Shown: one piece after another, positions 1-50,830 of the stretch
Numbering within the stretch: position 1 is the stretch's first letter
Layout of the letters: each line of letters starts with the position of its first letter
DNA from: Sulfurovum sp.
Lineage (GTDB): Bacteria > Campylobacterota > Campylobacteria > Campylobacterales > Sulfurovaceae
Assembly: GCA_027012955.1 (NCBI GenBank)
Contig: JALUYL010000057.1
Span: 1 to 50,830, forward strand
Length of the DNA stretch: 50,830 bases
Reading direction: 5' to 3'
Notes under the pieces: model-generated
Seen by the model: the letters and a program-made list of their open reading frames with translations, nothing else
Database searches by the model: none
What the model was told of the DNA's origin: nothing
Made by a program: the position numbers and the translations under genes

Positions 1-1
1 T

Positions 2-79
2 ACATGTCGTCACTGTGGACAAGATACACTACTTTGTGAAGTAGAATCTGATGAGGTTACCAAAACCCGTCTAAAATAA
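2..79 (+). CDS. C-terminal tail of an upstream gene (partial), TCRHCGQDTLLCEVESDEVTKTRLK*
   Basis: Open frame 2 from the window start to TAA 77-79; CxxC motif (CRHC) suggests a zinc-ribbon-like tail. Confidence 0.5.
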   Translation, partial: TCRHCGQDTLLCEVESDEVTKTRLK

Positions 80-157
80 ACGATAAGTGTACCTAAGTGT
101 ACCCTATAGACTTTATTTGAGTTGTGTATGATATAATAATAAAAAAGGTTTCTTTCT

Positions 158-487
158 ATGCAAAAATCGCAAAAATTATTACTGACACTCGCTTCTTTTT
201 CTATGGCAATACTTGTCTCAGGTTGTGGACAAGTGCAACCTTATGTCAATACAGATACTTCTGATGAATGTGCAACCGTACAAAAGAAACTTAGACAAGT
301 AGACACCTTTACAAAAGTGGTTAATGATACAAGTGCTTTTCACTTAGATGAGGCTGCTGATGCCATTACTACACCTGGTATCACCGTGAGTAACAATAAG
401 CGTCAAATGTTAAGAGATGCAAAGAAAAAAAGAGCAGTACTTACAGCTGAAAAACAGTCACTCGGTTGCAAAACAGCAGAAGAATAA
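158..487 (+). CDS. Small putative lipoprotein
   Basis: Signal peptide with lipobox (ILVSGC), 109 aa. Confidence 0.7.
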   Translation: MQKSQKLLLTLASFSMAILVSGCGQVQPYVNTDTSDECATVQKKLRQVDTFTKVVNDTSAFHLDEAADAITTPGITVSNNKRQMLRDAKKKRAVLTAEKQSLGCKTAEE

Positions 488-603
488 AAGCGCTAAAGTT
501 TTCCTTTACATTATGATTTTGACGAAATAGATGCCATAGTTGAACCTTTTAATAACGAAAAAGTTGAGGTTCGTAGCTTGGCATATAAACTTTAGAGATT
601 ACC

Positions 604-622
604 TTTAGTCACTTGGACTAAA
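604..622. promoter_or_regulatory. Inverted repeat TTTAGTC-ACTTG-GACTAAA upstream of htpG promoter
   Basis: 7-bp perfect arms read directly; does not match the CIRCE consensus. Confidence 0.35.
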
Positions 623-714
623 CTAACTTAAAAGAAATCTTGCATAAAAACTTGAAATATTTACCAAAATAGTATATAATCCCACAAAATTAAATATATG
701 ACAGGAGAAACACC

Positions 715-2577
715 ATGGCAAAACATCAGTTTCAAACAGAAATAGGGCAGCTTCTAAAGCTCATGACACACTCTCTTTACTCAAATAAAGAAATCTTTAT
801 AAGAGAACTTGTTTCCAATTCTAGTGATGCACTCGATAAATTTAACTATCTTTCTCTTACAGATGATAGCTTCAAATCAGAAGAGTGGTCTGGAAAAGTA
901 TTTATCAAACTAGATAAAGAAGATAACTCTCTTACTATTGGCGACAATGGTATCGGTATGAACGAAGCAGATTTGATGGATCACTTAGGGACTATTGCTA
1001 AATCTGGTACCAAAGCATTTATGGAAAACCTTACAGGTGATGCTAAAAAAGATTCTAATCTTATAGGTCAGTTTGGGGTAGGGTTTTACTCAGTGTTTAT
1101 GGTGGCAGAAAAAGTAGATGTCATCTCTAAAAAAGCAGGGGAAGAGCAAGCTTATATGTTCTCAACCGATGGCTCGGGAGAATATGAAGTAAAACCTGTG
1201 ACAAAAGAATCTCATGGTACGGTGATTTACATCAAACTAAAAGAAGATGAAAAAGAATTTTTGGACAAATGGCGTACGCAAGAAGTGGTAAAGAAATACT
1301 CTAACCACATTGCGTACCCTATCATGCTGAACTACTCCGAAGAAGAGACAGAAGGTGAGGGTGATGATGCTGTAAGTAAAATGGTCAATAAAACAGAACA
1401 AATCAATGCAGCCACTGCACTTTGGACACTTTCTAAATCTGAACTCAAAAAAGAGGACTATGTAGAGTTTTACAAAACCATCGCACATGGTGATGATGAA
1501 CCTCTTACCTACCTACACAACAGAGTAGAAGGAGCCAATGAATTTACGACACTCTTTTTCATCCCTAAAACTGCACCGATGGATATGTATAGAGCAGACT
1601 ATGAAGCTGGTGTGAAGCTTTACGTTAAACGTGTATTTATTACCGATGATAACAAAGAGTTGTTGCCACCATATTTACGTTTTGTGAAAGGGATTATCGA
1701 TTCTGAAGATTTACCACTGAATGTAAGCCGTGAACTTTTACAAGAAAATAGAATCTTGGCTAACATCAAACAAAATGCTACAAAGAAGATACTCCAAGCT
1801 ATTAAAAAGCTTTCAGGAGAAGATGCCGAAACATTTATATCTCAGTATAACAGAGTGATAAAAGAGGGTATCTATATTGACAATACCAACAAAGAGCTTT
1901 TACTCGACATCGTAAAATATAAGTCTTCGACCCAAGAAGGGCTTGTGAGTTTTGACGAGTATGTGAGCCGTGGTAACTCTGAGAAAAAAGAGATTTACTA
2001 CATCACGGGTGAAGATGAAAAAGTCTTAAGAAACTCGCCACTGCTTGAAGCCTATAAAAAAGCAAATATTGAAGTGCTCATCATGGATGACAAAGAGGTA
2101 GATAGCATCGTTACCCCTATGATAGGGACGTATAAAGAGTGGAGTTTAAAAGACATCACTTCTATCGAAGCACCAGATTCTAAAACTGAAGAAGAAAAAG
2201 AAGAGGTAGCCAAAGAGTTTAAATCGTTGACAGATAAAATCAAAGAGGTGCTTGGTGAAGAGGTAAAAGAAGTTAAAACATCAACACGTCTTACTTCTAG
2301 TCCATCGTGTGTACTTAAAGATCCATCAGACCCTATGGCAGGAATGGCTGCTATGTTTGCACAAATGGGACAAGAGATGCCAGAAACACCTCTTATCTTA
2401 GAAGTCAATCCTGAGCATGAGATGATTAAGAAGCTTGATAGTCTTGAAGACAAAGCACTTTTTGATGACTTATCATGGATACTTCTTGACTCTGCGAAAC
2501 TCTCTGAAGGGCTAGAGCCTAAAGATAAGGGTGCATTTGCCGCGCGTGTGGCATCATTGGCTACGAAGGCACTGTAA
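715..2577 (+). CDS. htpG: Molecular chaperone HtpG (Hsp90)
   Basis: N-terminal IFIRELVSNSSDALDK, DNGIGM and GQFGVGFYS motifs. Confidence 0.98.
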   Translation: MAKHQFQTEIGQLLKLMTHSLYSNKEIFIRELVSNSSDALDKFNYLSLTDDSFKSEEWSGKVFIKLDKEDNSLTIGDNGIGMNEADLMDHLGTIAKSGTKAFMENLTGDAKKDSNLIGQFGVGFYSVFMVAEKVDVISKKAGEEQAYMFSTDGSGEYEVKPVTKESHGTVIYIKLKEDEKEFLDKWRTQEVVKKYSNHIAYPIMLNYSEEETEGEGDDAVSKMVNKTEQINAATALWTLSKSELKKEDYVEFYKTIAHGDDEPLTYLHNRVEGANEFTTLFFIPKTAPMDMYRADYEAGVKLYVKRVFITDDNKELLPPYLRFVKGIIDSEDLPLNVSRELLQENRILANIKQNATKKILQAIKKLSGEDAETFISQYNRVIKEGIYIDNTNKELLLDIVKYKSSTQEGLVSFDEYVSRGNSEKKEIYYITGEDEKVLRNSPLLEAYKKANIEVLIMDDKEVDSIVTPMIGTYKEWSLKDITSIEAPDSKTEEEKEEVAKEFKSLTDKIKEVLGEEVKEVKTSTRLTSSPSCVLKDPSDPMAGMAAMFAQMGQEMPETPLILEVNPEHEMIKKLDSLEDKALFDDLSWILLDSAKLSEGLEPKDKGAFAARVASLATKAL

Positions 2578-2580
2578 ATC

Positions 2581-3216
2581 ATGACTATACCCTTAGATGA
2601 ACTTTTCGTCTTTGCACTACTTCTGTTAGGAGTAGTGGGGGTATATTATGCGCTTAAACTGCACTATGTCTTTGCTTTTGGTTTGGTGACTAAAACTTCC
2701 ATAGATGCACGTAAAAAACAAAAAATTGAGAAGATTAAATTGTATGTATTTATTTTTCTGAAAGTTTTGTTGGGGTTAGGCTTGGTTGGGATGTTTACCT
2801 TTGGAAGTATCGACCTTGTGGAGGGTATCAGTTTAAAGCATGTTGTGTTGTCGTATTGGCAGCAAATACCAGAGGGGTTTTGGTTGCATATGTTGGTAAC
2901 CTTGGTACGCATTTCCGTGCTTATTGCAATCATGCGTTATGTACTAAAGTGGATATTTTCTTCTTTAGATAAGCATGAAGAAAAAACACAGTTAAAAAAA
3001 CGCTATAATGCAGATAATATACGTTTGGTGTATCTTAGAATACACAATATGATTAAATATACTTTTGTGCTGGGAGTGGTATATCGTATTATCCATTTTT
3101 TTCCGTTTTTAGCAGAAGTGAGTGAAGTCTTTTTATGTGCGTTGATACTCTTTTTTATCTCGGCACTCTTCATCACACTTCGCGAAGTTATATTGATGCG
3201 TAAAACAAGGAATTAA
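2581..3216 (+). CDS. Multi-pass membrane protein of unknown function
   Basis: Several hydrophobic helices; abuts the downstream CDF transporter. Confidence 0.6.
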   Translation: MTIPLDELFVFALLLLGVVGVYYALKLHYVFAFGLVTKTSIDARKKQKIEKIKLYVFIFLKVLLGLGLVGMFTFGSIDLVEGISLKHVVLSYWQQIPEGFWLHMLVTLVRISVLIAIMRYVLKWIFSSLDKHEEKTQLKKRYNADNIRLVYLRIHNMIKYTFVLGVVYRIIHFFPFLAEVSEVFLCALILFFISALFITLREVILMRKTRN

Positions 3217-4149
3217 ATGAAAATGTCACCTCAAAAAAAAGCCACGGTTGTTTCAAGTTTAGTGGCAACGCTGCTTGTGTTTGTCAAGTTATTTATCGGG
3301 GTAGCCAGTGGTTCTGTGGCGGTACTGGCTTCTGCTATTGACTCGCTTTTAGACACTTTGGTTTCTGTATTTAATTTCTTTGCCATTAAAAAAGCAGAAG
3401 AAGACCCAGATGAAGTGTTTCAGTATGGAAAAGGCAAGATACAAGCCATCGCAGCAGTCATTGAAGGTACAGTGATTACAATGTCTGGGCTTTATATTAT
3501 CTATGTAGCCATAGATAAACTGACACGAAATACTACAACAAGCTTACTGACCCCTTCACTTTTAGTGATGACATTTTCTATCGTGGTTACCTTTATTTTG
3601 GTACGCTACTTACTGAAAGTTGCCAAAGAAACCGATAACCTTGTCATCAAAGCAGATGCCCTGCATTACCAAACCGACCTTTGGTCAAATGCCGCAGTGT
3701 TGTTGGCATTGGGGTTGGTTTACTTTACAGGGCATGATACTATAGATGCTATTTTTGGTTTGGGGATTGGGGTATATATTATTTACTCTGCGTATGAGAT
3801 TATCCATGAGGGGATAGAGATTCTTTTAGACAAAGCACTTGATGGTGAGACGGTAGCTAGCATCGGTGAAATCATTTCTCAACATTCTGAAGTAACGTCT
3901 TACCATTGGTTGCGTACCCGTACAGATGGTACGACAAACTTTGTAGAGTTTCACATGGTACTGCGTCCCAATATGTTGTTACTTGAAGCACACCGCATCG
4001 CAGATGAGGTTGAAGATGCGATAAAACTTCTCAATACGAAGAAAAAATGGATTATCACCCCACATTTTGACCCATATGATGACGAATTGGTTAACAATGC
4101 CATGTTGCATGGTAGAGCTGTAGAAACACTTGAAAAGGTACAGGACTAA
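3217..4149 (+). CDS. Cation diffusion facilitator family transporter (FieF-like)
   Basis: ASAIDSLLDTLVSVFNF and HALHYQTDLWSN-type CDF motifs (ADALHYQTDLWSNAAVL). Confidence 0.92.
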   Translation: MKMSPQKKATVVSSLVATLLVFVKLFIGVASGSVAVLASAIDSLLDTLVSVFNFFAIKKAEEDPDEVFQYGKGKIQAIAAVIEGTVITMSGLYIIYVAIDKLTRNTTTSLLTPSLLVMTFSIVVTFILVRYLLKVAKETDNLVIKADALHYQTDLWSNAAVLLALGLVYFTGHDTIDAIFGLGIGVYIIYSAYEIIHEGIEILLDKALDGETVASIGEIISQHSEVTSYHWLRTRTDGTTNFVEFHMVLRPNMLLLEAHRIADEVEDAIKLLNTKKKWIITPHFDPYDDELVNNAMLHGRAVETLEKVQD

Positions 4150-4802
4150 TGTCCAAAGAGATTTACTTACTCTCACCTACCCCCAAAGAGGGTACTATCT
4201 CTTTACCTATGATTGATTTTACATTGCTATCACAAAAGGTAGATGTTTCAGGGTATGACCTCTTGCTTTTTACTTCTAAACAAGCAGTAAAAAGTGCAGA
4301 AGCATTGAACCCCTCCTGGAAAGACATACCTTGTTTAGCCATAGGATCTGCAACAGCGAGAATTATAGTGGCTTGTGGTGGCACAGTAGTCTATCAACCT
4401 AAAACATTTTATGCCAGTGTTTTAGGCGAAGACATCGTAGAACGATTTAAAACTAAAAAGATTCTCTACCTTCGCCCCAAAGTTGTCTCGTTTGATACCA
4501 AAGCATTTTTAGCGCAATCAGGCATAGAATTAGACGAAAAAATCATTTATGAAACAAAATGTCGTTCCTATAGTAAAGAAGAGAAACCTAAAAAAAATGC
4601 CATTATTATATTTACCTCACCCTCAACCATACATGGTTTTTTTGAAAATTTTGATTGGGATGAAAGCTATACTGCTGTGCTTATAGGGGAAGCAACACGA
4701 AAACATTTACCTAAAAATATACAGTACAGTGTAGCCGATGAAGCAACAATTGATGGGTGTATACGTAAAGCCAAACATCTTCTAACAGCAAATAGGTTAT
4801 AA
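4149..4802 (+). CDS. hemD: Uroporphyrinogen-III synthase
   Basis: HemD-like fold pattern (LLLFTSKQAVKSA, AIGSATAR, IIIFTSPSTIHGF). Confidence 0.8.
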   Translation: MSKEIYLLSPTPKEGTISLPMIDFTLLSQKVDVSGYDLLLFTSKQAVKSAEALNPSWKDIPCLAIGSATARIIVACGGTVVYQPKTFYASVLGEDIVERFKTKKILYLRPKVVSFDTKAFLAQSGIELDEKIIYETKCRSYSKEEKPKKNAIIIFTSPSTIHGFFENFDWDESYTAVLIGEATRKHLPKNIQYSVADEATIDGCIRKAKHLLTANRL

Positions 4803-4803
4803 T
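4798..4803 (+). promoter_or_regulatory. -10 box TATAAT for the putative 6S RNA
   Basis: Perfect TATAAT overlapping the hemD stop codon, about 8 nt before the predicted RNA 5' end. Confidence 0.55.
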
Positions 4804-4810
4804 TTACCTA

Positions 4811-4996
4811 ACCTAGGTGATGCGACGACTGTATTTGGGGTCCAACATTAATCTTAGTGGGACATGTAGTCTCTTGGTGTGAGGATGTTTTCGTTTGAGT
4901 CTATTGATTTAGGCAAGAAATTATCCCCTAAAGAGAGACTCCCTCCTACACCGTTGGCTTATTAGGGCTAACTTTCACAGAACGCTCACCCGGGGC
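4811..4996 (+). ncRNA. ssrS: Putative divergent 6S RNA
   Basis: ~185 nt, preceded by TATAAT; terminal stem CCTaGGTGAtGCG(4812-4824)/CGCTCACCcGGGG(4983-4995), then CTGT(4829-4832)/ACAG(4977-4980); internal hairpin GTTGGC/GCTAAC on the 3' side; lies directly upstream of purD. Confidence 0.6.
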
Positions 4997-5155
4997 TTTA
5001 TTAGTAACGATATTTGCACGCATAGAAGTTTGTAAAGCTTATCGACGAACCATATGTTCGCCTCAAATCTTTCCAAACTCCTCTACACACAACTCTCGTC
5101 ACTACTAAATCCCCTTTTTTATGGTTTAGATAATGATATTTCGTGGAGAAAATAG

Positions 5156-6424
5156 ATGAATGTATTGATTTTAGGTGCAGGTGGTAGAGAATACTCTATA
5201 GGTTTGGCGTTAAGTAAAGATGAGAATGTAGAGAAGATTTATTTTGCTCCGGGTAATGGTGCGACAGATGCTCTGGGAGAAAACCTTGCTATGTCTGATT
5301 TCTCAGAGTTGGCAGACTTTGTGGAAGCCAATGCTGTAGACTTGACTATCGTTGGTCCAGAAGGTCCTTTGGTTGAGGGTGTGGTAGATGTCTTTGAGGC
5401 ACGGGGACTAACTATCTTTGGTCCTTCCAAGCAAGCGGCTCAGCTTGAAGGTTCTAAAATCTTTATGAAAAACTTTTTAGCACGCCATAATGTACCGACT
5501 GCTGCTTATATTGAAACAGACTCTTTACAAGATGCCTATACATTCATTGAAACATTAGAAGTACCTATTGTCGTAAAAGCAGATGGGCTTTGTGGGGGTA
5601 AAGGTGTTATTATCGCTCAGAGTCATGATGAAGCGAAAAAAGCTGCAGGAGAGATGCTCTCTGGTAATTCATTTGGTGATGCAGGAACTAAAATAGTTGT
5701 AGAAGAATTTTTAGATGGTTATGAACTTTCTGTGTTTGCCATCTGTGATGGGGAAGACTATGTGGTACTTCCTGCTGCACAAGACCATAAAAGACTTCTG
5801 AACAATGATGAAGGACCAAATACAGGTGGTATGGGAGCGTATGCACCTACACCTTTGGTGAATGATGAGATTTACAGAAAGTTGGATGAACGTGTTATTG
5901 TGCCTACCTTAGAAGGTATGAAATCTGAGGGTATGCCGTTTAAAGGTGTACTTTTCATTGGGGTGATGGTGGTAAAAGGTGAGCCGATTATCTTAGAATA
6001 TAATGTACGTTTTGGTGATCCTGAATGTGAAGAGCTTATGCCTTTATTGAAGTCTCCAGCATCTGAACTCTTCTATAAAGCAGCAACAAATGACTTGAAA
6101 AATGCTACGATTGAATTTTATGACAAGTATGCAGTAGGTGTGGTGATGGCATCAAAAGATTACCCTTATAAAAATACGCCAATGGTAGAGATTATTGTAG
6201 ATGATATCTATCATGAAGACTTAAAAGAAAATGCACATATTTCTTATGCGGGTGTGACACGTGGTGACGATGGAAAACTCTATGCAAGTGGAGGAAGAGT
6301 ACTTGTATGTGTAGGTGTAGGTGACAGCATAGCCCAAGCACAAAAACGTGCCTATATGCTAGTAGGGCAAGTACATTTTGCAGGAAAACAGTGTCGGACA
6401 GATATCGCGTATCAGGCACTTTAG
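5156..6424 (+). CDS. purD: Phosphoribosylamine--glycine ligase
   Basis: MNVLILGAGGREYSI, VVKADGLCGGKGVI, VRFGDPE. Confidence 0.98.
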   Translation: MNVLILGAGGREYSIGLALSKDENVEKIYFAPGNGATDALGENLAMSDFSELADFVEANAVDLTIVGPEGPLVEGVVDVFEARGLTIFGPSKQAAQLEGSKIFMKNFLARHNVPTAAYIETDSLQDAYTFIETLEVPIVVKADGLCGGKGVIIAQSHDEAKKAAGEMLSGNSFGDAGTKIVVEEFLDGYELSVFAICDGEDYVVLPAAQDHKRLLNNDEGPNTGGMGAYAPTPLVNDEIYRKLDERVIVPTLEGMKSEGMPFKGVLFIGVMVVKGEPIILEYNVRFGDPECEELMPLLKSPASELFYKAATNDLKNATIEFYDKYAVGVVMASKDYPYKNTPMVEIIVDDIYHEDLKENAHISYAGVTRGDDGKLYASGGRVLVCVGVGDSIAQAQKRAYMLVGQVHFAGKQCRTDIAYQAL

Positions 6425-6474
6425 GCTACATGATGGGGATGATTTGGTGTATTTTAGTTAGTGTGGTGTAAAGA

Positions 6475-8556
6475 GTGGGTTTACATAGATTGAAAATTTC
6501 TATTATCATTTTTTATGTCTTTAGTGCTTTTTTATATGCTGCAACAACCAATAACACTATTGAAATTACAGCCAAAAAGATACAGGGTACAAAAACATCT
6601 GTAAGAGCTAAAGATGGTGTATTGGTCTACTATAATGATGCAGTGATTAAAGCAAATTCTGCCTTCTATGACAAAGTAAAAAAACTTTTAATTTTAGATG
6701 GTAAAATAGAGATTATAGGATATGAGGGAAGCAAAGAACATGCCAACCATATGGAAATCTATACCCAAACCCAAGAAGTCAGTTTTGATGAACTTTTTTT
6801 AGTCAGTGAGAATGATATTTGGCTATTTTCTGGGGATGTCCATAAAAAAGATGGCAATTATACTTTAGGGCGTTCTATGCTTTCTAGTTGTGACGTAGAT
6901 GACCCTCTTTGGAAAATGGTTTTTTCAAAGTCACTGTATGATTCTAAATCCAAATATATAAAACTCTATGATGCCAAAGTGTATTTATGGGATGTACCTA
7001 TTTTTTATTCTCCTTATTTTGCTTTTTCTACCGATAAACAACGAAGTTCTGGCTTACTTTTTCCTGCGTTGGGTTACTCTAGTTTAGAAGGGTTCCTCTA
7101 TGAACAGCCTGTATTCTGGGCGATATCGGACAGTATAGATATGGAGTTTAACCCTCAGATACGTACCAACAGATCTGTAGGGATGTATGGTACTTTCCGT
7201 TTTGTAGACAGTGCTGAGTCTTCTGGACAGTTGCGTTTAGGGTATTTTAAAGATAAAGCCAGCTACGCCAAAAGTCAAAATCTAGCCAATGACAGTCACT
7301 TTGGTCTGGAATTTAACTATGAATCGTTAAATATTTTTGATAAGTATCTTCCTCAATACTATGAAGATGGTCTGTATATAAACAGTACTTTTTTAAATGA
7401 TATTGACTATTTAAATTTACAGCAAAGTAGTTTGAGTCACTTTGGACTTACCCCTTTGCAAGAGTCACGGCTTAATTATTTTGTACAAAATAATGACTAC
7501 TATATGGGACTTAATGCTAAATATTTTATCGATACGCGTGTGGGTGTTAAAAAAGATGAAACTATTCAAATCTTGCCTTCACTCCAATTTCATAAATATT
7601 TAGATCATTTTATACTCGAAAATTTTACATATAGGGCAGACTTTAAAGTCAACAATTTTGAACGAAAAAAAGGTGCTACTATGCATCAAGCAGAACTTAC
7701 GGTGCCTTTAGAATTTACCGCAGCATTTTTTGATGACTTTTTAAATGTTTCTTTGGGCGAAACTTTTTATTATAGTAAATTTTTCTTTGGTAATGGTAGT
7801 TTTAACTACAATGAATTTGAGTACTACAGTACCATCCATAATGTAAATATTTTTACGGATCTCACCAAACAATATGATGGATTCATCCATGTATTGCAAC
7901 CCTCTATACGTTACATCAAGCCAGGAGTTGAGACACAAAACCCTGTAAAATTTTCATTTTTAGATGCAGGACAAAAAGAACTTTTTGCAGTAGGTTTACC
8001 AGAAGAACAGTATAGTTTTGACTTGAGTCAATATTTTTATGATGATGCAATGCATTTAAAATTTTATCAAAGGTTTAGTCAAAAATATTATATTAATAGA
8101 GCTTATGGACTAGTAGACATGAGTAATGAAATGCAATATAATCTAGCTAATTGGTCACTTTATAGTAATCTTATCTATTCACATGAGTTTGGGAAGCTCA
8201 GAGAGTCTTCAACCCGTCTATCGGTACATGAAGAGAGCTATTCTTTGTCCGTGGGACATACATTTACCCAAGTACTTCCTGATCTCTCTAATGCTACAGC
8301 AGCCAATGACATAGATTTGAGTTTTACCTATACCTATAATGATAGATTTCTTTTTGATGGTGCGATTACGTATAATCTTAATAATGCATCAAGCACACAG
8401 TGGCGTTTTGGTGGTACGTATCATCGAGACTGTTGGAGTGTCTCCACGTCTATTAGGCAAAATATTACACCTAGACCTACGGGAGTTACAACGGACACAA
8501 ACTTTTATGTACAATTTAACTTCATCCCTTTTGGTGGTGTAGGTACGGGAGAATAG
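6475..8556 (+). CDS. lptD: LPS assembly outer-membrane protein LptD
   Basis: OstA-like N-terminus followed by LptD barrel (WKMVFSKSLYDSKSKYIKLYDAKVYLWDVPIFYSPYF); GTG start. Confidence 0.9.
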   Translation: MGLHRLKISIIIFYVFSAFLYAATTNNTIEITAKKIQGTKTSVRAKDGVLVYYNDAVIKANSAFYDKVKKLLILDGKIEIIGYEGSKEHANHMEIYTQTQEVSFDELFLVSENDIWLFSGDVHKKDGNYTLGRSMLSSCDVDDPLWKMVFSKSLYDSKSKYIKLYDAKVYLWDVPIFYSPYFAFSTDKQRSSGLLFPALGYSSLEGFLYEQPVFWAISDSIDMEFNPQIRTNRSVGMYGTFRFVDSAESSGQLRLGYFKDKASYAKSQNLANDSHFGLEFNYESLNIFDKYLPQYYEDGLYINSTFLNDIDYLNLQQSSLSHFGLTPLQESRLNYFVQNNDYYMGLNAKYFIDTRVGVKKDETIQILPSLQFHKYLDHFILENFTYRADFKVNNFERKKGATMHQAELTVPLEFTAAFFDDFLNVSLGETFYYSKFFFGNGSFNYNEFEYYSTIHNVNIFTDLTKQYDGFIHVLQPSIRYIKPGVETQNPVKFSFLDAGQKELFAVGLPEEQYSFDLSQYFYDDAMHLKFYQRFSQKYYINRAYGLVDMSNEMQYNLANWSLYSNLIYSHEFGKLRESSTRLSVHEESYSLSVGHTFTQVLPDLSNATAANDIDLSFTYTYNDRFLFDGAITYNLNNASSTQWRFGGTYHRDCWSVSTSIRQNITPRPTGVTTDTNFYVQFNFIPFGGVGTGE

Positions 8557-8826
8557 GTGTTTGGTCCCGTAGAAGAGATAGAAAAAGCTTTAGATGTATT
8601 GGTTTTACCTAAGCTTATTAGTCGTTCTGAGATTAAAAAACAGTACTATTCTTTAGCAAAGAAAAATCATCCAGATCAGGGAGGTAGTGAAGAAAAAATG
8701 GAACAGTTAAATCATGCCTATACCCTTTTGATGAACTACATAGAAGAGTTTCGTTATACTTTTGATAATGAAGAGATAGCAAAACAATACCCAGGAGCGG
8801 ACTATGCCCAACGATTTAAACCCTAA
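8557..8826 (+). CDS. Small DnaJ-domain protein
   Basis: EIKKQYYSLAKKNHPDQGG (HPD motif); GTG start. Confidence 0.85.
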   Translation: MFGPVEEIEKALDVLVLPKLISRSEIKKQYYSLAKKNHPDQGGSEEKMEQLNHAYTLLMNYIEEFRYTFDNEEIAKQYPGADYAQRFKP

Positions 8827-9511
8827 TATTTATTTTGAAAATAGAGAAGATGCTTCTTTACAACTGATAGAAACACTGCCCATAGAGTTACTCTCAAGTA
8901 ATGAAACGGTGGTGATTGGAGTGAGTGAAGGAGGTGTCTATTTTGCAGATAAAATAGCAAAAGCATGTAATGCTCAAATGGACATTTTACTCACTGAAGC
9001 CATTTTGGCACCCAATAATGCTGAAGTACCCATAGCTATGATTTCAGAGACAGAAGAGGTAGTGATGCATAAAGCATTGGTCGATGCCTTTGATATCAAT
9101 GAAGACTATGTATACAGCGAAGCCCACCGTAAATATGAAGAAGAAGTACTAAGCTATGTTTATAAGTATCGCAAAGGAAAAGATTTGCTTTCCTTAGAAG
9201 GGAAATATGTTGTTTTAGCAGATGAATGTATAGAAACTGGGCTTACTATGATGGTCGCACTTAAGTCAGTCATCGCACGTGGGGCTAAAAATATTTATAT
9301 TGCTACCCCCATTTTAGACATCAATGTTTACCAAAATTTACTCACGGTATGTGATGGTGTGTTTTGTCCTCATAAGATACAAGACTATATTTCGATAGAA
9401 TACTACTATCAAAACTTTGAAGTCTTATCTTTTGAAGAGATATGTGATATCGTGAACAAATATGAAACACAAAGTAAAAAAATAGAAATTAATAGAATAG
9501 GAAATAAATAA
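8804..9511 (+). CDS. Phosphoribosyltransferase family protein
   Basis: PRPP-loop-like VVLADECIETGLTMMVAL; start overlaps the preceding CDS. Confidence 0.8.
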   Translation: MPNDLNPNIYFENREDASLQLIETLPIELLSSNETVVIGVSEGGVYFADKIAKACNAQMDILLTEAILAPNNAEVPIAMISETEEVVMHKALVDAFDINEDYVYSEAHRKYEEEVLSYVYKYRKGKDLLSLEGKYVVLADECIETGLTMMVALKSVIARGAKNIYIATPILDINVYQNLLTVCDGVFCPHKIQDYISIEYYYQNFEVLSFEEICDIVNKYETQSKKIEINRIGNK

Positions 9512-9513
9512 AT

Positions 9514-11646
9514 ATGAACGCAAAAACAGTAGAAATAAATGTCAATAGTCTTGATGAAAAATATGAATTTAATAAAATAGCAAAACAGGCATCAGGTGCT
9601 GTGATGTACAGACAAGGAAAAGCAGTTCTCATTGCAGCCGTTGCCATAGATGAAAAAGCGGTCACTGAAGATTTTTTACCTCTTACCGTGCAATATATGG
9701 AAAAATCGTATGCCTCAGCAAAAATCCCTGGAGGATTCATAAAAAGAGAGACTAAACCAGGTGATTTTGAAACGTTGACATCTCGTATTGTAGATCGTTC
9801 ATTACGTCCATTGTTCCCCAAAGGATTTCACTACCCAGTAACGATTACAGTGATGGTAGTAAGTAGCGACAGTGATGTTGATATGCAAGTCGCAGCGCTT
9901 CATGCAGCAAATGCAGCGTTGTATGTTTCTGATATTCCCGTACAAACAAGTATCGCAGCAGTCAGAGTGGGAACAGTTGGAGATGACATCGTGATAAACC
10001 CAACTTTGTCTCAACAAGCAGCGTCAGAGTTAGATTTACTAGTGGTGGGTTCAGGTAAAGACGTGGTGATGATAGAAATGCGTACTTTAGCAACCCAAAA
10101 TGATGGTGTACAAAGTGCCAATGAGTTTTCAGAAGAAGCGTTAGTTGATGTTATCGCTATGGCAGCAGAAGCGATAGAGCAATCTACCAATGCTTTTGTT
10201 GATGCTTTTACTCCGTTGGTTCGTGAACCTTTAGCACTCGTCATAGAGGAAGAGAAAGTAGATACAACACTCTATAGTATGATAGAAACTGAGTATGCAC
10301 AAGATGTAGAACAGGCCATAGCGCATATGGCAAAGTCTGAACGTTCTTCAGAGTTAAAGAAAATACGTACACGTATTTTGGAGAAACTGGAGTCAGAAGG
10401 AAAAGAATCAGAGAAAGAAGTTGTCGCTAAAGTACTCGAAGCCTATAAAAAGAGTGTCGTACGTGCGATGATACTTGAAAAAAATGTACGTGCAGATGGA
10501 CGTGCTATGGATGAAGTACGTCCTATCAGTATAGAGACCAATATCTTGCCTTCAGTACATGGTTCTTGTCTCTTTACAAGGGGACAAACACAAGCACTCG
10601 TTACCGTGACCTTGGGCGATAAAAAAGATGCACAGATGTATGAACTCATCACAGAAAAAAATTCTCAGTCTGAAAAGTTTATGGTGCACTATAATTTTCC
10701 TGGATATTCAGTAGGAGATGCCAAATACATCGGTGCACCAGGACGTCGTGAACTTGGGCATGGTAACTTAGGTAAACGTGCGATGGAACCGACGATTCCT
10801 TTAGACTATGATGGCAGTATTCGTCTGGTATCTGAGATATTAGAGTCTAATGGTTCTTCGTCTATGGCGACTATCTGTGGTGGTGCTTTGGCATTACGTG
10901 CAGCAGAAGTTGATACGACTAAACTTGTAGCAGGGATTGCTATGGGGCTTGTGAGTGCGGGGGAGAAGTATGCTGTACTTACTGACATTATGGGACTTGA
11001 AGACCATGATGGTGACATGGACTTTAAAGTGGCAGGTACACATGAAGGTATCACAGCGCTTCAAATGGATATAAAATTAGGGGGCATTGACCTGTCTGTA
11101 CTTAAAGATGCTCTCGCTAAGGCAAGTCAAGGGAAAAATCACATTTTAAATCTTATGGAAGAGGCTGCTGAGGGTATTGAAGTAAGTGATGCCTTACCAA
11201 GTACAGAACACTTTTTGGTACACCCCTCTAAAATAGTCGATATCATCGGTAAAGCAGGGGCTACGATACGTGAGATTATAGAGAAGTTTGAAGTCAGTAT
11301 TGACCTTGACCGTGATGCAGGTGGAGTAAAACTTTCTGGTGGAGACAAAACAAAAGTAGCCCAAGCTAAAGCACATATAGAAAATATCGCTGCTTCACCT
11401 GTGAAAAAACAGATGGAGTATAAGGTAGGTGAAAGTTATGAAGGTAAAGTAAAACGTATCGTTGACTTTGGTCTTTTTGTTGAAATGCCAGATGGTTTTG
11501 ATGCTTTACTTCACATCTCAAAAGTGGCAAAAGAACGTGTGAACAATTTACCTGAACGTTATAATGAAGGTGATGCCATCACCGTAGTAGTTATGGAACA
11601 AAAAGGTAAAAAAGTAGAGCTTGCAACGCCAGACTTTTTGGCATAA
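9514..11646 (+). CDS. pnp: Polyribonucleotide nucleotidyltransferase
   Basis: Duplicated RNase PH domains, KH domain (IIGKAGATIREI) and S1 domain (YEGKVKRIVDFGLFVEM). Confidence 0.98.
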   Translation: MNAKTVEINVNSLDEKYEFNKIAKQASGAVMYRQGKAVLIAAVAIDEKAVTEDFLPLTVQYMEKSYASAKIPGGFIKRETKPGDFETLTSRIVDRSLRPLFPKGFHYPVTITVMVVSSDSDVDMQVAALHAANAALYVSDIPVQTSIAAVRVGTVGDDIVINPTLSQQAASELDLLVVGSGKDVVMIEMRTLATQNDGVQSANEFSEEALVDVIAMAAEAIEQSTNAFVDAFTPLVREPLALVIEEEKVDTTLYSMIETEYAQDVEQAIAHMAKSERSSELKKIRTRILEKLESEGKESEKEVVAKVLEAYKKSVVRAMILEKNVRADGRAMDEVRPISIETNILPSVHGSCLFTRGQTQALVTVTLGDKKDAQMYELITEKNSQSEKFMVHYNFPGYSVGDAKYIGAPGRRELGHGNLGKRAMEPTIPLDYDGSIRLVSEILESNGSSSMATICGGALALRAAEVDTTKLVAGIAMGLVSAGEKYAVLTDIMGLEDHDGDMDFKVAGTHEGITALQMDIKLGGIDLSVLKDALAKASQGKNHILNLMEEAAEGIEVSDALPSTEHFLVHPSKIVDIIGKAGATIREIIEKFEVSIDLDRDAGGVKLSGGDKTKVAQAKAHIENIAASPVKKQMEYKVGESYEGKVKRIVDFGLFVEMPDGFDALLHISKVAKERVNNLPERYNEGDAITVVVMEQKGKKVELATPDFLA

Positions 11647-11656
11647 GATATTGCAT

Positions 11657-11689
11657 TTTGACAGTGATTCATACTGTAGCACTGTCAAA
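11657..11689 (+). terminator. Hairpin TTTGACAGTG/CACTGTCAAA downstream of pnp
   Basis: 10-bp perfect stem, 13-nt loop; no T tract on + strand, so it may be an mRNA 3'-end stabiliser rather than an intrinsic terminator. Confidence 0.45.
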
Positions 11690-11816
11690 TGAGTAAAACA
11701 ACTATAGATTATTCTTATGATTCTTGTGTTTTTAGCATACTCTAATTATATTTATCTTACTATTTATTCTATAGGAAGAGACACGATAAATTAGATTTTA
11801 CTAAGGTCATAATGCA

Positions 11817-13910
11817 ATGAATCAGTCCTCGCAAACACCAACTTCACTACTGACGGGTATTCCCGATTTATATCTTATCGCTATTATATTATTTTTATTT
11901 TTATTACTTGTAGGGATTTACTTTTATTTTACGGCAAAGCTTTCTAAACAAAGTATAGAGTTTAGAGAAACAGTTAGTAAGGCAAAAGAGCGCGAAACAA
12001 CACAAAATGCACTCCTTTCTGACTTGAGTGATAATATTTATAATCTTAGTAAAAACTTAGTGGATACACCATCAAATGAAGACGTAAGTGTTGAAGGAGA
12101 AATCCTTACTTCCGCTAATAATTTACGTGAATTACTTAAAATTCAAGCCAATAAAGTAGAACAGCACGAAGAAAAGTTTGTCTTTAGCCATGTACTCGAT
12201 GAAGTGTCTGCTGATTTGTCGTATACCTTTTCTGAACGAAACACAGAACTTATTTTTGATATAGATACCGATGTACCACGTTATTTGACAGGGGATGTGA
12301 CACATTTTAGCCGTATTATTAATAATATTTTAGAGTATGCTATACAGGTTACGCCTCAAGGCAAAGTGACGTTATATATCCGTGCAGACCAAGCTATAGG
12401 AAATACACTAATTTTAAATGTCTCTATTACCGATGGTGCGAGAGGATTTAGCGAAGATCAACTGAGTGGATTGTTTGAACTAAGTTATGATGAACAAAGT
12501 AATGAACAAAAAGGCTTACAACTCTATATTGCTAAACGACTAACCTTGGCGATAGGGGGGACGATAGACGTGTCACGAGGCATGGCTTCAGGAAATACAT
12601 TTAACTTACAACTTCCTATGCATTTAAATGATGAGTCTAACTTGCAGGAGTTTGCTGGCTTTAAAGAAGGGTTAGCACCTAAAAAAGTATTGATTTATTC
12701 TGATAAAGTGTCAACAGGCAAATCGTTAGAAAAACTGTTTGGTTATTTTTATAATGATGTGAGTATCGTAAAACGCGAAGAGATAGATAAGCGAAAAATA
12801 AACCTTAGTGACTTTGATATCGTAGTGCTTGATGATATCTTTTTTAATGCAACCAGCAATGAACATCTTAAACTTGTAAAAGGTAACAAAGAGATCTATA
12901 TTGTGGCATTTTCTAGTATTTTCTCAAAAAGAGAGCATGAAGAAGATGCCCTCGTTGATAGCTACCTCCAAACCCCATCGAATTTAGAACAAATGGTAGA
13001 ACTTATCGCTAAGTTTAATACGGAAGATACTGAGGTTCATACGCAACCTATTGCGACACCAATAGTAGATATACCTAGACCTGTAAACCCTGAAAAACTT
13101 CTTGTGTATAAAGAACCTGTAGAGGAAGCTCGGAACATTGATATTGATTGTTTTACGTACTTTAAAGGCTCAAGACTTTTAATTGTTGAAGATAATTTAA
13201 TCAATCAAAAAATCCTTGTGTCTGTGCTCAAGAAATCAGGTATCGAAATAGAGATTGCAAACAATGGACAAGAAGCATTAGATATGCTATTTGTTGAGAG
13301 AAAACAGTTCGACATTGTGTTAATGGATATTTCTATGCCTGTGATGGATGGGCTTATCGCTACACATTACATTAGAGAGCGAGAGATGTTTGATAGCATG
13401 CCTATCGTTACTTTTACCGCATTTGCTATGGGTAAAGAGATAGAACAAATGTTTGAAGCAGGGGGTAATGCTTACCTTACCAAACCCTTGAATGTTAAAA
13501 AACTTTATAACGTCTTTGATATGTTTTTAAAACCGACACAAAGAGAAGTCTCTTTACACAAGAGCATAGAGATAGAAGGGCTTGATATCGTAAAGGGTAT
13601 AGAACTTGCTGATGAAAGTGAAGCACTGTATAAAGAAACACTTAAAGAGTTTATGCTTGTCTATCAAGATATGGCAGAGTCAGTACCTAAATGGATACAG
13701 GAAAAACGTTATGATCGAGTGAAGTCAGCCTGTCGAGAAATACAAGGTATCTTAGGTGCCATAGGTGCCTATGATATGAAGGAAATTGTAGATGAAATGC
13801 ACAAAAATTTCCTCTACAACAATGAAGTATTCTTAGACAAATATATTTTACTCTACCCACAAAAGCTTAATACCCTTATGGATGCCATTACACATTATTT
13901 GGAACATTAA
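11817..13910 (+). CDS. Hybrid histidine-kinase-like protein (TM, HATPase-like, REC-like, REC, HPt-like)
   Basis: N-terminal TM segment; intact second REC (LLIVEDN...IVLMDISMPVMDG...TKP); other transfer domains degenerate. Confidence 0.85.
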   Translation: MNQSSQTPTSLLTGIPDLYLIAIILFLFLLLVGIYFYFTAKLSKQSIEFRETVSKAKERETTQNALLSDLSDNIYNLSKNLVDTPSNEDVSVEGEILTSANNLRELLKIQANKVEQHEEKFVFSHVLDEVSADLSYTFSERNTELIFDIDTDVPRYLTGDVTHFSRIINNILEYAIQVTPQGKVTLYIRADQAIGNTLILNVSITDGARGFSEDQLSGLFELSYDEQSNEQKGLQLYIAKRLTLAIGGTIDVSRGMASGNTFNLQLPMHLNDESNLQEFAGFKEGLAPKKVLIYSDKVSTGKSLEKLFGYFYNDVSIVKREEIDKRKINLSDFDIVVLDDIFFNATSNEHLKLVKGNKEIYIVAFSSIFSKREHEEDALVDSYLQTPSNLEQMVELIAKFNTEDTEVHTQPIATPIVDIPRPVNPEKLLVYKEPVEEARNIDIDCFTYFKGSRLLIVEDNLINQKILVSVLKKSGIEIEIANNGQEALDMLFVERKQFDIVLMDISMPVMDGLIATHYIREREMFDSMPIVTFTAFAMGKEIEQMFEAGGNAYLTKPLNVKKLYNVFDMFLKPTQREVSLHKSIEIEGLDIVKGIELADESEALYKETLKEFMLVYQDMAESVPKWIQEKRYDRVKSACREIQGILGAIGAYDMKEIVDEMHKNFLYNNEVFLDKYILLYPQKLNTLMDAITHYLEH

Positions 13911-14000
13911 GCCTTTAAGTATACCCTTTATAGAGATGAAGAAAGGAGTGAAAATTTTGAACAGGAGTTGTTTTATCGGTGCTCTTTAATCTAGTTTAGC

Positions 14001-14006
14001 TATAAT
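14001..14006 (+). promoter_or_regulatory. -10 box TATAAT for atpE
   Basis: AGCTATAATTTCG about 140 nt upstream of atpE; implies a long structured leader. Confidence 0.5.
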
Positions 14007-14146
14007 TTCGCGTTGATTAAAGTAATCAGTAGGGAAACAGCTCGCATTTATGTGGTTGTTGGCAATGGAAACATTGTTTACGCTATCCGAACAGACTTTG
14101 AGAGATAGTCGAAGAGACTTAAAATCTATAATTTAAAGGATTTAAT

Positions 14147-14458
14147 ATGAAAAAGTTTTTTTTACTTTTCTTAGCACTTGGTGCTGTTGCGTTTGCAGGT
14201 GATGTAGACGGTCAATCAATGATTAAAGCTTACTCGGTAGTTGCTGCTGGTGTTGGTCTTGGTCTTGCTGCTCTTGGTGGAGCTATCGGTATGGGGCACA
14301 CTGCTGCTGCAACAATCGCAGGAACTGCACGTAACCCAGGTCTTGGTGGTAAACTAATGACTACAATGTTTATTGCTCTTGCAATGATCGAAGCGCAAGT
14401 TATCTATACATTGGTAATTGCTCTTATCGCTCTTTACGCTAACCCATTTATTGGATAG
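14147..14458 (+). CDS. atpE: ATP synthase F0 subunit c
   Basis: Two-helix proteolipid with GLAALGGAIGMGHTAAATIAGTARNPG and IEAQVIYTLVIAL. Confidence 0.95.
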   Translation: MKKFFLLFLALGAVAFAGDVDGQSMIKAYSVVAAGVGLGLAALGGAIGMGHTAAATIAGTARNPGLGGKLMTTMFIALAMIEAQVIYTLVIALIALYANPFIG

Positions 14459-14551
14459 AACGTAACAGAGCAAAGCTCTTTATACTACGCTAACGCTGAG
14501 TTAACTTCAGCAGTTGGCTCATTCAACTTGTTGAATTAAAGAGTCTAAAAG

Positions 14552-14584
14552 GTTGTGGGGGATATAATCCCGTCACAACTTTTT
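14552..14584 (+). terminator. Intrinsic terminator downstream of atpE
   Basis: GTTGTG-G-GGGAT...ATCCC-GT-CACAAC followed by TTTTT. Confidence 0.75.
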
Positions 14585-14638
14585 GTTACCCTCATTTTTA
14601 AAGTCTCAGTAGTACTTTTAAACTGCTTTAGTCTATGT

Positions 14639-14723
14639 GCGCACGTGGTGGAACGGTAGACACGCTACCTTGAGGGGGTAGTGCCCTATGGGCGTGGAAG
14701 TTCAAATCTTCTCGTGCGCACCA
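14639..14723 (+). tRNA. tRNA-Leu(GAG)
   Basis: Acceptor GCGCACG/CGTGCGC, anticodon arm CTACC-TTGAGGG-GGTAG (GAG), long variable arm, T-arm GAAG-TTCAAAT-CTTC, encoded CCA. Confidence 0.95.
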
Positions 14724-14860
14724 CTTTTTTATTCTCTCTAAATGTCACTCAATTGTCATCCTAAAATCATAGCTAGCAGAAAAATGTCAAAATTACCTAT
14801 AAATCACGTAAAATAGGGATTTTTATTCATTTTTTATCTTTTCTTAAGAGAGTGTTGTGC

Positions 14861-14866
14861 TATAAT
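14861..14866 (+). promoter_or_regulatory. -10 box TATAAT for the HU gene
   Basis: GTGCTATAATGG 31 nt upstream of the HU ATG; shows that the ORF-track start at 14852 is too early. Confidence 0.7.
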
Positions 14867-14896
14867 GGCTGCATCTTAAACAAAAGGAAGAAAGAA

Positions 14897-15178
14897 ATGA
14901 CAAAATCAGATTTCGTAGAACTAGTACAAAAGAATGGTGAGTTCGATAGCAAAGCAGCAGCAGAGAGAGCGGTAAAAGCATTTATTGATTCTGTTACAGA
15001 AGCACTTGTAAAAAAAGAATCAGTATCTTTGGTAGGATTTGGTACATTTTCAACTGTAGAAGTTGCAGAAAAATCAGGTAAAGTTCCAGGAACTGACAAA
15101 ACATATACAAAAGCAGCACACACTGCACCTAAATTTAAAATGGGTAAAACACTTAAAGACGCAGTAGCTAACGCGTAA
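14897..15178 (+). CDS. HU-family DNA-binding protein
   Basis: MTKSDFVELVQKNGEF...VGFGTFSTVEVAEKSGKVPGT; ATG at 14897 with RBS. Confidence 0.95.
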   Translation: MTKSDFVELVQKNGEFDSKAAAERAVKAFIDSVTEALVKKESVSLVGFGTFSTVEVAEKSGKVPGTDKTYTKAAHTAPKFKMGKTLKDAVANA

Positions 15179-15314
15179 TTAAGTTAACCTTTTTTAACTA
15201 TCTACTGTCTAGGGGCAGTAGATACACTTCATTTTCATTTACTCCATTTATTTTCAAAACACAAACTAATCATCACTAAGATATACTTCTACATTATTAT
15301 TGAAGGATTTTTCT

Positions 15315-16112
15315 ATGCCATTAAAAGATACTATATGCTTCGGTGTTGCGGGTAATTTTGCACATCATTTGGAACAAGCAGGTGAGCTTGAAGATTTTAA
15401 GAATGTGGTAACTGAAACAGCAGATGCCCCTAAAGGTATATTTCCTTTTTATCTGCCTAATTCTGATAGTTTTTTAGGGCTCTACTCTATAGGGACAAAC
15501 ATCCTCACGTTACCAACGTATGAAGCCAATGCACAGGTAGAACCTGAGATAGCAGTACTCTTTGATATAGTCTATAATGATGCAAATGAAGTTATTGACT
15601 TAGTTGCAAAACAATTTACTACATTTAATGACTGTACCATACGTAAAGAAGGTGCAAAGAAAATATCTGAGAAGAAGTCTTGGGGAGAAAACTCTAAGGG
15701 GATAGGAGACAAGTGGATAGCCATAGACAGCTTTGAAGAGGGTGGGGTAATGGACAACTACCACCTTTGCTCTTTTGTGAAGCGTGATGACATTGTGTAC
15801 CCTTATGGAGTAGATGCTCCACTGCTTGGGTATTCATATTTTTATACGAGACTCAAAAATTGGCTCATAGATAAGATGAATACGCAAAAAGACTTTGGGC
15901 CACTAGAAGATATCGCATTACATCTTAAAAATAGTGCGTATCCGAAACAAGCACTTATCTCCATAGGTGCTACAGCTTATGCAGAGTTTGGTGAGCATAA
16001 CTATCTGCAAAGTGGTGATGAAATATATGTGATAGCTTATGACACACGAAGTGATAAGGCAGATTTCACAGAATCAGAGAGTAAAGTCATACTACAGCAA
16101 AAAGTTCAATAA
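15315..16112 (+). CDS. Conserved protein, possibly DUF5718/FAH-like
   Basis: MPLKDTICFGVAGNFAHHLEQAGE...; ATG at 15315 preferred to upstream TTG at 15300; family name from memory. Confidence 0.6.
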   Translation: MPLKDTICFGVAGNFAHHLEQAGELEDFKNVVTETADAPKGIFPFYLPNSDSFLGLYSIGTNILTLPTYEANAQVEPEIAVLFDIVYNDANEVIDLVAKQFTTFNDCTIRKEGAKKISEKKSWGENSKGIGDKWIAIDSFEEGGVMDNYHLCSFVKRDDIVYPYGVDAPLLGYSYFYTRLKNWLIDKMNTQKDFGPLEDIALHLKNSAYPKQALISIGATAYAEFGEHNYLQSGDEIYVIAYDTRSDKADFTESESKVILQQKVQ

Positions 16113-16115
16113 CAC

Positions 16116-16140
16116 GTAGGGTGGATTTATCCACCACCCT
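16116..16140. repeat. Palindromic repeat GTAGGGTGGATTTATCCACCACCCT between convergent genes
   Basis: GGTGGAT-TT-ATCCACC; resembles the elements at 42497 and 43457. Confidence 0.55.
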
Positions 16141-16151
16141 TAATAAAATGA

Positions 16152-17285
16152 TTATCCCTTAAACCAAGACTTAACTCTGTCAAAAGCAGAATCAAATGTA
16201 GATTTGTGAGGGCGACTCTCTACCCCGTAGCTCTCTTGGAGTTTTTCGAGGAGTTCTTTTTGTTCTTCATTGATTTTCTTTGGGAGTATCATCTGTACTT
16301 GTGCAACCAGGCGACCTTTGCGTCCCCCATGGACATCTGCAACACCTTCATCATGAAAGATAAACTGTTCTTTGTCTTTGCTACTTTGTTTAAGTTCTAA
16401 CTCCAACTCTCCATCTAATGCAGGGATAGAGATAGTCTCACCAAGTATGGCTTGTGTGAAGAATACGGGTACTTCTATATAGATGTCATTCCCATTGCGG
16501 ATAAAGTGTTCATCTTCTTCTACGATGAAAGTCATATAGAGGTCACCACGCTGACCACTTTTACTTTCGTTACCATAGCCTTGTGCTCTAAGCCTGTTAC
16601 CTGAATCAACACCTGCTGGGATGTTGACTGTGACAGTATCTTCTTTGACATGAAAACCTTTACCACTACAGCTTCCACAGGCTTCTTTGATACTTTGTCC
16701 TTGCCCTTGACATTTTGGACAGGTCTGTGCAAACTGCATAGGTCCTTGGCGCATAAGTACTTGTCCTTGTCCTTTACAATAGTCACAGGTATCTAGTTTT
16801 GCATCTTTGGCACCTGTACCTTTACAGTCACCACAAGAGGTTTTATAGGTGATGTCTATTTGCTTTTCACAACCAAAGACTGCTTCATGGAACTCTAGTT
16901 GAAGTTCTATCTCAAAGTCTAGGGCATACTTTTGGCTAGGGTCACGGCGTGATTGACGACCAAAGCCACCACCCCCACCACCAAACATAGAGTTAAACAT
17001 CTCCATGATGTCATCCATATTTCCTCCACCAAAGCCACCGCCACCCATGCCACCTTGACCTTCGAGTCCTGCTTTACCATAGCGGTCGTAGATAGAACGT
17101 TTTTCATCATCTGAAAGTACCTGGTAGGCTTCATTGACAACTTTAAAGTTGTCTTCTGCTTCTTTGTCATCGGGGTTTCTGTCTGGGTGGTATTTCATCG
17201 CTAGTTTACGGTAGGCTTTTTTCAGTTCAGCTCCCGAACAATCTTTACTAACTTCCAATACTTCATAATAACACATTTCTGTCAT
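16152..17285 (-). CDS. dnaJ: Chaperone DnaJ
   Basis: J domain (HPDRNP), G/F-rich linker, four CxxCxG zinc motifs. Confidence 0.98.
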
Positions 17286-17415
17286 AGATATTTCTCCATA
17301 AAAGTGGGAATAATTTTACTAAAGAAATAATCGGTAGACCGACCACTTCGTTTTATTTTCGCGAATTCTACCATAAATTTGCTATAATGCCCCAAAAGAG
17401 TTTAAAAGGTTTAAA

Positions 17416-17709
17416 ATGCTTGTACATATCGTTATGTTTAAATTTAAAGAAGAGAATAAAAAAGCCAATATTATACAAGCCAAACAGATGCTTGAAAATC
17501 TTATGGGAGCGGTACCGAGTCTAAGAAGCATAGATGTGGGTGTGAACTTTATAGAGACGGATAGAGCGATGGATTTGAGTATCATCGCAGTCTTTGAAGG
17601 TAAAGAGGGGTTGGATGCATATGATGTGCATCCTGAACACCAAAAAGTAGTGACTTTCATTAAGTCTGTCGTAGCGTACTCCAAAGCATCGGACTATATG
17701 AGAGACTAA
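17416..17709 (+). CDS. Dabb (stress-responsive alpha/beta barrel) family protein
   Basis: MLVHIVMFKFKEE...HPEHQKVVTFIKSVV. Confidence 0.85.
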   Translation: MLVHIVMFKFKEENKKANIIQAKQMLENLMGAVPSLRSIDVGVNFIETDRAMDLSIIAVFEGKEGLDAYDVHPEHQKVVTFIKSVVAYSKASDYMRD

Positions 17710-18281
17710 TGCCAAAACACTATAAAATAGAAGCATTTGAAAACCTAGTGGATGCTTTTCAGTCCTTGCCCTCTATAGGAAAAAAATCTGCCATTCGTAT
17801 GGCATACCATGCTGTTATGGTAGATGGCTTTGCTGCTATGAAGCTGGCACATGCACTTGAAACTGCTATAAACACCATACAAAAGTGTTCTAAATGCCAT
17901 AACATGAGTGAAGATGAACTCTGTACTATCTGTTCAGACCCTTACAGAGATAGCTCTAAACTTTGCATAGTCCAGTCTGCTAAAGACATTTTGACTATAG
18001 AAGAGAGTGGGCAGTTTAAGGGTGTGTATTATGTAGTTTCTGAAGTGCGTGATCTTGATGAAGCACATCTTTTTTATGCTGTAGGGGGAGTCGATGAAAT
18101 CATCTTTGCCTTTCCACCGAGTATCGCAACCGATACCATGATACTTTATATAGAAGATAAGTTACAAGGATTGGATATAAGCTTTACAAAGATAGCCCAA
18201 GGTGTGCCAACAGGTGTTGAGCTTGAAAATATAGATATTATGTCACTCTCACGTGCCCTGCAAGCGAGAGTGAAGATTTAG
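17709..18281 (+). CDS. recR: Recombination protein RecR
   Basis: LPSIGKKSAIRMAYH, C4 zinc finger, Toprim domain, GVPTGVELENID. Confidence 0.97.
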   Translation: MPKHYKIEAFENLVDAFQSLPSIGKKSAIRMAYHAVMVDGFAAMKLAHALETAINTIQKCSKCHNMSEDELCTICSDPYRDSSKLCIVQSAKDILTIEESGQFKGVYYVVSEVRDLDEAHLFYAVGGVDEIIFAFPPSIATDTMILYIEDKLQGLDISFTKIAQGVPTGVELENIDIMSLSRALQARVKI

Positions 18282-18286
18282 AAGAT

Positions 18287-18880
18287 TTATTTTTTAGCAG
18301 GTGTGAGTTTTTTAAGCTCTGCTTCTACCATAGCTTTCATCTCTGGCATGTGTTCCATCATACGACTTTGACCTATCTGTGCAGAAGCTGCTGCTAGTTG
18401 TGGCATGATTTGTACTGTTTTTTGTCCTAGTGGCGTTTGGTAAAATTTGTTGAGTTCTTTGAGCTCTTCTACTGTGTAGTTCTTAGCATAAAGTGCTGCT
18501 ATATCTCCACGTTGTGCTTCCCAACCCATGTATTTTGTAAAAAATGCTTCTATAGTAGGTTCTATGGCTTTGAGTTGAGGGTTTGATTGTACTTGCATCT
18601 GTGTGATACGTTTTATCATACCTTTGTAGCTTTCTCTCATGTTCATCGTTGCTAGTAAGGTAAGTGCTTCAGAGTTTGCCTGATGTGCCGCGATGGTTGT
18701 TTTAGCAGGAGCTTTTTTAGTAGCTGTTTTAGAGTCTCCACATTTTCCTTGTCCACATTTTGCAGATTTGGGTGCATTTTTTGTTGCGCTTGGTGCAGCA
18801 CTTCCACATTGTGCTTGAAGTGCAAGAGGGAGAGCTAGAGTAGCCGCTACGAGTAGTGTTTTAGATGTTATTTTTAACAT
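18287..18880 (-). CDS. Exported DUF2059-type protein
   Basis: Signal peptide; C-terminal YTVEELKELNKFYQTPLGQKTVQIMPQL pattern. Confidence 0.7.
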   Translation of the reverse strand: MLKITSKTLLVAATLALPLALQAQCGSAAPSATKNAPKSAKCGQGKCGDSKTATKKAPAKTTIAAHQANSEALTLLATMNMRESYKGMIKRITQMQVQSNPQLKAIEPTIEAFFTKYMGWEAQRGDIAALYAKNYTVEELKELNKFYQTPLGQKTVQIMPQLAAASAQIGQSRMMEHMPEMKAMVEAELKKLTPAKK

Positions 18881-19035
18881 TGTTGTCCTTATATTTTTGA
18901 AAGTAAAAAGATTATAACTTACAATAGTTAATGGTTATATAAGATGGAAATAGATTTCTTGTATGCAACGTGTTTTTATGAAATGTGTAGTGTAAGGTAA
19001 CGAGTATTTTACACTACAGTAAAGCGTTTACTTTC

Positions 19036-19212
19036 TTATTTTTCTATATTCTTATCTGAAGAACATTTCATACTATCTTTCTTTTGCATATTCATCATTC
19101 CTCCACATTTACCATTGGAATTAGGCATCATTGACATCATCATTGGCCCACATCCTGTAAGCGATAGAGTAAGCAGCGATATAGCTATAAATTTTGAAAA
19201 TACGTATGACAT
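19036..19212 (-). CDS. 58-aa Met/Cys-rich lipoprotein (below the ORF-track cutoff)
   Basis: Reverse-strand translation MSYVFSKFIAISLLTLSLTGCGPMMMSMMPNSNGKCGGMMNMQKKDSMKCSSDKNIEK*; lipobox SLTGC; TAACA-box promoter upstream. Confidence 0.75.
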   Translation of the reverse strand: MSYVFSKFIAISLLTLSLTGCGPMMMSMMPNSNGKCGGMMNMQKKDSMKCSSDKNIEK

Positions 19213-19243
19213 ATTGTTTCCTTTTTGTTTTTATGGAAATGAC

Positions 19244-19274
19244 ATCATACAAGATATTTGTTACTTTAGTGTTA
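19244..19274 (-). promoter_or_regulatory. TAACA-N6-TAACA-N9-TATGAT promoter (box 5)
   Basis: Reverse complement TAACACTAAAGTAACAAATATCTTGTATGAT; upstream of the 58-aa lipoprotein. Confidence 0.75.
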
Positions 19275-19360
19275 GCAGATACTATAATGAAAGATAAGAG
19301 TGAGTGTAGTCCTCGAAAAAGGACTCTGGATAGCGTCAAAAATTTTCTGTAAATTCTTCC

Positions 19361-20095
19361 TCAGTATTTCAGTTTATATATCAACATGAATAGCCCGAAA
19401 AACAGGGGTAGATGAATGAGATAAACGAGTAATGCATGTCTTCCTAAAAAAGAGAGCAGGGTATTAAACTTGTTTTTTGAGGTCCAAAATGTGTGTTTGA
19501 AAAAGGTGTAACTCCATCCATACTGTGTCATAGCGATACCTATAAGCACTGCGGCAAACCATGGAAAAGGGTGGAGTACATCTTCTGTGTAGGTAGGGGG
19601 AAGATGCAGTGGGGTTTTAAGCAGTGCAAAGAGCCACTGTGTATGTAACCATCCTTTAGCACTGCCTATAAGGATGACAATAGCAGTGCCTAATGCCAAT
19701 CTTGGGTAAGGTAAAAAAGGAAGACCCAGCCATGAAGCAAGCAAGATGAAATGTATAATGCCAAAGTAGACCCATGAATGAGGAAAGACAAAGTAAGTTG
19801 CTACCGTAATTACAAGAGAAACTGCACCCAAAATGCGTGTACGTTTGAACATCTTAGACCAAAGTATTGTGGGACTATGAACCAAGGTTAAACTGATGCC
19901 TACAGAGACTAAAAACATTGCGACGATGAGGTAACGAAAGTTCACCCAAAATATCTCTTTATGTACTGCAACTGATATAAAATGAAAGTAATTCAAATCA
20001 AAAGTGATATGAAATACCATCATAAATACGATAGCCCATCCCTTAAATACATCAAGTCCAATAAGGCGTCTTTTTAGTAGAGAAGAGGAGTGCAT
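19361..20095 (-). CDS. DUF1624-type membrane protein (heparan-alpha-glucosaminide N-acetyltransferase catalytic-like)
   Basis: RRLIGLDVFKGWAIVFMMVFHITFDLNYF; multi-TM. Confidence 0.8.
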   Translation of the reverse strand: MHSSSLLKRRLIGLDVFKGWAIVFMMVFHITFDLNYFHFISVAVHKEIFWVNFRYLIVAMFLVSVGISLTLVHSPTILWSKMFKRTRILGAVSLVITVATYFVFPHSWVYFGIIHFILLASWLGLPFLPYPRLALGTAIVILIGSAKGWLHTQWLFALLKTPLHLPPTYTEDVLHPFPWFAAVLIGIAMTQYGWSYTFFKHTFWTSKNKFNTLLSFLGRHALLVYLIHLPLFFGLFMLIYKLKY

Positions 20096-20197
20096 GAGAA
20101 GCTTCTTTGTATTTAGATAAGCATATTATACACTTAAAACCAAAAGCGTATCACTTAGTTTACATCGATAGTGTGTATGTAATGTGTATATTGGAGG

Positions 20198-20228
20198 TAA
20201 CAAAGTATTAACATATTGTCCATATAAT
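20198..20228 (+). promoter_or_regulatory. TAACA-N6-TAACA-N9-TATAAT promoter (box 1)
   Basis: TAACAAAGTATTAACATATTGTCCATATAAT. Confidence 0.8.
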
Positions 20229-20271
20229 ATGGCTATCATAACGATAAATGTGTGAACATAAAGGAAAAAAT

Positions 20272-20511
20272 ATGCAACAAATCAATGAATTACTTTTAGA
20301 TGAAAACAAGATGGCTTTTCATCCTATGATGGGGAATAGCTATCAGTTAAATGATGTAGGGATAGAAATTTTAAAGTATCTAAAAGAGGGAAAAAAGAAG
20401 CCAGAAATCATCGAGATTTTAGCGGAGCGTTATAGTATCTCTAAAGATGCGCTTTTTATTGATGTAAGTGATTTTATGTCAAAACTTAAAATCTATGGAC
20501 TGATGGTATGA
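20272..20511 (+). CDS. PqqD-like protein (possible RiPP recognition element)
   Basis: 79 aa; GNSYQLNDVGIEILKYLKEGKKKPEIIEILAERYSISKDALFIDVSDFMSKLKIYGL fits the PqqD pattern. Confidence 0.75.
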   Translation: MQQINELLLDENKMAFHPMMGNSYQLNDVGIEILKYLKEGKKKPEIIEILAERYSISKDALFIDVSDFMSKLKIYGLMV

Positions 20512-21521
20512 AAATAGCCATTAGTGGGTTGAACAATACAGATAACCCTGCCCCAGGCATACCTGTTATCAAGAGTTTGCAAGAAAATCATACACTCATT
20601 GGATTTTCGTATGATCCCAATGAACCGGGAAACTTTATGCAGATGGTGGACAAGACATATTTGATGCCTTATCCTTCTTTAGGTTTTGAAGCCTTAAAGT
20701 CTCGTCTATTGGAGATACAGGGAAAAGAGGGTATCGATGCGATTATCCCTAATCTTGATGCAGAATTGCCTTTATATATTAAATATCAAGATGAAATCAA
20801 TGCGATGGGTATACAGCTTTGTTTGCCGTCTGAAGAAAACTTTGAACTTAGAAATAAAAACAAGCTAGATGTACTTTCTAAACAGTTAGATATTACCTAT
20901 CCTAAAACGCATGAGATTAGTTCTTTAGCAGAGCTCGTGAAAATTAGTACAGAAACACAGTTCCCTTTGATGATAAAAGGAAATTACTATAAGGCATACA
21001 AAGTCTATAACTTGGATGCTGCGATAGAAGCTTTTTATAAAATCTCTAACGAATGGGGATTTCCTATTTTGGTGCAAGACGTGGTAGTGGGTGAGGAGAT
21101 AAATCTTGTAGGTGTTGCCGATGGAAAAGGTGAACTAAAGGGTGCCGTAGCCATTAAAAAACTTACAACAACGCAGATAGGGAAAATATGGACAGGGATT
21201 ACTATCCAAAATGAAAAGTTAATTCAAATTGCAAAAGATTTTACAAAATCGACTTCATGGAAGGGACCATTCGAGTTAGAATGTATGATTAATATGAACC
21301 ATATCTATATGATTGAAATCAATCCTCGTTTCCCTGCATGGTTGTATTTTGCTACGTCTATAGGCATTAATTTACCTCAAATGCTTACGGACATTATGGC
21401 AGGTAAAGAGGTAGAAACAAAGCTTGAATACCCTTCAAATAAAATGTATGTACGTTTTGTAGATGAATTGGTCACAGATTTTACAGATTTTACAACGCTC
21501 TTAAGTAAAAAAGAATTATAG
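20508..21521 (+). CDS. ATP-grasp enzyme (CarB-like)
   Basis: FPLMIKGNYYKAY, FELECMINMNHIYMIEINPRFPAW; ATGA overlap with the PqqD-like gene. Confidence 0.85.
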   Translation: MKIAISGLNNTDNPAPGIPVIKSLQENHTLIGFSYDPNEPGNFMQMVDKTYLMPYPSLGFEALKSRLLEIQGKEGIDAIIPNLDAELPLYIKYQDEINAMGIQLCLPSEENFELRNKNKLDVLSKQLDITYPKTHEISSLAELVKISTETQFPLMIKGNYYKAYKVYNLDAAIEAFYKISNEWGFPILVQDVVVGEEINLVGVADGKGELKGAVAIKKLTTTQIGKIWTGITIQNEKLIQIAKDFTKSTSWKGPFELECMINMNHIYMIEINPRFPAWLYFATSIGINLPQMLTDIMAGKEVETKLEYPSNKMYVRFVDELVTDFTDFTTLLSKKEL

Positions 21522-21527
21522 GAAAGA

Positions 21528-22856
21528 ATGATGACACACACATATGAAAAACCAACGATAAACAAAATTGATTTTGCTATGGCTTCAAAATATGGAAGCC
21601 CTTTAAAAACACAAAAAATTAGACAGCACATAGATGGTGTCAATTTAGATACATTAACCGAGCAGTTTGGCAGTCCATTGTTTGTTTTTTCTCAGCAAAC
21701 GATAGAAGAGAAATACCATGCACTCAATACAGCATTTACATCACGTTACCCTGATGTACAGTTCTCGTGGAGTTATAAAACCAATTATCTCAATGCCATT
21801 TGTAAAATCTATCATGACTTAGGCTCTATCGCAGAGGTTGTGAGTGAATTTGAATATCAAAAAGCCAGAGCATTAGGTGTAGAAGGAAAAGATATTATTT
21901 TCAATGGTCCATATAAGCCAAAAGAAGACTTGAAAATAGCAGTACAGGAAGGGGCTAAGATACATGTAGATAACCTTTTTGAACTTGGAGACTTGGAAGA
22001 AATAGCAGATGAGTTAGGCATACGTATTCCCGTAGCCATACGTATCAATATGGATACAGGGGTATATCCTCAATGGAGTCGTTTTGGTTTTAACTTTGAA
22101 AATGGAGAAGCTTTTGATGCCATTGAACGCATGTATGACAAAGGAAAAGTGTATTTGGTAGGTATCCATAGTCATATTGGTACCTTTATGTTAGATGCAA
22201 ATGCCTATAGAGTTGCTACGATGAAAATCATGCAACTCAAAACGCAAGTAGAGTCAGCATTTAATGCCCAAATAGACTACATCGATTTAGGGGGTGGATT
22301 TGCTAGTAAAAGTAACCTAAAAGGTGTGTATCAGTCTGCTGAGGTAATAGTCCCAACTGTTGATGATTATGCTGAAGCCATTACAGGTGCCATTTATGAG
22401 TTTAATACCAGTGACACTCTGCCAAAACTCTACTTGGAAACAGGTCGCCATCTCATCGATGAGGCAGGCTACCTTTTAACGTCTGTACAAGGTTGGAAAC
22501 GTTTTCCTGATGGTAAAAAAGGCTATGTCTTGGACGCAGGTGTCAATCTACTGTATACTTCTACCTGGTACAATTTCAACATCGAACTTGATAAAAGATA
22601 TGAAGGAGAAAATGAACCTTCTATGCTTAACGGTCCACTGTGTATGAATATTGATATTATTGAAGAGAACCTTATGTTACCTGCACTCGACAGAGGAAGT
22701 ATTTTGAGTATCTCACCTGTGGGTGCATATAACTATACGCAAGCTATGCAGTTTATCCGCTACAAGCCAGCGGTTGTACTCATAGATACTAAGGGTAAAC
22801 CCAGACTCATCAAAGAAGTAGATGATTTAGCAACCATTAATTATAAAGAGGTTTAA
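21528..22856 (+). CDS. PLP-dependent decarboxylase, fold type III (LysA/Orn-decarboxylase family)
   Basis: FSWSYKTNYL (PLP Lys), HSHIGTF, DLGGGFAS, ETGRHLIDEAGY, GPLCMNIDII, GAYNYTQAM. Confidence 0.9.
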   Translation: MMTHTYEKPTINKIDFAMASKYGSPLKTQKIRQHIDGVNLDTLTEQFGSPLFVFSQQTIEEKYHALNTAFTSRYPDVQFSWSYKTNYLNAICKIYHDLGSIAEVVSEFEYQKARALGVEGKDIIFNGPYKPKEDLKIAVQEGAKIHVDNLFELGDLEEIADELGIRIPVAIRINMDTGVYPQWSRFGFNFENGEAFDAIERMYDKGKVYLVGIHSHIGTFMLDANAYRVATMKIMQLKTQVESAFNAQIDYIDLGGGFASKSNLKGVYQSAEVIVPTVDDYAEAITGAIYEFNTSDTLPKLYLETGRHLIDEAGYLLTSVQGWKRFPDGKKGYVLDAGVNLLYTSTWYNFNIELDKRYEGENEPSMLNGPLCMNIDIIEENLMLPALDRGSILSISPVGAYNYTQAMQFIRYKPAVVLIDTKGKPRLIKEVDDLATINYKEV

Positions 22857-22867
22857 ACTAAAAAGAC

Positions 22868-24895
22868 ATGAAATCTTACAAAGTCTTAATGAAAGAAATA
22901 TTAAAACCCTATAGCGCCATTTTATTTTTAAACAATAGAGTGGCAGGTGTGTTAGTCCTTGCTATTACATTTTTAAACCCCTCTGTGGCATTAAGTGGTT
23001 TGATTGCTGTGCTGACTACGGTACTGTTTGCAAAACTTATAGAGATAAAAGACCACTATTTGGAATATGGTTTTTATATTTATAACTCATTGCTTGTAGG
23101 CATGGGTATAGGGTATATCTTTGAAGTTTCTTTTAAAAGCATTGTACTCATCGCCGTGGCGTCTGCTTTTGCATTTATGTTTTCTTTTATGCTAAACAGG
23201 TTGTTTAGTCTGTATAAAATACCTATCTTGTCACTGCCCTTTTCTATCGTTACGATGTTTGTTTATTTGGCATCTTTAAAGTACTCAACACTCTATACAA
23301 CCCTTGTCAATCATGCCACAATGTATGACATAAGTCTACCCTTAATACTCAGTGCTTATTTCAAATCTGTGGGAACCATATTTTTCTTACCCAATAATTT
23401 AGCAGGGCTATTGTTACTTCTTGTGGTACTGTACTTTTCTAGAATTATTTTTCTGATGTCTACTGTAGGCTTTTATTTTGGAGTATTGAGTCATAGCTTC
23501 TTCATAGGTTCTTTTGAACAAGCACTGTATGATCCTTATGCGTTCAATTATATTTTGGTAGCTATTGCTTTGTGTGGTATTTTTTTATTACCAACTTTAA
23601 AAAACTTTATCATCAGTCTGATAGCGATAGTCATGAGTGTATTATTGACAGATGCCATTGGGACGTTGTTTCATTATTATGCTATCCCTGTATTTACCTT
23701 ACCGTTTAACCTTACGGTGATTACGGTTATATTTATTTTATCTATTACGTACTACAAAGAGTTTAACTATAACATCAAGTCAACACCCGAAGCATCGCTT
23801 TCACATTATTTAAATACTATATTTAGATTTGGGGCTATCCATGCAAAGGTAGCATTGCCTTTTTCAGGAGAATGGTCCGTGTATCAAGCCTTTGATGGGG
23901 AGTGGACACATAAAGGGAAATATGCTTATGCCTATGATTTTGTGAAACGCAAAAAAGGCAAAAGTTATCAGGGGGAAGGCGTACATTTAGATGAATACTA
24001 TTGTTTTGGCGAATCTGTATTGTCTCCTATCGATGGATATGTAGTGGATGTCCGTCATGACTTGGAGGACAATTATATAGGCAGTATCGATAGGGTCAAT
24101 AACTGGGGGAACTATATTATACTTCGTAGTCCAAGTGGTTATTTTATAGAGATTAGCCACTTGATGCAACACTCACTGAATGTCAATATAGGAGATTATG
24201 TAAAGGTGAACACGCCTTTAGCCAAATGTGGAAACAGTGGCTACTCCCCTGAACCACACATCCATATACAGGTACAAGATGTGGGTGTTTTAGGAGGGTT
24301 TACTAGAGAGTTTTGTTTTACTGAGTATTATCAAGAGAATGTCTTAGTCTCTAATGCAGTACCTAAACATGATGAAAATGTCTCTTCTGTGATTATAGAT
24401 AAAAGTATTCAGTCTAAACTATTGTTTATTTTAGATGAAAAATATACGTATGATATCTTCATTGATGAAAAGTATATAGATAGCTATACTTTTAGCGTAA
24501 AAATGAATACTTTGGGGGAGTTTTACTTTGAAGACTACGAACACAATAAACTCTACTTTAACAGTACTCCGACACAGTTTTATTTTTATCACTATAGTGG
24601 TGTTGAATCTCATTTAAAAAGAATGTTTATTCTCTCCCCGCGTATTCCGTTTGTACGTAAGGACTTTGTGACCTACGAAGATTACCTTCCTCTCAACCTT
24701 ATGAAGGGGAGTTTTCAAGTGCTCATGTTAGAACTAGCATCTATCGTACAGAAAAATCTTGCAAGGCTAGAACAGCAGTATACGCTCACTTCTGAGACAA
24801 TACGCTCAGAAAATGGCAAAGTAACCTTGGAGTCAAATAAAAAAGGCTTTAAAACTATAGCGTATAAAAATGTAGTACTGCGTCGGGTAGCTTAG
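22868..24895 (+). CDS. Fusion: N-terminal urea-transporter-like domain and C-terminal M23 (LytM-type) peptidase domain
   Basis: Multi-TM UT-like N-half (YIYNSLLVGMGIGY); C-half KYAYAYDF...SPIDGYVVDV...NWGNYIILRSPSGYFIEISHL...HIHIQ. Confidence 0.85.
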   Translation: MKSYKVLMKEILKPYSAILFLNNRVAGVLVLAITFLNPSVALSGLIAVLTTVLFAKLIEIKDHYLEYGFYIYNSLLVGMGIGYIFEVSFKSIVLIAVASAFAFMFSFMLNRLFSLYKIPILSLPFSIVTMFVYLASLKYSTLYTTLVNHATMYDISLPLILSAYFKSVGTIFFLPNNLAGLLLLLVVLYFSRIIFLMSTVGFYFGVLSHSFFIGSFEQALYDPYAFNYILVAIALCGIFLLPTLKNFIISLIAIVMSVLLTDAIGTLFHYYAIPVFTLPFNLTVITVIFILSITYYKEFNYNIKSTPEASLSHYLNTIFRFGAIHAKVALPFSGEWSVYQAFDGEWTHKGKYAYAYDFVKRKKGKSYQGEGVHLDEYYCFGESVLSPIDGYVVDVRHDLEDNYIGSIDRVNNWGNYIILRSPSGYFIEISHLMQHSLNVNIGDYVKVNTPLAKCGNSGYSPEPHIHIQVQDVGVLGGFTREFCFTEYYQENVLVSNAVPKHDENVSSVIIDKSIQSKLLFILDEKYTYDIFIDEKYIDSYTFSVKMNTLGEFYFEDYEHNKLYFNSTPTQFYFYHYSGVESHLKRMFILSPRIPFVRKDFVTYEDYLPLNLMKGSFQVLMLELASIVQKNLARLEQQYTLTSETIRSENGKVTLESNKKGFKTIAYKNVVLRRVA

Positions 24896-24901
24896 TCGGG
24901 G

Positions 24902-24932
24902 TAACAATGAAGTAACATTAGTGGTTTATAAT
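24902..24932 (+). promoter_or_regulatory. TAACA-N6-TAACA-N9-TATAAT promoter (box 2)
   Basis: TAACAATGAAGTAACATTAGTGGTTTATAAT. Confidence 0.8.
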
Positions 24933-24960
24933 GTGGGTGAAATTACACAAGGAAACACAA

Positions 24961-25832
24961 TGAAACTAACACACAAACTACTCCTCGGAACCCTAATGAT
25001 GACAGGGTCACTTTTTGCAGAAGTGACAACACTTCTGCCTTATGCAGCAAGCCTACAGTATGATAGCTCTCCCAGCAAGTCTACTAAAGACAATGGAAAG
25101 ATGGCAGGTCTTTATTTTAGTTATGGAAACTTAGATTATCTTTTTGAAATGGATTATGCAAAAACAAATATAAAATATAAAAATGCAACAACAAGTAATT
25201 TGGTACAAGATGATTTTACAGTTGCGTATAGCTTTTACTCTGACACACACTTTTTGAAACTAGGCTTACATCATATTAGTACAACCGATACTGACCTTGG
25301 AAATGGCAATACATTTATCCTGACATTTGGAGAAAACAGATGGGATGGATATGACAAATATAGTTATGCATTAGAAACATATTATTCTGTGTTTAAAGAT
25401 GGTTTTAATGATAGAAATATATCTAAAAAGATAGCGTTGCTTCAAATTACACCGAGTTTTACTTTTTCAAAATCCATAGATATCAATACACGTAATACAC
25501 TTCATATAGCAGGAAACTGGGTACATACCAATGATTATACGAAAAATAATTATTATTCATATGAGGTGCAAGATACACTCTACTATAAGAACTTTTTTGT
25601 AAATGCTAAATTTTATGGTGGTCAAATGATTACAGGTGTAAAAGATGGTGGAAATACAGTATTTAACACAAAAGATGTACTCAATTCAGGGTATGGTGTA
25701 AAATTAGGGTATTATTTTACACCTAGTAGTATTTTGGCTATTGGTTATGAAGTAAACAAGTATAGAGAGTTTTTAAGTACTGCAGATGGCTCATACAGTG
25801 TGGCACTTTTGACGTACACATATAGTTTTTAA
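24961..25832 (+). CDS. Outer-membrane beta-barrel protein
   Basis: Signal peptide MKLTHKLLLGTLMMTGSLFAEV, alternating aromatic strands, terminal Phe (TYTYSF); ORF-track start 24921 lies inside the promoter. Confidence 0.75.
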
Positions 25833-25844
25833 GAAAGAGATATT

Positions 25845-26456
25845 TTGAAGTATATTGTCCTTTTATTTTTAACCCTTTCTTTGTATGCTGAGCATGTAGA
25901 TGATGAGATTAAAAATCTTTACACAAAATCTTATGATTATGAAGGGGTAGGGAACTACAGTGAAGCCTTAAAAGTACTGGCTCCACTGTATGCAAAATAC
26001 CCTAAAGGATATACATTAAATTTACGTTTTGCTTGGCTTTTTTATCTGGATAAAAAGTATAAAAATGCTGAAACATATTATAAAAGTGCAGCCTTAACTA
26101 GCCCTTATTCTATAGAAGCGAAGTTAGGACTTATCTCTGTATACTTGGCAACCGCTTCTTTTACAGATGCAGAATTACTTAGCAATGAGATACTCAAAAA
26201 AGACTATTATAATTACTATGCCAATATGTATGCCACCCAAGCACTCATCGCACAGAAAAAATACCCAGAAGCATTGTCCAACGTACAAAAAATGTTGGCA
26301 CTCTACCCTACAGATGTAAGTTACTTAGAACTTTTGGCTGTCATTTATAAAGCAACCAAACACGACTACTTGCATGAACTCTATGAAAACATATTGATTC
26401 TTGATCCCAATAATGTATTTGTAAAAAAGATTTTATCTGCACCAAAACATATTTAA
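25845..26456 (+). CDS. Exported TPR protein
   Basis: Signal peptide; repeated TPR-like helices (NAETYYKSAALTSPYSIEAKLGLISVYL). Confidence 0.8.
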   Translation: MKYIVLLFLTLSLYAEHVDDEIKNLYTKSYDYEGVGNYSEALKVLAPLYAKYPKGYTLNLRFAWLFYLDKKYKNAETYYKSAALTSPYSIEAKLGLISVYLATASFTDAELLSNEILKKDYYNYYANMYATQALIAQKKYPEALSNVQKMLALYPTDVSYLELLAVIYKATKHDYLHELYENILILDPNNVFVKKILSAPKHI

Positions 26457-26507
26457 ATGTACACACTCTATGCACGTTAAAGCTCTATCATAATCCTATA
26501 TCAATAG

Positions 26508-28889
26508 ATGAAGGAGTGTATGATGGATGTAAAAATTAAAGATATCGTATGTGGCATGGATATTACAAAAGATACAAAATTTCAAAGCATAGAAAATAAT
26601 GAAACGTATTATTTTTGTTCTACGAACTGTCAAGGAAAGTTTGACAAGCATCCATATCTCTATATACATACACATGAGAAAGAAGAGGACTGTCCTTCTT
26701 GTGCGACGTTAGAATATGCAGATATATCGAAAAAGAAAGTAAATAAACCGGAATACACTGATGCTATATATACCTGTCCTATGCACCCTGAAGTTCAACA
26801 AAAAGGACCAGGGGCATGTCCTAAATGTGGGATGGCACTTGAACCTATGGTGGCTGAGCTTGGCGAGGAAGACACCTCTGAGCTAGATGATATGACACGC
26901 CGTTTTAAAGTAAGTAGTATTTTGGCATTTCTGGTGTTTCTCTTAGCGATGACGGCTGACCTTATGCCAAGTTTATTGCCTTCATGGTTGGAAATGTCTT
27001 TGGTACAGTGGATTATGTTTGTATTCGCAACACCTGTGGTACTTTGGGGTGGATGGCCATTTTTTGTAAGAGGTGTAAATTCTGTTAAGACATGGAATCT
27101 TAATATGTTTACACTTATTGCACTAGGCGTTAGTGCTGCGTATAGTTATAGTTTAGTAGCACTCTTCCTACCCTCTATTTTCCCTCCTCAAATGCAGATG
27201 CAAACATCTACAGGGGTGGGACTTGTGGATGTCTATTTTGAAGCTGCTGCAGTCATCGTAGCACTTGTTTTACTAGGGCAGGTACTTGAACTGCGTGCAC
27301 GTTCTCAAACCAATACAGCCATACAGATGCTACTTGGACTTGCTCCAAATACTGCACGACTTGTAAAAGCCGATGGTACAGAGATGGATGTACCTTTAGA
27401 AGATGTAGTAGTGGGTGATATCTTACGTATACGACCGGGAGACAAGATACCTGTAGATGGTGTAGTCACTAAGGGTGAAAGTAATATAGATGAATCTATG
27501 GTGACGGGGGAACCTATAGCTGTTGCTAAAAAAGAGGGTGATAAAGTGATAGGTGCAACGGTTAATGCCACAGGTTCTTTACTCATACAGGCAGAAAAAG
27601 TCGGTGCAGATACTTTACTTTCTCAGATTGTAGATATGGTTGCGAATGCACAGCGTTCACGTGCTCCTATACAAAAACTAGCAGATATTGTTTCTGGATA
27701 TTTTGTACCTATTGTTGTCCTTATCGCAGGTTTAGCCTTTGCGGGGTGGTATATTTGGGGACCTGAACCTAAATTAGCATATGCAGTAGTAAGTGCAGTA
27801 GCTGTGCTTATCATCGCTTGTCCTTGTGCTTTGGGTTTGGCTACTCCAGTTGCTATTATGGTGGGTACTGGAAAAGGTGCTTCTATGGGTGTGCTTATCA
27901 AAAATGCCGAGTCTTTAGAGGTGCTGGAAAAAGTAGATACGCTAGTGGTAGATAAAACGGGAACACTTACAGAGGGTAAACCTAAACTTGTTACTGTTGA
28001 GGTAGAAGAAGGAGTAGATGAAAATGTACTTTTAAAGGTCGTTGCAACACTAGAACTCTCCAGTGAACATCCTTTGGCAGAAGCCATTGTAGATGGTGTT
28101 AAAGAAAGAGGTATCAACCTTAGTAAAACAGAAAACTTTAACTCTATCACAGGTGAAGGTGTGACAGGTGAAGTAGATGGGATGAAGGTAGCGATTGGTA
28201 ATACTAAACTCTTTGATTCACTTGACATAGTAGCAGGACACTTACCAAACAAAGCAGAAAACTATAGAAAAGAAGGGCAAACCATTATGCTCATAGCACT
28301 TGATGGAAAAGCTGCGGGTATCATAGGTGTGATGGATCCTATCAAGGAGAGTACGCCTGAAGCGATTGCGCAACTTCATGAAGAAGGTATCACCGTAGTT
28401 ATGCTTACAGGAGACAATAGAACCACTGCAGAAGCAGTTGCCTCTAAACTAGGCATAGACAGGGTGCAAGCAGAAGTTTCACCAGAACAGAAGTCTCAAG
28501 TAGTCACAGCACTACAAGAAGAAGGTAAAACTGTAGCCATGGCAGGAGATGGTGTAAATGATGCTCCCGCTTTAGCCAAGGCGCATGTAGGTATAGCTAT
28601 GGGTACAGGTACCGATGTTGCGATGGAAAGTGCAGGAGTGACGTTGGTGAAAGGTGACTTAACAGGTATCATCCGTGCTATAAAGCTAAGCCACGGTACG
28701 ATGTCTAACATCCGTCAAAACCTTTTCTTTGCCTTTATTTACAATGCCATAGGTGTACCTATCGCTGCGGGTGTCTTATATCCAGTATTTGGCATCTTAC
28801 TCTCCCCTATAATCGCAGCAGCTGCGATGAGTTTTTCCTCTGTTTCTGTGATAGCTAATTCCTTGCGGTTGAGGAATTTGGAGTTGTAA
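26508..28889 (+). CDS. copA: Copper-translocating P1B-type ATPase with N-terminal YHS and heavy-metal-binding domains
   Basis: [23 protein letters not shown] (YHS), [62 protein letters not shown] at 26523 may be the true start. Confidence 0.92.
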
Positions 28890-28903
28890 AAGGAAGCTTA
28901 AAA

Positions 28904-28959
28904 AAGAAGTATAATTCATAATTAAGCTAAATTAATATAATATATGAATTATACTTCTT
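28904..28959. promoter_or_regulatory. 17-bp perfect inverted repeat bracketing the hipBA-type promoter
   Basis: AAGAAGTATAATTCATA (28904-28920) / TATGAATTATACTTCTT (28943-28959), 22-bp spacer. Confidence 0.85.
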
Positions 28960-28971
28960 ATGGAGAGATGA

Positions 28972-29208
28972 TTGAATATACTTGAACTTGGACAGCAGAT
29001 TAAAAAACTTAGACAAGAGAAAAAGTGGTCACAGGATATGCTTGAACAGTATTCAGGTATTAGCAAACGTACGATAAGTAAAATAGAAAACGGGTTTATA
29101 GATGAAGTAGGTATTAAAAAGGTGGTGACAATTCTTGATTTGTTAGGTCAGGAACTCTCCTTGCGACCTAAAGGTAGACCTAGAACGTTAGAAGAGTTAC
29201 AAGAGTAG
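28972..29208 (+). CDS. HipB-like XRE-family antitoxin/repressor
   Basis: HTH_3 pattern IKKLRQEKKWSQDMLEQYSGISKRTISKIENG; TTG start. Confidence 0.85.
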   Translation: MNILELGQQIKKLRQEKKWSQDMLEQYSGISKRTISKIENGFIDEVGIKKVVTILDLLGQELSLRPKGRPRTLEELQE

Positions 29209-29218
29209 AGGGAGCAAG

Positions 29219-30358
29219 ATGAAAGTATTTGTTAATAGTGAGGAAGTAGGTCATCTGCATAGAGAAGAAAAATATGTCTTTAATTATAGTACAGATGCCA
29301 AAGGTATTATAAGCCTTACCATGCCTATTCGTAGTGAGAGTTGGACAAGTGAAACTTTGCATCCTATTTTTCAAATGAATATGCCCGAAGGGGCATTGCG
29401 TGAGGTGATTAAAAATCATTTTTCCAAAATAGAAAAAATGGACGATATGGGTTTTTTGAAGATTATTGGTCCTTATGTTTTGGGGCGTGTTAAATTTCAA
29501 GAGATTGCAATCTCTCAAAGTAATTTGAGTTTAGATGAGATACTTAACTCAGAAAAAGAGAATCTTTTTGAAGAACTTATGGAACGCTTTGCTATACGCT
29601 CAGGTGTTTCTGGTGTGCAACCTAAATTATTGCTCACTGCACAAAATAAAACGACGATGCATTTTGAACACTACATTGTAAAATCATGGCAGGCAGAGTA
29701 CCCCCAACTGGCACTCAATGAATACTTTTGTATGCGTGCAATACAGCATGCTGGACTCGAGACACCTGAGTTTTACATTAATGATGATTTGTCTCTTTTT
29801 GTGATGAAACGTTTCGATATCATGGAAAATGGAAAATACTTAGGCTTTGAAGATATGTGTGTCCTGACAGGGCGAGGTACCGATGATAAATATGAAGGCT
29901 CTTATGAAGAGGTAATAAGGGTGATAAAGGATGTTGTTTCTCCCCCTCATAGAAAAAGAGCCATAAAATCATTGTTTACAGCACTTGTCATGAACCATTT
30001 TTTACGTAATGGTGATGGACATCTTAAAAACTATGGGGTGCTTTATGAAAATGATTATGAAGATGCCCGTTTGGCACCTATTTACGATGTGATAACAACG
30101 ACATGCTACATAAAAAAAGATATTCCTGCACTGCGTATGAGTGATGCAAAACTATGGTGGAAACAAAAAACCTATAAAACATTTGCCAAACTTTCTTGTG
30201 GATTGACAGATAAGGAGTATGGTGAGGTTATACAGAAATGTCAAAATGCTATAGCCATAACTAAAAAAGAAATACAATCCTATACATGCAAAGACGAAAA
30301 GGTGAAAGATTTTTTGGTGCATCTTGGTAGTTGTTGGCGTGATGGGTTTGAGAGATAA
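29219..30358 (+). CDS. HipA-family kinase (putative toxin)
   Basis: SGVQPKLL, HYIVKSW, NHFLRNGDGHLKNYGVL, LAPIYDVITT. Confidence 0.9.
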   Translation: MKVFVNSEEVGHLHREEKYVFNYSTDAKGIISLTMPIRSESWTSETLHPIFQMNMPEGALREVIKNHFSKIEKMDDMGFLKIIGPYVLGRVKFQEIAISQSNLSLDEILNSEKENLFEELMERFAIRSGVSGVQPKLLLTAQNKTTMHFEHYIVKSWQAEYPQLALNEYFCMRAIQHAGLETPEFYINDDLSLFVMKRFDIMENGKYLGFEDMCVLTGRGTDDKYEGSYEEVIRVIKDVVSPPHRKRAIKSLFTALVMNHFLRNGDGHLKNYGVLYENDYEDARLAPIYDVITTTCYIKKDIPALRMSDAKLWWKQKTYKTFAKLSCGLTDKEYGEVIQKCQNAIAITKKEIQSYTCKDEKVKDFLVHLGSCWRDGFER

Positions 30359-30425
30359 TACTTTATGTGCACATACTATACACATAAAAGCATTATGATA
30401 GTAGCAGAAAAATAGAGGAAAAAAT

Positions 30426-31079
30426 ATGAAAATACTACTCATGGAAGATGACCCCGTTTTAGGGGAGATAGTGGCAGATTATCTGCAAGGATTTTATGAA
30501 ACAGATAGGGCATTTGACTCTGCTGAGGCGCAAGAATTCATTGATGAAAAGCGTTATGACTTGTTCATCTTTGACATTAATGTTCCAGGGAAGTCAGGTG
30601 TGGAACTACTGGAAGAGTTACGTTCTTTTAATGATACAACACCTGCTATTATCATCACAGCGTATGCCGATACAAAACACTTAAAAGAGAGCTTTGATGC
30701 GGGAGCACATGATTACATACGTAAGCCTTTTGAGCTAGAAGAGTTGAAGCTTCGCATTGAAAAGAGTAGGGTATTGTTTCATATAGAGCAGGATGTACCC
30801 ATGCAGATTAGTGAAACGTTGACGTACTACCCTCGTAAACATCTTGTAAGTGATGGAAAAAAAGAGCAAGGGTTACGCCCAAAAGAAGCAAAGATTTTAG
30901 ACTACTTCATCGCACATCCTCAAAGGCTCATTAGTCAAGAAGAGTTGGTGCAGAACATTTGGGGGTTTGATGAACTTCCAAGTGATGCAACCTTGCGTTC
31001 ATACATTAGAAAGCTTAGAGAGGTGATAGGGAGTGAAAAGATAGTCACACAAAGAGGTTTAGGCTACCGATATGAATGA
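30426..31079 (+). CDS. OmpR-family response regulator
   Basis: MKILLMEDDPVLGEI...FDINVPGKSG...RKPFE; C-terminal wHTH. Confidence 0.92.
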   Translation: MKILLMEDDPVLGEIVADYLQGFYETDRAFDSAEAQEFIDEKRYDLFIFDINVPGKSGVELLEELRSFNDTTPAIIITAYADTKHLKESFDAGAHDYIRKPFELEELKLRIEKSRVLFHIEQDVPMQISETLTYYPRKHLVSDGKKEQGLRPKEAKILDYFIAHPQRLISQEELVQNIWGFDELPSDATLRSYIRKLREVIGSEKIVTQRGLGYRYE

Positions 31080-32247
31080 TTTGGAAAAAAAATCCTTTTA
31101 CTCTTTTCTCGGATTGTATATTATCTCTTCTCTTCTCTTTTTAGCAGGCATTGGCTACTGGTATTATACGGCACAAAAAAACGCCTTTCAAAATGAAACC
31201 TATTATAAATTACAGCATATTTCTGACGTGATAGCAGGCGATATCATCATGGCACACATGCAGGGGAAACCCTTACATGAGTCTAAAGTACCTGAGGGTA
31301 TACATTTGGCGCTGATTGATACCGAGGGAAAGGTAGTCAAGGGTAGCTTGGTAGTACCAGAGCTTGACGAAAAAGATTTACTAAACAAAGATTTAATGAA
31401 AAAAGAGGGCTACTTTATGCAAAATGGTTATACCATTTTCATATCAGATGCTCCTAAAGACCACCTCAATATCGCGTATGTGGTGGCACAGTCCAATAGC
31501 CTGGGGAAAGAACTAACGTTACTACGTTCTCGTGTACTTAAGGTGTTGTTGTGGGCAGCATGTTTTGTGGTGCTCATAGCCTGGGTACTTTCAAAACTTT
31601 TCATGAAGCCTGTACATCAGCGTGTGGCACAGATAGAGCGTTTTATCAATGACATTACGCATGAACTAAACACTCCCATCACCTCTTTGTCAATGTCCAC
31701 TAAACTGGCACTCAAACAAGGTGAGTGTACCTCTAAAATGTTGAACAACATTTCCATAAGTACCAAGCAACTCTATGACATTTACCGTTCTTTAACCTAC
31801 CTCAATTTCTCAAATAAAAAAGAGATAGCCGAAGCCCTAGATATGAAAGAAACATTGGAAAAAAGTGTAGCGTACTATTGTGCCCTTGCAGAGATAAAAC
31901 GTATCTCTTTTGACGTAAAACTTGAATCTACATTGTTTTCTATTCCTGAGGCACAAGCCACGTTACTTTTTGGTAATCTTATAGGCAATGCCATTAAGTA
32001 CTCCTCCCCCAAATCTAAAATAGAGATTGTACTTAAAGACAATGTTTTGATAATAAAAGATGAAGGAATTGGTATAGAAGAGGCACAACAAAAGAAGATT
32101 TTTGACAAATTTAAACGGGGTACAGAGTATTCTGGTGGTTTTGGTGTGGGCTTGAGTATTGTGAAGAGTATTTGTGATGAGTATAATATACGCATAGTAC
32201 TCAATTCAGTTTTCGGAGAATATACTGAATTTAGATTATATTTTTAA
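31072..32247 (+). CDS. Sensor histidine kinase
   Basis: ITHELNTPITSLSMS H-box; GNLIGNAIKYSS N-box; DEGIGI; FGVGLSIVKSI. Confidence 0.92.
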   Translation: MNDLEKKSFYSFLGLYIISSLLFLAGIGYWYYTAQKNAFQNETYYKLQHISDVIAGDIIMAHMQGKPLHESKVPEGIHLALIDTEGKVVKGSLVVPELDEKDLLNKDLMKKEGYFMQNGYTIFISDAPKDHLNIAYVVAQSNSLGKELTLLRSRVLKVLLWAACFVVLIAWVLSKLFMKPVHQRVAQIERFINDITHELNTPITSLSMSTKLALKQGECTSKMLNNISISTKQLYDIYRSLTYLNFSNKKEIAEALDMKETLEKSVAYYCALAEIKRISFDVKLESTLFSIPEAQATLLFGNLIGNAIKYSSPKSKIEIVLKDNVLIIKDEGIGIEEAQQKKIFDKFKRGTEYSGGFGVGLSIVKSICDEYNIRIVLNSVFGEYTEFRLYF

Positions 32248-32925
32248 ACCTATTTGATATCCTGTCTTACTATTGTTAAGTATTATTTCAGGCGTAGTTG
32301 CCTTTCTGATACGATAGACAAGTGAACGTAACGCTTGGAGTGACATGGGTCTTTCCCATAGTGTATCAAGTATCGCTTCAGCTTGAAGTGAACAATGTTT
32401 ATTTTTGCAAAGTAAGGCGATGAGATTGAGTGCTTTGGATCCGAGGTAAACCTTTTTTGAATGGTGAAATAATGCATGTTTGTCTGTATGAAAACTATAA
32501 TCTCCAATGAGCCTAACAATAGTTGACGGAAAGTTTTTTTTCGTGTTCAGTAAGAGGTCGTTAATATGCGATTGTGCTAGAGCGAGTGTAGCGAGTATCT
32601 CTTTGTCTCGGTAAGGTTTGAGTAAATATCCAAAAGCTTTAGAATCTACAGCAAAATCTATCATTTCTTTATCTGAATAGGCTGTAAGAAAAACAATTAA
32701 AATTTTGGGATTATATCTGCTTATTTCCAGTGCTGCATCACAACCTGATATATTATCTTCAAGCATTACATCCATGAGTATGACATCAGGGTTTTCTTGT
32801 TTTGCAATACGTATGGCATCTGCACCTGTTTCAACACTTTCAAGTACTTCATATCCTTCGAATTCAAGTAATTTTTTAAGATAATTTGCTGGAATTATCT
32901 CATCTTCCACGATAAGAATTTTCAT
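32236..32925 (-). CDS. Response regulator with C-terminal winged-helix domain
   Basis: MKILIVEDEIIPANYLKK...DVILMDVMLEDNISG...LLKPYRDKE. Confidence 0.88.
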   Translation of the reverse strand: MKILIVEDEIIPANYLKKLLEFEGYEVLESVETGADAIRIAKQENPDVILMDVMLEDNISGCDAALEISRYNPKILIVFLTAYSDKEMIDFAVDSKAFGYLLKPYRDKEILATLALAQSHINDLLLNTKKNFPSTIVRLIGDYSFHTDKHALFHHSKKVYLGSKALNLIALLCKNKHCSLQAEAILDTLWERPMSLQALRSLVYRIRKATTPEIILNNSKTGYQIGLKI

Positions 32926-34046
32926 TCAATGTCTCCTTGAAAAGTAATCTCATAGATAAGTCCCTCGTTATGTTGTATCGTTAAATCAGCTTTGAGTTGT
33001 TTCACTGACATTTTGATGAGTTTTTGACCAAACCCTTCATTTTCTTCTTGTATACCAATGCCATTATCTTGGTAGATAAACTTATAATAATATTCATGTT
33101 TTTGTAAACAAATATCTATCATACCTTTTTGATTTTTAAAAGCATATTTTATAGAATTCGTCATCAGTTCATTGACAATAATCCCAAATTGTATCATAGA
33201 CTCAATATTGAGTTCCAATGGTATGATATCTAGGGTTATGTCAACGGCATCACTATAGGATTCTGTAATCAGAATATGTTTTGAAAGTTTGCTAATATAG
33301 GTTTTAAAGTTGATATGTTCTAAATCCTCACTTTGATAGAGTACCTCATGTACCATGGCAATAGACTCAATACGTAGTTTATTTTGGTTGATGAGTTTCT
33401 GCAATTCGTCAATATTACTTTCAAACTTTTCAAGTCCAAGTATAGAGGAAACAATATTAAGATTGTTTTTAACACGGTGATGTATTTCTCTGAGTAAAAA
33501 AGCTTTTTGTTGGTGTGCTTTTTGTAGCTCAATATATGACTTTTTGATAGATTGGTTATAGACTAAACTTAATCCCAAGATAAAGAAAAAAAGTAAAAAG
33601 AAGGCACTTAAAAAGTCAACGTCATTGAGGTAATGGTATTGTGATTTGTGTAAAAACCCATAGAGCATTACAATAAAAAACAGGGCTAAAAAAAGAGAAC
33701 CATGATAGAGAAAGTCTTTATATTCTAGTAGTATTGACGCAGTAAGAGGTACAAGGAGTATGAGTAAAATATGTAAACTATATTGAAAATAGATAATAAA
33801 AGCAAAGATAACAAATGTTGCAAGCCAAAAGAGAGAAATGATGGTGAGTGAAAAATGCCGTTTTTTTTCATAGTGGCGTATAATAAAATACCCTATAAAA
33901 AGTGCTATAGCATCTATAATACTCACCATATATTCATGTGTATAAATACGTATAAATGCAGATAAAAGGGCTCCTGTAATAAAAATAATGAGAACACCAT
34001 AGAGGTATTGTTCTTTATCAGAAGTATAATCTTTTTTATTAAGCAT
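32922..34046 (-). CDS. Membrane sensor histidine kinase (HisKA_2/HWE-like)
   Basis: LREIHHRVKNNLNIVSSILGLE; IVNELMTNSIKYAF; DNGIGI; N-terminal multi-TM. Confidence 0.9.
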   Translation of the reverse strand: MLNKKDYTSDKEQYLYGVLIIFITGALLSAFIRIYTHEYMVSIIDAIALFIGYFIIRHYEKKRHFSLTIISLFWLATFVIFAFIIYFQYSLHILLILLVPLTASILLEYKDFLYHGSLFLALFFIVMLYGFLHKSQYHYLNDVDFLSAFFLLFFFILGLSLVYNQSIKKSYIELQKAHQQKAFLLREIHHRVKNNLNIVSSILGLEKFESNIDELQKLINQNKLRIESIAMVHEVLYQSEDLEHINFKTYISKLSKHILITESYSDAVDITLDIIPLELNIESMIQFGIIVNELMTNSIKYAFKNQKGMIDICLQKHEYYYKFIYQDNGIGIQEENEGFGQKLIKMSVKQLKADLTIQHNEGLIYEITFQGDIE

Positions 34047-34082
34047 TAGTATCCTTGCGCGTGATTTTTATTATACCATAAT

Positions 34083-35008
34083 GAAACAGAACACTTACGT
34101 CATTATTTTTTCTTATAATATAAACAAGATGAATTCGAATTTCAAGCGAATTCACCCAACTGAAAAAAAAGGATAAAAAATGAAAACAATCATACAAACG
34201 CTCATACTCACACTAAGTTTCGTCTTGTTTACCGCTTGTGGAGGAAGTGGTAATACTACGACAAATACAGGAACATCAACAACCACTACTATTACCTATA
34301 ATGGTACGACTTATGGCTTTGTCACATCTCCCTATACAGGCAAAGTATGGCTAGACAGAAACCTAGGTGCTGCACGGGTATGTACCAGCTTCAATGATAC
34401 AGCCTGTTATGGTGACTATTATCAGTGGGGGAGAAACTTTGATGGACATCAAGATAGTCTATCAGCCACGACAACGACACTTGCCACTAATGTCAATAGT
34501 GCAGGTAGCAGTTTTATACTTTCGGGATTTCCATTCGATTGGGCATCCGTAGATGCTAATGGGTCTATACGCTCAGCAAACTGGTCTAAAACAGATGGCT
34601 CTTCTGTCTGTCCTGTAGGATTTAGGGTACCAACCATTACAGAACTAAACGCAGAAACTATAAACAATGGTGTAACCGATAATGCCACTGCCTTTGCAAA
34701 CTTCCTGAAACTGCCCTCTGCTGGTTACCGCGTCGGCTCAGCTCCCTTGTCCAATCAGGGTTCGTGGGGCTATGTGTGGGCTAGTTCGGCCAGTGGTTCT
34801 TCTTCGCGCCGCGTCAACTTCGACAGTGGCACTGCGTACGCGTACTACGACGCACGTGTCAATGGCTTATCTGTACGTTGTTTGAAGAATTAAGATTTAG
34901 TACTTGCAAGCTTCAGCTCTCTTGAAATTTTTTTGAAGTGATATGTCCTAAATTATCACTTTAATAGAGTACTTCCTCTCGTGACGACGTTTAACGTCGT
35001 CACGAGAG
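34083..35008 (+). repeat. Tandem duplication unit 1 (promoter, leader, lipoprotein gene)
   Basis: GAAACAGAACACTTACGTCATTATTTTTTCTTATAATATAAACAAGATGAATTCGAATTTC... recurs at 35009. Confidence 0.9.
34180..34893 (+). CDS. FISUMP/C-type-lectin-like lipoprotein, paralog 1, with DGR-variable-region-like C-terminus
   Basis: Lipobox LFTAC; YNGTTYGFVTSPYTGKVWLDRNLGA...GFRVPTITEL...NGLSVRCLKN. Confidence 0.8.
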   Translation: MKTIIQTLILTLSFVLFTACGGSGNTTTNTGTSTTTTITYNGTTYGFVTSPYTGKVWLDRNLGAARVCTSFNDTACYGDYYQWGRNFDGHQDSLSATTTTLATNVNSAGSSFILSGFPFDWASVDANGSIRSANWSKTDGSSVCPVGFRVPTITELNAETINNGVTDNATAFANFLKLPSAGYRVGSAPLSNQGSWGYVWASSASGSSSRRVNFDSGTAYAYYDARVNGLSVRCLKN

Positions 35009-35011
35009 GAA
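34973..35011. repeat. 39-bp near-perfect palindrome at the duplication junction
   Basis: TTCCTCTCGTGACGACGTT-T-AACGTCGTCACGAGAGGAA; 19-bp perfect arms. Confidence 0.95.
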
Positions 35012-35865
35012 ACAGAACACTTACGTCATTATTTTTTCTTATAATATAAACAAGATGAATTCGAATTTCAAGCGAATTCACCCAACTGAAAAAAAAGGAT
35101 AAAAAATGAAAACAATCATACAAACGCTCATACTAACACTAAGTCTCGTCTTGTTTACCGCTTGTAGTGGTAGAGGTAATACTACGACAAATACAGGAGC
35201 AACCACAACCACTACTATTACCTATAATGGTACGACTTATGGTTTTGTCACATCTCCCTATACAGGCAAAGTATGGCTAGACAGAAACCTAGGTGCTGCA
35301 CGGGTATGTACCAGCTTCAATGATACAGCCTGTTATGGTGACTATTATCAGTGGGGGAGAAATGCTGATGGGCATGAGAACTCTATAAGTGGTACTGTAG
35401 GTGTACAGGCTACAGATGTAAACAATACGGGCAACACCTTTTTTGTCATAGGGTTTAGTGATTGGGCATCAGTAGATGTTAATGGAAGCCAACGCTCTGC
35501 AAATTGGTCTAAAACTGATGGATCTTCTGTCTGTCCTATAGGGTTTAGAGTGCCGACACTTTTTGAGTTAAAAGCAGAAACGTTAGATCAGAATGTAACC
35601 AATAGTGCCACAGCCTTTGCAAATTTTCTTAAACTTCCGTCTGCTGGATACCGAAGCTACATCGATGGCTCTATGGGTAATTTAGATTTGGCGGGATTTT
35701 TGTGGGGTAGTCCAGGTGTTGGTGTGACCTCTTTCGCATTTGTTGGTGCAGGGTGGGGCAGTGGATCTAGTGGAAATGGCTTATCTGTACGTTGTTTGAA
35801 GAATTAAGATTTAGTACTTGAAAGCTTTATCTCTCTTGAAATTTTTTTGAAGTGACATTGGAATC
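35009..35865 (+). repeat. Tandem duplication unit 2
   Basis: Same promoter/leader/5' coding sequence as unit 1; similarity extends to about TTTTTTTGAAGTGA beyond the stop codon. Confidence 0.85.
35106..35807 (+). CDS. FISUMP/C-type-lectin-like lipoprotein, paralog 2
   Basis: N-terminal half and C-terminal NGLSVRCLKN nearly identical to paralog 1; divergent between LPSAGYR and NGLSVRC. Confidence 0.8.
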   Translation: MKTIIQTLILTLSLVLFTACSGRGNTTTNTGATTTTTITYNGTTYGFVTSPYTGKVWLDRNLGAARVCTSFNDTACYGDYYQWGRNADGHENSISGTVGVQATDVNNTGNTFFVIGFSDWASVDVNGSQRSANWSKTDGSSVCPIGFRVPTLFELKAETLDQNVTNSATAFANFLKLPSAGYRSYIDGSMGNLDLAGFLWGSPGVGVTSFAFVGAGWGSGSSGNGLSVRCLKN

Positions 35866-35925
35866 TAAAGTCGGTCATGGGACAACTTTTAGGTTGAGAT
35901 TTGGTCACCTCTAATAAAAATAGGG

Positions 35926-35956
35926 TAACATTGTACTAACAAAAGTATTTTATAAT
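35926..35956 (+). promoter_or_regulatory. TAACA-N6-TAACA-N9-TATAAT promoter (box 3)
   Basis: TAACATTGTACTAACAAAAGTATTTTATAAT. Confidence 0.8.
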
Positions 35957-35978
35957 ACCAAACAATAAGGAGTAAACG

Positions 35979-36419
35979 ATGATGATTAAATATTTTTTAA
36001 TCGTACTGACTACTTTCCTTATGTTTGGTACTAGTGCTTACGCACAAACAAATACGGGAAAAGAAGAGACTATAAAAGCGCTTGTAGAAAAAGTAAAACA
36101 AGCTCCCCCCTCGCAAAAGAGGGTTCTTATGAACCAGTTAAAGGTTAAACTGCGTTCTATGAGTAAAGAAAATAGACAACAAGTCATGATGGACTTGCGA
36201 CATGCCTTTAACGCAGAACGTCGTATACAAGGTGTAAAAGGGATGACAACATCCATGCAGCAAAGTTCTGCATCGATGATGGATGCGTCTAAAAACATGA
36301 AAGATGCCATGAACCAAGGCATGATGAATAGAAACAATATGTCTGGGGGCGGAATGCCCGGAGGTGGCATGCCAGGTGGTGGTATGAACCCAAGTCCAAA
36401 TATGGCTAAAGGACACTAG
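35979..36419 (+). CDS. Exported Met/Gly-rich protein (putative metal binding)
   Basis: Signal peptide; C-terminal MNQGMMNRNNMSGGGMPGGGMPGGGMNPSPNMAKGH. Confidence 0.75.
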   Translation: MMIKYFLIVLTTFLMFGTSAYAQTNTGKEETIKALVEKVKQAPPSQKRVLMNQLKVKLRSMSKENRQQVMMDLRHAFNAERRIQGVKGMTTSMQQSSASMMDASKNMKDAMNQGMMNRNNMSGGGMPGGGMPGGGMNPSPNMAKGH

Positions 36420-36422
36420 TTA

Positions 36423-37196
36423 ATGACCTTGCGTATGCTGATTGTACTGTGTTTTATGGTAGTTACCATGGGGCATGCATACGTATATAGTGATTACGAC
36501 ATAGATGGGGTGGAGGACAGTAAAGATGCCTGCCCCAATACCCCTTTCGACCTCACAGTCGATGAATATGGTTGTGCAGAAGGAAGCAAAGCAAAAGGCA
36601 CATGGACATTACTTACAGGTACCATTACCGGTATCGATAAAGATGCAGATACACTTACAAACTTTTTACTTTATGTAAATTATCGTTATAAAAGTTGGGA
36701 TTTCTCAGCCTCTACGTTTAATGATATCCAAAATACTACGACACAGCTACCAAACACGCTATATCTTACAACTGGGTACCGATTTAAGCCCGTAGAAAAT
36801 ATACAGATGAAAGTGTCTGTAGGAACAAAACAGTCAGATGTGCAAGATGACTATTATCTTTCGACAAATGTAGATTATGCTTTAGATGAAGATAAAAATC
36901 TTTTTCTTTACTACGGCTATACGGTTGCACAAGACAGTAGTACACAAAAATATGATAACTTTCATACACTGTCTTTGGGTGTGGGGTCTGCGTTGACTGA
37001 CTATTGGTACAGTGCTGTTTCTTATGACTACTCTGGTGCAACCTTACGCAATACAGATGACTATAAGGTATTAAGCTGGGTCAATACATTTGCATTGACA
37101 CCCAAATATTATTTTGTTACCAACTATAGTTATGGACTCAATACAGCAACAACAGACCATACTATCAGTGTACAGTTTGGTGTGAAGTTTGACTAA
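36423..37196 (+). CDS. Beta-barrel envelope protein with N-terminal calcium/TSP3-like motif
   Basis: Signal peptide; DYDIDGVEDSKDACPNTPFDLTVDEYGC then amphipathic strands. Confidence 0.7.
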   Translation: MTLRMLIVLCFMVVTMGHAYVYSDYDIDGVEDSKDACPNTPFDLTVDEYGCAEGSKAKGTWTLLTGTITGIDKDADTLTNFLLYVNYRYKSWDFSASTFNDIQNTTTQLPNTLYLTTGYRFKPVENIQMKVSVGTKQSDVQDDYYLSTNVDYALDEDKNLFLYYGYTVAQDSSTQKYDNFHTLSLGVGSALTDYWYSAVSYDYSGATLRNTDDYKVLSWVNTFALTPKYYFVTNYSYGLNTATTDHTISVQFGVKFD

Positions 37197-37818
37197 GCTT
37201 TTACTTCTTGAAGATGACCCAAATCTATCTAAAACACTTGTAAAGTACTTAAGCAAGCATGGTTATGATGTTGACTGGGCAAAACATGGAGAAGAAGCGT
37301 TGGACTTTGCATATGAGCATAGTTATGCACTCTATCTATTTGATATTAATGTACCTCTTTTAAATGGGGTTGATTTACTGGCATCTTTACGTGAAGCAGA
37401 AGATTTTACACCTACTATCATCATCTCGGCGCAAATAGACATCGATTCGGTAACAAAAGGGTTTGTCGCTGGGGCAGATGACTATGTCAAAAAGCCTTTT
37501 GACCCAGAAGAGTTACTGGTACGTATCAAAGCAAAAACAGCGGTGCTTAAAGATACGCTTACGCTTAGAGATTATGCTCTTGACAGACATACGCAAACGT
37601 TGAGCTATAAGGGAGAACCACTCTATATGGGAGAGGTTCAAAAAAATATATTTATGCAACTGCTTGTAAACTATCCAAATCCTGTGATAAAAGACGTGTT
37701 ATTGGATTGTTTGGAAAAACCCACAGATTTGGCGCTACGTGTCAATATGGCAAAGCTCAAGAAAAATATTAAGCTCGATATCTCATCCGTTCGAGGAGTA
37801 GGTTATAAAATTATCTGA
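37189..37818 (+). CDS. OmpR-family response regulator
   Basis: LLLLEDDPNLSKTL...FDINVPLLNG...KKPFDPEELLVRIKAK. Confidence 0.92.
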   Translation: MTKLLLLEDDPNLSKTLVKYLSKHGYDVDWAKHGEEALDFAYEHSYALYLFDINVPLLNGVDLLASLREAEDFTPTIIISAQIDIDSVTKGFVAGADDYVKKPFDPEELLVRIKAKTAVLKDTLTLRDYALDRHTQTLSYKGEPLYMGEVQKNIFMQLLVNYPNPVIKDVLLDCLEKPTDLALRVNMAKLKKNIKLDISSVRGVGYKII

Positions 37819-37855
37819 AAAAGAGTCACTGTTTAAAAGTTTTTTACTTTTTCTT

Positions 37856-38842
37856 GTGATGATAGAACTTTTTTTAATGTTTATTTTCTATCATTACTAT
37901 AAGATAGAAGAGGAACATATTCATGACAATATCTTTTTGGAAATGAAAAACTATAGTCTTTCGTTTGATGATGACCGTTTTGATATCGATATCATACCTA
38001 GAAAAAATCAAGCGTTGTATGAGCTAAATCAAGATGATACGAGTCTATACATTTTGGTGCCGTTTCAAGATTCTAAGGAAGATTTATTAAAGATATTTTA
38101 TCCTAAAAAGCACTATAGTGTCTTGCTCAGCGCCTTACAAAAAAACCTCTCTATACAGTTTACTCTACTCTCACTCATTGCGATGATTTTAGCGATATCT
38201 GCTGCATTTTACACATTAAAACCCATACGTTCAGCATTGCGCTTACTTGAAGATTTTATAAAAGATATCATACATGACCTCAATACCCCATTGACGTCTA
38301 TACTTATAAACCTTAAAATGATAGACACACAAAATGAAGAGATAGAAAGTATCTCACGTTCGGCTAAAAACATAGCGATGTTACATCAAAATCTTGACAG
38401 TTACCTACGAGAAAACACGATACATTCTGATACCTTCGTACTCAAAGCATTGATGGAAGAGCAGGTCGCATTTTTTGCACCATTGTATGACTATCTTACT
38501 TGGGAAGTAGACTTAGATACACGTACAGTAGTAACCGATAAAAATGCCTTTACTCGCATCATTTACAACCTTTTGAGTAATGCTTGTAAATACAATACCT
38601 CTAATGGGAAACTTTCCATCTATATAAAGCAGAACACTTTGGTGATAGAAAATGATAGTTATGGCATTGCCCAACCGCATAAGGTCTTTGAACGTTTTTA
38701 TAAAGAGAGTGAAAGAGGGTTAGGGATAGGTTTGCACATCGTTGAGAAGTTATGCGAGGAACTTTCTTTGACTAAAACATTCGAGATAGAGGGTACTTTG
38801 GTACGTGTATCACTTGATTTGGAAGAGTTAACATCGAGTTAA
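37856..38842 (+). CDS. Sensor histidine kinase (true start probably upstream at a non-ATG codon)
   Basis: DIIHDLNTPLTSI H-box; YNLLSNACKYN N-box; GLGIGLHIVEKL; frame open from 37802. Confidence 0.88.
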   Translation: MMIELFLMFIFYHYYKIEEEHIHDNIFLEMKNYSLSFDDDRFDIDIIPRKNQALYELNQDDTSLYILVPFQDSKEDLLKIFYPKKHYSVLLSALQKNLSIQFTLLSLIAMILAISAAFYTLKPIRSALRLLEDFIKDIIHDLNTPLTSILINLKMIDTQNEEIESISRSAKNIAMLHQNLDSYLRENTIHSDTFVLKALMEEQVAFFAPLYDYLTWEVDLDTRTVVTDKNAFTRIIYNLLSNACKYNTSNGKLSIYIKQNTLVIENDSYGIAQPHKVFERFYKESERGLGIGLHIVEKLCEELSLTKTFEIEGTLVRVSLDLEELTSS

Positions 38843-38859
38843 CAAAACCTTTTTATAAT
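38829..38859 (+). promoter_or_regulatory. TAACA-N6-TAACA-N9-TATAAT promoter (box 4)
   Basis: TAACATCGAGTTAACAAAACCTTTTTATAAT, overlapping the HK stop codon. Confidence 0.8.
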
Positions 38860-38894
38860 GTTGCTTAACATTTATTTATAAAAAGGGGAATAAG

Positions 38895-41390
38895 ATGAAA
38901 AAACTATCGTATAAAATGATTTCTGTCTCACTTTTAGCTTCTGCTGTATTAGTAGGATGTGGGGGAGGTGGTGCAGATGCTATAGCTGCACAAAGCCTTT
39001 CTGGTTCAGCAGTAAAAGGACCCATCAGTGATGCCAATATCACACTTTGGGATGCGAATCGTACACTTATAGCATCGACACTCTCAACAGGTGGTACATT
39101 TTCTTTTCCTACTATGGCTTTAGACAGTGATTACTATGTATTAGAAAGTAAGGGTGGTTGGTATACAGATGAAGCTACCAAAGCCAATGTTACTATGACC
39201 GACGCTCAAGGACTTAGCACATTGGTAAGTAAAGCTGAACTTCAATCTATGTTTAGTACAGGCACATATGCAGCACTTACACCTGAGACTACTATCTATA
39301 CACAACTTGTAGAAAATTTGTTAGATGACAATGTAACACTTTCTGATGTACAAACACAGGTGAAAGACCTTATCACTAAAGTAATGATTGAGGGTACTTC
39401 TCCACTGTCTGTTTTACCCGGAGATGCATTTTTAATGCAGGGTGATTTGACAAGCCCCTTCCCTAAAAACCAGACAGAAGCTTTTGCGAGAAACCGTTCT
39501 ATTTCTATGTCTTATATGACACGTGATTTAGGTTTGGCTGCGGAGCGTGTCTTTGACCTCATTACTGCAATTGTAGAAGATTTGAAAGATGGCACTTCTG
39601 ATGGTATTTCTATTGATGCGCAACTTGATCTGAATGTGACAGAAGAGTTTGGACTCGCACGTGCAAAACTTTTTCAAGATACAACAACGAAATTACGTAA
39701 TGGAGAGTTGTCTGATGCACAAAAAGAAGAGCTAAGACTTATGGGTTTTGATGTCGATGCCTTTGCTGGAAGTTTAGCAGACGACCAAGCAATTTTGGAC
39801 GCAGAAGTAGCAACATACCTAGCTTCAGATACATTACCAACATTACATGTGTTAGATACCCTTATAGATGAAGATGGCAACAACACTGATGGATAAGCAA
39901 CCTATACACTGACTGCAAGTAAAGATGTGAATGTCACCATAGAAACCCCAGATGGTTCATGGATAACCCCAATGTGGAGATACAATAACAATGCCTTACC
40001 TGTGATTATCAGAACAGATAGAGGGAATGCTATGACTTTAAATCTTGACAATCAACTAGACTCTAACTCAACCATACACTGGCATGGATTTAAAATACCA
40101 GCAGCGATGGATGGTGGACCAGATACGCCAGTTGCAGCCAATGGTACAAAAGCATATACGTTCACTATGGATCAGCCAGCAGCACCATTATGGTTCCACC
40201 CACATCCAGATATGGAGACGGGAAAACAAGTATATATGGGACTAGCGGGTGTGTATCTACTTGAAGATAACATCACAAAAACACTAGAAGCCAATAATGC
40301 ATTGCCTTCAGGAGACAAAGACACAGTACTTCTTGTCCAAGACAGAAGATTTGATGGTAATGCTACAGATGCAGTAAGAAACCTAAAATACATGGATATG
40401 GACATGGATATGGATGGTATGTTGGGTGATACCATTTTGGTAAATGGTTCAGTTGTTCCAAAACAAAATGTAAGCAATACCCTACACCGTTATAGACTTT
40501 ACAATGTTTCAAATGCAAGAAACTATAAATTTGCCTTGAGTGATGGTAGTGCATTTAAAGTTATTGGAACAGATGGTGGACTTTTAGATGAGCCAACAGA
40601 CGTTACAAGTGTTACTTTGGGTGCAGCAGAGCGTGTTGAAATAGTCATTGACTTTTCAAACTATGCAGTAGGTAGTAAAGTTATGCTTGTAAGTCAGCCA
40701 TTTAATGGTGACATGATGGGTATGATGGGCGGCATGAATGGTATGAACGGCATGGGTAATATGGGGAACATGAATGGAAACATGGGCAACATGAACAATG
40801 GTATGAGTGCAGGGTCAATGGCAGGTATGGCAGCCAATGGCGCAGGACTAAGCATCATGCGTTTTGATATCAATGCCACTGAAACCGAAACTGTGACACT
40901 CTATACAGCTCTACCTGCAAATGCAGAGATAAAAACAAGACATACTTCAATAGATGTGACCAACGCAACAGAACGTCAATTTCTTATGACTATGGGTGGC
41001 ATGGGCAATATGCAAGATGCCAATATGTCACAAATGAGTTTTGTGATTAACGGTAAAACATTTGATCCAACACGTGTAGATGAGTTCATCGATGCAGGGG
41101 CAACAGAAATTTGGAACATTAGAAACATGTCACCAATGGCTCACCCTTTCCATGCACATGCAATTCAGTATCAAATCCTTTCTCGCAATGGTGTAGCTGC
41201 AACGGGAATAGACCTTGGGTGGAAAGATACATTCTTGGTACAACCAGGAGAAACAGTCAAAGTTATAGGTAAATTTGAAGCTATAAATACAGGTGACTAC
41301 ATGTACCACTGTCACATCTTAGAGCATGAAGATGCAGGTATGATGGGTTACTTCAGAGTGGGTGCTACAGGAGTATTGGGAGCGCAATAG
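38895..41390 (+). pseudogene. Lipoprotein-multicopper oxidase ORF interrupted by in-frame TAA at 39894-39896 (or two ORFs 38895-39896 and 39927-41390)
   Basis: Same frame throughout; N-part has lipobox VLVGC; C-part has HWHGFK, WFHPHP, HPFHAH, YHCHILEHED copper motifs and a Met-rich loop but no signal peptide. Confidence 0.75.
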
Positions 41391-41410
41391 TAACAACAGA
41401 TGAAGAAGTG

Positions 41411-42454
41411 TTAACTACACTTCTCATCGATATAATTTTGTATAAACTTACGTACATCTGCATAGACAAAAGAGTCTTTGTATCCTTCTATCTTTCCTCC
41501 ACTTGCATTGACATGTCCACCACCATTTCCGATATGTGCTGCCATGGCTGAGACGTCTAGTTTGTTGTTAGAGCGTAAAGAGAAGTTTCCTCTAAAATTT
41601 ACATCCATGTAGAAAGCGTAGTCTTCGTTGGCTACCATAGAGGCGTTTCCTATGATGGAGGCATTACCTACATTGTAGCCCAAGATACCCTTATGACCTT
41701 TATATTCTATAGTTAGACGTTGTTTATCTGTAGTGAGTAAGTCCGTGACATAAGTCGCAACCAAGTTGTCTTTTGTGTCATTCTTTTCTTGTTTGAAAAA
41801 GGCTTTTTTAGTCTGGTGTAAAGCATCATCAAGTTTGATAGGTGCATCTTCTTCATCGACCAAATTTTTAGCCGCATCTATCATAGAGAGTTTAAATGCT
41901 CTGTCTTGTGCAGGGAAGAGTATACGTCCTATCTCTCTTGCTCCAGATATCATGCCTAACATGACTTTACCATACTCAAAGAGTTCGTCATCACTCACCC
42001 AAATGTCTATGGCATTGATGGCTTTGACGATACGTGCGAAACTATGCTCTTTATCAAAACCATAATGTGTTTGTAGCCAGTCATAGGTGATGAGTGTGGC
42101 ACAACGGGTTGTGTCAAGTTTGTACCATGCAAAACGCTCTGCGGCAGAGGCTCCAGTGGCATGGTGGTCAAGAAGTTGAAGCTTTGCACCGATGCGTATG
42201 GCTTCTTTTTCTATCCAGTTTCCCTCTTTTGTCGTGAGGTTGAGGTCTGTGATAAGTATGAGTGACTCTATCGCATCACCATGTATAAACTTATCTTGTT
42301 CTATTTTCTTGACTATCTCACCCAAACGAGCAGGGACTTCTGGTCCATAGTTGGCATTATAGCAGTCTATAGTGTCAAAGCATTGTTGTGAAAGATATTG
42401 GCATCCATAGCCATCGAGGTCTATGTGTGAGAGGTGGTAAACGTGTTGTTTCAT
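41411..42454 (-). CDS. DHH/DHHA1-family phosphoesterase
   Basis: HLSHIDLDGYGCQYL, LLDHHATG, GGGHVNASGG. Confidence 0.9.
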   Translation of the reverse strand: MKQHVYHLSHIDLDGYGCQYLSQQCFDTIDCYNANYGPEVPARLGEIVKKIEQDKFIHGDAIESLILITDLNLTTKEGNWIEKEAIRIGAKLQLLDHHATGASAAERFAWYKLDTTRCATLITYDWLQTHYGFDKEHSFARIVKAINAIDIWVSDDELFEYGKVMLGMISGAREIGRILFPAQDRAFKLSMIDAAKNLVDEEDAPIKLDDALHQTKKAFFKQEKNDTKDNLVATYVTDLLTTDKQRLTIEYKGHKGILGYNVGNASIIGNASMVANEDYAFYMDVNFRGNFSLRSNNKLDVSAMAAHIGNGGGHVNASGGKIEGYKDSFVYADVRKFIQNYIDEKCS

Positions 42455-42496
42455 GAAAAAAACCTTATTGAAATTAAATATTGGGTGTATTATAGC

Positions 42497-42517
42497 GTAG
42501 GGTCGATATTATCGACC
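42497..42517. repeat. Palindromic repeat GTAGGGTCGATATTATCGACC
   Basis: GGTCGAT-ATT-ATCGACC; related to 16116 and 43457 elements. Confidence 0.6.
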
Positions 42518-42539
42518 ATTGCTTAGGAAATGAAGAGGA

Positions 42540-42938
42540 TTAAAGTATATCGCTAAGCATCAAACCATTAAGAAAGTCATCTATCTTGGTTTGAAAGTTC
42601 GCTAAAAAAGGTGAAATGGCACAGGTACCAATAGTGCCATTTGGACAGGTTTCAGAGTAAGAGGTACAGTCAAACACAGTAGGAGACTTGCCTTCTGCTG
42701 CAAAGATAATATCATTTACCGATATTTCACTTACATCTTTAGCCAATATAAATCCACCATGTGCACCTTTACGTGACTCTAAAATACCCTGTTTCGCTAA
42801 ACTTTGTAAAATCTTAGCTAAAAAACTTTTAGGAATGGAGAGTTCATTGGCTAACTGTTCTGCACCAAGAGGGGCATCAGCCTTACGTAATACATCTAAA
42901 GAGAGGAGCGCATATTCACTCGCACGTGTTAATAACAT
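42540..42938 (-). CDS. Rrf2-family transcriptional regulator
   Basis: MLLTRASEYALLSLDVLRK...GILESRKGAHGGFILAK; C-terminal Cys cluster. Confidence 0.92.
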   Translation of the reverse strand: MLLTRASEYALLSLDVLRKADAPLGAEQLANELSIPKSFLAKILQSLAKQGILESRKGAHGGFILAKDVSEISVNDIIFAAEGKSPTVFDCTSYSETCPNGTIGTCAISPFLANFQTKIDDFLNGLMLSDIL

Positions 42939-43084
42939 TATAGTGAGCCTTCATTTCAATTAGGAGTATTTTACTCTAATATAGATTAAGTAGGCATTAT
43001 ACTGCTCATATAAGGCACAGATAAGCTTAATCCACTATAATTGCGAACTCATTTTGAGAATTAAATACCAATCAGGAGGTCATT

Positions 43085-43354
43085 ATGGCTTTAGATCAGG
43101 CGAAAAAAGCAGAAATTATTGCTAAGTACGCAAGAGGCGAAAACGATACAGGTTCTACAGAAATACAAGTTGCTCTTTTAACAGAAAGAATTACTTATCT
43201 TACAGATCACCTTAAAACAAACAAAAAAGATCACTCTTCAAGACTAGGACTACTTAAATTAGTTGGTCAAAGAAGAAGACTTATGAGATACTTGAAAAAA
43301 GTAAGTCTTACTAGATGGAATATCATCAAAACAGATATGGGTATCAGAAACTAA
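43085..43354 (+). CDS. rpsO: 30S ribosomal protein S15
   Basis: GSTEIQVALLTERITYLTDHLKTNKKDHSSRLGLLKLVGQRRRLMRYL. Confidence 0.98.
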   Translation: MALDQAKKAEIIAKYARGENDTGSTEIQVALLTERITYLTDHLKTNKKDHSSRLGLLKLVGQRRRLMRYLKKVSLTRWNIIKTDMGIRN

Positions 43355-43456
43355 TTTCTCATTCCGTATACATGATGTTGTCTCTAGGCAACATCTTTTA
43401 AATTCCCCTTTATTTTTATTCCCCCTTTTTTTCTTATTATTTAATAGTACGCATCC

Positions 43457-43520
43457 GTAGGTTCGATAAAATCGAACACAGTGTCTCCTATGCTTTTTTG
43501 TTTGATTTTATCGAACCTAC
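43457..43520. repeat. 17-bp inverted repeat GTAGGTTCGATAAAATC / GATTTTATCGAACCTAC
   Basis: Arms 43457-43473 and 43504-43520; left arm contains a nested palindrome GTTCGAT-AAA-ATCGAAC. Confidence 0.85.
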
Positions 43521-43683
43521 ATCGTATTTACTTAGTGGGGTAATAAGTTAGCATTTTTCATTTAAAATTATAGTTTAGTCAATTTGACTCAACTATGACT
43601 TGACAAACATACACTCAATGTTGTATAATACTCCCAAGCATTAGAAAATAAATGCAATATTTAGTACAAAAGGAGGTCTGATA

Positions 43684-44235
43684 ATGAGTCAGGAAGAAGA
43701 AAATCTTGAAGCATCTGCACAGGCTGAAGAGCAAGTTGAAGCAGAAGTCACAGAAGAAGAGACAACCCAAGTTGACCCTTTAGAAGTTGCACTTGCCCAA
43801 GCTGCAGAGTATAAAGATAAGTATTTAAGAGCGCATGCAGACTTTGAAAACTCTAAACGCCGTTTAGAGAAAGACAAGATGAATGCAGTCTCTTATGCAA
43901 ATGAGAGTTTTGCTAAAGATATTTTAGCAGTGATAGATTCATTTGAAAATGCTTTAGCCTCGATAGAGGGTGCGGATGAAGAGAATTCTTCAGAAGTATT
44001 GAAGCAGATGAAAGAGGGTGTAAACCTTACCTATGAACAACTTAAAAAGATATTGGAGAAAAACCATATCAAAGAGGTAGTTTGTGAAGGTGAGTTTGAC
44101 CCAGAAGTGCATCAAGCTATTATGCAAGTCGAAAGCGACGCGCATGAAGTAGGTGATGTGGTTCAAGTAATGCAAAAAGGCTACACCATTAAGGACAGAA
44201 TTTTACGTCCAGCAATGGTGAGTACCTGTAAATAG
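43684..44235 (+). CDS. grpE: Nucleotide exchange factor GrpE
   Basis: KYLRAHADFENSKRRLEKDK..., FDPEVHQAIMQVES, GYTIKDRILRPAMV. Confidence 0.97.
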   Translation: MSQEEENLEASAQAEEQVEAEVTEEETTQVDPLEVALAQAAEYKDKYLRAHADFENSKRRLEKDKMNAVSYANESFAKDILAVIDSFENALASIEGADEENSSEVLKQMKEGVNLTYEQLKKILEKNHIKEVVCEGEFDPEVHQAIMQVESDAHEVGDVVQVMQKGYTIKDRILRPAMVSTCK

Positions 44236-44237
44236 TC

Positions 44238-44326
44238 CTAGTTCACGTCATCTTTGAATGAGTAGGCTTAGTTACTTACTTATAGTAAGCGCCTTCGCTA
44301 CAACATTCAAATCTAACGCAAACTAG
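44238..44326 (+). other. Long imperfect stem-loop in the grpE-dnaK intergenic region
   Basis: CTAGTT(44238-43)/AACTAG(44321-26), TTTGAATG(44253-60)/CATTCAAA(44304-11), inner hairpin CTTAC/GTAAG. Confidence 0.65.
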
Positions 44327-44363
44327 AACAATTAAGAAATATAAATTTTAAAAGGATAATAAT

Positions 44364-46238
44364 ATGGCAAAAGTATTAGGAATAGATTTAGGAACAACAA
44401 ACTCTGCGATGGCAGTGTTTGAAAATGGCGAAGCGAAGATTATTGCAAACAAAGAGGGTAAAAATACAACTCCTTCTATCGTTGCATTTACAGATAAAGG
44501 CGAGATTTTAGTGGGTGAGTCTGCTAAAAGACAAGCGATTACAAACCCAGAGAAGACTATCTACTCTATCAAGAGAATTATGGGTCTTATGATGAATGAA
44601 GACAAGGCTAAAGAAGCACAATCTAAGCTCCCTTACCACGTAGTAGACCGTTCTGGTGCATGTGCTGTTGAGATTGCTGGTAAAACATATACACCTCAAG
44701 AGATTTCTGCAAAAGTGCTCATCAAGATGAAAGAAGATGCAGAGGCTTACCTTGGTGAGACTATCACAGATGCAGTAGTCACTGTACCTGCATACTTCAA
44801 TGATGCACAAAGAAAAGCAACAAAAGAAGCAGGAACTATCGCAGGGCTTAATGTACTTCGTATTATCAACGAGCCAACATCGGCTGCACTTGCTTATGGT
44901 CTTGACAAAAAAGAGTCTGAGCAAATCGTAGTTTACGATTTAGGTGGTGGTACATTTGACGTTACTGCACTAGAGACTGGTGATGGTGTTGTTGAAGTTA
45001 TGGCTACAGGTGGGGACGCGTTCCTTGGTGGTGATGACTTTGATAATAAAATCATTGACTATGTAGCAGAAGAATTTAAAAATGAAACTGGTATAGATGT
45101 TAAAGCAGACGTTATGGCACTTCAACGTGTTAAAGATGCAGCAGAGACAGCAAAAAAAGAGCTTTCAAGTTCTACTGAAACAGAGATAAACCTACCGTTT
45201 ATCACAGCAGATGCATCTGGACCGAAACACTTAGTGACTAAAATCACTCGTGCTAAGTTCGAATCACTTATCGGTGATTTGATAGCATCAACTATTAAAA
45301 CAGTTGAGGGTGTACTTAAAGATGCAGGACTTAGCACTTCAGAGATAAACGAAGTTGTCATGGTTGGTGGATCAACACGTGTGCCATTGGTACAAGAAGA
45401 GATGAAAAAATTCTTTGGTAAAGAGCTTAACAAATCTGTAAACCCAGACGAAGTGGTTGCACTTGGTGCGGCTATCCAAGGTGGTGTACTTGCAGGTGAT
45501 GTGAAAGATGTACTTCTTCTTGATGTTACGCCATTGAGTCTTGGTATCGAGACCTTAGGTGGGGTAACGACTAAAGTCATCGAAAAAGGAACAACTATAC
45601 CTGCTAAGAAGTCACAAGTGTTCTCAACAGCAGAAGACAACCAACCAGCCGTAAGTATACATGTACTTCAAGGTGAAAGAGAGTTCTCTAAAGACAACAA
45701 GTCACTCGGTATGTTCGAGCTTAGAGACATTCCAGCAGCACCACGTGGCGTGCCACAGATAGAGGTAACCTTTGACATTGATGCCAACGGTATCTTGACA
45801 GTATCAGCATCAGACAAAGGTACAGGTAAATCTCAAGAGATTAAAATCACTGGTTCGAGCGGACTTTCTGATGAAGAGATAGAAAAAATGGTACAAGATG
45901 CTGAAGCAAACAAAGCAGAAGACGAAAAAAGAAAAGAAGTCGTTGAAGCTAGAAACCAAGCGGATGCACTTGTACACCAAACGAAAAAGTCGTTAGAAGA
46001 CTTAGGTGAAAACTTTGACGAGACAGAAAAAGCAGCTATCGAAGCAGCGATTACTGACTTGGAAGAGACACTTAAAGATGATTCTGCAACAAAAGAGCAG
46101 ATAGAAGAAAAAGTAAAAGCCTTGACTGAAAAGTCACACAAACTAGCTGAAGCAATGTACGCCAAAGAACAAGGTAGTGCAAACCCAGAAGCAAAAAAAG
46201 CAGACGATGACGACGTTATCGATGCAGAAGTAGAGTAA
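44364..46238 (+). CDS. dnaK: Chaperone DnaK (Hsp70)
   Basis: [39 protein letters not shown]. Confidence 0.99.
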
Positions 46239-46361
46239 GTTTATTCTGCTTTATTTTAAAGTCTCCCTTGCATGAAGGGGAGACTAACTTCCTTCACATA
46301 AAACTCCTCCATTAATCACATTTAAGCTATAATATTTCTACTAACTTTTAAGGATAACTCT

Positions 46362-46661
46362 ATGCAAATTAAACAGTGTAACACACTTAATGAAGCAAGA
46401 ACAGAAATTGATAAAGTAGATGAAGAGATAATAAAACTTATTGCTAAGCGTAATGACTATATCAAGCAAATAGCCCATTTTAAAACAAGTATAGAGGAAG
46501 TAAAAGCAGAAGATAGAATATTTGATGTTATTTCCAAAGCAAGACAACAGGCTATAGAACTAGACCTCTCTCCAAACCTCATAAATGACCTTTATGTCAG
46601 AATGATAGATGGTATGGTAGAGAGTGAGATATCAGAATTCAGGAACGCAAAAGGACTCTAA
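46362..46661 (+). CDS. Chorismate mutase (AroQ/PchB-type)
   Basis: ARTEIDKVDEEIIKLIAKRNDYIKQIAHFK; ~100 aa all-helical. Confidence 0.85.
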   Translation: MQIKQCNTLNEARTEIDKVDEEIIKLIAKRNDYIKQIAHFKTSIEEVKAEDRIFDVISKARQQAIELDLSPNLINDLYVRMIDGMVESEISEFRNAKGL

Positions 46662-46757
46662 TTAACTTCTAAATTTCTTTTCTTTCTCCTTTGTGTACTC
46701 CCTTACACAGAGAGTATGTTACTATATCATCTATATAACACGTGTAAAGGTAAATTT

Positions 46758-47411
46758 ATGAAAATATTGTTGTTGGAAGATGATGTCATTTTGCAGGAGA
46801 TTATAGAAGAATTTCTTGTGGAACAAGGCTATGGAGTGGAAAGCTATTTTGATGGAGAAAAAGCTTTAGATGCCATAGGTTCAGGCTCTTACGATATGCT
46901 ACTTCTTGATGTCAATGTACCAAATATAGATGGCTTTGAAATACTCTCGTACCTAAGAGAGATAGGCAATACTACACCGGCTATTTATATTACTTCCCTC
47001 GCGGGCATTGATGACCTTAAAAAAGGGTTTGACCTTGGTGCTGACGATTACTTACGTAAACCTTTTGAACTGGAAGAACTTAACGCTCGTATAGAACACA
47101 TCGTAAGACTCTATAGACTTCAAGAAGAGATAGAATTTGATGGTATGAAATTCATCCCTAAAGCCCATCAGGTTTTCATGGGAGACAAAGTGATAGAAAT
47201 GCGTCAAAAAGAAGCACAGGTTTTAGAGTATTTTATCCGCAATGCAGGAAAAATTATCTCTTGTGATGAGTTTATAGAAAATGTATGGGATGATGAGCAT
47301 GTACCTACCCACGCAACTATTCGTACTTACATCAAAAATCTACGTAAAATGTTTGAAAAAGAGTATTTTGACAATATAAAAGGAGAAGGTTATCGTTTTA
47401 ACGTCGTATGA
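46758..47411 (+). CDS. OmpR-family response regulator
   Basis: MKILLLEDDVILQEI...LDVNVPNIDG...RKPFELEELNARIE; ATG at 46758 preferred over ORF-track 46716. Confidence 0.92.
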   Translation: MKILLLEDDVILQEIIEEFLVEQGYGVESYFDGEKALDAIGSGSYDMLLLDVNVPNIDGFEILSYLREIGNTTPAIYITSLAGIDDLKKGFDLGADDYLRKPFELEELNARIEHIVRLYRLQEEIEFDGMKFIPKAHQVFMGDKVIEMRQKEAQVLEYFIRNAGKIISCDEFIENVWDDEHVPTHATIRTYIKNLRKMFEKEYFDNIKGEGYRFNVV

Positions 47412-47511
47412 AAGAAGCTCTCTTTTTAGGTTTCTCGCAGTTTATTTAGCATCGGTATTTGTCTTACTTTCTATCATTGGGTATCTGTTTTTTGAAAATA
47501 ATCGTGCTTCA

Positions 47512-48573
47512 ATGAAGTCTGCGATGAAGTTCGAGATGATGTACCAAGCACGTATGCTCACCTCAAAGATAGCAATGAAAGCGATGAAAAATGCAGAAAA
47601 AGACCAGAAAGTCTTTAATAAAAATGCATTCTTGAAAAACTTAAAGCACTGTCGTTTTGCTGCGGGTTACTATGATGCAGATAAAAAACCTTTATATACA
47701 GAGATAGGTAAAGTCGCTAGGTTTGATACAGATTTTTTTGTAAAAAACATGAAGTGTTATACTGTAACAGAAGATCCAAAGTCTCATCTAGGTGTACGAT
47801 ATATCGTACTTAAAGAGAGTGATTTGGCACAATCTTTAGCTGCTTTACGCATAAAAATCATAGGCTATTTGGTCTTTTCATTTATACTTATGGGTATCGT
47901 TGGGTATTTTTTAGGGCGACTGTTTCTTCAGCCTGTACGGGAACAAATAGAGTCTTTGGACAAGTTTATATCCGATACTACACATGAACTCAATACTCCC
48001 ATATCTGCGATACTTATGACGATACAGTCTCTTAAAGACGTAGAGCCTAAAAAAATGAAACGTCTTGAAGCTTCTGCCAAGCGACTGAGTACTATGTATG
48101 GGTCTTTAACCTATAGACTTGAAGGAGGCATTGAACCTTCTGAAGATTTGTGTTTGGCGAAGATTGTTGAAGAACGTGTTGAGTTTATCAAAGAGCTGAT
48201 AGAATCTAAACGCTTGAACATTGAACTGGATTTGGATGCTACGAAAATTACTATGCCTAAGCGATCTGTATATAGACTTATAGACAATCTTATCTCCAAT
48301 GCTATTAAGTACTCTGATGTGGGTGACACCATTACAGTGACGCTTAAAAATAATGTACTCAAAGTAAAAGATACAGGGATTGGGATAGATGAGAAGATGC
48401 AGGAAGATATCTTTAGACGTTACTACCGTGCAAACGATGAACGTGGTGGTTTTGGTATAGGGTTAAACATTGTCTTATCTATATGTAAACGCTATAAAAT
48501 AAAGTTGGGACTTGACTCAGAAAAAGGAAAAGGGAGTACTTTTAAACTCACTTTTCCTAAAATAAAGAGATAG
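47512..48573 (+). CDS. Sensor histidine kinase (5' end apparently frameshifted; TM1 encoded upstream in same frame)
   Basis: DTTHELNTPISAILMT H-box; DNLISNAIKYSD N-box; DTGIGI; FGIGLNIVLSI. Confidence 0.88.
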   Translation: MKSAMKFEMMYQARMLTSKIAMKAMKNAEKDQKVFNKNAFLKNLKHCRFAAGYYDADKKPLYTEIGKVARFDTDFFVKNMKCYTVTEDPKSHLGVRYIVLKESDLAQSLAALRIKIIGYLVFSFILMGIVGYFLGRLFLQPVREQIESLDKFISDTTHELNTPISAILMTIQSLKDVEPKKMKRLEASAKRLSTMYGSLTYRLEGGIEPSEDLCLAKIVEERVEFIKELIESKRLNIELDLDATKITMPKRSVYRLIDNLISNAIKYSDVGDTITVTLKNNVLKVKDTGIGIDEKMQEDIFRRYYRANDERGGFGIGLNIVLSICKRYKIKLGLDSEKGKGSTFKLTFPKIKR

Positions 48574-48575
48574 TT

Positions 48576-48968
48576 TTACTCAACACTGTCCATAAGAATT
48601 TCGATAATATCTGTCATGGTGAGTATGCCTAGAAGTTCATTGTTGTCCACAACGAGTAGACGTTTGATACTGGAGTTTACCATCATCTTTGCAGCATACT
48701 TTACATTGAGTTGTGAAGAGACAGAAAGCGCAGGGATGGCTGCAATGTCATAGACATTGAGTAGATCTATATCCCCATCTTCTGCAACGATACTTTGTAA
48801 GATATTTTTAAAAGTCACCAGTCCATAAGCACCATCTTCTTGTGCTTTATTTACAATAATCGAACGTACGGAATGTGTACGCATAAGTTTCATAACCTCT
48901 CTTACTGTGGCAATTGGATTTACTGAAATGAGTTTTTCTTTTGGAGTCATTACGTCTTTTACAAGCAT
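48576..48968 (-). CDS. CBS-domain protein
   Basis: MLVKDVMTPKEKLISVNPIATVREVMKLMRTHSVRSIIV...LLVVDNNELLGILTMTDII. Confidence 0.88.
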   Translation of the reverse strand: MLVKDVMTPKEKLISVNPIATVREVMKLMRTHSVRSIIVNKAQEDGAYGLVTFKNILQSIVAEDGDIDLLNVYDIAAIPALSVSSQLNVKYAAKMMVNSSIKRLLVVDNNELLGILTMTDIIEILMDSVE

Positions 48969-48978
48969 TTTATTTCCT

Positions 48979-49329
48979 TTATAGTGTACATTTAATATCG
49001 TCTTCAAACTTATGAAGCTCTTTGGTATCTAGTCCTGCAACGTGGCTTAGAGGGAAGGTAAAAGCAAAACCAGCATTTTCAGGGTTGTCTATGTCAAACT
49101 CTTCACGAAGTGCCTTCATGACTTTCATCGAGAGTTTACGTGGCAAGATAAACATAAGTGCAGAGACATTCTCTTCCAGGGTTAACCCAAAAAAGACTTT
49201 CTTCTCTTCAAGTCCGATGCTCTTACCATGCAAAATGGTGACTGATCCTGCGCCGTGTCCTTTGGCAACCTCTATGGCTGCTTCTTCATCTTTGTCTTGT
49301 ATGACAGCGATGAGTGCGGTAAATTTCAT
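48979..49329 (-). CDS. PII-like signalling protein
   Basis: Ferredoxin-like ~116 aa ([37 protein letters not shown]); ATGA coupling to DUF1538 gene. Confidence 0.65.
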
Positions 49330-50830
49330 GATACTTCTCCTTCAAGTTGGGATTCTTTTTTCTTTCTATAGTATTCTGCATGTATGCCATACCCCATCAC
49401 TGTAAGCATGGGAAAAAGCGAGGCAAAAGCGATGAGACCAAAACCATCAATGAGTGGATTTCGTCCTTCAATGTTTTCTGCAAGTCCAAGACCTAACGCT
49501 GCTACAAGAGGCACCGTCACCGTAGACGTTGTAACACCTCCAGAGTCATAGGCGATAGGCACAATGTACTTGGGTGCAAAATAGGTAAAAAGTATAACCA
49601 AAATATAGCCCCCGATAATATAATAGTGTATAGGGTCACCCGATACCAGTCTATAGGCACCTAAGGCAATACCCACAGCCACACCAAGTGCTACTACCAT
49701 TCTAAGTACATTTTGTTTAATATTCCCTTCACTTATCTCTTCTGCTTTAATAGCGATGGCAAGCAGAGCTGGTTCAGCCATAGTGGTGGAAAAACCTATG
49801 AGAAAAGCAAAAAGATAGATAAGTAGGTTATTCCCCATACCTGTTAGTTGTAAGGCGATGGTTTCTCCTATGGGGAAAAGACCCATTTCAAGCCCTACAA
49901 TGAAAGCATACAGACCAAGTATCACCATGATGATACCCGTGATAATTTTATGTAAGTGCGCTACAGGCTTTTTGATAATGATATATTGGAAAAAGAAGAT
50001 AACCACTAAAATAGGTGTAACATCTTTAATAGTACCTACCAAAGCCATAAAGGTATCGTAAGCAGAAAATGCATAGGCATTTGCAACAACTTTGTCTCCT
50101 TCTGTGACTACAGCAAGGGCAGTTTGTATCGTAGGTGCATCCATGAAATTATAGACGATGATGCCATAGACCTGCACAAATATCATAGGTGTCAGTGAAG
50201 CAAAAGCAATGAGCCCAAAACCATCTATGGCAGGGTTACGCCCTTTAATGCTTGACGCCAGACCGATACCCAAAGCGGCTACAAGAGGTACCGTAACCGT
50301 AGAGGTTGTTACTCCACCACTGTCATAAGCAAGCCCGATAATCTCTTTGGGGGCAAAAAAGGTGACAAGAACCACTAAAATATATCCACTGATGATGTAA
50401 TAGGCGATAGGATGCCCAAGTAAAATACGCAGTGTTCCTAAAGCAATGGCAAATCCGACGGAGAGTGCTACGGTCATACGCAGCCAAAAAGCATCGATGA
50501 GACCATGCGAGATAAGCGCTGCTTTGTCTGCAATGGCTATGAGGGCGGGTTCAGCAACAGTGGTAGAAAAACCTATGGTAAAAGCAAAGAGTAAAAGCCA
50601 AAAGACTGAGCCTTTTTTTGCAAAGTCAACAGCGAGTCCTTCTCCAATAGGAAAGATACCCAGTTCCAAACCACGTATAAAGAGTGCAAGTCCCACTGCC
50701 ACAATGACAAGCCCTATAACAATAGAGCTTAGGTTTGCAGGCATAGCTTGGATGATGGCACCTTGAAACAGGGCAACAACAATAATGATGGGAAGCAGGT
50801 CTTTAAAAGCGTTTTTTAAATCCCCTGCAA
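49326..50830 (-). CDS. DUF1538-type membrane protein with internal duplication; 5' end beyond window
   Basis: Two copies of IGFSTT(V/M)AEPAL...[20 protein letters not shown](I/L)GLA; frame stays open upstream of 50744 ([28 protein letters not shown]). Confidence 0.88.

Follow-up and report, generated by a model that had tools for sequence, protein, structure and literature searches.

Five promoters in the 50,830-nt stretch of Sulfurovum sp. DNA analysed here (the window) have the pattern TAACA-N6-TAACA-N9-TANNNT in common, and these five boxes are very probably activator sites of a single OmpR-family response regulator (RR), the predicted product of 37189–37818 in the same window. Support for this regulon, which comes from the presence and rigid spacing of the motif, its conservation in relatives, and the way it accompanies RR 37189 across genomes, is unusually good for a find made from sequence only.

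All five sites listed by the sequence-only reading were recovered as exact matches at the same positions and on the same strands. The window contains five TAACA-N6-TAACA pairs and no TAACA pair at any spacing of 2–5 or 7–15 bp, and each of the five pairs is followed by TANNNT at exactly 9 bp; in trinucleotide-Markov sequences of window length, the mean counts were 0.005 for the full motif and 0.105 for half-site pairs. A scan of the whole assembly (1.72 Mb in 110 contigs, 76% complete) yielded seven exact full-motif matches, as compared to one for a reversed-pattern control, in agreement with the earlier expectation of a frequency far above chance and a mostly intergenic placement; five of the seven fall within a ~20-kb part of the window, and the remaining two are on contigs C76 and C107. 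When one mismatch was allowed, the assembly gave 18 matches and the control 15, and the signal is thus confined to exact sites. Across the genus, the motif was found 137 times, as compared to seven times for the reversed control.

The placement of the sites is that of promoters. At each of the five window boxes the first ATG lies 19–35 nt from the −10, in line with the claim that all of them precede plausible starts. Among 98 distinct sites from the window and related genomes, 94 are followed within 300 nt by an ATG-initiated ORF of at least 50 aa (the usual distance to the −10 being ~28 nt), and an ORF of at least 150 aa contains only eight of them, most of the loci behind these counts having been selected with the N9 pattern. 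A less biased measure is provided by direct repeats collected, with no −10 required, at the loci of RR 37189 orthologs (clade A, see below); 26 of these 27 repeats (26 with G or C in front plus the window's own box 38829) presented TANNNT at exactly 9 bp, and the next commonest offset occurred eight times. This fixed distance, together with the 11-bp period of the repeats, fits the OmpR/PhoB-type layout initially proposed. Although the core is short, an origin of the repeats by chance, or as a dispersed element with no regulatory role, was rejected as exceedingly improbable, with counts far above expectation in both window and genus, ORFs behind nearly all sites, and spacers that are not copies of one another; these spacers, already described as different within the window, have also diverged between relatives.

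The box at 19244–19274 (minus strand; CTAACA-CTAAAG-TAACA-N9-TATGAT) is located upstream of a gene encoding a Met/Cys-rich lipoprotein (19036–19212, minus strand; 58 aa with 10 Met, 3 Cys, and the lipobox LTGC), with the ATG 31 nt behind the −10; this ATG-initiated gene model replaces a wrong-frame 72-aa ORF of the ORF list, and tblastn against the loci examined in related genomes found no relative of the protein. The box at 20198–20228 (plus strand; GTAACA-AAGTAT-TAACA-N9-TATAAT) precedes genes with Pfam matches that encode PqqD-like, ATP-grasp, PLP decarboxylase, and urea transporter-M23 (UT-M23) proteins (20248–24895, plus strand), an operon conserved in G006, G047, and G050. Another box (24902–24932, plus strand; GTAACA-ATGAAG-TAACA-N9-TATAAT) is followed on the same strand by genes encoding a predicted barrel (24960–25832), whose signal peptide and barrel nature were assessed by visual inspection, and a TPR protein (25845–26456); the barrel gene starts at the ATG at 24960, and the start codon given by the ORF list, a GTG at 24921, falls within the promoter. 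A gene encoding a copper-type P-ATPase (26508–28889) lies downstream of these two genes and may be co-transcribed with them. The box at 35926–35956 (plus strand; GTAACA-TTGTAC-TAACA-N9-TATAAT) represents the promoter of the operon encoding RR 37189 and its histidine kinase (HK). The second half-site of the last box (38829–38859, plus strand; TTAACA-TCGAG-TTAACA-N9-TATAAT) contains the HK stop codon TAA; downstream of it, Pfam and NCBIfam models identify a lipoprotein domain and a CueO-like multicopper oxidase (38895–41390, plus strand) in one reading frame, which is interrupted by an in-frame TAA at 39894; the two form a single fused ORF in G008 and G027.

The first gene of the RR/HK operon (35979–36419, plus strand) encodes a secreted Met-rich helical protein of 146 aa with 20 Met, which has orthologs at the same operon position with 26–44% identity; its AlphaFold model (mean pLDDT 58, pTM 0.26) was too poor for a fold search. 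It is followed by a gene encoding a predicted small outer-membrane barrel (36423–37196, plus strand; 257 aa), with homologs in clade A operons and only a weak match to TSP_3, by the RR gene (37189–37818, plus strand), and by a gene encoding the cognate HK (37856–38842, plus strand), which has HisKA and HATPase_c domains and, by alignment, a short extracytoplasmic loop with no obvious Cys, Met, or His cluster. The receiver domain of the RR matches PF00072 with 86.6 bits and contains the phospho-acceptor Asp motif LFDINVP. PF00486 alone stays below threshold for the winged helix; NCBIfam OmpR-family models cover residues 3–208, an RGVGYK wing is present, and the recognition helix reads PTDLALRVNMAKLKKNI.

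In the RR tree, RR 37189 and its orthologs form clade A (100/100 support), with clade B (including G000:C11) as its sister and clade C, the type encoded on contig C76, separate. Clade A orthologs with 58–80% identity were found in eight relatives (G001, G002, G008, G013, G015, G017, which has two, G027, and G028), all of which have the same operon of a Met-rich or related secreted protein, a barrel, the RR, and the HK. All eight also have one box that precedes the operon and a second one where the HK gene ends or just past that point, with diverged spacers; as in the window, this downstream box overlaps the HK end in most of them. The second RR copy of G017 (contig C36), where the contig begins just before the RR gene, has no box downstream. 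Named public records of uncultured Sulfurovum, Campylobacteraceae, and Campylobacterales MAGs contributed another seven clade A loci; in four of these, exact TAACA boxes follow a G or C, in two the boxes are TAATA or TAACG variants, and one short locus has none. The gene behind the box at the HK end differs between relatives; other lipoproteins are found there, which in the three genomes scanned for this (G001, G013, and G015) are DUF2202 proteins. The conservation in orthologous promoters asked for by the sequence-only reading holds for boxes 35926 and 38829, each kept in eight of eight relatives; box 20198 is kept in one relative only (G006, as a T-type box at the same position) that has no clade A RR. 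For boxes 19244 and 24902, no orthologous promoter was found among the clade A relatives.

Across the genus, TAACA repeats preceded by G or C accompany the clade A RR. At least three such sites were present in nine of nine clade A genomes, as compared to one of 28 other genus genomes (Fisher p = 8e-8), and the association was also seen when only sites >5 kb from the RR gene were counted (p = 0.01), while T-type sites were unrelated to the presence of clade A (p = 0.59); because the genomes share ancestry, the p-values for association are too optimistic. Each clade A genome has 3–5 sites of the G/C type, as compared to a mean of 0.5 in the other 28. Two G/C sites in supposedly non-clade-A genomes (G005 and G009) precede the Met-rich gene at contig ends, and the clade A RR of these genomes may thus be lost to assembly.

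Of the three other RRs of the window (30426, 46716, and 32236 on the minus strand), the first two were assessed as candidate binders of the boxes. In G005 and G027, the gene pair 30426/31072 lies immediately before the operon's box, and in G008 its HK gene does; however, G001 and G028, with three and five class A-type sites (defined below), yielded no 30426 ortholog, and orthologs are present in G014, G018, and G023, all with zero such sites. Orthologs of 46716 occur both with and without class A-type sites. As the presence of neither RR tracks the sites, both are disfavoured, and regulation of the boxes by one of them is highly improbable.

The boxes themselves fall into two classes. A G or C precedes the first half-site in 20 of 20 class A sites, which belong to clade A operons or stand, within those genomes, ahead of paralogous genes for small secreted proteins, and T precedes both half-sites in 32 of 32 class C sites, which were chosen by downstream gene. 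Leave-one-out log-odds for A versus C separated the classes completely (7.3 to 26.7 for class A and −27.4 to −0.6 for class C). All five window sites were in the class A range, with +9.7 (19244), +14.5 (20198), +19.5 (24902), +23.6 (35926), and +9.5 (38829); box 38829 has T before both half-sites and resembles class C by those bases.

Class C boxes precede genes encoding TonB-dependent copper receptors (with TIGR01778 as best match, below its cut-off) and NosL (PF05573), as well as genes that, as judged by reading the sequence, resemble ExbB, SafE, and PCuAC; clade C RR genes neighbour those for TonB and the copper receptor on C76 and are close to NosZ in G013. It is conceivable that the window boxes are bound by such a C76-type RR, a putative copper-uptake regulator, and that the clade A RR simply neighbours some of them, given that TAACA-N6-TAACA boxes occur at clade C RR loci, both before the genes for the TonB-copper receptor and TonB and close to NosZ, and that clades A and C have the recognition-helix core ALRV....LKK in common. 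The difference in flanking bases, the class A scores of the window sites, and the fact that G/C sites, unlike T sites, follow clade A make this very unlikely. Somewhat less unlikely, but still improbable, is that the box sets bound by the regulators of clades A and C overlap, with the window promoters integrating two copper-related signals; the identical TAACA core and geometry, the T-type flanks of box 38829, and the occurrence of multicopper oxidase, Cu-ATPase, and Met-rich targets next to a putative copper-uptake regulon agree with such an overlap, but the sharp split in flanking bases points to separation between the paralogs. Cross-binding is possible, as the same genome encodes a C76-type RR with a nearly identical box. 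RR 37189, put forward at the outset as the prime candidate, is favoured by the G/C-TAACA sites that track it, but it does not have the motif to itself, as its paralogs use near-identical boxes.

Paralogous RRs with the same promoter architecture include the C76 type, with TTAACA-N5-TTAACA boxes, and the sister RR, with TAAYR boxes. TAAYR-N6-TAAYR-N9-TANNNT, matched at no fewer than 9 of the 10 half-site bases, was found in 8 of 21 promoters of clade B-lineage RRs, as compared to 0.8% of shuffled promoters, a test that is partly circular because the consensus was first spotted by eye in some of the same promoters. The recognition helices have ALRV....LK in common, with Asn mostly present in clade A where clade C has Tyr; this residue may be linked to the base before the half-site.

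In G006, G047, and G050, the genes for PqqD, ATP-grasp, decarboxylase, UT-M23, TPR, and barrel proteins form one cluster, which also includes a gene for a degenerate RR-like protein (192–204 aa, with a winged helix and a weak or no receiver match) that is absent from the PqqD cluster of the window. Repeats with an 11-bp period are located upstream of the cluster in all three (TTAACA in G006, TTAAC in G047, and TTTACC in G050). In the window, the set is divided into two units, each preceded by a class A box, and a change of regulator is the likeliest explanation. We tentatively propose, at slightly below an even chance, that OmpR-type paralogs of Campylobacterota keep one frame (TAAYR repeats, an 11-bp period, and 9 bp to the −10), that their regulons are split by the base before the half-site and by a helix residue (Asn with G/C in clade A and Tyr with T in clade C), and that the PqqD/ATP-grasp/decarboxylase/UT-M23 operon was rewired between them, having its own degenerate RR gene elsewhere and, in the window, class A boxes in the absence of that gene.

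In PhoB-type promoters, RR dimers bound to a repeat over the −35 recruit RNA polymerase to the −10. By the mechanism proposed here, the HK (37856–38842) would phosphorylate RR 37189, which would then bind the two TAACA half-sites, 11 bp or one helical turn apart, as a head-to-tail dimer, occupy the place of the missing −35, and aid RNA polymerase at the −10 exactly 9 bp downstream. The RR would thereby activate its own operon, with the Met-rich secreted protein, barrel, RR, and HK genes, as well as the lipoprotein/multicopper oxidase gene, the mini-lipoprotein gene, and the PqqD and barrel/TPR units. By analogy with SaePQ, the envelope proteins encoded first in the operon may feed back on the HK. 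The likely signal is copper, with some other metal or redox stress at the envelope as the alternative; copper is suggested by the multicopper oxidase, the Met-rich proteins, and the nearby Cu-type ATPase. The different lipoproteins at the HK-end box of other relatives, and the composition of the HK loop, fit copper less readily.

If read in this way, the boxes amount to a DNA code, open to testing, that two or more paralogous two-component systems would use, including one tied to genes for copper uptake and nitrous-oxide reduction. They also point to specific targets, among them hitherto unknown Met-rich envelope proteins and a PqqD/ATP-grasp pathway yet to be characterised, and offer a natural case for how paralogous regulators may hold their regulons separate. 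A search of literature in which few subscription journals are represented turned up no description of this kind of regulon in Sulfurovum-like bacteria.

Several known systems resemble the one described here. The PhoP box of Bacillus subtilis consists of TTAACA direct repeats, the half-site of the class C boxes (TTAACA-N5-TTAACA); however, PhoP controls the Pho regulon, and the targets of the window boxes include no phosphate genes. DccRS of Campylobacter jejuni is likewise an OmpR-type system of Campylobacterota that activates a handful of genes for periplasmic and membrane proteins, but its direct-repeat motif, TTCAC, is another. CrdRS of Helicobacter pylori and CusRS/CopRS-type systems are OmpR-type regulators of copper homeostasis, and the multicopper oxidase and Cu-ATPase genes suggest a similar physiology here; RR 37189 differs from the CusRS/CopRS type in that it scores 90 bits against the heavy-metal RR model (cztR/silR/copR, TIGR01387), for which the cut-off is 279.

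Closer in promoter geometry is HP1043 (HsrA) of H. pylori, which binds TTTAAG-N5-TTTAAG direct repeats whose centres are separated by 11 bp and which mostly lie on a promoter's coding strand (PMC5253667). HP1043 is an orphan OmpR-type RR with a degenerate receiver (PMC8345958), and its role is essential. The phylum, the two direct repeats, and the 11-bp period are the same, but the half-site is another, and in place of an essential orphan the window has an RR/HK pair with a small local regulon; the receiver match of RR 37189 is intact and an HK gene is adjacent. SaeRS of Staphylococcus aureus recognises GTTAA-N6-GTTAA and is encoded in an autoregulated operon with the envelope-protein genes saeP and saeQ before the RR and HK genes (PMC5083920). 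Here, too, the repeats have an 11-bp period and two envelope-protein genes precede the RR and HK genes, a likeness of layout only that does not imply descent; the phylum and half-site are others, and SaeP and SaeQ have no known kinship to the Met-rich protein and the barrel. As HP1043 and SaeR illustrate, direct-repeat promoters of OmpR-type RRs are already well known; the putative regulon itself is new, and its kind is familiar.

A sixth class A-like site of the Sulfurovum sp. genome was identified on another contig of the assembly (G000:C107 9599; L090), with a log-odds (class A versus class C) of +6.5; the gene downstream encodes a 492-aa Laminin_G_3 (concanavalin-like) protein. In four related genomes (L105 in G015, L261 in G028, L065 in G013, and L086 in G002), boxes of the clade A type are likewise found upstream of genes for small secreted proteins rich in Tyr and Gln, which belong to one family (KYQYQHQYGENSGQGQQ-like). 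Response regulators with 47–50% identity to the window regulator were found in Hydrogenothermaceae and Aquificaceae MAGs (L187, L188, and L189); no TAACA-type box was seen in the DNA examined at these loci.

TTAACA-N5-TTAACA boxes are located upstream of genes encoding a TonB-copper receptor, NosL, and other proteins, and the paralogous C76-type response regulator is encoded near such boxes (G000:C76, i.e., L089, and L080–L083), a sequence arrangement that probably represents an order-wide copper-acquisition regulon.

The PqqD/ATP-grasp/PLP decarboxylase/UT-M23/TPR/barrel cluster (window 20248–26456; also L266, L267, and L268) is conserved across several Campylobacterota families, carries its own degenerate response regulator in other genomes, and is apparently undescribed so far.

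The lipoprotein and multicopper oxidase ORFs (38895–41390) share a frame, with one in-frame TAA between them at 39894, and represent a single fused ORF in G008 and G027; judging from sequence, this TAA may be a sequencing error, a real split, or decay. Between the copper-type P-ATPase gene and the 30426 response regulator gene, a small ORF precedes a HipA-like kinase gene (28972–30358 for the two together); these possibly form a toxin-antitoxin pair, and a similar pair is present in G017 (L087).
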